This document shows, in pieces, positions 1 to 64,000 of a stretch of 64,000 bases of DNA (position 1 is the stretch's first letter; every line of letters begins with the position of its first letter). Location: positions 8,742,001 through 8,806,000 of the forward strand of contig JAVTVX010000010.1 of the NCBI GenBank assembly GCA_033439265.1. Reading direction: 5' to 3'. The notes beneath the pieces are model-generated. The model saw nothing but the letters and a program-made list of their open reading frames with translations, ran no database searches and was not told where the DNA came from. Position numbers and translations under genes: made by a program. Origin of the DNA: Dillenia suffruticosa. Taxonomy: Eukaryota > Streptophyta > Magnoliopsida > Dilleniales > Dilleniaceae.

Positions 1-425
1 TAAATAAGTTTTTTATATATAATTAAATAAAATAAAATATTAATATAATATTTAAATTAAAAAATTAATTTAACAACCACGGTTTAGCGACAGATTTCTA
101 AATCCGTGGCTGATTCAGCGACGGATTCGAAATCCGTCGCTAAATAGGTTTTTTATATATAATTAAATAAAATAAAATATTAATATAATATTTAAATTAA
201 AAAATTAATTTAACAACCACGGTTTAGTGACGGATTTCTAAATCCGTGGCTGATTCAGCGACGAATTCGAAATCCGTCACTAAATAGGTTTTTTATATAT
301 AATTAAATAAAATATAATATTAATATAATATTTAAATTAAAAAATTAATTTAACAACCGAATTTAATTTAGCGACGGATTTCCAAATCCGTGGCTGATTC
401 AGCGACGGATTCCAAATCCTTCGCT
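1..425. repeat. Tandem array, about 141-bp unit, three copies
   Basis: Three copies start near 1, 142 and 283. Each has an AT-rich half and a half with two palindromic words, GCGACGGATT and AATCCGTCGC, able to form hairpins. A fourth diverged palindrome follows at 470-500. This is typical of CACTA subterminal transposase-binding DNA, although it lies over 1.8 kb from the terminus. Confidence 0.85.
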
Positions 426-539
426 GAATAATTAGAATTTTGTTTTATTTTTATTTTATTTTAATAATTTCAGCGACGGATTCCAAATCCGTCACTGAAT
501 TTTATCTTCTTTTAATTATAATTTTATTTTATTTTTATT

Positions 540-784
540 TTTATTTTATTTTATTTTATTATTTTATATTAACAAATCATATTATTATTTTATAATATTT
601 TAATTTACATTTTATTTTATTATATTATATTTCTTAATTCTTAAAAAAAAACCATATATTTTATTTTATTTAAATTATATGTATTTTTTAATTAATTTAT
701 TATTTTATTTCTTTTTTATGTAATTTTATTCTATTTGTATTATTTTATTTAATAATATAAATTTTTTAATTAAATATTAATCTT
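540..784. other. AT-rich filler without genes
   Basis: Runs of TTTTATTTTATT-type sequence inside the nested CACTA element. I see no coding potential or defined repeat unit. Confidence 0.6.
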
Positions 785-1017
785 AGCGGGCGCCGGCCCA
801 TGCACGCACGGGTGCCTGCCTGCCTGGGCGCCCGCGCGTGTTGGGGCGTGCCTGCCTAGGCGCCCAGGCAGGCGCCCACGCAAGCAGGCGCGGGGGCCTG
901 CGCGCCTGCTGGGGCGCGCCTGCCTAGGCGCCCAGGCAGGCAGGCACGGGCGCCCGCCCTACTGGGGCGCGCCTGCCTGGGCGCCCAAGCAGGCAGGCGC
1001 TGCCTGCTGGGGCGTGT
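785..1017. repeat. GC-rich minisatellite island
   Basis: Imperfect repeats built from GGCGCCCAGGCAGGC, TGCCTG and CTGGGGCGCGCC words, abruptly bounded by AT-rich DNA. Open frames across it (for example minus strand 856-1,083) are products of repetitive GC-rich sequence, not genes. Similar islands occur in the 31-55 kb element. Confidence 0.8.
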
Positions 1018-1034
1018 CACAAAAAATATATATA

Positions 1035-1110
1035 TAACTGTAGTTGGAGGGAATCGAACCTTCGACTTGGATCTCGAAGACATGCTACCACTACCACAGA
1101 ACCACGGGTG
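1035..1110 (-). repeat. tRNA-derived (SINE-head-like) module with Pol III boxes
   Basis: On the minus strand a B-box-like GGTTCGATTCC follows an A-box-like TGTGGTAGTGG at tRNA-like spacing. The acceptor arms do not pair, so it is not a functional tRNA. It could be a SINE head or a tRNA-like module carried by the CACTA element. Confidence 0.45.
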
Positions 1111-1119
1111 TTGTTATGT

Positions 1120-1690
1120 GACTTTCTTCCTCCGCTTTGTTTTCTATTCTCACTTTGTTTTTCCTTATCTCTATTTTTGGGTTTTTTTTTCTTCTTTCTA
1201 CTCTCATTTCTTATATATAATAATTTTATTATAATATATAATAATTTTATTATAACGAATAAAAATATTTTATAATTAAATATATAGATTTTTTAAAATA
1301 TTAATATATTATAATTTATTGATAATTATAATTTTATAGTTTTGAGATATTGTAATCCATTTTTAAATTATAAATTATGGATTAAAAAAATAAAATAAAA
1401 ATGAAAAAAAATAATAAGATAATAAGATAAAAGAAAAAAGAAGAAATCAAAATATAATATAAACATATTTTTTAATTAATTTATTATTTTATTTTAAATT
1501 AGTATTTTATTATTTTTTATTTTATTAAAAATTATCATATTTATTATTTTTAATTAATATTATTTTAGGTGGGTGGTATAAATAAAAAAATTTATTATAT
1601 TTATTATTTTAAATTATTATTATATATTATTTTATTATTATTAGAAAAATATGAAATAAAGATAATAAATAATAAAAAAAAATTTATATC
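1120..1690. other. AT-rich filler without genes
   Basis: Very AT-rich DNA inside the nested CACTA element, between the two tRNA-like modules. No gene or defined repeat is visible. Confidence 0.6.
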
Positions 1691-1698
1691 ATAATAAT

Positions 1699-1795
1699 AT
1701 GTTTGGCTCGGTGGTTTACAGGTTGCATGCAAGAGTTCGGAAGAGTGCGGAGTTCGGAGTTCGAACCACGGTGGAAGCAAAAGGCATTTTCCTAC
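1699..1795 (+). repeat. Second tRNA-derived (SINE-head-like) module
   Basis: TGGCTCGGTGG resembles an A box and GAGTTCGAACC a B box. Together they resemble a plant SINE head on the plus strand, opposite in orientation to the module at 1,035-1,110. No poly-A tail or target-site duplication is evident. Confidence 0.4.
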
Positions 1796-1804
1796 AATTA
1801 AGAG

Positions 1805-1955
1805 TGCCTGCGCGGGGTGCGGGGTGCTGGCTCAGGTGGCACGTGCTCGGGCGGGCGGGCTCGGGGTGCTGGCTCATGTGGCACGTGCTCGAGCGGGCGG
1901 GCTCGAGGTGCTGGCTTAGGTGGCACGTGCTCGGGCGGGTGGGCTCGGGTGGGAA
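1805..1955. repeat. GC-rich minisatellite, about 45-50 bp unit, three copies
   Basis: The unit contains GTGCTGGCT, GGTGGCACGTGCTCG and GGGCGGGCTCG and repeats about three times. It directly precedes the CACTA subterminal repeats. Open frames here are artefacts of the repeat. Confidence 0.8.
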
Positions 1956-1959
1956 TTTT

Positions 1960-2385
1960 AGCGACGGATTTTTGCGACGGATTTTTTTATTATTACAGAT
2001 TTTTTTTCCCCTAAATTAGTGACGGATTTTAACGACAAAAATTATCTGTCGCTAAATTTAGCGACGAATTTTAAATTTTCATTGCTACATTTAGCAACGG
2101 ATTTTTTTTATATCGCTAATTTAGCGACGGATAATTTTTCGTCGCTAAAGTTAGTGACGAATTTTAGCGACGAAAAATTATTTGTCGCTAAATTTAGCGA
2201 CGGATTTCAATTTTCGTCGCTAAATTTAGCGACGGATTTCTAATTTTCGTCGCTAAATTTTTGCGACGCGTTGTTAGCGACGAAAAATTTTTCGTCGTTA
2301 AATCCGTCGCTAATGTTTTTAGCGACGAATTTTTTTAAAATTTTCGTCGCTAAATTTGTGGCTAAAAGGCTGTTTTTTTGTAGTG
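1960..2385. repeat. CACTA subterminal repeats and right terminal inverted repeat
   Basis: About a dozen direct and inverted copies of AGCGACGGATTTT / AATTTTTCGTCGCTAAA occur, ending in GTTTTTTTGTAGTG at 2,385. In the En/Spm family such motifs are bound by the TNPA-type protein; that role here is inferred. Confidence 0.85.
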
Positions 2386-2826
2386 AAATAAATCATAAGA
2401 AATTATATAAAAAATATGAACCATTTGTGTTGGCACAACAAGCGATTCAAGTATTTTATACTTCATATCTTAGTTTGAAACGTGACAAAATTGATTGGTG
2501 GGCTGTTTTTAAAACGAAAGCACGGAAAAAATTGAAGAACATTGGGAAGACACAGCATATCAACAAGAGGAAGTTGTCAATACAGCTCAGACCGAGGAAT
2601 ATAATATTCCAACGTTATGAGCTCCCAATTGAGTAGTGATGATGTGGATGCAAGTGAAATTCATGAAGAAAACGATGAAAAATCTAATTTTGAGATAGAT
2701 GATGAGGATAGGGATGAGGGTAAGAATGAGGATGAGGATGAGAATGTTGATGAAAATGATGTTGAAGAGTCTAATTTTGAGACACATCATGAGGATGAGG
2801 ATGACAATGAGGATTTTGATTTTTGA
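2386..2826 (+). pseudogene. TNPD-like CACTA transposase, 3' fragment (DUF4216 and acidic tail)
   Basis: The translation begins in mid-domain with an EINHKK..YEPFVLAQQ stretch that matches the TNPD-like protein encoded at 36,202-39,985. It continues through LKRDKIDWWAVFKTKARKK and then shifts frame. The Asp/Glu-rich C-terminal tail (2,617-2,826, ending DNEDFDF) is in another frame. The 5' exons are absent from the window because the nested element ending at 2,385 interrupts the gene. It is non-functional as it stands. Confidence 0.8.
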
Positions 2827-3094
2827 TGACGGATAAGTTTTGTTCTCTTAATATAATAAAAATCGGATATTTATCTTGATATATGATAATCTATTTTTTT
2901 TAAGTAGGTAAGTTAGTCGACACATATAATTTGCAAATTTAGTTACTCAATTTCTTGTTTATTTACTATTTTATTCTTAAATTTATATATTTGATTTGTT
3001 AATATACTATCTTTTGTTTTTCTATAGATCATTAGAAAAGATTTCTTGACATATTGGTATCTTGTTTCGTCGCAAATAATTTGTCAAATTAAAT

Positions 3095-5058
3095 ATGGTA
3101 AGTTTATTCATATTCTTCATTATGCATATGATGAATATGCAATTTTTATTTTATTTTTTGTTTAAAATATACTATGGTTGACAGTTTCGACGTGGCGGCC
3201 ATAGACGAAATTCTGATAGAAATTCACGCTCTTCACCATCGCAGTCCGCTACGGCACCTTCGCAATCTCATTCCCTTGCCGGCAATGTACCTTTGCCTCC
3301 CCCTTCAGTTGCAGGCCCTTCGCATTCTCAACACATCGCTAGCAATCTACCTTCGCCAATCCGTTCGGTGGAACACTCGTATGTAGATAGGGAAGACAAT
3401 CGAGAGTTAATAGCCCCTTATGGAGATTCGTAAGTACTAAATTTTAAAATTTTAGATGTATTATTTCTTTTTATTTATAAAATAAATTTTTCTTTTAACT
3501 ATCTTATTTATTTAACATTGTTTATTTGAAACTTTATGATATATTTACAAATTCTGTACATGTTATTCACGAGCTTAACAGAATAGTGAATAGTCATTGG
3601 GGAGGGGCTTCGATGTCTTACACAAACACTCCGGAAGAAATAAAAGAACTATGGTGGAACGAGTTCAAGGTAAGTTATTCCAATCAGTTTATATATGAAA
3701 TTAAGTTAATAACGTTATAAGTTATTGGTTATTTTCCATTGTAGCGAGTATTCACTTGGAACGAGACTGAAGAGTTGGAAGTAAGAAGGATTTTCAAGAA
3801 AAAATATGGCGACCACATCCGACACGTTCGAAATCATGCAAAGAGATATGTAAAAAAACCCAACTACATCACCGAGCAAAATTGGAGCAGGATTGTGAAT
3901 TTTTGGGAATCGGAGGAGAGTAAACGAAGGAGTGAGTAGAATAAAAAAAACTGAGCTTATAATTCAGGGGAATCATCTGCGACGTATGCAGGAGGCTCGA
4001 TCAATATCGGTGAATATAGAAATAGATTGGTAATTTTATACAAACACTCATTTTTTTATCTAATTTAAACTATTTCATTATTTCTAATGGTGTTTTTTTA
4101 TTTTAGGCCAAGAAAATGGGGACCGAGCCTTCATTTATAGATATTTTCACTCGCATATTTCAGAAAAAAGACAAGATTTGGAGCGGGGAGAGAGCTAGAA
4201 CAATTAAGGTTTGTAATTTCAAAATTTTCAATTATTTTATGAACATTTTCAATGATGTTGATTTGAACATATTATGTTGAATATATCATAACAATATAGG
4301 AAGATGAATTCTTTATGTTAATCTCTTCCAAACTTATTTTTATTGCTAACTTGATTCTTTGATTTCTAATGAATTACTTGTTAGAAATTCTCTTTTTTTT
4401 TTCCAAAAATTTCAACTTATTCAATGTTAATATGAATGTTCATAATTTAGATCCTATATAGTCTCATGATTTATATTACAAATTTTTTTCCCTTTATATA
4501 TATATATATATCTAATCAGCATTATATGTGCTTGTATATTAATGTTATTGTAAATTTATTTTAATTTTTCTCATGACAATGTAGGAGAAATATGATAAGC
4601 TATCATGCAGAAGTTCGAGTGCAAGTGATGATACTGGCAGATCTAAGCCATCTGTTGATAACATGAATACATGGCTCGAGGTGACTGGTGGACGAAAAGG
4701 GGGTAGAGTAGTTGGGTTAGGTTTTTTAAGCAGAACATACAAAATCACTAGTTCATCTTCTTCCACCCCACCAGCAGTTATAGTAGAAATAAATCAATTG
4801 AACCAAGAGGTGAGCCATTTGAAAGAGTTACTATTGCAAAGAGATTAGGAATTCAGTGAACTTTAAGCAAAGCACACGCAAGAAATGAACGAGGTCCGCA
4901 CGCAGCAAATGTTAATCATGCATCATCTTCAGTTAGTCTCCGCTCCGGGTTAGATTCCCCATTTTATTTCTCCTCCTGATAATGCTTGCGATGGTGATGA
5001 AGGTGATGATTTCTTTGATGATGATGATGATGATGGTGATGGTGGAGGTCGTGCTTGA
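3095..5058 (+). pseudogene. TNPA-like (PF03004, Ptta/En/Spm) transposase gene, decayed
   Basis: The exon layout parallels the intact gene at 32,456-35,935: a lone ATG (3,095-3,097), exon 2 at 3,185-3,429 (Ser/Pro-rich), exon 3 about 3,561-3,669 (NSHWGGASMSYT, ELWWNEFK), exon 4 at 3,745-4,029, exon 5 at 4,107-4,208 and exon 6 from 4,585. Exon 4 carries in-frame stops near 3,938-3,955, exon 3 lacks its AG acceptor (AA instead), and exon 6 has a stop after LLLQRD at about 4,846 and further stops. The C-terminus was coiled-coil followed by an Asp-rich run. Long introns hold only AT-rich DNA. Confidence 0.75.
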
Positions 5059-5429
5059 AATTGTGTACTTTTATTTTTCTGTTACATTTTGATACTCGTT
5101 ACATTGATTTTTTTTGTTATATATGGTTATTGATATTTTAACATTTAGTTTTGATGTTGCTTTTATTTTTGATATTATAATTATGATTTCTTGTTAAATT
5201 TTTAATTTATTGATCTTATTGAATAGTTAGTTATAATTATGAATATAGATTGCTTAAATTTGATATTAAAAACGATTTGGATGATTAATTGTTCATGAGA
5301 TTAGGTGAGCAGGTATAAAAACAGATTATATAGGGAAAAATTGTCTAAATATGTCAATAAAATTTATATTTGTCGTAAAATTTGTCCCTGAAAACTATGC
5401 TCATCTCAAATTTAGTTGTTAAAATTGAA

Positions 5430-6143
5430 TTGTAAATTTTGATTAGCAACGAATTTTACAACGAATAATATTCGTCACTATTTGTGACAAATTATTTTTC
5501 GTCGGTGATTTGCGACAAATAACTTATTCGTTGCAAAATTTGCAACGAAATAATATTCGTCGCAAATGTTGCCATGAAATTTTTTTTTGTCGCAAATCGA
5601 CGACGAAAAAATATTTGTTGCAAAAGTTGCGACGAATGTTCTTTCGTCGCCAAATTTGCGACGATTATTTTTTCGTCGCAAATTTTGTGATGAATTTTGC
5701 GACGCAAATGCTTTTGTCCCGAATTTTGCAATAAACTATTTTTTGTTGGAAATTTTGCGACGAAAAATTTATTCGTCGCTAATTTTGCGACGAAAACTTT
5801 ATTGTCGCTAATTTTGAGACAAAAACTTTATTCGTCACAAAATTTGCGACGAAAATGGTTTCATTGCAAAATTTACGATGAATATTTTATTTGTCACATA
5901 TTTGAGACGAAAAAATTAGTCGTCGCAAAATTCATTACAAATTTACGACAAATTTGGCGACATCTGAATATTTGTTGAAAATTTTTGCGACGAATAATTA
6001 ATTTTTCGTCCCAAAATTTTGCGACGACTTATTAGCAACAAAAAAATATTTATTATAAAATTCGTCGTAAATTTGTTTTGTGAAGAATTTTTCTTACAAA
6101 TTTGTCGCAAATTTTGTCACAGATTTTGTCTTTTTATGTATTG
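5430..6143. repeat. CACTA subterminal repeat array and degraded right terminus
   Basis: Around 25 diverged copies of GCGACGAAAA / TTCGTCGCAAA in both orientations end in a degraded TIR near 6,143. Overlapping open frames on both strands here are products of the repeats and are not genes. Confidence 0.8.
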
Positions 6144-7500
6144 GCTTAATCCCCTACCCAGTTATCAATCTTGATATGTTTCCTCTTATTCGCGTTAGAA
6201 TATATAGAATCTGGGAAATTCTACTTATTGTTTGAAGTGCACATTATCCCGCTTTCTTCCTTAATAATCCTAACCTCATTTACAATGGTTTCATATGTTT
6301 TTAAGTAAAAATGTACTAGCTTCATCCAGTAGTATCGATGCAAATCTTGTAAGAATCGGGTGGCAACCAGATGAGGAGCACACAGAACAAGCCATCTAAA
6401 TTTAGCTTCAAGGGCTACTACGGAGGAACTTTTCTACTCCAACATTAAGAAGTCAGCCTCCCACTAATCTGCCAAATAGTTTTACATATATTTTTTTTCA
6501 AAACACTTATAAAATCTTGTTGTAGTCACCTAACCAACATCCACCCTCACTAAGTTTTCAGGGCAAAATTCCACTAATGATAGCATCCCGCTAATCTAAT
6601 ATGTTTTTGAAGTTTGATTTTTTCATTTAATCGTCTCTTCTCTTTAATTTTATTCTTTCAATTGTTGGTGTTGAATAATTTTGTGGTGCGAAGGAAGTTG
6701 GGAGGTTCATTGGTCAGTCTCTCGAATAAGACAAAAAGATAGACGTTTTGTTTGACAAATTATGGCAAATAGTTGCACCTTCCGGGGGAGACGTTGAAGT
6801 TGCCGAGAGCTTTCTGGGAACAAAAAGGAAATTATCTTCTACAGGAAATCACAATTCGTCACAAAATCGTCATGCGCAATTTTTCTTGCATTCGGCACTG
6901 TGGTGGCTTTCTCATGTCGTTTAATGCTTTGAGAGTATGCGTTTGAGATGTAGGGAACTAAAGCAACACACGATCTTCGAATCCGTCGAATGATTCCCTA
7001 CATCACATATTTTTGGTCTAACGTTGAAAAGGGATTGAGAATTTTGGGTCCTTCTTAACATTATAATCTTTTGACTAATGATTCCAGATTTGTAATTGGA
7101 GTACAATTGCAAGCCAAAATGTGCCCCCCTCCCCCCCCCCAAAACAAAAAAAAAAAGAATTTTGTTGGTTGAGATACAAATTTTGAGTTTCTATTTTCAG
7201 GGTTGTCTTTTGGTTTGCCATTGTATGTGGCATTCCTAATTTATTTGGCATTTACCAGTCAACTTCTAATGTTAATTGACACGCGTAGGGTATTGTCTGT
7301 ATCCATAGGCCAAAAATTTGTATTTTATCTTTTTAAGAATTTCTATAGGTATTATGTTAACCAAATAATAATTGTAGCAATTTTGATTAGAAGAATGATT
7401 GTATAGTTTAATTGACTTAAATATGTGTATAAATTTATCAAACCAATAACATTTTTCAGTAGATATAACTTTTGAGAATTTTTTATTATTTATATTTTAG
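6144..7500. other. Intergenic DNA, no supportable gene
   Basis: Mixed-composition DNA including short open frames without recognisable similarity. A stretch at about 6,700-6,900 has less AT bias and might be a remnant exon, but no start, splice frame or motif supports it. A homopolymer C run followed by an A run lies at 7,126-7,156. Confidence 0.5.
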
Positions 7501-7534
7501 TGTAGTTTAACAATATAGTATGTGTAGACATTCT

Positions 7535-7630
<96 letters not shown>
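7535..7630. repeat. Compound microsatellite (CA)n(TA)n
   Basis: About 36 CA repeats run directly into about 12 TA repeats. The overlapping reading frame with a poly-His/Thr and Tyr/Ile repeat is an artefact. Confidence 0.95.
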
Positions 7631-7634
7631 CACT

Positions 7635-8068
7635 TTTTAATACTTTCGGGACATCATGGAGTTTTAAATGAGCTTTCTAAATCATCTTTTTTGAATAATA
7701 CTTTTATGGTGAATTCTGAATTTTATCTTGAATCCCATTTTAATTTATTTTATTTATTTATTTATTTTTATTTTTTTAATTATTTACAAATTTGTCTCTC
7801 AAACGACGGATCTCAATTATTAAGATTAAAGCTCGGTTTGTGGTTTATTGTTGTTGTATCTTGAATCCCATTTTAAACCAATTTTAAAGACAGAGGTTCA
7901 ATATTTTGAAGTAATTCATATAAGCATAACCCATTAACATCTCTTAAAGTGAACCATGGAAGGACATTACTCATGCTATGAACCCGACCCGCTTCCTATA
8001 ACTATGCAATATTTGTTTTAAAGCAATTTCAATTGAGAGATCTTTGAATGGTGAAAAGAAATTACGAT
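7635..8068. other. Intergenic DNA, no gene seen
   Basis: AT-rich DNA. A stretch at about 7,925-7,980 has a diverged partner at about 8,308-8,360 on the far side of the CACTA MITE (both with CATAA..CCAT.AACAT.TCT), suggesting an old local duplication. Confidence 0.4.
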
Positions 8069-8071
8069 GAA

Positions 8072-8295
8072 CACTATTATTAGCGACGGATATTTTTCCG
8101 TTGTTAATATTAGCGATGAATTTTTTCTGTTGTTGATATTAGCGACGAAAAAAAATTCATCATTGATATTTAGAGGGTCACTATTAGTGACGGATTTAAC
8201 GACGAAAAAAATTTGTCGTTGATACCCTTCAACAATAAAAAATAAATTTTCAGTAATAAATTTTTTCATCGCTAAACATCCATTTTCTAGTAGTG
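8072..8295. mobile_element. 224-bp non-autonomous CACTA MITE
   Basis: Ends are CACTATTAT at 8,072 and, inverted, CACTACTAG at 8,295. They are flanked by 3-bp direct repeats GAA at 8,069-8,071 and 8,296-8,298, the TSD size of CACTA elements. The inside consists of AGCGACGGAT / ATTCGTCGTT-type subterminal words in both orientations and no coding sequence. It could be moved in trans by an En/Spm-type transposase such as the one at 36,202-39,985. Confidence 0.8.
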
Positions 8296-8479
8296 GAATG
8301 GCTAAAATCATAAAACCATCAACATATCTCAAAGCGCACCACAAGACTATTATGAGAAAAGGGAGCTAGAAAATATTTTTGGGAGACGGAGTAATATATA
8401 TACTAGAATTAAAAAATTTTACAACAAAATCACAAAAATGTCTGCAAACTTTTGGGGCGTTAATAAATGTTTTCTTAAA

Positions 8480-8770
8480 ATTCGATTAAAGTCAAAAAAA
8501 ACTCCCTCAACTTTTAAAATTGCTTTCATATAACTATTTTTTTTTTTCTCCAAAATACACTTGATGGGGTGGGGATCGAGAGAGAGAGAAATTCAATCTT
8601 TTCACACTCTCCTCGTCGGGTTGAATTCAAGGATAAAAAAGTGTGGGAGAGAGTTAATAAAAGTAATTAAAAAGATTTATGAGCTATTTGTTTACAATTA
8701 AACTTTGAAGAGATATTTATAAGTATCTCCAAAGTTTGAGGGGTTTTTTTGTGATTTTGACCAAAATTTT
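8480..8770. mobile_element. Possible MITE with imperfect terminal inverted repeats
   Basis: AGTCAAAAAAAACTCCCTCAAC near 8,490 is matched in inverse by GTTTGAGGGGTTTTTTTGTG near 8,735-8,760, with GA-rich and AT-rich DNA between. The repeats are imperfect and no TSD was identified, so superfamily is unassigned. Confidence 0.35.
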
Positions 8771-10049
8771 AAGATAATAAAATATTAATATATAAACAAT
8801 TTTCAATGATATACCGAAAGCAAAATTTAAAATCTAACATCTGAATTTAAAAACTAAACAAAGTGATTATTATTTTTACACAATGATGTGATTTTTCTTT
8901 TTTCAAAGGAATCACGCAGCTTGAATTTCAAGAAACTAAAATATTAAGTGAATAAACATATATATACTAGTATAAGCATGATACTCATTAAGTTACCATC
9001 TCATAGATGAGTAGATGTCAAGAACCTTATACTTTTAATTCTAAACAAAGCAAAAATGTATGTTAGGATAAACAAATATAACCATCCGAATTTAAAACCC
9101 ATATGACGTATTTCATTTAGACTTATAATTTATTGAACCAAAAAGGAAAAAAAAGGAAAAAATACGAATATTATAGACTTCTAAGCTTAACGCATATTTA
9201 TTACGTGGCTGCAGGATGCAAATATTATACTATACCTCATATTTGCTCTCATTTTCAATTTTTCAATCTTTTCTTTCTCTTTCTCTTCTAAAATGTGCGG
9301 TGGAAACAACCAATAAATTAAACTAAAGTCTGCTGCCATTGACGCATATCCTCGCCTTGCAGGATTTTCCATTTCCAGACTCCAAGCGCAAGTTACGTTG
9401 CCGGATGCACTTTTATCTTTGTCTTTTTGTACAAAAGTTTTATCTTTTTTTTCCTAACCAACATAAAGATCAAATAAAATATAATTAAAAAGTCGATATT
9501 TATGGTAATGATGAGATTTCGCGTGCAACAATTTATCAGTAATGAAATACTTGCGAAATTTTTCTTTGTTTTTATGCAATATAGTAGTTTATTTTATTTT
9601 ATTTCTGTTATAATAATCTTTAAGGTTAAAATTTTAATTATAATGATAAAAATATATATAATTATGATTTTGGGGTCATTTTTAAAATAGTTTTAGTCAA
9701 AGGAGTATGACCAACGATGTTAGCATTATGTAAGATGGCTTAAATTCCTTTACTTAAAAATAATTTGATAGTAGGTTAATTTGGCGTGGAATTAACGTGA
9801 CATCGCAGTGAATGGTCAAAATTTTTTTACCAAAAATAGAATTATTTATATTTTTAATATCATAATTAAAATTTTTTTAATTACAATAAAAATTTTATAC
9901 AAAATATTAGTTTTTTAAAAAGTAACAAACGTTCAAATAAGTATAAAATAATAATTGTATGATGAACTTTCGCATCAAGATTAACTAATTTTTTTAGAAG
10001 AAAAACAAAAATGGAACAGATGCCGTTGCCCGCAAGCAAGCTAGCCCAC
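8770..10049. other. Intergenic AT-rich DNA, no gene seen
   Basis: Only short AT-rich open frames. I see nothing with coding character or defined repeat structure. Confidence 0.5.
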
Positions 10050-10060
10050 AGTATTCACAT

Positions 10061-10094
10061 AAATATATCTTTTTCGGCCTTTTGGCTAAGATCA
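10061..10094 (+). pseudogene. U2 snRNA 5'-end fragment flanked by an 11-bp direct repeat
   Basis: CGGCCTTTTGGCTAAGATCA is the highly conserved U2 snRNA 5' region. It stops after about 30 nt, so branch-recognition and Sm regions are missing. The same 11-bp word AGTATTCACAT lies directly before (10,050-10,060) and after (10,095-10,105), as a TSD would. I infer a retroposed, truncated U2 copy. A 20-nt match could in principle be part of another short element. Confidence 0.55.
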
Positions 10095-10109
10095 AGTATT
10101 CACATTAAT

Positions 10110-11170
10110 CAGTAAAGTAGATTTTCACTTTGCCTCTTCTGCGCCAGACAACGAGAGAGGGCCCCCCGGCGGAGGAGAGCGAGAGAGAGAGAGAGAGAAG
10201 ATTTTGACATACCCAGTTTTCTTTTTTACATCTCGATATGACTCAGCTTGAAGTAACAGCTGCGGCGTGAACCAAGACGGGAAATTCTACCCAATCCAAA
10301 TATACAAGTTGATGAAACATTAACTAGATTAAACCTTACGCTTTCTAGAAGGCATTTCGATATATTGTTTCCAATTTATCAGAAGCATTGACTAGATTAA
10401 ACTGATATTATAGATTCGTTATTCTTACCCATTTAATTTATATTGTTTTATAAATACTAATCTACGTGCCACAAGAGGAGAACTTTAAAAAAGAAAAGAA
10501 AGAAAAATTAAATAAAAAAAAATGATATTTGCAAAAAGGTGGAATCATAGTGATAAAAGAGGGAATTAGTATATGGGAATTGAAAGAAAAAGTAACGGCA
10601 AAAAGGATAGGATGTAGAGATAAAAAATAGAACCGTAAATTGGGAGTTAAAAGTAATCGAAATGGGTAGATTATACAAATACTATCTTATGTGACACGTG
10701 ATACGCACAAGATAATTGAGAAGAATTAAAAAAAAAAAAAAAAAAAAAAAGTTAAACAAAAGAAAAATAATTGAAGGGAGAGGTATTGATAAAAGATGCA
10801 AGAGGAACATGAGAGTTAAAGAATGATTGAAACGGGTTGACTCTTTTTGAATCAATAAATAGTATAGATTACTTGACCATTTTTCTTACCGAAAAACTCC
10901 TATTTTTTCTTACTGACTCAAAAAAACTACAACAATAAGAAAGTACAATATTAACTTAAAAATTTCGGAAGTGAATAAAACAACAAAATAACTTAAAGCA
11001 ATCCGAGTCACAACTGATGGAACACTGGACAACAAGGGCTGGTTTTTTTTTAAAAAAAAAAAAGGAAATAAAATAAAATATGGGCCCGCTCTTGTCTTCT
11101 ATCACTTTAGTCAAATTGGCCGGTGCATTTAAAAAATAGACAAAAATTCTAGATTCCCCAACTTGCCTCT
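10110..11170. other. Intergenic DNA with simple repeats
   Basis: Contains a (GA)n tract at about 10,173-10,198, a poly-A run at about 10,729-10,750 and poly-T/poly-A at 11,044-11,062. No gene is supported. Confidence 0.5.
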
Positions 11171-11178
11171 TCCACCCC

Positions 11179-11186
11179 TATAAAAT
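11179..11186 (+). promoter_or_regulatory. TATA box of the broken membrane-protein paralogue
   Basis: TATAAAAT lies about 63 bp upstream of the ATG at 11,249, followed by a pyrimidine-rich CT leader (11,203-11,240) common in plant core promoters. Confidence 0.5.
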
Positions 11187-11248
11187 CCTTGGCATCCCCC
11201 GGTTCCATCTTCCTCCCTCTTCCCCCTCCCCCTCTCTCTGTGTTTGAT

Positions 11249-11947
11249 ATGGCCAACAGCAGTACAGACGGACACCCCGGAATTACAAATCAAAAGATAG
11301 AGAAAAGGGTCCGCTATCTTGAAAGCACATCACAATCTGCTACCTGGTTTTCCAAGTCATAATCTTTTTCTCTTCCTCCTCCGCAAACCAATGCAGAAAC
11401 TGGTGGGTTCCCTTCAGTTTTTCCCTCCTCATCAGTCATCTCTTCTTCGTCAACTTTTTAAACACGATTCCCCCGTATCTTCAAGTTCGTTACCAATATG
11501 ACCACCACTACTCCAAGAGGCCGAAACTATTCGCCGGATCCGATTGACCCGATTCGGTTCTGAACAAGAACCCGAACCTAAACTAGAACCCGAACCCTTT
11601 CAGGTTACGCTGATTAAGCTTCGATTTTGGATACAAGGGCTGATCCTGTGTCTCGCACTTTTCGGAGCGATCGTGGCAATCGCCTGTTTCGTCAGCCCTT
11701 GCAGCGGTGAGGTTGATTTTCAGGTCTGTCCCTTTTTAAGATTTAATGCCCCAGTTTGCAATTTCTGCCCTTTCCGGATCTGGCTCTGCTATGTTGCATA
11801 TGTTAAAAGCGCATGCATATTCTCTCCTGTGTTAAAATAAAGTTGATTAATTTTTCACTATTTCTGAAAGAAGAATTTTGTTTCCCTGTGCAGGTCTTAT
11901 ATGAGTCTATGATGGCGGAAACCTATAAGAAATTGATCGGACTATAA
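11249..11947 (+). pseudogene. Broken paralogue of the small membrane-protein gene at 29,464
   Basis: From ATG 11,249 the frame reads MANSSTDG...KIEKRVRYLE and stops at a TAA near 11,360. A second frame then gives CRNWWVPFSFSLLISHLFF and RYQYDHHY and stops at 11,545-11,547. A third frame gives a Glu/Pro-rich linker and a hydrophobic segment, FWIQGLILCLALFGAIVAI. These align in order with EKRIWYF, CKNWWVPFTLSLL, CYQYES and the last membrane segment of the protein at 29,464-30,003, so two frameshifts separate three homologous blocks. The tail could splice from a donor at 11,724 to an acceptor before 11,894 (stop 11,945-11,947). Sequencing error is a possible alternative for the frameshifts. Confidence 0.65.
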
Positions 11948-11949
11948 AA

Positions 11950-12770
11950 TATTATATATCAAAATATTATATATCAGAATAATGAATAATATTATTATTA
12001 TGAATAATATTATTATATATCAAAATCAAAATCAAAAAAATATTATGTATTAAAATAATTAATTATTAATTTGATTTTAAAAATATTTTTGTATTTGTAA
12101 TAATAAATAATAATTAATGAATAATTAAAGTTTTATATTATTATATTGTTTCTCGTTATTAATAACCCTAAATAGAAGCATAGCAATTCATACCCTCTCT
12201 GGATTTCAAGATTATATTTGTTTTATCTCGAAAATGGAGAAGTGCATGTGATTTGAAATAGTTAAGAGGCAATTTCATTAATACACATATTTTTATTTAA
12301 AAAAATCAGGTGAAAGCTCCTCACGGTAACTTCTCATTTTTTGTTTTCTTCATTAATAAAAAGAACTCTTTTTTAAACAGTTTTTAAAAGATCCATTTGA
12401 TATAAATTTTACCTTTAAATAGGTTTCGAATCGGAAAAAAAAAAAGTTAAATCAAACAGAGACTTAATTAAAAGTAAAGTTTTTAAATTAAATTATATTA
12501 ATATGACAATAATATTAACATTTTATATAAAGAGAATTGAAAGTAAACGTTTTTAATTAAATAATATTAATATAATAATAATACTGACATTTTTTATTGT
12601 CAAATTTTATATTTTTTAGTAATTTTTATTTTAACATAAAAAATTAAATAAAAGTTTAAATTTTCAAACCAGCCTAAAAAAGGGGGGAAAAGTTGCTACA
12701 ATGGTAAGTTTTGTACTTTGAATAAAGTTGACAAAAAATCTAAGAATCGAGCGCTTCTTCAGCGACACAG
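11950..12770. other. Intergenic AT-rich DNA, no gene seen
   Basis: Long runs of ATTATTAT-type sequence and short AT-rich frames only. Confidence 0.5.
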
Positions 12771-12777
12771 TAGTGTC

Positions 12778-12962
12778 CATAGGAATTTTATGGATTAGAG
12801 CATAGAAATATAAACAAATGATAAATGGATCCCACGAAGTCATTAGAAATTTCATGAATCAGAGCATTGAAATACAAAAAAAAAAATGATAAATGGGTCC
12901 CATGAAGTCATAAGAAATTTCATGGATTCATATAAATACAGACAAATGACAAATGGGTCAAA
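12778..12962. repeat. Tandem repeat, about 65-bp unit, three diverged copies
   Basis: Each copy has AGAAATTTCATGGATT-like, AAATACA and ATGATAAATGGGTCCCA-like words followed by GAAGTCAT. The copies begin near 12,780, 12,845 and 12,910. Confidence 0.75.
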
Positions 12963-13382
12963 AGGGCCAAACTAGGCCAAACTAGGATGCGGTTCCCATA
13001 AAATCTCGCTTTCTCTTCTCTCTCTGTGTTTGGAAACAGGGGATGAAAATTCGCAGATTTTGTCTATGATGGAGACGGGGTGCAGATTTTGTCTAGTACT
13101 GTACTATAGACCACAAAATATAAAGATCGAATGGAGATAACAAAACCCTGGATTAAGTTTTTTGAAAAAATGTCTCATTTACAGATGGATACACTACATC
13201 AAATGTCGGTCCGGGTGGTCAAAAATGATTCAGGGATCATTTAAAAAACAAGAGAGGAATTCTAGGAAATCAAGGCCTTATACAACAGTTAATGTATGTC
13301 AGCCCATTATCTATATCTGTAACAATAAAATTGGTCGGTCTGTCAGAAATATTTTAGCCATCAATTTTTATTAAAAGCTATG
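12963..13382. other. Intergenic DNA, no gene seen
   Basis: A short frame at 13,162-13,374 has no recognisable motif and is not supported as a gene. Confidence 0.4.
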
Positions 13383-13634
13383 TGATAAGAATTGATCATG
13401 GAAGGAAATAATTTTTTATTGATTTTACTTTGTTTTGGTACATATATATATATATATATAATTGACATACATAATTATACAAAACAAATGAATTAATTAA
13501 GCAATGAAATGAAAAAATAATCGACTAAAAAGAAAAAGTTAATTAGATAACTAAAAGGAGAGGAATAATGAAGGTCAAATTTTGTTTCTATAATTAAAGT
13601 TTTCAATTGATATTATTTTCTTAATTCTGCTAAT
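13383..13634 (-). repeat. Ty1/copia LTR (inverted relative to 14,605-14,853)
   Basis: Starts TGATAAGAATTGAT; its reverse complement matches the 14,605-14,853 copy over essentially its full length with moderate divergence and a (TA)n difference. A polypurine-like stretch on the minus strand abuts its inner edge. Confidence 0.75.
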
Positions 13635-14604
13635 ACTCTTCCTTAAGCTGGTGCATAAAGGTCAATAATGCCCAACTTGATTTGAAGAAACAAAAATTGG
13701 TCCCCGCTTATAGATTTAGTGAAAATATCAGTCGGTTGGCTTGTAGTAGAGATGACACGTGTTTAAATGATCCCGATTTTAGATTTTTCACGTACAATGT
13801 GACAATCAATTTCAAGATATTTGGTATGCTCATGGAAGACTAGATTGGCAACGATATGACGTGTTACTTGATTGTCGCAATATAGAGGAGTGGTAGATGA
13901 TAAAGAGATGTCAAGATCACTAAGTACAGATTGAAGGCAAATGATTTCTCGTATAGTGGTGGCTATGGCATGATATTCGATCTCAGTCGATGAATGTGAT
14001 ACAGTCTGTTGTTTTTTACTCTTTCAAGATACCAAACTATGACCAAAGAAGATGCAGTATCTTGTAGTTGACCAACGGGTTTGAGGACAGATTGCCCAAT
14101 CGGAATCTGAAAAAGCAATAAGCTCTGTTGGGCTAGAAGAAGATAATAGAATACCTTAATTTGGAGTTTTCTTTAAATAGCGAAGCAGCTGATGAACAAC
14201 ATCTAAGTGTGGTTGACGAGGTTGATACATAAACTGGTTAAGAATATTAACGGAGAATGTAATATCAAGCCGAGTAATACTCAAATAGATGAGACGACCA
14301 ACTAAGCGACAATAAGATGAAGAATCTTCTAGCAAATCGCCGATAGAGTCAATAAGCTTGAGATTTTGTTCCATGACATATTTATGTTGTGAGAAATAAA
14401 TGTCATGAGAAGATCTAACTACCTTAATACTAAGAAAATATTTGAGAATGCCAAGATTCTTAATGCGAAAACGTTATAATAAAAAAAACTTGATTTGTGA
14501 TAGAAGCTTTGGATCATTTCCGGTCATGACATCAATTGGAGGAAATAAGTGGAAGATACTTTTCACTTTGGATCATGACTCGTTCTCCGACAAAATACTA
14601 AGAT

Positions 14605-14853
14605 TATCTACAAAATTAAAAAAATAATATCAATTGAAGACTTTGATTATAGAAACAAGATTTGATATCCATTATTCCCTTTCTTTTAGTTATCTAATTG
14701 ACTTTTCCTTTTTAGTTGATTTTTTTCCTTTTCATTACTTAATTGATTTTTTTATATTCTATAATTATGTATATTAATTTTGTATATATGCATATATACC
14801 CAAACAAAGTATATCAATGGAAAATTATTTTCTTCCACAATCAATTCTTATCA
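14605..14853 (+). repeat. Ty1/copia LTR followed by a primer-binding site
   Basis: Ends CAATTCTTATCA and is immediately followed by TGGTATCAAGCAG. This is where a 5' LTR and primer-binding site of a plus-strand copia element should meet. Little of that element remains to the right. Confidence 0.7.
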
Positions 14854-14969
14854 TGGTATCAAGCAGGTTTTTAATCTATAAACCCTAATCATTTTATTCT
14901 TCTTTGATAATGTTAAATCTTATTTTTATATTAGATTGATATTATTTTCTTAATTCCGCTCATATTACG

Positions 14970-16270
14970 CGGGCACAATATTCTTCCGTGGACATTACCC
15001 AATCTTGTAATGATCCACGTGCGTAGACCAAGGGGATGTGGACCAAGACTAGGTAGGGTTATGTTTCCGCAGAATAGTGATATCTACGGACAAGGCTTAT
15101 ACTTTCGAAAAGACAACAATCATGTCAATTTTGTCAAATTTTGTGCTACAAATTTAAGGGTCTGTACAATGTCGTTAAAATGTCAGGGGTGTCCCAAAAA
15201 TCCTGAGTTATTACTAACGAAAGAAAATGAAATTCATGGAAAACTATAGGTGAAATAAGAAAAAATTACCATGACAGAGTCGTCCTCAAGGGTTCGAGAA
15301 GAAAAAGCATTTAAATTTTGTGAATTTCCCATGCTTAAAACCCTGATATCAGATTTTTGCTGCTTCCTATTAGCTCGAGCTTGAGAAAACACCATTGAGT
15401 AATTAGTTTCTTCGGGGCCTTCTTATCCCAAGCTCCGAACTCGGGCACAGCCCTCCAACCATTTTCCTACAAACCACGAATATCACAAAAAGGAATATTA
15501 TGGCTTGAAAGCTAGTAATCATCTTCTTCCAACACAAACAATTCAATCAAATCGAAAAGAGAGAGATGTAATTGTTGCAACGCTTGACCTTTTTTCGGTT
15601 AACATTCCCTTTGGTCAACGTACATTAATCCGTACAAGACTTAAATGTGCAACAATTATAGTACTTATTAATTAATTATAGTCCTCAAGTGTGAAACAAT
15701 CATCCTCTTCCTATTATGCAAAATGTTTTCTTTTACATTTGATGCTCTGCAGGCTTACCCCGTTGTGGTGATTCATTGTAAAACTACATTATTTTATCGG
15801 ACATGGTGGAGTGGGACGTGGGGTGCCTTCTAATGTGGATGAAAGAGTTAGCATTTGTATGTGGTTTGGCTAATCAAATGAGTGGGGGAGAAAAGAAGGG
15901 ACCGCGGTTTTCTCATCTAGTTGGCTTAGTTTGTTTTTGTTGTGAACTTGGCAGAGAGAATTCTAGACTATTGGCAAACGATATCCGAGTTACCCGAATA
16001 ATCCTATTTGAATACTGTAAAATCCATTTAGAAGTTGACTCTCCCAACGTCTATTTTTTCATTTTTCAGACTTGAATTTAAGATCTTAGTTAAAGAAATT
16101 TAATGATCGATCACTACACCTACATAACGTTAGTTCGGGCCTTGAAAAAGCTTAGGTCCACCTGAACTTCTGAAAAAATATGAACAATTCTTACGAGGCA
16201 GCTCATGTATGGATCTAAATAGAATACCCAATGTCAAGTTTTAACTTTTCATTATTGATTTTCAAATGAT
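14970..16270. other. Intergenic DNA, no supportable gene
   Basis: Short frames at 15,010-15,249 and 15,803-16,075 show no recognised motif, splice context or start context. They are noted only as unassigned sequence with less AT bias than its surroundings. Confidence 0.4.
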
Positions 16271-16272
16271 CG

Positions 16273-16275
<3 letters not shown>

Positions 16276-16314
<39 letters not shown>
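16276..16314. repeat. (TA)n microsatellite
   Basis: About 19 uninterrupted TA units. Confidence 0.95.
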
Positions 16315-16318
<4 letters not shown>

Positions 16319-16319
16319 C

Positions 16320-18592
16320 CAATCATTACCAGTTTAACTAACTAATCTGATCCGTTTTCATATGATCTTTACCCCTTTTGAAAAAAAGAAATTATCTCAA
16401 TCGAGTCAGTTTTATATGTGCAGTACAATTATCCAACAAAAACCGACCACCATATGTTTACATCTTATATGAGTTTGAGAAAAACAGTGACAATTACTGA
16501 GGTCGAATGTAGAACAAAAGTTCTAAATAAAATGTAAATTAAAATTAATAAAAACAAGACTAAAAATTTCAGTTATAGCAAGTGTTGTTACAAAGTTTAG
16601 TGAAATAGGTTTTGAAGAACATAAAAGGAACTAAGAGAAAAGAAAAATCAAAGCTTGAATAGATGCTCGTTTGCCGCCAATAATTTTTAAAGATAAATTG
16701 CCACAACCATAACGAAATGACAGAATTCATGTAAATTCGAGATAGGAATCAAATTAAGACTTTCAAATCAGTCCTATATGGTGTGCACGGGTCACAACAG
16801 GTTGGTTGGAGGCTCTTAAAAAAATTTCCATCTGAGCAGGTTGTCGGTAAATGTCATGTCCGGTTGAACCCGGTTGTAGTTTGGTCGATTTAAACTTATT
16901 GGATTGAGAAAGAAGCAAGCTCGGACTACTGTTCCATCACGATGAAAGAAAGAACCGCAACCTCATCTTCAACAAAACAAGAAGTGAAAAGAACCCAAAT
17001 AAACAAAATGACTGAGAATATGAATTTCAAAGCTTAAATTAACTAATGGCCAACCCCAGAAATCAAACGCGCGGAAATGCAACCATGGAGATAATTATAA
17101 TCAACAACATCAATTAAGCCAATAATCTTAACTCAATTGGGAAAGAAGATATGAGGAGAAAATTTGAACTAATTTAAATAATAAGTGGAAAGTTATACCT
17201 TAATCTTTTTCAATAAATGGGCTTGGTGTTTGATTTGAAGCGGCCAACTCAAGAAGATGATCAGATTTTGTTTGACAATAAGAACAAACCCCAGACAAAA
17301 TCAGAAAGAGACGAGGACAAATAAGATGAGACAAAGAGAGGAGAGATGAGATGAGAGAAGTTTTGTTGATGGCAAATGAACAATAGAAAAATCAAAATTG
17401 CAGATGGCAACAAAATCTAACGGTTGCAGGTATTTGAATGCCCAACAAGAAAAATTGAAAGACGTTTGAAACCAAAACAATTGCAATTGAATTGGAAGCC
17501 AGAAAAATTGAAAATGGCCGCGCGCTTCATTGACTCTCCTCCCACCCCTTTCTCAATTTTGCTTGCTGCTTATTTAAAAGTCATTTCTTTCTTCTTCAAT
17601 GCGATTACACAAACATGACTTCTTTCCTAATTTTCTATTTCTATTTTTAAGCCGGCAATAATAATTTTTTAGTATTTTCAATTTTTATATCATTTATTTT
17701 GTCACCAATAAATTAAAAAATTTTAAACAACTTCTAGTTTGAACCGAACGTTCTCAGTTCAAACTGAAAATCATCAATTTCTATTTTTTAAAATAAAAAA
17801 TCAAAATTAAATCTGCGGATATAATTTTGATTTTGATCGGACGATTCGAGTAGAACTGCAGCTATGCCTAAACCCAGGGTGGTTAATAAATCAAGGTAAG
17901 CGTCCAGACTTGTTTGTACTGTGTTTAGAGTACCCATCACATAGCAATATCTTAAATTTAAGGATTTCAAACCTTAGGTTTTTTGCAAAATTCGAGGGAC
18001 ACGACGGTCCGGCCATCCACCAATTTTTAATTTAAATAAAAATACTTTCGTGGCATCCAGCATTGCATCCCACGACGAGAACCGGTGGAAACTCTCGGCA
18101 TTTGTCTGCTACCGCGTACAATTTTCCCTTCTAAATTGTTCTTTTTTCTTTCAATTTCAACTTCCCAACGCGGAGTCACATGTTCTTTTCTGATGGCGGC
18201 ATTTATTGCGCGTAACAACCAGGTCAACGCGATTCGCCATCGTATGGGCAACCAAACACGGCCACATTTATGAAATTTTGATTTGTTTTATAATATTTAT
18301 GAGTTTTTTATTAAATTAAAAAATTAATAAAAAATAAAAACCAATTTTATATAAAAAATTAAAATTATTATTTTTTATATTCGAAATTTCATTTAATTTG
18401 AATTTTGTCACAAAAACATTCCCACATGCTGCACAATTTCTTAATATTGTTGTTCCAAACAATTCAAAATGATGAGTACCCGTCATCCCACGTGCGCACA
18501 GATGGGCCGGCGACATTTTTTTGGAACAAAAGGTCGTAAATTTATATTTTGTTAAATGAAAGTAATTTATAAAAATTAATTAATTGAGGAAC
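16320..18592. other. Intergenic DNA, no supportable gene
   Basis: Mixed composition with several 60-75 aa frames that do not resemble known proteins. This DNA is the left flank of the Ty3/gypsy insertion at 18,593. Confidence 0.4.
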
Positions 18593-21334
18593 TGTAATAC
18601 CCAAATACAAAAAAAAAAAAAAAAAAAAAAGAGGAAAATTAAAATTAGGGCTTTAAGCCCTAATTTTCTCCTCTCTCTCTCTCTCTCTCTTTCCCCCTCT
18701 CCTCTCCCTCTCTCTTTCTCTTTCTCTTTCCCGATCTCCCCGCCGCTGTGTCTCTTCCCCTCCCGCTGCCGCCGCTGCCAGCACCGTCGGTCACCACCAT
18801 CGCCACCGCACCCAGCCGCCGCAGCTCCTCCCTTCCGCGAGTGAGCCGCTGCAGCTCCTCCCTGCACGAGCTGCCCAGTGCGAACGCGCGAGCTAGCGCG
18901 CGATCTCCCTCGCGCGAGCGCCAGCGACCCCAGCGTGATCCCAGCGCCAGCAGCGCCAGCAGCGCCAGCAGCGCCAGCAGCGCCAGCAGCGCCAGCAGCG
19001 CCAGCAGCGCCAGCAGCGCCAGCAGCGCCAGCAGCGCTAGATCAGCACACGAGCAGCGCGCGACCCCTAGCGCGCCTCTGCACACTCCTGCACGAGCACC
19101 AGCGCGCCCTTGTGCGCCTCTGCACGAGCCCCTGCGTGCCTCCAGCATGCCCCAGCACGAGCACAGCGCGCTCCAGCGCGCGATCCACTGCTCGAGCGCG
19201 CCCCAGCACGAGAGCGAACGCTCCAACGCGCGACCCACTGCGCGAGCACTCGATCCAGCTCGCGAGCGCGACCCTAGCCACTGCGGCCCAGTCCGGCCCG
19301 CGGCCCACCAGACCCATCAGGCCCGCAGGCCCATCAGGCCCGCAAGCCCACCAGGCCCGCCAGGCCCACCAGCCCACCAGCCCGCGACGGCCCATGACAG
19401 TCCGTGAGCCTCTGCGAAGGTAAATGATTCAAAGTTTCGATTTTCGCACTTGGATTTCGAAATTCTTTAGTAATTGGACTTAAATTGTTCGTAATTGTTT
19501 CAAATTTGGAAAAATTCAGGTTTTAGACCAAACCAACGGGCGAACGAAAGCTAGACCCGAGATCCGAGAAACCCTAGGTGAGAGAAACGAAATCTCTTCA
19601 ACCTTTGGATAAACTTTGTCAAATTATGTAGTATTAGTTGGTTTTAGATTCGAATTAAGATTGATTTTGATTTTGTTATTTACTTATAAATAGAATGAAA
19701 TTGATGACATTGGAATATGTTTATAAATTGAGGAATTTAGGGTTTGTACAAATTTAAGGAAATTGATAAACCCTGACAATAGTCGAAATTTGATGAAAAT
19801 CGTGATGATTGATTAGGTTGGCTATTTTGGTGATTCGATTGAGGGGAGCATTGCTTTACGTATTGTGGTTTTATTGGGGAGTGCGCTATCCTCCCCAAAA
19901 CTGTGAGTGAGATTTATTTCAATACTTTTGTTTAATATGTAAATCCTGTTTTACAACATTTTGATAATGAGCATGATTTGTCGTTTGTTGGAAATGTTTT
20001 GACTGGTTTTAAAATTGACTTTTGTGAACTGTTGGAGTGTCCAAAAACTGTATTGAATTATGAAATTATGCATCCAAGTGGTTGAAACGTATAATGTGCC
20101 ATTTTATGCTCTATGTTGCATTGGTTTGTGAACCTGACTTCGGCACATTTTGATATGATATTGATTATGGCTTTGAGGGCTTTGATATGTATTGTTCCGT
20201 AGCTACGAAGGACACCGTGAGAGGCGCTTTGGTGGCGTCCGGATATGCCTAGGCCTGGGGTATCCCACGAGTTGTCGTGATTTGATTATCTACACGGTAC
20301 TAGCCAGGTTGAACCCGAAAGGGGGAGGATTTGGATTTGGATTGGATATTCTCTCCAAGTCTAGCACCTGGACGAGGTTCGTCGCCAACGCCGGGGTAGA
20401 GAGCACTTTAAAGAAATTTGCATGTAACACCCCCGGTGCGCCTGTCATAGGTCGCGGTAGACCTCTGCCAGGACATTTTCGGTTGGCAGCTCTATGATTT
20501 TAATGACAGTGCTTTGGATGCATATTTGACTTCAAAATGCGTGAAATGATATATTGTTGAAATGAAAAGCATGATAATTTGAAATATGATTCGTATACTT
20601 ATGCTTTGACACTCCAGTTTCACACTTCATATTTGACGATTGCATTGACCCATTCACTCACTGAGTATTCTTTCCCGAGTACTCACCCCTCATTTCCCTT
20701 TTGTTTTAGAGATAGTATTTGACAAGGAGTGTCGCTTTTAGGACGCTCAGTTTCTTTGGGAGATCAGGTCTGGACTTGAGGAATTATTGTGTATTTCCGC
20801 TGCAAATTTGTATTGATGATGTATATGTATTTTGAGGTCTATAGATGACCATTTTATAATTCTGGGATGACTGTATTGTATAAATATGAACATTTAAATT
20901 GTGGAACTCTCATGTCACTGCATGACATTGCATTGAGGCATTTCTTTTTCGTTGCGTCTGTATTTGGGAATGTGTCATGTCTTAGGATTGTCCTCTAGGA
21001 TCGCTCGGTGCCTCCTCTAAATCACAGGAGGGGCGACTGGCGGCTGTCCATGCCTTTGATGGGGGCATGGCAGTAGAGGTCTGTGGTTAGGACTGTGGAG
21101 AATTGTTTGTTAGCCTTGCGTTGCCCTGGATTGTGCAGTAGGATGATTTGGTTTGTTGTTGAGGATAATATATGCATTTTGAGGCCAGGATGGCCCCTTT
21201 TGGACAGGTAACAGGTTTATTTTAATATGGGAGACCTCCGATATATGGGGAGATTTTGCCCGATTTTCTGTAAAAATATAGCCGGCATCCAGGGTAACGG
21301 GCGGCTGCTCACGATCCCGGTTCGGGGTGTGACA
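18593..21334 (+). repeat. 5' LTR of the Ty3/gypsy element
   Basis: Contains an A-rich/GA-rich start and a CT-rich tract. A GCCAGCAGC nonamer array follows (18,946-19,035, ten units; nine in the other LTR), then a GC-rich stretch and the rest of the LTR. Long open frames on both strands at 18,580-19,423 are artefacts of the repetitive GC-rich sequence. Confidence 0.92.
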
Positions 21335-24300
21335 GTTGGATTGGTATCAGAGCCAGGTTGAGAGCTATGTAGGAAGAGAGTATTGGAAACATTCCCGAGT
21401 GTGTTGGTCTTTAAAGTCCTCAATGCATAAGAGTTTCATACAGTCATTTATATCCCTGCATATGGTCTTAGGAATTGAGTTTATCTATTTTAAGGGGTTA
21501 GATACTAATTCTTATCTAACCTAGCATTTCTTCATTTTCAAAGAAGGAACCAATGGAGATGGTTCTTAAATTGATGATTTCATTCATTTTAGGGGGTTAG
21601 TTGTACTAACCCTAATCCTTGAACAATACCTAATGAGAATTCCTATATTGCGAAACCATGACGAGTACATGGAGCGCTAGATATGTACTCCCTGATTCAC
21701 TTAAAGAGAGCAAGGATACTTTCTCATTTCTGGCACCCCTTTCGGTGCCGAAGAATACATCCTTAAGGTGTATGTTTTCTCTGGCACCTTTTCAGCCGGC
21801 TATTATACCGTCCCCACCATTTACTCTTGATATTTTCGGGCAAGTGTACGAGTGGTACGTGGCACATGGGGTCCAGATGTCACCCCATCACCTTTGATGG
21901 CAATGCCGATATCTACGGCTGCGCTTATTTCTCTTACAGTAGTTCTTACTCAAGCGGCACCAAATCGTCCATCGGTGGCCGTTCTTCTTACAGTTTCGAA
22001 TCTGAATTATAAAAATTGCGCCATACTTAGGTGCATCCCCGAGATGACCCAGCTAGTCACGGTAGCTCGACAGTTGGGATGCACAGATTTTTGGATTTGG
22101 TGATGCTACGGTAGCAAAGCACTGAGTCAACTGAATCTGACGGATCTTGATAGATCTAGGCTTGCACGAGGAGTGCAGTCTACGAGTAACTAAGAGACTA
22201 TTCGATAGGGAAGCCCTCACTTGATGGGAGGCTATTTGCGATGAGGCTATAAACCATTGCGGCATAGCGATTTCCTAATGGAATTCGACCGCAGATATTT
22301 CACGGAGTTTTAGGGGGACCATATCCCCGGTGGTTATATCACCAGTCCTAGTACCATGAGCTAGGCTACTGCTCAGCGACCTTTTCTTTGCCGCATATGT
22401 GGCAAGCACCACGCTCGAATAAATATGTAGAACACTTATTACATGCTTCCACTATGAGAAGCCGAGGCATATCAAGAGTTTATGCCCTGATTTGTGACTT
22501 GGAGGTTAGTTGGCTTCGAGTCATCAGAATACACCATATGTAGGACAGCAGGGAACACCTGCGCATTCTAGTAACACTGCTCCACGGACTGCAGCCGGGA
22601 GCAATATAGTATTAGGTTTTCACGAGAGTAGTTGAGGGTGCAGGCCCTTGTGTATGCGATGACTCAGGAGGACGCTTTGGCGAACCCAGATATGATCATG
22701 GGTAATCCTCCTGCGGATCCTTCCATTTAGAGGTCCTTATGTACTGTTTTCTTTTGAAATCGTGTATTTTGTGATAATATGTACAGACATGATTGTTATA
22801 CTACTAGAGGCTTAACTATTTTGATATACTGGTGTATATCTCTATTATTTCCGTACTCTTAGTAAATTCTTTTTATTTTAATTTATTTTATTTTATTTTA
22901 TTTGCATCTTGGTGCTATGGAACTAAATGGAGTCGACGTTTGTGTTCTTATTGGCACAAGGTCGAACTATTTCTATGTGAGAGTTTCTTTCACTCAACAG
23001 TCGGATGGGCTGTTATCGTTACTTGATAAGGAGCTATTAGTTGTCGCTCCTCTTGGTGAGCAGTTGGTTAGAGAATTCGTATATAGAGAGTATGATGTCA
23101 TGACAGGTGGGACAGTGCTGAGAGCAAATCTGATCCCACTGGATATGACGGATTTCGATGCCATCGTAGAGATAGATTAATTGTATACTTATAGAGTTTC
23201 CTTAGACTGTTTTATCAAGAAAGACGATTTTTGGAGGCCTAAAGGGCCACCACTGACGTTTGCGAGTGAGAGACGGGTGTTACCCCGTGGTATTGTATTA
23301 GTGAGGAAAGCCAGACGTATAATACGTCGGGGATGTATGATAGATCTGACACATATGATCGATACCACCATACAGAATTCGAGACTTGACGAGATTCTGG
23401 TGGTACAGAAGTTTCCTGAAGTATTTCCCGAGGAGCCACCCTAATCATCATTGATTCGGGAGTTTAATTTTGAGATTGATCTGGCTCTAGGGATTACTCT
23501 TATTTCTATTCCGCCATATATAATGGTACCATTTGAGCTGAGAGAGCTCAAGATTTAACTACAGAAATTGTTAGATAAATAATTCATCCATCCAAGTACC
23601 ACACCTTAGGGTGCTTCGGTATTATTTGTAAAGAAGAAATATAGAACACTTAAACTTGTTATGGATTATTGGCAGTTGACTAAGGTCACTACCAAGGATT
23701 GATATTCATTTTCCTACATCGATGATTTGTTTGATCAGCTTCTCGATGATAAGGTCTTTTCGAAGATAAATCTTCGATCGCGTTATACTCGGTTACGGGT
23801 TAGGGTCGAGGATCTGTCCAAAAATCGCATTCTGTATCAGCATGGACACTTAGAGTCCTTGGTCATGCCATTTGGGCTGACCAATGTCCTAGCTGCATTT
23901 ATGGACCGAATAGATCGGGTCTTTTATGAATTTCCTACATCAATTTGTTATCTTTTCCACTGATGACATCCTAGTCAGCTTGCAGAGTGTTGAGGAGCAT
24001 GCTCAGTGTCTTACTCTCAGACGACAGAGAGAGTGCTTACCCCTCTTTATTGATGGGACTCCGTACCTTAGGAGTCAGTGTGGTTAATGATGTGTAAGAA
24101 ACATCATTAGCTAGATATGAGGACAGGCAGACCTTGGTCAACCATGTCAGAGACTTCGGATTCCGAGAGAACAGATAGATAGTGTTTGGAGAACGGATTT
24201 GTATTTCAGTTGACATTGATTTTCGCAAGGCCATACTTAAGGAGGCACACTCCTCAACTTAAGCATTCATCCAGATAGTACCAAGATGTATTGGACTATT

Positions 24301-25450
24301 CGGGATAGTTATTGGTGGCCTAACATGAAACGAGAAATTGAGGATTTTGTGGTAAGATGTTTAGCTCGCCAATAGGTAAAAGGCCGAGCACCAGCGTTTA
24401 GCTGGTACTTCACAACATTTTTATTCCCATTCTTGAGTGGGAGTGGGAGTATGTCACGATAGACTTCGTAGTAGAGTTGTATTGGACTTTGGCACAGTAT
24501 GATGCCATTTGGGTGATAGCTAATTAATTTACTCGGTCCATACATTTTCTCCTTAGTCACAGCAGAAGCGTGTTGAGCCCAGAATGCAAGAGGCTTTGGG
24601 CACGCGGCCTAGTTTTAGTACAGCATATCACCCACAGACAGATGGTTAGTCGGAGAGGACCATTCAGACGCTCGAGGATCTACTTCGGGTTTGTGTTATG
24701 GATTTTCGGGGTAGTTGGTACAGGCATTTACCGCTGATGGAGTTTGCGTATAATAATAGTTATTAGGCCAGCATCGGCATGCCACCTTATGAGTCACTCT
24801 ATGGTAGGAAGTGTCGTACCCCGTTGTGCTGGGATGAGGTAGGCGAGAGACGCCTTACCACAGTTGAGCTAGTCGAGGAGACTAAAGAAAAGGTCAGAGT
24901 GATCCGCGAGCGGATGAAAGCCGCCCAAGATAGATAGAGGGCATATGCGGATCGAAAACGCCGACCTTTAGAGTTTGAGGAGGGCGATATGGTGTTCTTG
25001 AGGATTTCTCCCTTGAGGGGACTAGTACGACATCGGCAGCGGGGCAAGTTGAGCCCCAGGTACATTGGCCCGTTCCGTATCCTCAGTAGGGTTGGGAGCG
25101 TGGCATACAGGCTAGAGCTGCCAGATGACTTATCTCGGATCCATGATGTCTTCCATGTATCAGTGTTGAGGAAGTACATCTCAGATCCTTCACACATTTT
25201 GGAGCCTCTGCCGATAGAAATGCGAGAGGATTTGAGCTTACCTATCCAGCCCGTGATTATTTTGGATCGACAGGTCAGAAAGCTACGGAGCAAAGAGGTT
25301 CCTCTTGTTAGAGTTTTGTGGAGGAGCGACCAGGTCGAGGAACAGACCTGGGAGTCTGAGGAAGCCATGAGGAGACAGCACCCCCAATTGTTTGCTGCTT
25401 AGCCTTCTTTTAGTTTCGAGGACGAAACTTGTTTTTAGGGGGTTAGAAAA
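21335..25450 (+). mobile_element. Internal region of the Ty3/gypsy fossil
   Basis: Order on the plus strand: primer-binding site, weak gag-like DNA (about 21,650-22,700), protease/reverse transcriptase region (about 22,900-23,960; VMPFGLTN is a reverse transcriptase word), RNase H and integrase region (about 24,000-25,200), then integrase C-terminus and a chromodomain-like end (24,989-25,402, with PRYIGPFRIL and DVFHVSVLRKY). It is extensively broken and cannot encode a working polyprotein. The degree of decay contrasts with the similarity of the LTRs. Confidence 0.85.
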
Positions 25451-28194
25451 TGTAATACCCAAATACACAAAAAAAAAAAAGAGGAAAATTAAAATTAGGG
25501 CTTTAAGCCCTAATTTTCTCCTCTCTCTCTCTCTCTCTCTCTTTCCCCCTCTCTTCTCTCCCTCTCTCTTTCTCTTTCTCTTTCCCGATCTCCCCGCCGC
25601 CGTGTCTCTTCCCCTCCCGCTGCCGCCGCTGCCAGCACCGCCGGTCACCACCATCGCCACCGCACCCAGCCGCCGCAGCTCCTCCCTTCCGCGAGTGAGC
25701 CGCTGCAACTCCTCCCTGCACGAGCTGCCCAGTGCGAACGCGCGAGCTAGAGCGCGATCTCCCTCGCGCGAGCGCCAGCGACCCCAGCGTGACCCCAGCG
25801 CCAGTAGCGCCAGCAGCGCCAGCAGCGCCAGCAGCGCCAGCAGCGCCAGCAGCGCCAGCAGCGCCAGCAGCGCCAGCAGCGCTTGATCAGCACACGAGCA
25901 GTGCGCGACACCCAGCGCGTGACCCCTAGCGCGCCTCTGCACGCTCCTGCACGAGCACCAGCGCGCCCTTGTGCGCCTCTGCACGAGCCCCTGCGTGCCT
26001 CCAGCATGCCCCAGCACGAGCACAGCGCGCTCCAGCGCGCGATCCACTGCTCGAGCGCGCCCCAGCACGAGAGAGAGCGCTCCAACGCGCGACCCACTGC
26101 GCGAGCACTCGATCCAGCTCGCGAGCGCGACCCTAGCCACTGCGGCCCAGTCCGGCCCGCGGCCCACCAGACCCATCAGGCCCGCAGGCCCACCAGGCCC
26201 GCCAGGCCCACCAGGCCCGCCAGGCCCACCAGCCCACCAGCCCGCGACGGCCCATGACAGTCCGTGAGCCTCTGCGAAGGTAAATGACTCAAAGTTTCGA
26301 TTTTCGCACTTGGATTTCGAAATTCTTTAGTAATTTGACTTAAATTGTTCGCAATTGTTTCAAATTTGGAAACATTCAGATTTTAGACCAAACCAACGGG
26401 CGAACGAAAGCTAGACCTGAGATCCGAGAAACCCTAGGTGAGAGAAACGAAATCTCTTCAACCTTTGGATAAACTTTGTCAAATTATGTAGTATTTGTTG
26501 GTTTTAGATTCGAATTAAGATTGATTTTGATTTTGTTATTTACTTATAAATAGAATGAAATTGATGACATTGGAATATGTTTATAAATTGAGGAATTTAG
26601 GGTTTGTACAAATTTAAGGAAATTGATAAACCCTGACAATAGTCGAAATTTGATGAAAATCGTGATGATTGATTAGGTTGGCTATTTTGGTGATTCGATT
26701 GAGGGGAGCATTGCTTTACGTATTGTGGTTTTATTGGGGAGTGCGCTATCCTCCCCAAAACTGTGAGTGAGATTTATTTCAATACTTTTGTTTAATATGT
26801 AAATCCTGTTTTACAACATTTTGATAATGAGCATGATTTGTCGTTTGTTGGAAATGTTTTGACTGGTTTTAAAATTGACTTTTGTGAACTGTTGGAGTGT
26901 CCAAAAACTGTATTGAATTATGAAATTATGCATCCAAGTGGTTGAAACGTATAATGTGTCATTTTATGCTCTATGTTGCATTGGTTTGTGAACCTGACTT
27001 CGGCATATTTTGATATGATATTGATTATGGCTTTGAGGGCTTTGATATGTATTGTTCCGTAGCTACGAAGGACACCGTGAGAGGCGTTTTGGTGGCGTCC
27101 GGATATGCCTAGGCCTGGGGTATCCCATGAGTTGTCGTGATTTGATTATCTACACGGTACTAGCCAGGTTGAACCCGAAAGGGGGAAGATTTGGATTTGG
27201 ATTGGATATCCTCTCCAAGTCTAGCACCTGGACGAGATTCGTCGCCAACGCCGGGGTAGAGAGCACTTTAAAGAAATTTGCATGTAACACCCCCGGTGCG
27301 CCTGTCATAGGTCGCGGTAGACCTCTGCCAGGACATTTTCGGCTGGCAGCTCTATGATTTTAATGACAGTGCTTTGGATGCATATTTGACTTGAAAATGC
27401 GTGAAATGATATATTGTTGAAATGAAAAGCATGATGATTTGAAATATGATTCGTATACTTATGTTTTGACACTCCAGTTTCACACTTCATATTTGACGAT
27501 TGCATTGACCCATTCACTCACTGAGTATTCTTTCCCGAGTACTCACCCCTCATTTCCCTTTTGTTTCAGAGATAGTATTTGACAAGGAGTGTCGCTTTTA
27601 GGACGCTCAGTTTCTTTGGGAGATCAGGTCTGGACTTGAGGAATTATTGTGTATTTCCGCTGCAAATTTGTATTGATGATGTATATGTATTTTGAGGTCT
27701 ATAGATGACCATTTTATAATTCTGGGATGACTGTATTGTATAAATATGAACATTTAAATTGTGGAACTCTCATGTCACTGCATGACATTGCATTGAGGCA
27801 TTTCTTTTTCGTTGCGTCTGTATTTGGGAATGTGTCATGTTTTAGAATTGTCCTCTAGGATCGTTCGGTGCCTCCTCTAAATCACAGGAGGGGCGACTGG
27901 CGACTATCCATGCCTTTGATGGGGGCATGACAGTAGAGGTCTGTGGTTAGGACTGTGGAGAATTGTTTGTTAGCCTTGCGTTGCCCTGAATTGTGCAGTA
28001 GGATGATCTGGTTTGTTGTTGAGAATAATATATGCATTTTGAGGCCGGGATGGTCCATTTTGGACAGGTAACAGGTTTATTTTAATATGGGAGACCTCCG
28101 ATATATGGGGAGGTTCTGCCCGATTTTCTGTAAAAATATAACCGGCATCCAGGGTAACGGGCGGCTGTTCACAATCCCGGTTCGGGGTGTGACA
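25451..28194 (+). repeat. 3' LTR of the Ty3/gypsy element
   Basis: Matches 18,593-21,334 from end to end at about 98% by eye; most differences are C/T or G/A transitions. The nonamer array (25,800-25,880) has nine units. Confidence 0.92.
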
Positions 28195-28199
28195 GGAAC

Positions 28200-29335
28200 A
28201 AAACGCGAGCTGCTAAAAAGAAATTGTAACTCAATCAAATATTTTTTAAATTATACTGATCACGCTTCGTACTCGTGGGTATATTTCTGCTTAGCCATCT
28301 ACTTTATGCTTTTTCTTATAAATCCACTTGTAACCCGTGGCTTAATTCCCTAGGATGCCGAGACCAAGTGATTCTTTTATTCCTCACCATTGATTTCTTG
28401 TACATGGCATCTCTTTGGCAAGGTACGCTCAGCCTTGATTTCACTCCTCATTGGTTTAAAAGAAAAGGCGTACGTGTTATTTTTGTTTTGGCAGCATAGC
28501 GACTGAGTAGTTCAGGTTCTTCGCGGACAAGAACTCACGGTGGTCTTTGCATATGGCAATTTATTTAATGAAGTTTTTACGTACATAAAATACGAATAAA
28601 CAATTATAATAATATATATAAATAATATCACTTCATTAAATTAAAATAGAAAAAATATGTATATAATCCAAAACCACAGAATAATCTCTCCTTATACTTG
28701 TGTCTATGAACAAGCAACATAGGTCAACTCTTTCGTGGCAATTTGCCTGTCAACTTCTATCGACAAGCCGAAATTTTCAAGCATCTCTAAAACCTTTGGG
28801 AAGACAAGGCTAGCTCATTTTCAGATTACTCACTCGTCGATGCTTCGTAGCTTATGTTCAAGTTTATTTCGTGTAACAATGTCTGTTATTGAAGTTGCCC
28901 TCATGGTCATGCATGATGAGCGGCCGACTTATTTATTTATTTCATATATATATTTTAATTTTGATAGGTCAGAATATGATCATTTAGGGTCACGGAACTT
29001 TGACATTTTTGTTAAGTGATGGAGGAAAAACTTAAAATTGTTTAGTAGCCTAAAAATAGGGTTGCAAAGTGAGTTCCTTATCGAATAAGTTGAAATAAAA
29101 CTCATTCGAATTTTCACCAAAAAGAAAAAAAAAACTTATATTCGAATCTGAATGAATTTACTTAGTTTGCAATTTTAATTCGTATTCTAAGTAATTGAAT
29201 GATCGCGGGTTCATTTTTTTTCCAAATGTAGACGGCATTTTATGTTCATATGCCATGTTTGAATTCCTCCAACTCGTTCATATCCGGCAGCATTATGAAC
29301 GGGTCCAAGCAAGTCGGTGCACAACTCATTTGCAA
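28200..29335. other. Intergenic DNA with a possible short copia remnant
   Basis: At about 28,290-28,350 the minus strand reads YKWIYKKKHKVDG, resembling the start of a Ty1/copia reverse transcriptase. It is too short and isolated to define an element. The rest has no supportable gene. Confidence 0.3.
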
Positions 29336-29338
29336 GGT

Positions 29339-29347
29339 CTATATAAA
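29339..29347 (+). promoter_or_regulatory. TATA box of the small membrane-protein gene
   Basis: TATATAAAG is placed so that transcription would begin near 29,370. That makes the first ATG (29,374) coincide with the transcript start and favours the ATG at 29,464. Confidence 0.5.
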
Positions 29348-29463
29348 GCTTCGCACGCCATGGTGCTTGGAAGATGACATTCACATACCTAGATATTTTA
29401 GCTTCCTTTAGTTCTAGAAACCCCTTTAGTTTCCTTGCCCCTCAACCTAGGATCAGTCCCATT

Positions 29464-30003
29464 ATGGCCTCTTTAGCCTCGGAAATTAGTCCTAGTCCTA
29501 GTCCTAGTCCTAGAATTGAACAGCTTAAAAAAGACTATGAAGCCTTGACCCAAATTATCCTTCGCCAAGAAAAGAGAATTTGGTATTTCACAACAAAAGC
29601 ACAAAACCTCACAATAGCGCACATTATTTTCCTATTACTCATTCTCTTCACGGTTTCCAACTCCTCTTCCAAAATCAGTTGCAAAAATTGGTGGGTCCCA
29701 TTCACCCTCTCCCTCTTAATTACCATAATCTTTTTCACCATATTTCTTGATACCGTTAACAAATATTTGGGCACCTGCTATCAGTACGAATCAAGTCGGA
29801 TCGACCAGGAGGAGATCCAACGGCTGATACACTCTGGTAGCGATCATCAGAGCTGTGATGATCATAGGAGAGAGAATTTTCTGAAGCCCGATAAGGTCAG
29901 AATTGCCAAGAGAAAGTTGGGTACTTATTTGGTAGTTTTGGCAATCCTTGGCTTTACATCTGTTGTGTTGGCCTCCTGCCGGTTGTTACTTTGCGATCAC
30001 TAG
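29464..30003 (+). CDS. Small plant-specific three-segment membrane protein, function unknown
   Basis: This is an intact 179-aa single-exon reading frame. Residues 1-16 are Ser/Pro-rich, 17-38 are charged and helical (coiled-coil-like, ending RQEKRIW), and predicted membrane segments lie at about 50-64, 78-96 and 153-172. Between the first two is a CKNWW motif. A charged loop of about 50 residues separates segments 2 and 3, and the protein ends CRLLLCDH. An upstream in-frame ATG at 29,374 would add 30 residues but lies where the TATA box would place the transcript start, so I chose 29,464. A frameshifted paralogue lies at 11,249-11,947 and conserves EKR, C(K/R)NWWVPF, YQY and the last membrane segment, which supports a real protein family. 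I do not recognise a named domain. Location in a cell membrane is inferred from hydrophobicity only. Confidence 0.7.
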   Translation: MASLASEISPSPSPSPRIEQLKKDYEALTQIILRQEKRIWYFTTKAQNLTIAHIIFLLLILFTVSNSSSKISCKNWWVPFTLSLLITIIFFTIFLDTVNKYLGTCYQYESSRIDQEEIQRLIHSGSDHQSCDDHRRENFLKPDKVRIAKRKLGTYLVVLAILGFTSVVLASCRLLLCDH

Positions 30004-30009
30004 AACTGA

Positions 30010-31364
30010 CAATTGGGCCGGCCATGGACCGAGCATGGACCTATCATTTAAATCTGTTTTTATTACGAGTCTAGATACCGGTGAGATCGACCTGCTATAG
30101 ATTTGATTCATTTAAAATCAAATATTATTTTTTTGTAGTTTTAAAAATACTATGATTTTGATTATGACTTTGATGAATTTAATGTTTTACTCTTAATGTA
30201 ATTTTTTAATTTTTTATGATATTATTGTTAATTTTTATAATAGTATGTAATACTTAATTTGGTGTGATAGTATTTATTTTGTATTTTATTTTGAATGATT
30301 GTTTTATTTTTATTTTGTATTAATACTATAAAATAGATTAAAAATATTTAAAATGAAATTTATAAATTGAGCTTGAATCTAGCCCAAAACAAGCCCGATA
30401 CCCTTTTAATTTTTCAGGCCAAGCTCGATCCTCGATTCTAAGAGTTTTCTCAAGCCAAGCTCAGGCTCAGACCTATAAAACTTTAAATGAGCGGGGCTCG
30501 GGCCTTATAAAAGTTCATCTCAGAAGGCTCGATTTGCGACGTAGCAACAACCGATTTCAATTGGGAGTTGCTTCTAACTCCCGGTTTTGATTTCACAAAT
30601 TCTAGTAAAATGAAAATCGACTGCAACTTCGTGAAAATTCAGGAGTTTTGATTTATAAATTTATTATTGATTAGATATAAATTTTATTTAAACCTATTAT
30701 ACCCTTTCTTGAACACCAAAGAGAGCCCTAATATGAATGCAGCATGCTTTTAATTCCTTGCACTTTTAGCAGCTCAGAATTCAAAACTCCTACAAATATA
30801 GGGCTCTACTTGTATAAATAGAATAATTGATCATGTGATGTTAAACTACAACAAAATAAAAAATAAAAAATTGATAATCTTACTCAATCAGTCTCTCTTC
30901 GCCGGTTTAACTTTTTGAGTGAAATGTAGTTTAACAAATTACAGAATAATTTTTTAATATAATAGAAATTACACTAACTTCCAAAGGTGAACCTAAGAAA
31001 GAACAAGGGCAAACAATTGCATCCCCTCAATTTCTAAAATTTAATTAGTGTTTATGACCTATATTTATTTTATATCCACTTAACTATAATTTTGTCCCTT
31101 GTTTTTTTTAAAACTAATTCATTTGACTAAATTTTATATAATTTTTTTTCAAAAACTCACCACATAACAAAAATAAAATATAATATCACTATCGGATATT
31201 TTAAATCAATAAAAAAATATTTTGCAGTCTTTAAAGTAAAAAAAAAAAGGATAAATAAGTTTATAATCCTGAAAAATATTAATTTGACATTGACAACCTC
31301 AATTTAACACTTTTCCTTTTCTCTCCCCTCCTTTACCCAACTTTCACTTTACTCTCCCACTCCC
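30010..31364. other. Intergenic DNA, no gene seen
   Basis: AT-rich DNA with a less AT-rich stretch at about 30,360-30,550 containing repeated GCTCGA/AAGCTC words. It forms the left flank of the large CACTA element. Confidence 0.5.
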
Positions 31365-31367
31365 TTT

Positions 31368-32060
31368 CACTACAAAAAAAACCCATTTTAGCGACGGATT
31401 TAGGGACAAAACAATTTTCGTCGCTAATGACGCGTCGCAAAAATTTAGCGACAAATTCGGCGGATTCGTCGCGAATTTAGGGACAAAAATATTTTCGTCA
31501 CTAAAATCCGTCGCTAATTTAGCTACAAAAAAGTTTTTGTTCCTAAAACTTTGTCGCTATATTAGCGACAAAAATTATTGGTCGCCAAAATCCGTGGCCA
31601 AATTAGCAACAAAAATATTTGTCGCTAAAATTCGTCGCTAATTTGGTATAACAATCCGTCGCCAAAGTTTTGGGACGGATAAGGTTCGTCGCTAAAAATC
31701 ATCGCTAATTTAGCTTCAAAAAAGTTTTCGTCCCTAAAAGTTGTATTTCGTCGACAAAATCTGTGCCAATTTAGCAACAAAAATATTTGTCGCTAAAATT
31801 CGTCGCGAATTTGACTATAACAATCCGTCGCCAAGATTTTGGGACGGATAAGTTTTGTCGCTAAAATTCGTTGCTAATTTGACTATAACAATTCGTCGCC
31901 TTTTGGGACGGATAAGTTTTGTCGTTAAAATCCGTCGCTAAATTTAAAAACGGAAAAATTTTATAAAGTTTAGCGACGAATATCTTTTAGGAGATTTCTT
32001 CTACGAATTTTTTTTCTAGATTTTTTTGGCTAAATTTGGCCGCGACGGATTTTAATAAAA
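31368..32060. repeat. Left terminal inverted repeat and subterminal repeats
   Basis: The TIR CACTACAAAAAAA is followed by about 20 AGCGACAAAA / CGTCGCTAAAATCCGTCGC words in both orientations. This is the 3' side relative to the transposase genes. Confidence 0.9.
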
Positions 32061-32455
32061 AATAAATTTTGTTTTTTGGCCTATTAATTAAAAAAATGTT
32101 ATCCATATTATTTACAATCCAACCAATATCTCATCAATATCCATTTCAACTAATAAACCATAAAAAAAAATTCATTCCAACCAAAATATATATAGAACTC
32201 CAAAATGAAATGTCAAACATCATAATATATAATTAATAGTTGCACTACACTGCAATCAAATAAATAATATAAATATAGTGAAATATAAAACATCCAGATA
32301 ATATACCACCGACCACCACTAACACCAAGTCGTTATCTTGATCTTCATCCACAACTCATTATCTCACTAGGTCTTCATTTAATCGGAAGGAGGGGGGCAA
32401 AGAAGGGTCAGTCATTTTCTGGTCTTCATTTCATCAGGAGGGGGGCAAAGAAGGG
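32061..32455. other. 3' flank of the TNPA-like gene
   Basis: AT-rich DNA between the subterminal repeats and the stop codon at 32,456. It includes a short direct repeat (TCATTTTCTGGTCTTCATTT / TCATTCTGGTCTTTG with GGGGGGCAAAGAAGGGTCAG) at about 32,380-32,475. The polyadenylation site is presumably here. Confidence 0.5.
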
Positions 32456-35400
32456 TCAGTCATTCTGGTCTTTGTTTGGGTCATCAGCAGGCAAAGAAGG
32501 GGGAACGTGACTCTGACTCTGTGACGGAAGAAATTGACTTGCATCCAAATTGAGGTGCTGTAAAATAAGTCTTTGTGTTACCTCAAGTGATTGTCTGATT
32601 TCTTTGATTTCTTCATCTTTTTTTGCAAGTTGCGCTTTGATTTCTTCGTCTTTCAATGCAAGTTGTGTTTTGAGGTCATGTACTTCTTTATCTAGTTGCA
32701 TTTCTTTTCTTGAAGCCATCGCTGTAGAAGATGGACATATAGAAGATGGACCTGGTGTGTACATTCTGCTCAATGATCCCATCCCAAGAATTCTTCCCCT
32801 TTTTATCCCACCAGATGCCTCTAACCACAAAGCCATACTATCGACAGATGGCTCAGATAAGGGATCAGATAAGGGATCATGATCAGCACTACTTGAATTC
32901 ATCAACAAAAGTTCATTATATTTTTTCTGTATTATTATGACAAAAAAAATTACAATAAAACTATAAGAAAAAACAAGTTATGAATAAGTAAATCACGTAT
33001 GATGATAGAATTGATAGAAAAAAAAGCTGTTGCATTGATGCCATCGCCTCTGAAGCAGAGCTACTATACTATACCAAGAAAGAGAAAGAGAACTTAACTC
33101 ATGCTATAATCATATATAATGATAGACATAACTATGGTGGAATTTTTTTTAGGAGTAAATTATATAAAAAATTCAAATTTATCAGTGTAACAAAATCTTA
33201 TTATACAAAAAAATATATTAATTAAAAGAATAATTTGCACCGGGTTGATGGGTTGGTAGCTATGCTAAGAAAAAAAATTATAGAAATTTAAGGTTCGATT
33301 GACTCATTCATAACACATTAGACATTATACTAACAATTTGACAATAACACTAACTTTTGCAACCATATTTTGCAACCATATTAAATGACCACTTGACAAT
33401 AACACTAACTTATACCGAAAAAATTATCTCAAATGGTTGTTTTGGTTCTGATGCAAATTTTGGTTTGATATGATTTTTTTAGTTTCATTGATTTTTACCC
33501 ATTTTTACTATTCTTTTCATAGTTTCATTTCAATAGTGGTGTTAAAATTAGAAAAAAATCAATTACATGTGGTTCGGTGCTCCTTATTTGAAAATTTGAG
33601 TTTGTCTAATTAAATAAATCCCATATATATACACGATGCTACCAGGTCATTTTCAAAGCAATAAATCAATAAAAAATAAATAAATTAAAAAGTCAAAAGA
33701 AAAAGTATAATATAAACAATGTTGCTAGAGAGGCTTATCCCCACTGCCAAAGAAGAAATATGAATTGGTGAATTGGATCTGAATTGGTGAATTGGTGTGT
33801 CCGGTATGAGTTTTTTCTCACAATAACTTACTGTTCTTACTGTAATATTTTTAACATAGACCCCACACCTATATATTATTGTCAATGCACCACTTTTTTA
33901 TCTTACAAAATTGGTAAAATAAACAGTCGAGAGAGAGACAGATTCCATTTTTTATATGTACAAGAAAATTAAACAATATCCAGGTCTTTGATATGTACAA
34001 GAAAATGAGACAAGATAAAGGATAATATAAAGGATAAAGTAAAAGAGAATATGTTCCAGTCTCAAATATAATTGATTTGGGAGTAATATAATTGATTTGG
34101 GAGTTTATAATGATTATTTTTCAAGTGAGCTAGGGATCGACAAAATTGTTCCAAACCGGGACTTGTGTAGCTAATTTTGAGTGTCAATTATATGAAAGAA
34201 AGGAATCAGTAATAAATTTTTATTAGGTTAGGAGGATCACAAGTTTTTATATAATTCATGCAATGATAACATGTTAATATTCTGGATTCAGCAAAGTTAA
34301 TGAATTGAACCAAACTTTGATGGGAAAAACCGCAACAAAATATGTCATTTTCTTTGGTCATTTTCACAAAGGGAAGAGCCAAAAATCAATCTATCCATCT
34401 ACACTTTCGATACATTAACCTATGGAAACAGAAAGATATTTGAGAGAGAAATGATGAGACCCAAACTTATAATTATCACTTCCTAGTTCCAAATCTGTAG
34501 GTTAGCCTATAAAATTTCTCATTACCATTAGCAATGGGAATCCATCAGCCAACACTAAAATACCAACACCAGCCAACACTAAAATACCAACACCAACATA
34601 CCGAAATGTCATTTCCTCCTTTTCTCTGATAAGATTCTATAGATGCAAAATCGAAAAGCAATTACTTTGATTAATAAAAATCAAAATTAAAATGTATGCT
34701 TGGGAGTGAAGACCATTTACATTATATCATATTGTATTAAAAAAGGAAGGAAAAAATAGATGCATGTATATTTATCGTGCAAGAGAAGGAGAAATCTAGG
34801 CCTATGGAATTGTAATTTTAATTGTCAAAGTTTCAATTACATACCGATATTACTTTTGCTCTCTCCCCGCTCCAAGTGTTGTCCTTCTTTTGAAATGTTC
34901 GCTCAAAAGTGTCGATATATGATGGCTCAAATCCCTTTTCCTTGGCCTAAAAAAAATTTAAAAAAGAATCATTAAAGTTAACAATAATAATGAAATAGTA
35001 AAAAAGAATTAAATGAATTAAATCAAAATATAAGTGTTTGAAATAGTTACCAATCTTTTTCTATGTTCATCCACATTGATTGATCCCCCTGCGTAAGTGG
35101 CAGACGCTTGCCCAGAGTTACAAGATCTATTCCTTTTATTCTGCTCACTTCTTTTTTTGCTATCGTCCGACTCCCAAATTGCCAACATTCTTTGCCAATT
35201 TTCCTCCATGATGCAATTTGGTTTCTTCCGATTTGTTTTGGCTTTATTGATCACATTTCGAATGTGATCACCAGCTTTTTTTTTGAAATTTCTTCTTATC
35301 TCAGTCTCTTCTGATTCAGCCCAACTAAACCTCCGCTGCAATAAACAAAGAAACAATTATCTTAATTAAGGTAAAAATTTTAATGAATGTATAAATTTTA

Positions 35401-35935
35401 AGATAAAATTTACCTTAAATTCTCTCCACCATAATTCCTTTGTTTCATTCTCCGTGCTTGTGTAATTCATTGATATCCCTCCCCAATGATTATTAACAAT
35501 TTTATTTATAATACGCACCACATATATTGGGTCTGAGAATCTATATGTAAACAATTTTTTTTATGAGCAATGATAAATAATTAAGTTAAATTAAAGAACC
35601 ATATATATAAATAAAATAAACAAATGAAGTAAAATTTTAAAATTAAATACTTACGAATCTCCACAAGCGGATATGAAGTTTCGCTCTATACTTGTATCCC
35701 CCACATCATTTGATTGTTGCACAGAAGGTGAAGGTGCAACTGATGGGACTGAAGCAGAAGGACATGGGGAAGGGGACGGCGAAGGGAAAGGATAAGGGGA
35801 AGTGCTTGATCTTCCTTGTGAAGTTCGAACATGTCCTCCACGTTTATACTAATAAGCATAAATATTAAACAAATGACAAAAATAACAATTGCATGTTTTA
35901 ACGATACATAAGAAAGGGCATGAAAAACTTACCAT
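32456..35935 (-). CDS. TNPA-like CACTA transposase (PF03004, Ptta/En/Spm family), intact
   Basis: Predicted CDS complement(join(32456..32926,34845..34946,35051..35335,35414..35540,35655..35848,35933..35935)), 393 aa. All introns are GT-AG, the frame is kept across every junction and no internal stop occurs. The first exon is only the ATG. Next come a Ser/Pro-rich segment, a conserved core (HWGGISMNYTS, ELWWREFK, IRRNFKKKAGDHIRN, EENWQRMLAIWES, GGSINVDEHRKRL, WSGERAK) and a C-terminal coiled coil (KEVHDLKTQLALKDEEIKAQ). In En/Spm the TNPA protein binds subterminal repeats and works with TNPD; here that role is inferred, with the GCGACGGA words as candidate targets. The last intron (32,927-34,844) is 1.9 kb. 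The decayed copy at 3,095-5,058 has the same exon plan. Confidence 0.85.
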
Positions 35936-36201
35936 ATTCAAACTTTTGTAACCAATAAAATGTTATCAAGAGTCCAACTACTAAATCGAAATAATCTACA
36001 AAAAAAAACAAAGTATTAGGTTTGGACGCGAACATCGTTTAAAATTAGAGAAATACAAAATTAGTGATTGATAAAAGCAAAAGCAAATGTGTGGATAAAT
36101 AAATAAATGATGTATAATAAAGATAATTATATCATAAGGAAGCAAATTGAAATGTATTACATTGAGCATATCTATGTGTACAAAACTAAACTTACCCGGT
36201 T

Positions 36202-39200
36202 TTAAAAATCAAAATTTTCATTGTCATCTCCACTTTCACATTCATCTCCATCACCGTCACTGTCCTCATCCTCATCTTCATCCTCATCGTCGTCCTCGTC
36301 CTCGTCCTCGTCCTCAGTATGAAAATCTGATTCTTCATCGTCATCTCCACAAATTTCATTTGGATCGACATCTATAATTGCTCCACATGGATCTCGTAAA
36401 GTTGAAATATCATATTCCTCCGTTTGAATCGTGGTAGTAACTTCTTCTTGTTGATATGCTATATCAACCCAATGCTCTTCAATTTTTTTCCGTGCTTTTG
36501 TTTTGCATACAGCCCACCAATCAGTTTTGTCACGTTTTAAACTAGGATATGATGCATAATATACTTGAATTCCTTGCTGTGCCAATATAAATGGTTCATA
36601 TTTGTTATACTTCTTCTTATGATTTATTTCAATCAAATTATACTTTGGATGCACCTTCATTCCTTTGATGGGGTCAAACCAAGTGCACTTAAATAATACC
36701 ACTCGCAAATCTGCTCCAGGATACTCTATCTCTATGATTTCATCCAATAAACCATAAAAATCATCTTTTATACTTCTATTATTGGATGACCGAACACATA
36801 CTCCACTATTCATTGTGACTTTTCCAATTCCATATTCTTGGGTGTGAAAATTAAACCCATTTATAAAATATGATGGCCACGTTCGTACATATGAATTTGG
36901 ACCCCATGATAGATGATATAACAATCTTTGTTCAACTTGATCAGCATTGGCATGAACATTGGCATGAACCTAAAGGAAAGTAACCAAACTATTATCGTTA
37001 AGTAATGATTAAAAAACAAAATATGATGGGAACTTGATAGATAAGTACTTACATATGTTTTGAACCATGTTGCAAATTTCTCATCGCACAGACGATCAAA
37101 TGCCTTGTTAGGTAGTTCCGAAAATGAATTTTGAAAAATCCTATCATAAAATATCACTTATATATTATATAAATTTTTTACCCAAATAAAATATGTAAAG
37201 GCTGCTTCATTTCTTGACCAGTTAAAACTATATACTTACTCAAAATATGGTCCCACTTCTGGACAGTTCAATAAAATATATGTATGGGCTGCTCGCAATT
37301 CTTGACCAGTTAAATATCTTCTCTTCCATGCTCCATTAGTTCGACCAAGATAATTGAAAATAGAAAATGATGAAAAATTGGGATCGATAGGGCCCTCGTC
37401 ATTTCTTCCTGCTCTTCGCCTCTTGCACTGTACGTGAGGCTCAAAATAATACGATGCAAATGTTGTCACTTCCTCCACAATATATGCATTAACAATAGAG
37501 GCTTCGACCCATGCCTTATTCTTCACTTTTTTCTTTAAATGATATAAAAATCTAATAAGAAAAAACATTAAAAGATTTTAAAAATAAATCTATAATGAAG
37601 TATTATTTTGAAAAAAATAATATAAATATTTCACCTCTCAAACGGATACATCCATCGAAATTGTAAAGGTCCTGCAACTTTTGCCTCATAAGGCAAGTGA
37701 ACTAAGAGATGTTCCATAGAATCAAAAAACGACGGAGGAAATATCCTTTCTAAGTTGCATAGAATAATTGGAATATCTCTCTCTAGTTTCTCCATGTTTG
37801 ATAAGTTTAACACCGTTGAGCAAATGTCATGAAAAAAAATACTTAACTCCGTAATGGCACCCCAGACAAAATTTGGTAAAAGTTCTTTAAACGCAATTGG
37901 AATTAGTCTTTCCATAAATATGTGACAATCATGACTCTTCAAACCTGTCAACTTGCACTCATTCAAATCAACACATCTCCCAAGGTTTGAAGCATATCCA
38001 TTAGGAAACCGCACCATTTTCAACCACTCACAAACAATCCGTCTCTGATCCTTGTTCAATGTATAAACTGCCTTTGGCTTTGGTCCCTTACTACTTGCAT
38101 CGACATCTAATGTAGATCGATTACAAACAACTCTCATATCTTTTCTTGCACTCAAGTTATCTTTTGTTTTTCCAGGAATATCCATAACTGTATTTATAAC
38201 ATTATCAAAAACATTCTTTTCAACATGCATGACATCGAGATTATGACGCAGAAGATGGAATTTCCAATATGGTAAATCCCAAAATATACTCTGTTTTGTC
38301 AATTTATGCGTACTTCCATAACCAACAGTGGTACCATGAGGGTCTTCAATAGCAGATGGAAAGTTATGCACTTGTTCCCAAATTTGATCACCAGTCAATC
38401 TCAAGGGTGGAGGTGTTTTTTCAACCCTATTTTTAATGAACTCAACTTTATTTCTTCTGAATGAATGATTTAGTGGCAAAAATTGTCTATGACAATCAAA
38501 ATAGCTCGCCTTCTTACCATATTTTAATCTGAAAGACTTTGATTTCTGCATACATATCGGACATCCTAAGAGACCAGCTCTACTCCACCCAGATAACATA
38601 CCATAAGCTGGAAAATCATTTATCGTCCAAAAAAGAGCAGCCTTCAAGAGGAAATTCTGATCAGAATGGACATCATATGTATAAATACCTTCATCCCATA
38701 GTTGTTTTAACTCTGCAATCAGTGGCTGCATATAAATATCTATTAATTTTTTTGGATTTTGTGGGCCAGGTACGAGCAATGTCAGAAACATATATGGCGT
38801 TTTCATACACATACCAGGCGGTAGATTGTATGGAGTTAAGATTATTGGCCAACATGAATAAGTTTTTCCCGATTTGCCAAATGGAGCAAAACCATCCGCA
38901 CAAAGACCCAATCTAATGTTTCGAGGCTCTTTTGCAAAGTCAGGATATATTCTATCAAAATGTTTCCAAGCCTCTGCATCTGAAGGATGACACATGAGAC
39001 CCTCTTCTGTTTGATGGTTTGCATGCCACATCATGTGTTCAGCAGTGGCCTTAGATGCATAAAGCCTTTGCAATCGGGGGATTAAGGGCAAATAAAACAT
39101 TTGCTTATATGGTTTCCGCTTGCGACCCGACCTCCTACTACTCTTGTACCTAGAATGGTTACAAAATTTACAAAATTCTGCATTGTCATCATCCCTCCAA

Positions 39201-39985
39201 TATAACATACAACCCTGATTACATACATCAATCCTTACCACAGGAAGACCCAAGTCTTTCACTAAATTTTTCATATCGTAAAGATCAGTTGGGATGATGT
39301 GATCACGAGGCAGTACTTCTCGAATTACTTGAACAAATTCATTGAAGCATTCCTCAGAGACATTATATTCTGCCTTGATATTTAACAGTCTTGATGTCAC
39401 TGATAACTTAGTATGAGTGTCACAGCCTCCCCACAAAGGTTGATCTGCAGCTTTCAATACTTCCCCAAACTGATCAGACAAAAAACGTTTATTACTTGCA
39501 TTCTCATCGACACCTGTTACTTCTACCTCCTGCGATGGTTCTGCATCACTAATATATACTTGTTCAAATATTGGAGCACAACTGGTACTTGCATGGTTCG
39601 ATTGTAAGACAACATTATCAGCTGCATCAATTATCATTCTCTGATATGGGTTTAAATGGTTGTAATCATATTCTCCTCTATTGGAAAATTGTCTACTTCT
39701 TCCATATTCTTCCTCAGATATAAACGGTTCACCATGACAAGTCCAATTATAATAATTCGAAGTAAAACCAAATCTACAAAGATATTCCCTAACTTTATCA
39801 CACTTATAAAATTTACCATTACTGCACTTTCTACAAGGACACCTTAACTTATTTCCATCCATAAACTCAACTTTACTATTAGCAAATTCCAAAAATTGTT
39901 CCAATCCAATACGAAACTCATCGGTCAATCCTCGACGGTCAGGTAAATTCTTATTATACATCCACGCTCTATTATTTTGCATCAT
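36202..39985 (-). CDS. TNPD-like CACTA transposase (PF13963-PF02992-DUF4218-DUF4216), intact
   Basis: Predicted CDS complement(join(36202..36969,37053..37140,37240..37551,37635..39985)), 1,172 aa. Junctions are GT-AG, phases fit and there is no internal stop. The domain order is an N-terminal transposon-associated region with CPCRKC (residues 49-54), then Transposase_21 from about residue 290 (LPLIPRLQRLYAS, LCADGFAPFG, NDFPAYGMLSGW), DUF4218 (VWGAITELSIFFHDIC, continuing in exon 2), DUF4216 in exon 4 (EYGIGKVTMNSG, DWWAVCKTKARKK) and a long Asp/Glu-rich tail. The aspartates in DGFAPFG and NDFPAYG are candidate catalytic residues of the DDE-type CACTA transposase; that assignment is inference. 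The reaction is cut-and-paste transposition in the nucleus. It lies 266 bp upstream of the TNPA-like ATG on the same strand, so the two may share a transcript by alternative splicing, as in En/Spm. Confidence 0.88.
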
Positions 39986-40300
39986 CTCTCTACAAATTCA
40001 AATTAAAAAGAACAAAAGCTTTGATAAGAGGAAACGGACTTATATACATGAGATTTATTTGAATAAATAGGCAACCTCTGATTTTATCCTTTAATTTTTT
40101 CAAGAGAGAACTTTTGAAAGGAAAAAGATATTTATGAACACAAAGGTTTTATTTTTAAATCCTAACGAACCATAGGTACTCCCAAAACATATAAAACATA
40201 AAACATATGTGGTACAATTCTATAAAATATGTGCTAATAATTTAAAATAATCATTTAAAATAATCATTCAAGACAAACAAATACAAATAGTTAACCTACT
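39986..40300. other. 5' leader or upstream region of the TNPD-like gene
   Basis: AT-rich with no open frame of note. A candidate leader; I could not fix a TATA box. Confidence 0.4.
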
Positions 40301-40308
40301 TCTTCAAC

Positions 40309-40435
40309 AAGATAGAAATCAACCTACTTCTTCAACAACAAATAGAAATCAACAGACAAAGTAACATAGAGATAGAAATCAACCTACTTCTTCAACAACA
40401 AATAGAAATCAACACACAAAGTAACATAGAGATTA
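40309..40435. repeat. Tandem repeat, about 60-bp unit
   Basis: GATAGAAATCAACCTACTTC, TTCAACAACAAATAGAAATC and ACAAAGTAACATAGAGA words recur in about two full copies plus a partial one, upstream of the TNPD-like gene. Confidence 0.8.
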
Positions 40436-40684
40436 TTTGATTAAAAATCAAGACCCACACAGTTAATCTATTCAAAATTAAACAGTTAAATTAAACATGG
40501 ATAAAGTGGTAGAAAGGAGGATTAGTGTAAACTTAAGATTTCCAAGAAATAAAGGTTCAAATGTATTTGGGGTTAAATTGCTATATTTATGGGTTAAATT
40601 AGTTAAGAATGTTTAAAAATATACGGAGAACAAGAGGCATATTGTACAACATAATATGAATATTTGGAATGATTTATATTTCCA

Positions 40685-41100
40685 TCCAGATGAGGAGGTG
40701 GAGAAGAGGAGAGAGGGATAGAAGACGAACCTGATAGATGAACCTGATAGATGAGCGCGGAAGAGAGAATAGCCTTCGATGAAGCTGACAGAGAGAGGAT
40801 AAGATGAAGAGACAGAGAGAGGATATGTCGAACCTATATCGAGGAAGAAAACATCAGACAAGATAAAAAAAAAAGATAAAGCAGGTGGAGAAGAGAAGAG
40901 AGAGGGAGAGCAAACGAACCTGATAGATGAGCGCGGAAGAGAGAATAGGCTTCGATGAAGCTGACAGAGAGGATAAGATGAAGAGAGAGAGCCGAACCTA
41001 TATCGCGGAAGAAAACATCAGACAAGAAAAAAAAAAGAGAAAGAAGATGAGGTGGATAAGAGAAGAGAGAGGGAGAGCAAACGAACCGAGAGGAGAGATG
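40685..41100. repeat. Tandem repeat, about 190-bp unit, two copies and a partial third
   Basis: The unit runs from GAGGTGGAGAAGAG through GCGCGGAAGAGAGAATAG, CTTCGATGAAGCTGACAGAG and AACCTATATCGCGGAAG to GAAAACATCAGACAAGA. It starts near 40,690, 40,884 and 41,046. Its place upstream of the transposase genes fits a promoter or enhancer repeat, which is inference. Frames through it on both strands are repeat artefacts. Confidence 0.8.
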
Positions 41101-41289
41101 ATCCGAGAAAACCTTCGCCGCTAAGTTAAAATGAGATGAGGTGGGAGCTAGTTGCTGGGTTGAGCATAATGAGATGATCAGGGATGAGGATGGTCTGGAA
41201 TGAATGAAGTATGCGAGGCCACGGAGAGAAGATGCAAGGAGGCTACGGGAGTTGCGGCAACTATGGTAATTAGGGTTCTCGGGCACGAA

Positions 41290-42125
41290 TCCAAGAACAA
41301 TTTAGTAAAGTTCACAATAAGAACAATTTAGTAAATTTAGTAAAGTTCACAATAGGGACGGAAGAATGAATCCGTCGCTAAGTCCGATTATAATTAGGAT
41401 TATAATTTGGTCCAATTATTTCGTCCTACTACTCAGACACTCTTAATCTTCTTATTATTATCATCAATTATATTCAAAATTTCATTTTACTAATTTTTTA
41501 ATTATTTTTAAAACTCTTCCAATTATTTTTAAAACTCTTCCGTTGCTTACACAATTTTTCACACACAATTTCTCATTAACCGTTCATATCAATTAAAAAT
41601 TTTGAATTGAAATCTTGCAATTTAATTCACAATTTAATTCAAATTTTTTAATTTAATCTTACATTTCAATAATAAAAGAAACAAATTTAATTGCATAAAA
41701 GAAGATAAGTTTGGTTATTTAATTTTGATAGATAATTTCTTTTTTTAAATCAATTAAACCAAAGCATTTTTTAATGGAAGAAGAAATTTTTGGAGCCAAT
41801 TTTTTTCATTTTCCGCGCCAAAATGAATTTAAACCTTTCCTTTCCGGTAGCAAAAATTAAAAATAACATTCACATCTCTTTAGAGATCATAAAATAATAT
41901 AAAAACTAAGGATAAAATAATATAAAAACTAAGGATTTGTTTGGGTTAAGTAAGAGGGTTATAAGATGGTTTGTAAGAGATTAATGATAGTCATAGTAAT
42001 TTATTTTTGATTTTTGAGTAAATGTTAAACAAAAAAAAAAAGTTTTTGAAAAAATAAAAATTTTGGCGGTTTTAAAATAACATATTTAAAACCTTTTAAA
42101 GGTTTAAAAAATTTTTGAGTAATTG
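41290..42125. other. AT-rich filler inside the giant CACTA element
   Basis: Contains a short direct repeat (ACAATTTAGTAAAGTTCACA at 41,300-41,355) and one isolated GGGACGGAAGAATGAATCCG / GTCGCTAA pair at about 41,355-41,382 like the subterminal words. No CACTA terminus was found here and no gene is supported. Confidence 0.5.
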
Positions 42126-42149
42126 TAAAACCTCAAGCATCCATCGGGC

Positions 42150-42825
42150 GCCATGCCACAGGACCGCGCTCCCCTTGCATGTGCGGGACGCGCTGCCCTT
42201 GCATGCGTGCCCTGCGCGAGCATGAGTGGGAGCCCGGGCGCCCGGGCTAGCTTGGCCGGGAGCCCGCGCTGCCCTTGCATGCGTGCCCTGCGCGGGCATG
42301 AGCGGGCGCACGGGCGCCCGGGCTGGCTTGGCCGGGAGCCCGCACTGCCCTTGCATGCATGCCCTGCGCGGGCATAAGCGGGCGCCAGGGCACGAGCGGG
42401 CGCACGGGCGCCCGGGCTGGCTTGGCCGGGACCCGTGCTGCCCTTGCATGCGTGCCCCGCGCTGCCCTGCATGCATGCCCTGCGCGGGCATGAGCGGGCG
42501 CACGGGCGCCCGGGCTGGCTTGGTCGGGAGCCCGCGCTGCCCTTGCATGCGTGCCCCGCGCTGCCCTACATGCGTGCCCTGCGCGGGCATGAGCGGGCGC
42601 ACGGGCGCCCGGGCTGGCTTGGCCGGGAGCCCGCGCTGCCCTTGCATGCGTGCCCCGCGCTGCCCTGCATGCGTGCCCTGTGCGGGCATGAGCAGGCGCA
42701 TGGGCGCCCGGGCTGGCTTGGCCGGGAGCCCGCGCTGCCTTTCCCGGGTGCTGTGTGCGATGCTGTGCGCTGCATGCGCATGCCACGCTGTGGCGCGCGG
42801 GTGCCAGGCGGCCCATTGCATAGGA
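42150..42825. repeat. GC-rich minisatellite, units of about 75-105 bp, about six copies
   Basis: The unit contains CTTGCATGCGTGCCCTGCGC, GGGCATGAGCGGGCGCACG, GGCGCCCGGGCTGGCTTGG and CCGGGAGCCCGCGCTGCC. All six frames stay open over parts of it, giving long but repetitive translations (up to 270 aa), which I reject as genes. It lies just 3' of the 563-aa ORF. Confidence 0.9.
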
Positions 42826-42983
42826 ACCAAAAAAATTAAAAATGAAATAAATAAGAAAAATAAGATAAATAATTTACATTCAATATTTACGTTTTTGATT
42901 CGGTACATGAAAAAAAAAATTGATACACGAAACTTCTTAAAAAAAAAAGTAAAACTACTTGAAAAAAAGGGAAAAATATGGAA

Positions 42984-44675
42984 TTATGGAAATTGAACTT
43001 TTGGTCGAAATTTTTTTGGTCTCGGTTCAGTGGTTGGTTGTGAAGAGGATGCAGATCCTTGACTCGGAGAAGTCCCAGCAGTCCCAGCAGCAGCAGAGGA
43101 TGATGGTATTCCTCTTATCACTTCATCGATACGAAAAGGGTTTGGATCATGTGTCGGATGTGTCGGTCTGGGAGGAGAAGCAAATGACGATCTTGGAGGA
43201 CGAGGACGAATGACGAATGGGTAGGCCGGGTAGGCAGCGCTCCCTGGTCGCGCTGTTGCGGAGGAAGATGGTCCTGATTGCATGGTTGCTGAGGAAGATG
43301 GTCCTGATTCCGTGGTTCCGAGCCGCAAATGATCTCGTATAACCTTAATAAAATTACTATTCACCCCTAAATCCGCCTCCATGTTCATCATGCGACCTAC
43401 CATTTTCATATGATCTTGTTGGTTCTGGTCCTTAAAACGATGATCATGTACCCTAAATTCATCAAAATTATGTCTTAATTCAGTCAATTGTGTATGCATT
43501 TGTCCGATTTGTTTTCTTGATTCTCCCACTTCACTCCTAACCTCACCAACTTCACTACACACCTGTCCTACTTCGTTTCGAACACTATCTAATTGCAATT
43601 TCATATTATTCATATAATCAAACAATTCTTCCCACCTTTTTTTTTCAATTTCAATTTCATTTACATTATCACGAGAATTATCAAAATGAAAATCATGATC
43701 TTCAACTCCTTCCTCCCTTTCATGAAAATGAAAATCATGATCATCCGCTCCTTCCGCATGTTCCGCCCTTTCATGATCTTCTTCAGCTCCTTCCGGCACT
43801 GGGTTTGGCTCTGGAATACTTCTTTTTTTAATATATATCCAAATACCATCTTCACATACCCAATACGCCCTCCTTAAAGTTCTATAATTTATACTATTTT
43901 TATTTATATTTAATTGTAAATGATTTTCTTTCCCTAGATTTATTCCATGACTTTTTAAAATACCACTCACCATACTACAATAGGATAAATTATTATTAGA
44001 ATCTTTTGAAGATATCATAAAATAAGGAAGTAAAAAATGTAAATCTGGATTTTTTCTTTCAATTATACGTGCCATTAACCAAAAATCATCTCTAGTAATA
44101 GATGTATAATTTCCGGCCCGTGGTTTAATAACATGAATAATGAGAAAATGAAGAACTCTTTCTTGAAAATTTAAATCAGTAGCATTTGTACTAAAAAATT
44201 CTAAATTATCATTATTAAAAACTATTTTAGCATCCATTAATATTTCCGTATTTAAATACACTGCACAGTCTTCATATTCTGTCCAACAAAGATCGGCCTC
44301 TCTACATATCATTTTAGGACTCACTTTAATTATTTGACCATCAAAATAACTTTTAAAACTACAGGAAGTTATATTCCCATCGATAACTACACAATCATTA
44401 TCCATTCTTTTTATGTTATTAAAAAAAATTCTAACAACGTTTTCATAAATATTTGTATCTGGATTAAGAATCCAAGACGGACAAATCTCTTTTAAATAAC
44501 TTCCATATTCAAAATTTATACTATCCAAAAAATTCCAATCAATTAATCTACCCAAAGTAATATTTCTATGAGAAAATACCTTATCAAAGAGATTTTTTTT
44601 TTGCATAGATGGAAAGTGTTTGTTTTCTTCCGAAACCATGGTAATTCGTTTTGCTTTTCTGGACGAGGAGGCCAT
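42984..44675 (-). CDS. Putative plant transposon protein (PF20167/Transposase_32-like) with coiled coil
   Basis: Intronless, 563 aa from the ATG at 44,675, which has the favourable context AACATGGCC; the frame is also open 33 bp upstream but without ATG. The N-terminal part (about 1-290) reads like the putative plant transposon protein family: RLIDWNFLDS near residue 43, then HFLIIHVIKPRAGNYTSITR, KNPDLHFLLPYFM and VSGILKSHGINLGKE. Residues about 300-350 are acidic and His-rich with a repeated DHDFHF motif. About 355-440 form a coiled coil with a VRSEVGE-type heptad repeat, and the tail is Ser/Pro-rich, ending in basic PRPKKFRPK. The function of this family is unknown. It lies between the TIRs of the CACTA element and on the same strand as its transposases. 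It could be an accessory element protein or an acquired sequence. Confidence 0.7.
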   Translation of the reverse strand: MASSSRKAKRITMVSEENKHFPSMQKKNLFDKVFSHRNITLGRLIDWNFLDSINFEYGSYLKEICPSWILNPDTNIYENVVRIFFNNIKRMDNDCVVIDGNITSCSFKSYFDGQIIKVSPKMICREADLCWTEYEDCAVYLNTEILMDAKIVFNNDNLEFFSTNATDLNFQERVLHFLIIHVIKPRAGNYTSITRDDFWLMARIIERKNPDLHFLLPYFMISSKDSNNNLSYCSMVSGILKSHGINLGKENHLQLNINKNSINYRTLRRAYWVCEDGIWIYIKKRSIPEPNPVPEGAEEDHERAEHAEGADDHDFHFHEREEGVEDHDFHFDNSRDNVNEIEIEKKRWEELFDYMNNMKLQLDSVRNEVGQVCSEVGEVRSEVGESRKQIGQMHTQLTELRHNFDEFRVHDHRFKDQNQQDHMKMVGRMMNMEADLGVNSNFIKVIRDHLRLGTTESGPSSSATMQSGPSSSATARPGSAAYPAYPFVIRPRPPRSSFASPPRPTHPTHDPNPFRIDEVIRGIPSSSAAAGTAGTSPSQGSASSSQPTTEPRPKKFRPKVQFP

Positions 44676-44699
44676 GTTGATGAGTTTGGAGGTGAGTTT

Positions 44700-44999
44700 G
44701 GAGAGCACTAGAGAGGGGTTTGAAGAAGAGGGTAGGAAAGAGCCGTGAGTGAGTGATTTGGTGAGCGAGGACTGAAGTTTGAAGTTTGTTTGTTGGTGAC
44801 TGAGTGTGTGCCTGGATGAGTAAGGGAGTTAAGTAAATAGCACCAGCCGTGTAGTGTGTTAGTTCGTTATCTAGAGTGCAGATAGATAGCTGGATAGTAG
44901 AGTAGAGTGTTGGGTGGTGTTGTCAAATATCGGTAGATAGAGTCCAGAGCATAGCTATGCAGAAATAGAAATAGAAATAGGATGCAGAAATAGAAATAT
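44700..44999. other. Upstream region of the 563-aa ORF
   Basis: Purine-rich plus strand (GAGTTTGGAG, AAGTTTGAAGTTTG repeats), that is, a CT-rich leader on the minus strand as is common in plant 5' untranslated regions. No TATA box is assigned with certainty. Confidence 0.4.
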
Positions 45000-45640
45000 A
45001 GGTTAGGTTGGAGTGCAGAGAAGTGAAGTGCAGTGGTGAAGTGTAGCTGGAGATAGTGAGAAACAGTGCAGTGCAGCGGGAGTTGTGGAAATTTGAAGTT
45101 GACTGTTTTGAAATTTTGAAAGGCACGGACTGTGGCAGCAGCAGCGTTTCCTGTCGTTGCAGCAGAGCCTGTTCGCATGTGAATGTGCGTGGCGTGGACT
45201 GAGGGGAGTGCTGCGATGCGAGGAGGAGCATCGTGGCAGCAGCGTGAAATTTTGAAATCTAACTGTTGGCATGTGAATGTGCGTGGCGTGGCGCGGACGG
45301 GTGTGCGAGGTGGACTCCATTGTGATGAACACATCAATTCATGTCGTGGCTGCCAGCTTTTAACAGTTAACAAGTGACCATCAATTCATGTCAATAGGTT
45401 AGGTTGGAGTGTTGAAGTGTACTGAAGTGTAGCTGGAGAGAGAGCGCAGAAAGTGGAAATTTCGTGGCAGCAGCGTTCACTGAAAGGCGCGGACTGAGTG
45501 GAGTGCAATGTGCGACGTGGAGGACTCCTGTCGTGGCAGCAGCAGCGTTTCCTGTCGTGGCAGCAAAGCCTGTTCGCATGTGAATGTGCGTGGCGCCGAC
45601 TAAAGGGAGTGCTGCGCGCGTTCAAATTTTGAATTGATGG
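45000..45640. repeat. Diverged tandem duplication, about 395-bp offset, upstream of the 563-aa ORF
   Basis: GGTTAGGTTGGAGTG occurs at 45,002 and 45,397, and GTTTCCTGTCGTNGCAGCA at 45,147 and 45,548. GCATGTGAATGTGCGTGGCG occurs three times (about 45,175, 45,270 and 45,576). The region is less AT-rich than its surroundings. Frames in it are not supported as genes. Confidence 0.8.
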
Positions 45641-48600
45641 TGAACAGAAGCATTAAACAGGCCTACAGCTGAATCCAGTTGTCTATCTCTTCCATGGCAG
45701 GACTTGTGCAGTGCGGACATCATCTTATCACGACTCCAATCACGGTTGTCAGTCGTCGGGCCTCTTGTCCTTGTGTGGAACGGAATGTAACCATCACAAG
45801 AGACAGTTTTCCAACTTCACAACTCTCAAAATTTTAAATTTTAAATGCAATTAAAAGATAATATTTATACTCCGCTATTTATAAATATATTAAATTTAAT
45901 AGCTATTTATAAAAATATTAAATTTAATATTTTGTATAGAGGAAATTACTATCTTCTTTTTTATAAATATAATACTTTAAATAATAATAATTGATAAATA
46001 TGTAACATGATTTAATCTTCATCTTACATTTATCCAACCCAGTCAAATCTATTTTTTAAACTTCATCCCAATAATAATCCCAATAATAATGGAAAAAATC
46101 AATGAAAGGAAATGGCCATCAGAACCAAAATATGAAAATTATGAAAAATAAATATCCTCATTTCAAAAAATTTGTTGAAAAATTAATAATTTAATAAATT
46201 TGGTATTTATTTTCTTTTTGGGCACCACTTTTATTTATTTATTTGAAAATGATTCTGGATTTTTCAACAACATTTTTATTTTTATTATAACTATTGAAAC
46301 CTATTTTTTTTTAATCCTACTCATAATTTAACATAATTAAAAAAAAGCCAAGAACAATACTAGCCATCACATATACTCTCCCCTCCTCCTCCTCCTCCTG
46401 GCCATGGGAAAAGACAATGAACTTGTGGATTTGTGTGTGTGAGAGAGTGAGAGAGAGTGGGAGAGAGAAAGTGTACGGAACTCATTTTCTACACAATTCC
46501 ATTTAAATTCATTAAAATAATTCATTAAAATAATGAAATGTTAAATAATTGTAAAATTTATATATTTTTAAAATTGGTGGAGGTGAAAAATAAATGATTT
46601 GAGTTAATACAGATTTAAAAAATGTCTGTGGTGCGTGTGGTAAATGTGGTGCGTGCGGAATAATGGTGCGGAATAATGGTGGCACGGATATTGTGGAGTG
46701 GTAATCGAGCCAAAATCCAATCATGCCAGCCATAAATTCGTTCGATTCTGGCCACGCCCCATAAAGCCCCATAAATGCTTAGATTCATTGATCCTCTAAT
46801 TTGCCGCGCCCTCAGATTTGCCACGCCGATGCCGCAGAGGTTCTTGACATAAGAGTCTAGTGTTGAATAAGTATAAGAGTAGAGTAAGAGTGTTGAATAA
46901 GAGTAAGAGTTTAGAGTTTAAGAATTTAAGAGTTTAATGCTCAATAAAAGTAAGAGTTTAGTGTTGAATTAGTGTTGAAACTAAGGTCAAGAAATATGAT
47001 ACAACCCATTCAAAAATCTCAAAAATCATCCTATGCAAATCAATTAATTGAACAGAGAGGGAGAGAGGGGAGAGAGGGGAGAGAGGACATGATTCAAAAA
47101 AGAATTTTTATTTATTTAAAAATTAATTTTAAATTAAAAAATTATATATTTTATTCAAATTTTACTTTAAATAAAAGTATTAAAAAAAACTTTTAAGAAT
47201 ATCCTCCATTTATTTTATATATATATATATATATATATAGAACTTAAATTATTTTAAAGAAAATAAATAAAGAACAAATAAAGATGGGGAATTGATCCGT
47301 AAAAAAAATAAAGCTACAACTTTTGATTCTCCATAAAATTTTTTCAATAATATACTAACTCTTTTTTTAAATATATATACTTAAATATATATATATATAT
47401 ATATATATAGTTTGATATTGAATTGATTTCTATTTAAAAAATTAAATTTAAATACTAAAATTTGTATAATAATTTACATATTTTATAAATTACTAAACTT
47501 CAAATTAATATAATAAAATTTTGTTTTAAATTTGAAACTTTAGTATAATTTAAAAATTTAGAATAATTACCAAAGACTTATATTTGCTTATGTATGTATG
47601 GTGTGTGGTGTGTGGTGTGTAGTGTGTATTGTGTATGGAGTTTTACTTAAGGTGTGTGGTGTTAAGGTGAGGTGTGGTGTGTATTGTGTATGGAGTTTTA
47701 CTTTGTGGTGTTAAGTGGTGTTAAGGTGAGGTGATATGGTTTAGTTTACTTTTGATTTAATATATTTCATCTAATATAATAATTTTATCAAATCTCAAAT
47801 CTTTCTATCAATTAAACCCATCATTATAAATATTAATCTAAAATCTTTCAATCAATCAAACTCATAATTAAAAACACTAATTATAAACACTTACCCACTA
47901 ACACAATAAATACTAACCCCCTAACACACCAACACACTAGCTAAACTAAACTAAACTAAGGTTCATTATTAATCTATCAATCTTAAAATTTTACAATATA
48001 ATCAGATATATATATATATTTATATATATATATATATATAATATAATATAATCAATTACAAATTATAATAACTTCTTTTTTTTATTATTAGATTTTTAAT
48101 TTTGATTAAAAATATTAAGTTACTTATTATAAATTATTTGATAGATGTGGAGAAAAAAATGATAAAAGAAATTTTATTGTAATGTTAAAAATTTTATATG
48201 TAACTAAAATATGAAGGAATATTAAAAAAATATAATTAATAAGATAAAGAAAAATATATATATATTTTTTTAAGTTATAAAGCTGTTTTTTTTAAAAAAA
48301 ATATTATAAAAATATTTATTTTTTAAAATCTATCTACTTTTCTGGTCTCTAACTCTTTCTCTCTTTGGTCACCTCACTATCTTTCGATTTCCCCGTCTCC
48401 CCTCTCTACCTTTCCATTTCCCTCTCACACTCACACTCACACTCACACACACACACACATTGAAAATTTAAAGGCGCCACATTGAAAATTTAAAAATTTA
48501 AAATTTAATCCAATAAAAATTTTTCAAATTTGAAAATTTAAAAGGCTCCACATTGAAAATTTAAAAATTTAAAATTTAATCCAATAAAAATTTTTCAAAT

Positions 48601-49190
48601 ATGATTTAAAATATTTACCTAAACTTTTCATATTTTTATATGACACTAAATTAAATTATATCTTTATTAAATTATAATTAAAATTAAATCTATGATTATA
48701 TTTATGTTAACAAAATGAAATGACAAAATAATTACAAGATTAATTAATAATTTATTCTAATAAATTAATTAAGAGAGATATTAAATTAAATCACATAATA
48801 AAAACACTCCATCTAAAACTTAAATTTTATCTTATTATTATTATTTTTCTATTAAATTCTTTATTCAATATTAATTTATTAATTTATATTGTTCTTTAAA
48901 ATTTCCTTCTCTCTTTTCAAATATATTTTCTTTTAAAATATTTTTTTGCCTATATTAATTATTAAGTTTAGGGAAGTATTAATATAAATAATTTAGTTAT
49001 TTATATGTTTTTTTAAATTAATAATATTATTAATTAATATATGAAATGATATAAATTTATTATTTTATATAATAGTGTTATGATATATTGTAATATATTA
49101 TTATAATATATTATACTTATTTCATGAATTTTATTTTTTTTTAAATCGTAAAGGATTTTTTTTTCTTAAAAAGAATTGAAGAAAATGAGA
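45640..49190. other. AT-rich filler of the giant CACTA element with simple repeats
   Basis: Over 3.5 kb without a supportable gene. It includes (TCC)n at 46,382-46,399, a GA/GT tract at about 46,433-46,470, (TA)n at 47,215-47,240, 47,384-47,410 and 48,005-48,045, and GTGTG-rich repeats at 47,595-47,740. A (CA)n/CTCACA tract lies at 48,424-48,462 and a duplicated 71-bp unit at about 48,474-48,615. Confidence 0.6.
48474..48615. repeat. Tandem repeat, about 71-bp unit, two copies
   Basis: CCACATTGAAAATTTAAAAA followed by TTTAATCCAATAAAAATTTT occurs twice in direct orientation. Confidence 0.85.
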
Positions 49191-49197
49191 TAAGTGC

Positions 49198-49335
49198 CGG
49201 GATGAAATTTCTTTAGTGATGCACGCCGCTCGGGCTCCCCACAAGAAGGCATGCGTCGCATGTGACACGCGCCCGCGAGCCAACACGCCCGGGCCCCGCT
49301 ATAGCATCTGGGGAGGAGCTTGCGGTCTTTTTTGT
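49198..49335. repeat. Isolated GC-rich island
   Basis: About 130 bp with GCATGCGTCGCATGTGACAC, GCGCCCGCGAGCC and CGCCCGGGCCCCGC words, sharply bounded by AT-rich DNA. It shares CGCCCG/GCATGC vocabulary with the other islands. Confidence 0.65.
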
Positions 49336-52300
49336 TTTTGTTTTTTTGTTTCTAAATATTTAAATTTTTAATATTATTATTTTATATTATTATTTTATTT
49401 TAAGTTGTTAATATTATTAATTTAAATAATGTGTTTTTAAAATTTTTTATCAATTAAAAAAATTAAGTAATAATATTAATATTAATTTATTTAAATTCAC
49501 ACTTATTTTATAAATAATAACCCAATTTCTATTTTACTACCAAATTACCCTTTCTTTCTTTACCTAATTTAAAAACACAACAAAAACATTTTTTTTTTAA
49601 TTTATGTAAATGATTTCTAGTTAATATGATGATTTCTATTTAATATATATATTCAATTTAATACCTATATAAACTATAAATACACCTAAACTCTAAACTA
49701 TAAACTATTATAATTTTAAATTTTTGAACAAAAGGCATCTTTTATTCATACATGTTTCTTTCTCGCATCTTTTATTCATATTCATACATTTATATAATAA
49801 TGATAGAAAATTTGCTAAGTTTCATAAATTATTTTAAAATTGAAAAAATCTTTATATGAAATCTATAAACTATATTAATTAATTCTATAAACTATATTAA
49901 TTAATTTAAAAGATGTCAAATTAATTAATATTAAATGTATTGATTAATTTTAATCATTAAATGTGAATTATTAAATGTTAAATGTCAAATGAAACCTACT
50001 CATTAATTTTAAAATGTCAAATATAAAAATATGTTGAGATATACTTGAATTTTGTGGTGTGCAGGTGGAATCACTATAATATTTAATATATTGTAATTAT
50101 AATACTATATTATATAAAATTAGATAAATTCATTTAAAATAATATTATTAATAATTGTTATTTTTAAATATATAAAAGCATAAAAAAATTACTCCAATAA
50201 AATTTTAAGTAAATAAGTAATAAGTGTGATAGGTGTGTATAGTAAATAAGTTATAAGTTGTAAGTATTAGTAAAAGTATGAAAAAAATTTAGGATTAAGA
50301 AATTAGAAATGCCGCCGAAAATTGTTTGGGAAAATCTTTGTCACCGCCATTCAACCTGTTTTTAAAAATTTTAAAGTTTCTTCTTACATCTTTATTTTCA
50401 TTCATCAATTCATTTACATGTGATTATTATAATTTATTATTTACAATATTTTACTATTTATTTTTAATAGGCATAAAAGTAAATAAATAAATTTATTAAT
50501 GTTTATTATATTTTTGTAATTTGTTTTTAGTCAAAAAAAAGGAACATTATTTTGTGATAAAATGATAGTGTAATATTTTCAAAATATATCAATTTTATTT
50601 AACACATAAAATTATAATATATTTATATATAATATAATATTATATTTTATAAAATATAATATTATAATTGATTCACATATATTATAATAATATTTGATAA
50701 TAGTTGAGTTGAGTTGACTCCGTTCCACAATCATTTTCATAATTGAAAATATTGTTGAGCGGTCATTTCGATAAATATGTTTTTAATAGGAAGATTCTGT
50801 GATAAGAGAAATCAAACAAAATGACAAAATGACAAAATGACAAAATGACAAAATGCAGTGTTCTGTGTTGGTGTAGAAACAAATGGGATTGAGATTTGAA
50901 AGTGTGATAAAAAATATGTGAGAAATCGCTTGTCACAATTTTAATATTTTAGATTCTTCTTAGAAATTCATAATTAATTAAAACAAATCCAAATCTACTC
51001 ACCCAATTTAAATTTAAATGATCTACTCACCCAACAAATGATGTTTTTTTCTATTATAATATTTATCGGACATCTTATTATATTATTGATATTATTATAT
51101 TATTGATATTATTGATATTATTGATATTATTGATTGAAAATTGCTAAATTTCTTTTATAATTGTTATAGGTGATGAGATTTTGTGAATTCAATAGAGGAA
51201 TAGAGAAAGAAGAAAGAAGACTAGAGAAAGAAGAAAAAGAAGAAGGAATAGAGAAAGAAGAAAGAAGACTAGAGAAAGAAGAAAAAGAAGAAAGAAGGTT
51301 ACGCTTTCAAATTTATTTTTGTTAAGCTTTCAAATTTATTTTTGGTAAGGTTTAAATTTATTTTTCAATAAATTTAACAATTATTTATTTTATGTGTACA
51401 TTTTTTATTTTGTCAAAGAAGAAGACTTGAATTCCCAGAATGAATTCCCAGAATCCCAGAATGATTTCGTAGACTTTAATTGTTTGGATGAAAAAAAACA
51501 TCTAAATTTTGAATTTAGTTAAAATTGAATTAACTTTTAAAATTGAATTAACTCATGAGAATTGAATTTAGTTAGAAGATGGACATTTTCTATTTATTTT
51601 TTATATTACACGATTAATTACTGATTATTAATCTCTACCACCAGTCAAATATCATTCTTTAATTTTTTTCATCTACTTATTATTCTTATTATTATATTTA
51701 TTATTATATTTAGTTGTCTCGGGTGCAGAGAAAGCAAGCACAAATGAAAGTGGGGCTGAAAGCCCAAAAGAAAGTGGGCCGAAACCAAGCTTGTATTTGT
51801 ATTTGTATGTCTTATTTAATTTTTTTTTTATATACTCTTAGGTTTTATTTTTCTTGTAATTTTTAAATTTTATTACTTATAGTTTCATTTTATTTTTCAG
51901 GATTTTTTTGAGAACAATTTTTTTTCTCAAAACTTTTATTTGTGGATGATTTTATATTGAAGATGAAGAAAAAGAGGAAAATGAAAGATGGAGGAAAAAA
52001 GTTTCAAACAAGAGAAAAGAAAAAAGGAGAACAGAAAAAAAATAGGAAAGAAGGAAAATTGAGAGGATGATGGATTGTGATTTGATGTATAAAAAATATT
52101 TTCTTTAATATTTTTAAACACCCATATTTATACACCACTACCTATAACATATTTTCTCAAAACAAAAATTACCGTTAGTTTATTTTTATTCTTTTGATTT
52201 TTTTTTTTACACTTTACATTGGGTTTATTTTGGGTTTGGTTTACTTGACCAACCCAGCCAGCCTTGTTTATTTATTGATGAAAGGTGAATGTTTCATCGA

Positions 52301-52905
52301 GGAAAGTCAACCTTGATGGACTTGATCGATGTGAGTGAGTAGCAAACTTCGTCAATCAAGCGCTCAGTGAGCTTTTTTTTTTTTTCTTTTTCCATGTATA
52401 AAAATATATTTGAAATTTTTTTGATTTTATGAGATATGATAACACTATTTTTCTGAAAAAAAAAATAATCGTATTTTTGTTTTTTATATTTATTTTGAGT
52501 TTTCAAATATTAGCATATATGATATAGGTATTTTTTTTTCTCCTCAAATTGTACTCATACTATGGCATCATATTTTGTGATCGATAAAGAAATTTTCTTC
52601 CAATATTTATCGCCATGCCAAAAAAAATTTAAATTAAGTATTCAATATTAATTAGACTCGGAAAAAAATATTTAAATCTCATTTTTTTGTAACATATTTT
52701 CAAAATTCAAAATGTGCTAAAATAAAATAATATCCACTAAGAATCCAAATTATATTTATAAACACATTTATAACTTCATAAATATTAAAATTACAAATAT
52801 TAATTTATTATTTGTATGCTCCAAATTCTAATATTAAAAACTAGAGCAATAATAAATTTAAATAAAAATTATAAATAGATATTTATAATTTTTAATATTT
52901 ATAAA
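49336..52905. other. AT-rich filler of the giant CACTA element
   Basis: About 3.5 kb of AT-rich DNA with simple repeats: (ACAAAATG)n at about 50,818-50,855, ATTATTGAT repeats at 51,080-51,135 and a purine repeat at 51,190-51,297. Short Phe/Lys-rich frames (for example the minus strand near 51,936-52,506) are low-complexity and not supported as genes. Confidence 0.6.
51190..51297. repeat. Purine-rich tandem repeat
   Basis: AATAGAGAAAGAAGAAAGAA and GACTAGAGAAAGAAGAAAAA occur twice in direct orientation, giving a long all-purine strand. Confidence 0.85.
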
Positions 52906-52909
52906 TTTA

Positions 52910-53215
52910 AACTCGCGGGCGCCTGCTAGCATGGCCGGACGCCAGGGCAAGCCAAGCTTGCCCGCATAGTGGCATCCCTGGACGCCCGCGCTGCATCAGC
53001 ACGTAACAAGGGCGCCCCAACTGCCACTGCCATCCCTGGGCCCCACGTGGACCCCGCTGCCATGCGCGCATGTAGCGCGCGGGTGCCGTGCTCCCATGGT
53101 CTGGCGCCTGCGTTGCCATGCGCGGGGGCTTGCATGGGTACATGCAGCGCACGGTGTCATGCTCGGACGCCAGGCATGCCAGGGCGCCCGCGATCGTTCT
53201 TGCGTGAGCACATGC
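52910..53215. repeat. GC-rich island with minisatellite character
   Basis: Words such as CGGACGCCAGG, GCGCCCGCG, CATGCGCG and GCATGGGTACATGCAGCGC recur. Open frames on both strands (up to 105 aa) overlap it and are attributed to base composition. Confidence 0.75.
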
Positions 53216-53395
53216 ATATCTCAATTTATTTATTTATAAATATAAATTCTATAAAAATTTAAAATAATTAATAAAAAATACAAACAAATTAATTATATTA
53301 AATTAAATTATATTAAGTTACATTAATAAAATTAACAAAAATAATAAAAATATACATAGTTTATCTTCTGATATCTTATATCTTATATATCTTAT

Positions 53396-53442
53396 GTGCG
53401 GGCGGGCGCCGGCACTGGCATGCCCGGGCGCCCGCGCTGGAA
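53396..53442. repeat. Short GC-rich island
   Basis: GCGGGCGGGCGCCGGCACTG and GCATGCCCGGGCGCCCGCG, the same words as at 785-810 in the nested element. Confidence 0.7.
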
Positions 53443-53774
53443 GCACAAAATGCACTTTGATATTTCACCCGGCCCACATTTACTCTCTAAATTTTATTAT
53501 AAAATTTAATATTTATATAATAAATATTTACTCACCTTTCCTCTCTAAATTTTATATATAAATTTAAAATATAACAAAAGTAAAATGTAATATTTATATA
53601 ATAAATATATAATATAATTTGATATAATAAATAAATTATATTTTATTTTAACCCGAATAGGACCATTTTCAAAATTTTTACTAAATTTCGGGTATGATGA
53701 TTTTATATAATTTAATAAAATAACAATATTAAATAAAATATTAAATAATAATAAAAAAATTGGCCAGTTAGCCG

Positions 53775-53935
53775 GTTAGCGACGGATATGAATCCGTCGC
53801 CCGTTAGCGACGGATAAGAATCCGTCGCCAGTGAGCGACGGACATAATCCGTCGCTAAGAAATAACATGGCGACCAGCGCGCAGGCCGCCCAGGCAGGCG
53901 CCCGGGAGTGCATGCGCCGGCGCCCGCGGAATTTT
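53775..53935. repeat. Palindromic GCGACGGA repeats next to a GC island
   Basis: Three GTTAGCGACGGAT ... ATCCGTCGC hairpin units (53,775-53,860) are followed by a GC-rich stretch with GCGCAGGCCGCCCAGGCAGG and GCGCCGGCGCCCGCG (53,872-53,932). Confidence 0.8.
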
Positions 53936-54134
53936 TATTTATTAAATTAATTAAATAATATATATTTTAATTAATACTAAATATATGGTTTTTTAAATAA
54001 TTAAATCATATTATTTTCCTAAAAATTTGAAATATAATAATAACATGTAAATTAAAATATTATAAAAAATTAATATGATTCGATAATATAAATTATTAAA
54101 TTATAATAAAATTAAAATAAAATTCACAAATTCA

Positions 54135-54415
54135 AGCGACAGTCGAAACAGCGACGGATTATGATGAAACAGCGAAGGATTATGAATCCGTCACCGATAC
54201 AGCATTGCCGACACAGCGACGGATTTTGAATCCGTCGCTGAAACAGCGACGGATTTTGAATCCGTAGCCGAAACAGCGACGGATTATTTATCCGTCGCCG
54301 AAACAGCGACGGATTATTTATCCGTCGCCGAAACGGCGACGGATTTCTAATCCGTCGCCAAAATAGCGATGGATTTCTATCCGAACTAGCGACGGATTTG
54401 GAAATCCGTCGCAAT
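54135..54415. repeat. Array of about nine 30-bp palindromic units
   Basis: The units are AAACAGCGACGGATTTTGAA then TCCGTCGCCG, each an inverted repeat around a short AT spacer. This is a dense candidate binding array near the right end of the giant CACTA element. Confidence 0.9.
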
Positions 54416-54629
54416 TACTACTAAATTAATTTTTTTCTTTAAATTTTAATTAAATTTTATGTTCTTTAATTATTTATAAAAAATTTAAGCCAAAATAAAT
54501 TTTAACTTCAATATAATATATTAATAAAATCAAAAGAAATATAAGAAAAATAAATTTCTATTTATTAAAAAAAACTAAATTCAAAAGAAAAATAAGAAAA
54601 ATAAATTTCTATCTATTTAAAAAATTTTC

Positions 54630-54890
54630 AGCAACGAATTTAGCCACGAAAATGTTTTTGTCACTAATTAGCGACGACGTTTGCTACGAATTTTATTTCT
54701 CCGTGGCTAATTTAGCCACAAGTATTTCGTCGTCGCAAAAATTGTGACAAAATGGCGACGAATAAATTTTGTCACTAATTTTGTCGCAAAATGGCAACGA
54801 ATTTGTTTTTGTCGCTAAAGTTGTCGCAAAATAGCGACGATTAGTTTCCGTCGCAAAATTTCGTGACTAAAACCGTGTTTTTTTGTAGTG
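54630..54890. repeat. Right subterminal repeats and terminal inverted repeat
   Basis: GCGACGAAT / TTCGTCGC / GTCGCAAAATGGCGACGAAT words end in GTTTTTTTGTAGTG at 54,890, followed by the TTT TSD. Confidence 0.9.
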
Positions 54891-54893
54891 TTT

Positions 54894-55547
54894 GGCCTCT
54901 TTTCCCATCCATTTTGTTTTTTTTTTTTTCCCTCTCCTTTCCCTTTCATCCTTTTCCCTCTTCTTTCTATTTCCTCGGACTATTTGTTATCTCTATAATT
55001 TTCACATCTCTGATTCCCTCTTTATATTTCTTCTACTTATCGAACACTGGAATTTTCATTCTCTAATTTTTTCTAGTAAACCACTAAAACTGTTGTCAAA
55101 TTTGAAGAAAAATCTATTATTTGTCCCATGAAAAGGATACATATCTTCAATTATAACTTTTAATTTTTAGAATATTATAAGTGAATTGTTTTCTTGTTGA
55201 TCTTTTAGATTTTCTATTATAGTTTTATAATTCATGTTTATTACTTAAAGAAGTATCTTATAATTTTTTTGCACCCTTACCACTAGGTCTTAGGTCCACC
55301 ACTACTAACTTCCGCTATGCAACAATGGAGGAATAAGTGTTTGAATAGAAGAATGTAGATTCAACTTCAGTGAATTTGGGGTAGGGAAAGAGAATCAAAT
55401 TAGTTTTCATACCACCAATCTAGTTTCAAACCCTAATTTTAGATGCCAATTTTACCCATTGTAATTTAATTCAGCATAATTTATTGAAGAAGATGTTATC
55501 AACAAAACATCCAAAAGCAGAATTATCATAGCACATAGAGTTATCTA
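54894..55547. other. Intergenic DNA between the giant CACTA element and a copia fossil
   Basis: T-rich and C/T-rich DNA without supportable genes; short Phe-rich frames at 54,863-55,131 are low-complexity. Confidence 0.5.
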
Positions 55548-55924
55548 CGAAAGATAAAAGTTAGAGGAGAATAATTTTGGAGATTAAAAGGCTCACCAAG
55601 TGTTTTGATTTCTTCTTGTACTTATAGTACATTGAGGATTGCTATACATGGAGTGTTATTTAAAATAAAGTATAATTCTTATAATACAACAAACATATTA
55701 TGATTCCTTAATCATAGTGAATGAGCATGAATCTTGGAAATTAATTGACTTGCCAATTCTAATATGATCATTTGCATGAATCTCGAGATTTGGTTGGCTT
55801 GTTAATTCTAGCAATATCATCTACATGAATCTTGGGATGTAATTGACTTACCAATTATGGGATTTAGTTGACTTGCCAATTCTTATAGAATTATCTGCAT
55901 GAATCTCGTCAATATGGCCTCACA
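55548..55924 (-). repeat. 3' LTR of the minus-strand copia fossil
   Basis: Shares AATATCATTT/AATCATAGTGAATGAG, AATTGACTTGCCAATTCT and CTGCATGAATCTCG words with the right LTR but is about 290 bp shorter. Confidence 0.75.
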
Positions 55925-58900
55925 AGATAGAGGTGCCATCGAGAACACCTATTTTGGATCGAAGAGTGAGAAATCATGGTCTGGAGAGAGGTTTTGTGAG
56001 AAGATCTACAAGCTGATCATGGTTGAATAAATGACATACACGCAATTGTCCACTTGCGACTTAATCACATACAAAGTGATAATCAATAGCAATGTGTTTC
56101 ATTTTGGAGTGGAACACTAGATTAGCACAAATATAAGTTGCGCCAATATTATCATAGTATATAGTGGGAGGTGTTGAGGATGGAGTCCATTCAAGAGGGA
56201 CTTTATCCAAGCTAATTCTGCTACAGTGGATGTAATAGCTCGATATTCTGCTTCAGTGGAAGAATGGCATATAAACTTTTGCTTCTAAGAGCTCCATGAT
56301 GTGGGATTGTAGCCAAGGTAGATTATGCATGCTATGGTGGAACGACTTCCATCAAGACCATTTGTCCAATTTGCATTAGAGAAAGTAACTAAGGATTGGT
56401 TTGAAGATGCTTTTAAATGAAGTCCAAAGTAAATGGTATTATTTAGATATTTGAGAAAGCGCTTGACAGCACTCCAATGGTTGCCAGAGGGTTATGCATA
56501 AATTGAGAGAACTTATTGACTGCAAAGGCAATGTCAAGCCTAGTAAGAGAGAGAGATGTTGAAGTGCACCCACCATACTTCTATAAGTAGTGGCATCTTG
56601 ACATGAAGAGCCATCATGAAGATGAAGTTTTTCGGAGGTAGACGTAGGACTGGAGACACCTTTAGCATTAAGCATGTTAGTTCGATTTAACAGATCCTGA
56701 ATGTATTTATGTTGGATTAAAAACAATCCAGTGCCTATCGGAATAGGTTCAACACCGAAAACGTAGTGCAAATCACCAATATCTTTGAGAGAGAATTTGC
56801 AGGTGAGAGCATGTACAAATAGTCATGAGAGGAATAATAACACCATTCTTGGAGTAAATGAAAAGTGAGTGATCAGACTTGAATTGCTCAAAACCAAACT
56901 CAATAGTGAAAGTGCATAGGGCGTGGTACGAGGCACGAGGCACTTGTTTGAGCCCATATAGGACCTTCGTAAGTTGACAAATATGTGTGGGATGAGAAGG
57001 TCAGTGAACTCTGGGGGCTGGACCATGTAGACTTCTTCATTCAATGTGCCATATAGGAAGGTATTATTGATATCTAGCTGATGAATTGATCACCTATTTT
57101 GTATAGCAAAACATAAAATAATGTGAATAGTTATAAATTTAATAATTGGACTAAAAGTATCATGATAATCCAAACCAGCTCGCTAATGAAAGCCTTTAGC
57201 AACAAGGCAAGCTTTGTAGCAAGAGATGTTACCGTCAGGATTTCTTTTAATGCGAAAGACTCATTTGTAGCCAATGGGGTTTTGACGAATGTTGGGTGGT
57301 ACTAACTCCCATGTTCCATTACATAGGAGAGCATTGAACACGTCATTCATCGCATCACACAATTGAGGATCCTTCGTGGCTTGGGAGACACATGTGAGCT
57401 CTTGGGATAATGGAGGATGATGTCTAGTGGTTGTTTAGAGATGTTTAGTTTTGAGATATTGTTTTGTGACCTAGTAATAATGGTGTAAGTGTGATAGGTT
57501 TTGGAGGTTAATGAGGGAGATTGGGATGGTTGAGTGTCAATGGATTTGTTATTTGTGGTTACAGAAGTGGGTACAGAAGAAGGGTGAGATAAAGACAAAC
57601 CTGACCTCATTGTGCACTAGGGGAGGTTAGGGTCGAGTGATGATCTATCATTTGAACTTAGTCTTGTAGTAGCATGGTTGTTTGAGTGTGATGGAGGCTA
57701 AGGAGTTAGGGAACTAGGTATAATAAAATGGTTGGGCTGGGTAGAGAAGAAGTTTGTGGTAACCATGAAGAGCTAGATGTTGGGTTAGAGGCACTCGAAG
57801 AGAACCATGACACAGAGGGGAAAATTGTTTCATTAAAAATAACATGGCATGGATGAAAAGCCTCTTTGTAGAGGAGTCATAACATTTGTAAGCACTTTGG
57901 TTATTGGAGTAACCGAGAAAAATACATGGCTTAAAACATGAGTCAAGCTTGTGTTTAGCATAAGGTGTAAGCCACGGATAGCAGAAACATCTATAGACCC
58001 AAAGTTTATTGTAGTTTGTTGTCTCATGAAAAGAGCTTCATATAGGGATTAGAGATTTCAGGTAGGAGTTGGCATGTAGTTTATTAGGTAGACAGTAGTT
58101 TGAAAAGTAAAAGACCAGAAGTGTAAAGGAAGGGATGCTTGATGAAGCAAAGTGAGACCTATTTTGACAACACGACAATGGCAATGCTTGGCAAAGCTAT
58201 TGTGTTGGATGTATGGGGGGTTTGCAAGTAATTAATACCATGAGAGGAAAGGGACTTTTTGAGTTTTTCATATTCCCCACCTCCTTTAGAATATAAGGAG
58301 ATGATTTTGGTGATGATTTTGGTGTTGAAGTAATTTTCTACCAAATTTTTGAGTTGTGGGAATAAAACGTATAAGTTGGATTTTTGTTTAAGATGAAAGA
58401 GCTAAATGTATTTAGTGAAATGGTCAATGAAGGTCACATAATAGCAAAACCATTAGTAGAAAAAATTGGAGCAAGTCTCCAAATGTTAGTGTAAATAAAA
58501 TCTAATGGTTTTTGACTTGATAGACTCGAAACACCAAATGGTAGACTGTAACTTTTTATTGTATTGACAATTATTACAAATGGTAGATGTACTGATCTTG
58601 GAGGTGTGTGAATGAAAAGCAGTGGTGAGAATATGCCGAAGTATAGCGATAGAGGGGCAACCAAGATGTTTGTGCCAATCATGGGAAGACACTCGAGCTC
58701 CAACCATAGCAACAAGTTGAGGATCGGTCAAATGCAAAGATGACAAAAGTTCATAGATATCATTTTTGTTTGGCCTATAAAGAAGAGGTACCCTCGTGCA
58801 TAGATTCTTTACCAAAAAATAATCCAAAAAATATCAATAGAGATTTGGTTAGTTTTGTATAAGCGAGAAACAGAAATCAAATTTTTATTTGTGGATGGAA

Positions 58901-60139
58901 CACAAAGAATATCGGATAAGTGAAAAATTGTATTAGGAGAGATAAAAGATGCAGAACCAGTATGTGAGATTCGCAAACCTGAATCATCACCAATTAATAT
59001 CTCATCTTGGCCATCATAATCAATAGGGAGGGATGGATTGCGAACGTCTAAGGTGACATGATGTGATGCTATAGAGTCCATATACCAACTTTGTTGGAAA
59101 CCATGAGAAGAAATTGTAGAATTAGTTGTTGGTTGGGAATTGAAAATTTGTTTAGCTTTATAGCATTAACGAGTAGTGTGGCCAACTTTATCACAAAAAT
59201 TGACAAATAGGTTTATAATTTTGAGAGGGAGAACTGGGATTTGAAAGTGTAAGATATGTTTGGTGGTGTGATCATGGAGAGATGTGAGAATTGGAAGTTT
59301 TGGGATTGCGGTCATAGTTGGGTTTATGAGACTTTCTAGTGAAATTTGTGCTGGCAAGCGAAGATTAACTATGGAGATCATCTCGTGTAAGGGTGAGTTC
59401 AAACTCAATAAATCTGTCATAAAGTTCCTCAAAGTCAATTGAGGTTTCTTGTGCATGAATAGCAGCTTCAGTTTCCTTGTATTCATTTCCTATATTGTTT
59501 AATATGTAAAGGATGAGATCATCATCATTGATTGGACTACCAGCAATGGCCAAATTCATTAGCAATGCTTTTTATGAGTTGAAGATAACCACGAACAAAG
59601 CGTAAGTCTCTTTTTGTTGTGGTGAGTCGTTCCTTGAGAATTATTACTCTAGATCAAGTTCGATCTGCATATAACCAAACAAGGGTGGTCCACGCAGCAT
59701 GGGTAGTCTGGGCAGAAGCAATAAGGGCATAACAAATTATAAGGTAAAGGCAATGATAGCATTAAAGAGAAGTTGATCTTGTCAATGCCAATGAATGTAG
59801 GCTAGGTTGGATGTTGTTCTATTATTTTGGGAAATCATTTTTGGAGGAGTGATAATGTTATCAACATAACCCATAAAATTATACCCAACAAGAAGGCTTG
59901 TGATTTGAGCACACCAAGATGGAAAATTAATTTCAAAGAGTTTTAGAGGCAATTGTGCAACAGCATTGATGGGAATTAGTGTATTAGAAGAATGGGTAGG
60001 ATTATTTGACACAAGAGATGTGGATCTAGTGGAGTTTTCATCAGCCATGAGTGGGTTTAAGAGAATTTGGCTAATCGAAAATAAAGGACTATCTCGTTTT
60101 TTCCTTTTTTTTGTTGTTAAGCATGAGGCTCTGATACCA

Positions 60140-60805
60140 TGAAAGATAAAAGTAAGAGGAGAATAATTTTAGAGATAGAAAGACTTATCAAGTGCTTTGA
60201 TTTCTTTCTATACTTAAAGTACATTGAGAATTGTTATACATGGAATATTATTTAAAATAAAATATAATTCCTATAATACAACATATGGATTATGATTCCT
60301 TCATCATAGTGAATGAGTATGAATCTCGAAAATTAGTTGATTGCCAATTCTAGTATGATCATTTGAGTGAATCTTGGGGTTTAGCTGACTTGCTACTTCT
60401 AGCACGATAATCTGCGTGAATCTTGAGATTTAATTGACTTGTCCATTCTAGGATTTTGTTGACTAATCAATTCTAATTAGATCATCATCATGAATTTTGA
60501 GATTTAGTTGATTTTGAGAATTGTTAATCATGGAATGTTATTTAAAATAAAATATAATTCCTATAATACAACAAATGGATTATGATTCCTTTACCATAAT
60601 GAATGAGTATGAATCTCGAAAATTAATTGACTTGCCAATTCTAGTAGGATTATTTGAGTGAATCTTGGAGTTTAGTTGACTTGCTACTTCTAGCAGGATA
60701 ATCTGCATAAATCTCGTGAGTTTCAGGAGAATCTCGAGATTCAATTGACTTATCAATTCTTATAAAATCATCTGCATGAATCTCGCTAATAATCTAGACA
60801 TTACA
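60140..60805 (-). repeat. 5' LTR of the minus-strand copia fossil with an internal duplication
   Basis: ATTGTTATACATGGAATATT near 60,230 recurs as ATTGTTAATCATGGAATGTT near 60,520, each followed by the same roughly 190-bp stretch. This internal duplication explains why this LTR is longer than its partner. Confidence 0.75.
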
Positions 60806-62560
60806 AAAATGTCATAGTCAATTTCAAAATATTCAATCCCATGGGACAAATGGAACCATCTAGCTGAAAGTTCTCATCCTAATTCATTTGTGATATATAA
60901 GAGACAAAAACAAAGAATGTAAGTCGAAAGTATTCGATAAATATAATTATATATATATATATCATAAACAAGAATAGTGTCTCTTTGAAGGAAAGAGCAA
61001 AGCTTACATTATCAGAAAAGGGAAAATTTCCAAAATAGCTTTTATTAAAATAACTTATTTCATATGAACCAAATTTCAAATTCAGAACATATTTAATCTC
61101 AACCAATAATTATGCAAAGAATCAAATATCAAAGTAATTATATCCTAATAGGTTAATTGTTGGGTCGAACTTTCAAAGATTACAGACTTATCAAAGGGAA
61201 GATCGGTTTGTATAACCGGAGTCCTCAAGCATGAGGCACTTATTAAAGGTCATTTTAAAAGATGAGTCAACAAGGCCATCTTCAAAGATGGGGTTAAATA
61301 TCAAATATCAAATATAGAACTACCAGCATTTGGATGACTCTAAACCAAATGGCAATAACAAGTATCATATATTTGAATACAAAATTCTAAATTCTTATAA
61401 ATTATCACTGTTTGTTTGTTAAAAGGCATAGATACGATTTCAAAATATCATTTTTTTACAAAAATATATTTGTCAAGGTATCAAAAGTGTTTCCAAAATC
61501 ATTTTCCAAGTAATTCCAAAGCTTTTCGAAATAATATTTCATACTTTTCAAAATAATTTTTGTAAATAATTTCAAAATAATAATTTTCCAAAATATTTTT
61601 GTAACATTTTTGCCAAAATAATAAAGTATTTGCATTTAATTTTCAACTATTTTCCAAAAAAAAATGATTTCAAATATTTCTAAAACATTCTTCAAATACA
61701 TTTTCATAAAATAATGGCAATAACCTGGAAATTTATCTTTGTAATGATCTCAAAGTATTTATATAATATAATTTTATAATTGTTTTCGAAAAAAGTTTCA
61801 ATATGAAATATAATTTATAAAATTCTTGAAATATTTTCATTGTATTTTTTTCAGTAAAACATATTTTGTAAAACGTTTCTCAAAAATAATTTCAAACATT
61901 TTATAAATCTTAACATATTTATATATATATTCAAAATACAAACTTCAAAATAATATTTATTAATTTTCCAACACATACGTAAATATGAATATTTAAAATT
62001 TTATAAAATACTTTTCCAAATAAGGTTTTCAAAATAAGGGCATCAACAGGGTGTTTTCCACATTTATTTTTCACATTAAAATGGTAAAAACACCAAAAAA
62101 AAAAATAAATTTTCAATTGAAAAGTAGAAAAAAAATATTTTCTATGAATTCTAAAGTGAAGAAATGGTGAACTTGAGAAATAAAATTTAATATTATACTT
62201 TATGTTATGATACTTCTTTTATGGAAAAAAAAATTGTTCATATAAATAAAGGGGGAAAAACTTGGCGGATTTAGAGAGAGAATTGAAACTTAGAAGAATA
62301 AGAAAAATGTCTAGAGAGAGAAAAATTGAAGGGAGCGAGCGAGACACTAACAACAAGAACTTTAATTAATTTGAAAAGGAATATATTTTTTATTTATTCC
62401 AAAAACCTTGGAGTTGTTTGAGTAGGAGGAATATTTAGTTAAAGGGAGTAAAAATCAGTAAAAATAAAATTTATATTAATCGTTTGAATTAATAGAATAA
62501 AAATAAAAATTTAAAAGTAAAACTCTAATTTTATGAAACCAAAGTAAAACGATGGGTTTA
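60806..62560. other. AT-rich intergenic DNA
   Basis: From 61,430 to 62,040 imperfect TTTCCAAAATAATTTT-type words recur without a fixed unit. No gene is supported; it forms the upstream flank of the CAP pseudogene. Confidence 0.5.
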
Positions 62561-62710
62561 ATGGAAACTCATGTCTGAAACCACTCTCGCTCACCCATAC
62601 CCCTAACCCCACCACCAACACCCTCTCCGGCGATGGTGGCTCCCTTCCTAATAGGCCACGGCGAAGCCATCATCGAAGCCATTTCCGAGTTATTAAGTCT
62701 GATCGGCTTT

Positions 62711-62742
<32 letters not shown>
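62711..62742. repeat. (GA)n tract in the leader of the CAP pseudogene
   Basis: AGAGAGAGAA AGAGAGAG repeat directly upstream of the position where CAP translation would start. Confidence 0.85.
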
Positions 62743-62745
62743 TGA

Positions 62746-64000
62746 GTGGAGGAGAAGCTGATTGAGAGATTGGAGGCGACAGTGAGAAGACTGGAGTTGA
62801 TCTCCGCCGGTGGTTTTATTGCTCCGGCGGACAGCGGTGGGAGAGATACGTCTTCTTCCGATTCGTCGATTATTGCATTTGATGATATGATAGGGAATTA
62901 CTTGGCTAGGGTTTCCTCTGCTGCGGAGAGGATCATAGGACAAGTGTTGGATGTGACGAAGCTACTTGAACAAGCGTTTTCTGTTCAAAAAGAACTTTCA
63001 TCAAAATCAAGCAAACTCAGGTGAATTAATCTAAAAATCTCTCAGGAAATTTGAGTTTTTTGTCTGAAATTTTGTTTCTTATTGTGGATTACAGTATATA
63101 TTGGTGTCAAATTTTGAATTTTGAAATTTGGAATGTGACTTTGACCTAGAATATGGAACGAGGATGTGTTTATTGTGAATATGCGTCTGATTGGAATCGA
63201 AGATATCCTTTTCTAGCTTAAAATACGATGGTAAGAAAATGCTAGAGGGAAACAGAAATGAACCTTTGTGAAATTCGGTTTTGTGCAAAAACCTGATCCT
63301 GCAAGTTTGGCTGAGTTTCTCAAACCATCGAATGAACTGATCATGAAGGCAAATGCAATGACGGAAGGAAGACGAGCTGACTTTTTCAATCACTTAAGGG
63401 TAGCAGTGGATAGTCTCTCAGCTTTGGCATGGATTGCATGCTCCGGCAAGTATGGTGGTAAAAAAAATTAAACTAGTCATCTTGCTAAAGGGTGATAGAT
63501 TATCAATTTATGTCATAACTAGTTTAATTTTGTTGTTCATAGGTATGAGCCTCCCTATTGCACACTTTGAAGAAAGTTGGCAATCGGCTGAACTCTACAA
63601 CAATAAGGTATTCTATTAACCAAATCACGGGAGTCATTCCTACCCTCTCCTTGCTGTCCCTCATCTTCCTTCCTATCATGTGGCTAACTATAACTTCCTA
63701 CTTTGATGAGTTATATCTCTTTACCTGGTTCATAGCTGTGCTGGGAACCTAAATGTGTCAAAGGCTTTTGTTACTTCCTTTTCAGTGATTTATGCCAATG
63801 TTTTATTGTAGAAATATTTTGTCCAGTGCTAATATTATCTATGTAACCAAACTCTCTTAACCTAGTAAAATACCTTGCCGAAGCATTTTGATCCTGAAAA
63901 TATTTTTGTAGGTCTGGCTGACAGTGTGTGAAATCAGGTCCTTTGGCATACAAAAACAAAGATACAGAAATTTAAAGATCCAGATCTTTAAATTCCAGAA
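62746..64000 (+). pseudogene. Cyclase-associated protein (CAP1-like) unprocessed pseudogene, 5' part
   Basis: Four blocks align with the N-terminal half of plant CAP, an actin-monomer-recycling protein. Exon 1 (62,746-63,023) reads EEKLIERLEATVRRLE and VLDVTKLLEQAFSVQKEL. Exon 2 (63,289-63,454) reads KPDPASLAEFLKP, MKANAMTEGRRADFFNHL and DSLSALAWIA. Exon 3 (63,543-63,607) reads GMSLPIAHFEESWQSAELYN. Exon 4 starts at 63,938 and the gene leaves the window. Introns are retained, so this is a duplicated gene and not a retrocopy. Lesions: the start codon position is GTG with an in-frame TGA just before it; one base is missing in exon 1 after QKEL, before the conserved IKIKQTQ; the exon 2 acceptor reads AA instead of AG; one base is missing early in exon 4. 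The next in-frame ATG would remove the N-terminal RLE motif helix. Confidence in CAP identity is high. Confidence 0.85.

Follow-up and report, generated by a model that had tools for sequence, protein, structure and literature searches.

In maize En/Spm, TNPA begins with an exon close to the element's 5' end, and TNPD sits within a TNPA intron. The element measures 8.3 kb, as cited in the available text of a report on the soybean element Tgmt*, itself a CACTA element of 20.5 kb, for which the same text describes 13-bp CACTA ends, a 3-bp target duplication, asymmetric subterminal repeats, a tnp2-type transposase with a second, TNPA-like product, and 6,122 bp ahead of the first predicted exon (L border) (PMC2613891). 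Large size and all these traits find a likeness in the element reported here, a single unit of 23,523 bp at positions 31,368-54,890 of the window (the whole 64,000-nt stretch analysed, from Dillenia suffruticosa contig JAVTVX010000010.1; Table 1), which shares with En/Spm the CACTA ends, TNPD plus TNPA and the 3-bp duplication. An earlier note on this DNA had called it a giant, nearly three times as long as En/Spm; that factor stands, yet the length falls within the known range, given Tgmt*. Large CACTA elements are already known, and the distinctive point is a third gene, ORF3. We are highly confident that this is a complete, potentially autonomous CACTA (En/Spm-type) transposon, autonomy being judged from its sequence, and that it belongs to a 23-kb multi-copy family (family A) with a selected ORF3 that was probably exchanged between families and is most likely accessory.

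Table 1. Features of the CACTA element and its flanks, in window coordinates
Feature	Position	Strand	Details
Target site duplication TTT, left	31365..31367	.	flank sequence
Terminal inverted repeat CACTACAAAAAAA	31368..31380	+	element 3' end in gene orientation
3' subterminal repeats	31388..31941	.	CGACG type, direct and inverted
TNPA-like gene	32456..35935	-	exons 35935-35933 (ATG only), 35848-35655, 35540-35414, 35335-35051, 34946-34845, 32926-32456; 393 aa
TNPD transposase gene	36202..39985	-	exons 39985-37635, 37551-37240, 37140-37053, 36969-36202; 1,172 aa
G+C-rich minisatellite	42164..42748	.	units of 76-99 bp; shortly downstream of ORF3
ORF3, third gene	42984..44675	-	563 aa, open; N-terminal domain, coiled-coil-like stretch, Ser/Pro-rich tail
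A+T-rich non-coding part of 5' region	46000..53300	.	
5' subterminal repeats	53821..54877	.	CGACG type; borders approximate
Terminal inverted repeat CACTACAAAAAAA	54878..54890	-	element 5' end in gene orientation
Target site duplication TTT, right	54891..54893	.	flank sequence

The terminal inverted repeats begin with CACTA and are identical in 13 of 13 bases, reading inwards from 31,368 (+) and 54,890 (-) as previously noted, and the TTT on both sides, also found again, is the 3-bp duplication of the CACTA superfamily. CACTACAAAAAAA occurs in three exact copies across the window, the third ending at 2,385, compared to none in 100 shuffles, and the exact-copy search of the window found no such end inside the element. 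The motif CGACG/CGTCG was counted 14 times in the 500-bp bins of 31,001-32,000 and 25 times in those of 53,501-55,000, with eight occurrences scattered between, forming short subterminal repeats in direct and inverted orientation as in other members of the superfamily. In their details, the subterminal repeats of the left end are unlike those of the right.

Both transposase genes are located on the minus strand, which the earlier note omitted along with the open third gene; the 13 kb lying past these two genes therefore form the 5' side. TNPD (4 exons, 3,519 coding nt, a single, terminal stop) and the TNPA-like gene (6 exons, 1,182 coding nt, GT-AG at all five introns) have open frames, and their coding lengths are exactly those given before. 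The TNPD exon frames carry the Pfam domains Transpos_assoc, Transposase_21 (274.6 bits), DUF4218 and DUF4216, identifying a transposase of the superfamily, and candidate motifs for the DDE catalytic residues are visible in the translation. For the predicted TNPA-like protein, Transposase_24 reached 84.2 bits, where the cut-off is 28.7, as would be expected of the second CACTA protein. Its gene model includes an exon 1 that consists of the ATG alone and a fifth intron of 1,918 nt; a diverged relative at 2,386-4,240 lends support to this exon structure, as it retains the ATG/GT junction and seven of the eight splice dinucleotides of introns 1-4.

The N-terminal domain of ORF3 shows a weak likeness to PF20167 (Transposase_32; 37.3-37.4 bits, E 3e-9), below the curated cut-off of 45 bits for membership, which some other long frames elsewhere in the genome pass. 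Comparison of ORF3 with solved structures yielded a single chance-level match (E 0.72), viral contigs gave no match to ORF3 or TNPD exon 1, and structure prediction from one sequence for the N-terminal 328 aa reached a mean pLDDT of 33.9. Judged by substitution ratios, ORF3 shows purifying selection, with a dN/dS between families A and B of 0.18 in the N-terminal part (at dS 0.51) and 0.29 overall, and a low value also between the giant element and copy L011. Between L011 and L012, the intact copies nearest to each other, there are three synonymous and five non-synonymous changes (ratio 0.42), too small a number for a verdict. Among eight near-identical copies (L010-L017), three keep the frame from the first ATG and most have a frameshift at a run of As near codon 25, which fits a relaxed need, slippage or assembly error.

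A group related to family A, here called A2, was recently amplified and has many open TNPD frames, and both copies read have a 5' region of about 5 kb without ORF3. Since these copies lack it, ORF3 is most likely accessory and not part of the cut-and-paste machinery. An alternative that we regard as unlikely, while giving it real weight, is that ORF3 is a mere passenger, captured once from an Athila-type retrotransposon or a host gene and without a role. This would agree with the PF20167 likeness reported, in the available text, for the 3' extra ORF of sunflower Athila (PMC11728184), with the frequent gene capture by CACTA elements, with the numerous broken ORF3 copies and with A2 managing without the gene, but both low dN/dS values, that between families being far under 1, and the identical position and strand of ORF3 in A and in the two lineages of family B, B1 and B2, argue against it. 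Moreover, window self-comparison revealed no long terminal repeats flanking ORF3, and no pol domain appeared near it in the 9 and 10 element frames scanned, a part of all frames; the flanking repeats and gag-pol that would mark an Athila origin were thus not found. An LTR retrotransposon within the 5' region as source of ORF3 was discarded, given the absence of flanking repeats.

ORF3 is situated upstream of TNPD, and in the same orientation, at 24 or more of the 40 family A loci, with no ORF3 match at 16 among the matches listed, and likewise at no fewer than 21 of 59 loci of the deeply diverged family B, plus seven by PF20167, compared to about 0.01 expected under uniform chance (tally of 59 TNPD matches, 43 merged ORF3 matches and 10 of 150 PF20167 matches). 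Absence from B2, where no match was scored, was rejected by reading the DNA, in which ORF3 is present. Presence throughout family A was likewise rejected, as the three older loci read (TNPD 93-94%) hold a broken ORF3 at 74-75% (L065), a 155-aa remnant (L066) and the final 14 aa only (L064). In the degraded relative beside the window, no ORF3 was found within 16 kb upstream of TNPD.

ORF3 is 71% identical between A and B1 and 52% between B1 and B2, whereas TNPD is 41% and 84% identical, respectively, and the A-B1 comparison gives a dS of 0.61 for ORF3 compared to 2.34 (near saturation) for TNPD. Because these distances conflict, CACTA families only distantly related to each other have probably exchanged the ORF3 module, as far as sequence distances indicate; with three lineages only, the argument is one of distances and not of tree conflict. 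It is improbable that ORF3 is instead ancestral to the whole CACTA clade, was lost in A2 and never exchanged, with unequal rates behind the distance conflict: its location ahead of TNPD in all three lineages (A, B1, B2) would suit such an origin, but the lower A-B1 dS of ORF3 and the B1-B2 identities speak against it and for exchange.

The genome search scored the best candidates only, so that all locus counts are lower bounds. TNPD, ORF3 and both element ends occur in order and at fixed spacing at no fewer than 22 of the 40 scored TNPD loci (from 35 of 148 ORF3 matches and 40 merged matches per element end, picked near TNPD and with neighbouring pieces joined by hand), and at least 15 of these 22 are 23.2-23.9 kb long. 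Other copies with both ends and the same interior, as proposed in the earlier note, are therefore present, and of the ten read at both ends, two with altered ends included, nine carry identical 3-bp target duplications on the two sides, against AAT/AAG in the tenth. CTA was seen twice among these duplications. TNPD exon 1 is at least 97% identical in DNA at 22 or more of the 40 loci, which argues for recent amplification of family A; among the matches listed, five of 12 that cover essentially the whole exon 1 at an aa identity of 94% or more are free of stops. A non-autonomous relative of 2,685 bp (window -299 to 2,385) is flanked by an AAA duplication.

Two adjacent or nested elements, a left one bearing the transposases in about 10 kb and an independent right one of about 13 kb, can be dismissed as next to impossible, since the dissimilar subterminal repeats and the G+C-rich and A+T-rich blocks peculiar to the 13 kb are outweighed by the joint recurrence of both ends, TNPD and ORF3, by the 2,685-bp relative, one end of which resembles the giant's left end and the other its right end, by the lack of an internal CACTACAAAAAAA end, and by differing flanks and target duplications, which exclude segmental duplication for the copies read; the genome check for separate halves gave the opposite. 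Within this single element, the 13-kb stretch, earlier described as repeat-rich cargo, is family A's own 5' region containing the intact ORF3, although the extra DNA may be an old acquisition, given the much shorter 5' region of the two A2 copies read. A 2-kb piece of it (49700-51700) is found full-length at 16 or more genome places, 15 of them within the loci with all four marks. The G+C-rich block at 42.1-42.8 kb showed no sequence relation to the blocks at 52.9-53.2 kb, in the small 2,685-bp element or in an LTR element, and the block at 52.9-53.2 kb matches the small element in short pieces only.

By analogy with En/Spm, TNPD would cut at the CACTA ends and insert the element at a target with a 3-bp stagger, while TNPA would bind the CGACG subterminal repeats and draw the ends together. 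ORF3, encoded in the long 5' region, most likely acts as an accessory factor that would aid expression, silencing or the choice of target. More tentatively, and with considerable doubt, it might be a selected accessory gene moving as a cassette between diverged CACTA families, an anti-silencing or targeting factor like VANC, with the repeats of the long 5' region as its target or control region. ORF3 deserves attention as a gene selected in a multi-copy family that stands upstream of TNPDs only about 41% identical, its common ancestry being later than that of those transposases. With A2 as a natural comparison group, it becomes testable whether plant DNA transposons trade accessory genes and what ORF3 does; family A would also serve as a source of insertion markers, its numerous close copies having distinct target duplications.

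Compared to the known systems, En/Spm has one third of the length and is without ORF3, and the available text on Tgmt* describes one large gene with alternative splicing by RT-PCR, another subterminal motif and no third gene of the ORF3 type (PMC2613891). No description of such a gene in CACTA elements was found in a search of one library of open-access papers. The Jozin/quinoa CACTA elements of Chenopodium share the identical Pfam set in ORF1 and Transposase_24 in ORF2, as well as captured domains along with fragments of genes and arrays of satellite DNA, one of them reaching 16.5 kb, but differ in the extra domains Peptidase_C48 plus Transposase_24 in ORF2, and the available text mentions no third gene resembling PF20167 ahead of TNPD (PMC8978399). 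The 3' extra ORF of sunflower Athila, as far as described in the available text, encodes a protein of about 500 aa with PF20167 similarity at a comparable place (133-312), yet it resides in an LTR retrotransposon, whereas ORF3 resides in CACTA DNA transposons beside TNPD (PMC11728184). The VANC anti-silencing proteins of VANDAL elements (MULE), although of another superfamily and likened to ORF3 by role and not by sequence comparison, are in the accessible text likewise accessory proteins beside a transposase and provide no more than a working model for ORF3 (PMC10398659).

The CACTA element that the earlier note had claimed is real: the giant is 23,523 bp long, with perfect 13-bp ends and TTT on both sides. 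Its 13-bp end occurs in three exact copies within the window versus none in 100 shuffles, and CGACG-type subterminal repeats cluster at both ends, with eight scattered motifs between the clusters. Because the genes are encoded on the minus strand, the element's 5' end is its right end in the window. The transposase genes are TNPD, with four exons (3,519 nt; Pfam domains Transpos_assoc, Transposase_21, DUF4218 and DUF4216), and the TNPA-like gene, with six exons (1,182 nt; Transposase_24). TNPA exon 1 is a lone ATG, which is also kept by the degraded relative at 2,386-4,240, as are seven of the eight splice dinucleotides of the first four TNPA introns; splicing from a leader far upstream would be an alternative by analogy with Tgmt* (PMC2613891). 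Differences between the giant and this relative are enriched at third codon positions (27, 29 and 44 at positions 1, 2 and 3 in TNPD exon 4; 24, 17 and 46 in TNPA exon 4). Five of 12 rows with ≥94% aa identity over essentially the whole of TNPD exon 1, window copy included, contain no stop.

The window is plant DNA and occupies 8,742,001-8,806,000 of contig 10 in the 596-Mb host genome. To search this genome we used TNPD exon 1, ORF3 (the giant's third gene), the 5' end, the 3' end and an A+T-rich 5' interior piece as queries. TNPD exon 1 yielded at least 40 loci, 22 of these ≥97% identical, while at least 148 matches were obtained for ORF3, 114 for the 5' end, 84 for the 3' end and 125 for the 2-kb interior piece (16 full length). 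Among the 40 TNPD loci, ORF3 lies upstream on the same strand in at least 24, the 5' end is present at 27 or more, the 3' end at 26 or more, and all four marks occur together in at least 22, of which 15 measure 23.2-23.9 kb and the rest 21.5-32.5 kb. Matching 3-bp duplications flank nine of ten other copies read at both ends (CGT, ATA, ATG, TCA, CTA, CTA, TTA, AAA, TTA; the tenth has AAT/AAG), and two of the nine are altered at an end, one to CATTA and the other immediately inside CACTA. Full-length interior pieces fall within four-mark loci in 15 of 16 places; the remaining one, on contig 19, has the 5' end and no TNPD row among the matches listed. Because TNPD, ORF3 and both ends recur together with matching duplications, the entire 23.5 kb is a single moving unit. 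The data show the giant's anatomy, its open frames and the amplification of the whole unit with 3-bp duplications.

ORF3 matches PF20167 (Transposase_32) weakly (37.4 bits, not reaching the cut-off of 45), followed by a coiled-coil-like part. Its frame spans 614 codons versus at most 185 in 200 shuffles of the surrounding 4-kb stretch. The frame from the first ATG is kept in three of the eight closest copies; in at least four of the other five an A-run near codon 25 differs in length, which may reflect decay, slippage or assembly error. Across 24 readable ORF3 loci this run has 8-16 letters including the preceding base, a possible slippage site.

Locus L041 has a strongly divergent TNPD (37% identity to the giant's TNPD in tblastn, 41% in alignment), with an open-frame ORF3 relative 1.8 kb upstream. 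With this TNPD as query, at least 59 loci (family B) were found, of which at least 21 have ORF3 in the same orientation no more than 6 kb upstream of TNPD, versus about 0.01 expected from uniform placement of ORF3 rows; at least seven more have a PF20167 match in its place, and reading the DNA of one further locus, C34:10283203, revealed ORF3. ORF3 dN/dS between the giant and L041 is 0.29 (0.18 over the first 290 codons, 0.42 beyond), 0.14 and 0.19 between the giant and two near copies, and 0.42 between these two, with eight changes only. ORF3 identity is 71% between the giant's family A and subgroup B1, and 52% for both B1-B2 and A-B2, whereas TNPD identity is 41%, 84% and 41%, respectively; dS between the giant and L041 is 2.34 for TNPD, near saturation, versus 0.61 for ORF3. 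Unequal rates alone can hardly explain this conflict; the simplest reading is that A and B1 exchanged the ORF3 module.

In En/Spm, TNPD performs cutting and joining and TNPA binds the subterminal repeats; by analogy, the same roles would apply in the giant. Spm TnpA is linked to demethylation (PMC10398659). Group A2, with 30 TNPD rows among the matches listed (76-79% aa identity to the giant, 27 without a stop, six with identical score, e.g., C15:4805659 and C30:12403724), is a related, compact and recently amplified CACTA group. Two A2 copies were read, a small sample of the 30: in both, TNPD is preceded at 4.9-5.0 kb by a CACTACAAAAAAA end that has CGACG repeats, and neither gives an ORF3 match with an E value below 0.37. 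We infer that ORF3 would be an accessory, not essential, factor, a reading against which its many broken copies count.

The neighbourhood holds further elements. A non-autonomous CACTA element, with one end resembling the giant's left end and the other its right end, is inserted in the DUF4216 part of TNPD of an older degraded element. No ORF3 was found upstream in the degraded relative. An LTR retrotransposon at 18587-28195 matches SH3_Tf2-1 and, weakly, a chromodomain immediately inside its right repeat, which suggests that it is of the chromovirus Ty3 type.

Features in the window and its flanking DNA (negative positions)
Feature	Position	Strand	Detail
Giant CACTA element	31368-54890		
ORF3	44675-42984	minus	563 aa
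A-run in ORF3	near 44608		
Non-autonomous CACTA element	-299 to 2385		2,685 bp; both 13-bp ends; AAA duplication
G+C-rich islands inside it	781-1040, 1761-1980		
Degraded relative of giant	2386-6143, upstream to about -3616		TNPD ~70% aa; stops in TNPA exons
CAATACATAAAAA, conjectured 3' end of degraded relative	6143		
Miniature	8072-8295		224 bp; CACTA at both ends, flanked by GAA on both sides; ends match poorly past CACTA
LTR retrotransposon	18587-28195		2.75-kb direct repeats, 97% identical
Copia-type remnants	56439-60168	minus	RVT_2, gag_pre-integrs, SH3_retrovirus matches
Frame, perhaps first exon of host cyclase-associated protein gene	62746-63024		CAP N-terminal motif, 22.8 bits, cut-off 19

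In the open-access literature searched, no description was found of a CACTA third gene of the ORF3 kind or of its exchange. The size and plan of the giant are already known. Candystripe1 is a 23-kb element. Large precedents are also Tgmt* (20.5 kb) and Tam1 (17 kb; PMC2613891), together with a 16.5-kb quinoa CACTA element with a satellite (PMC8978399).
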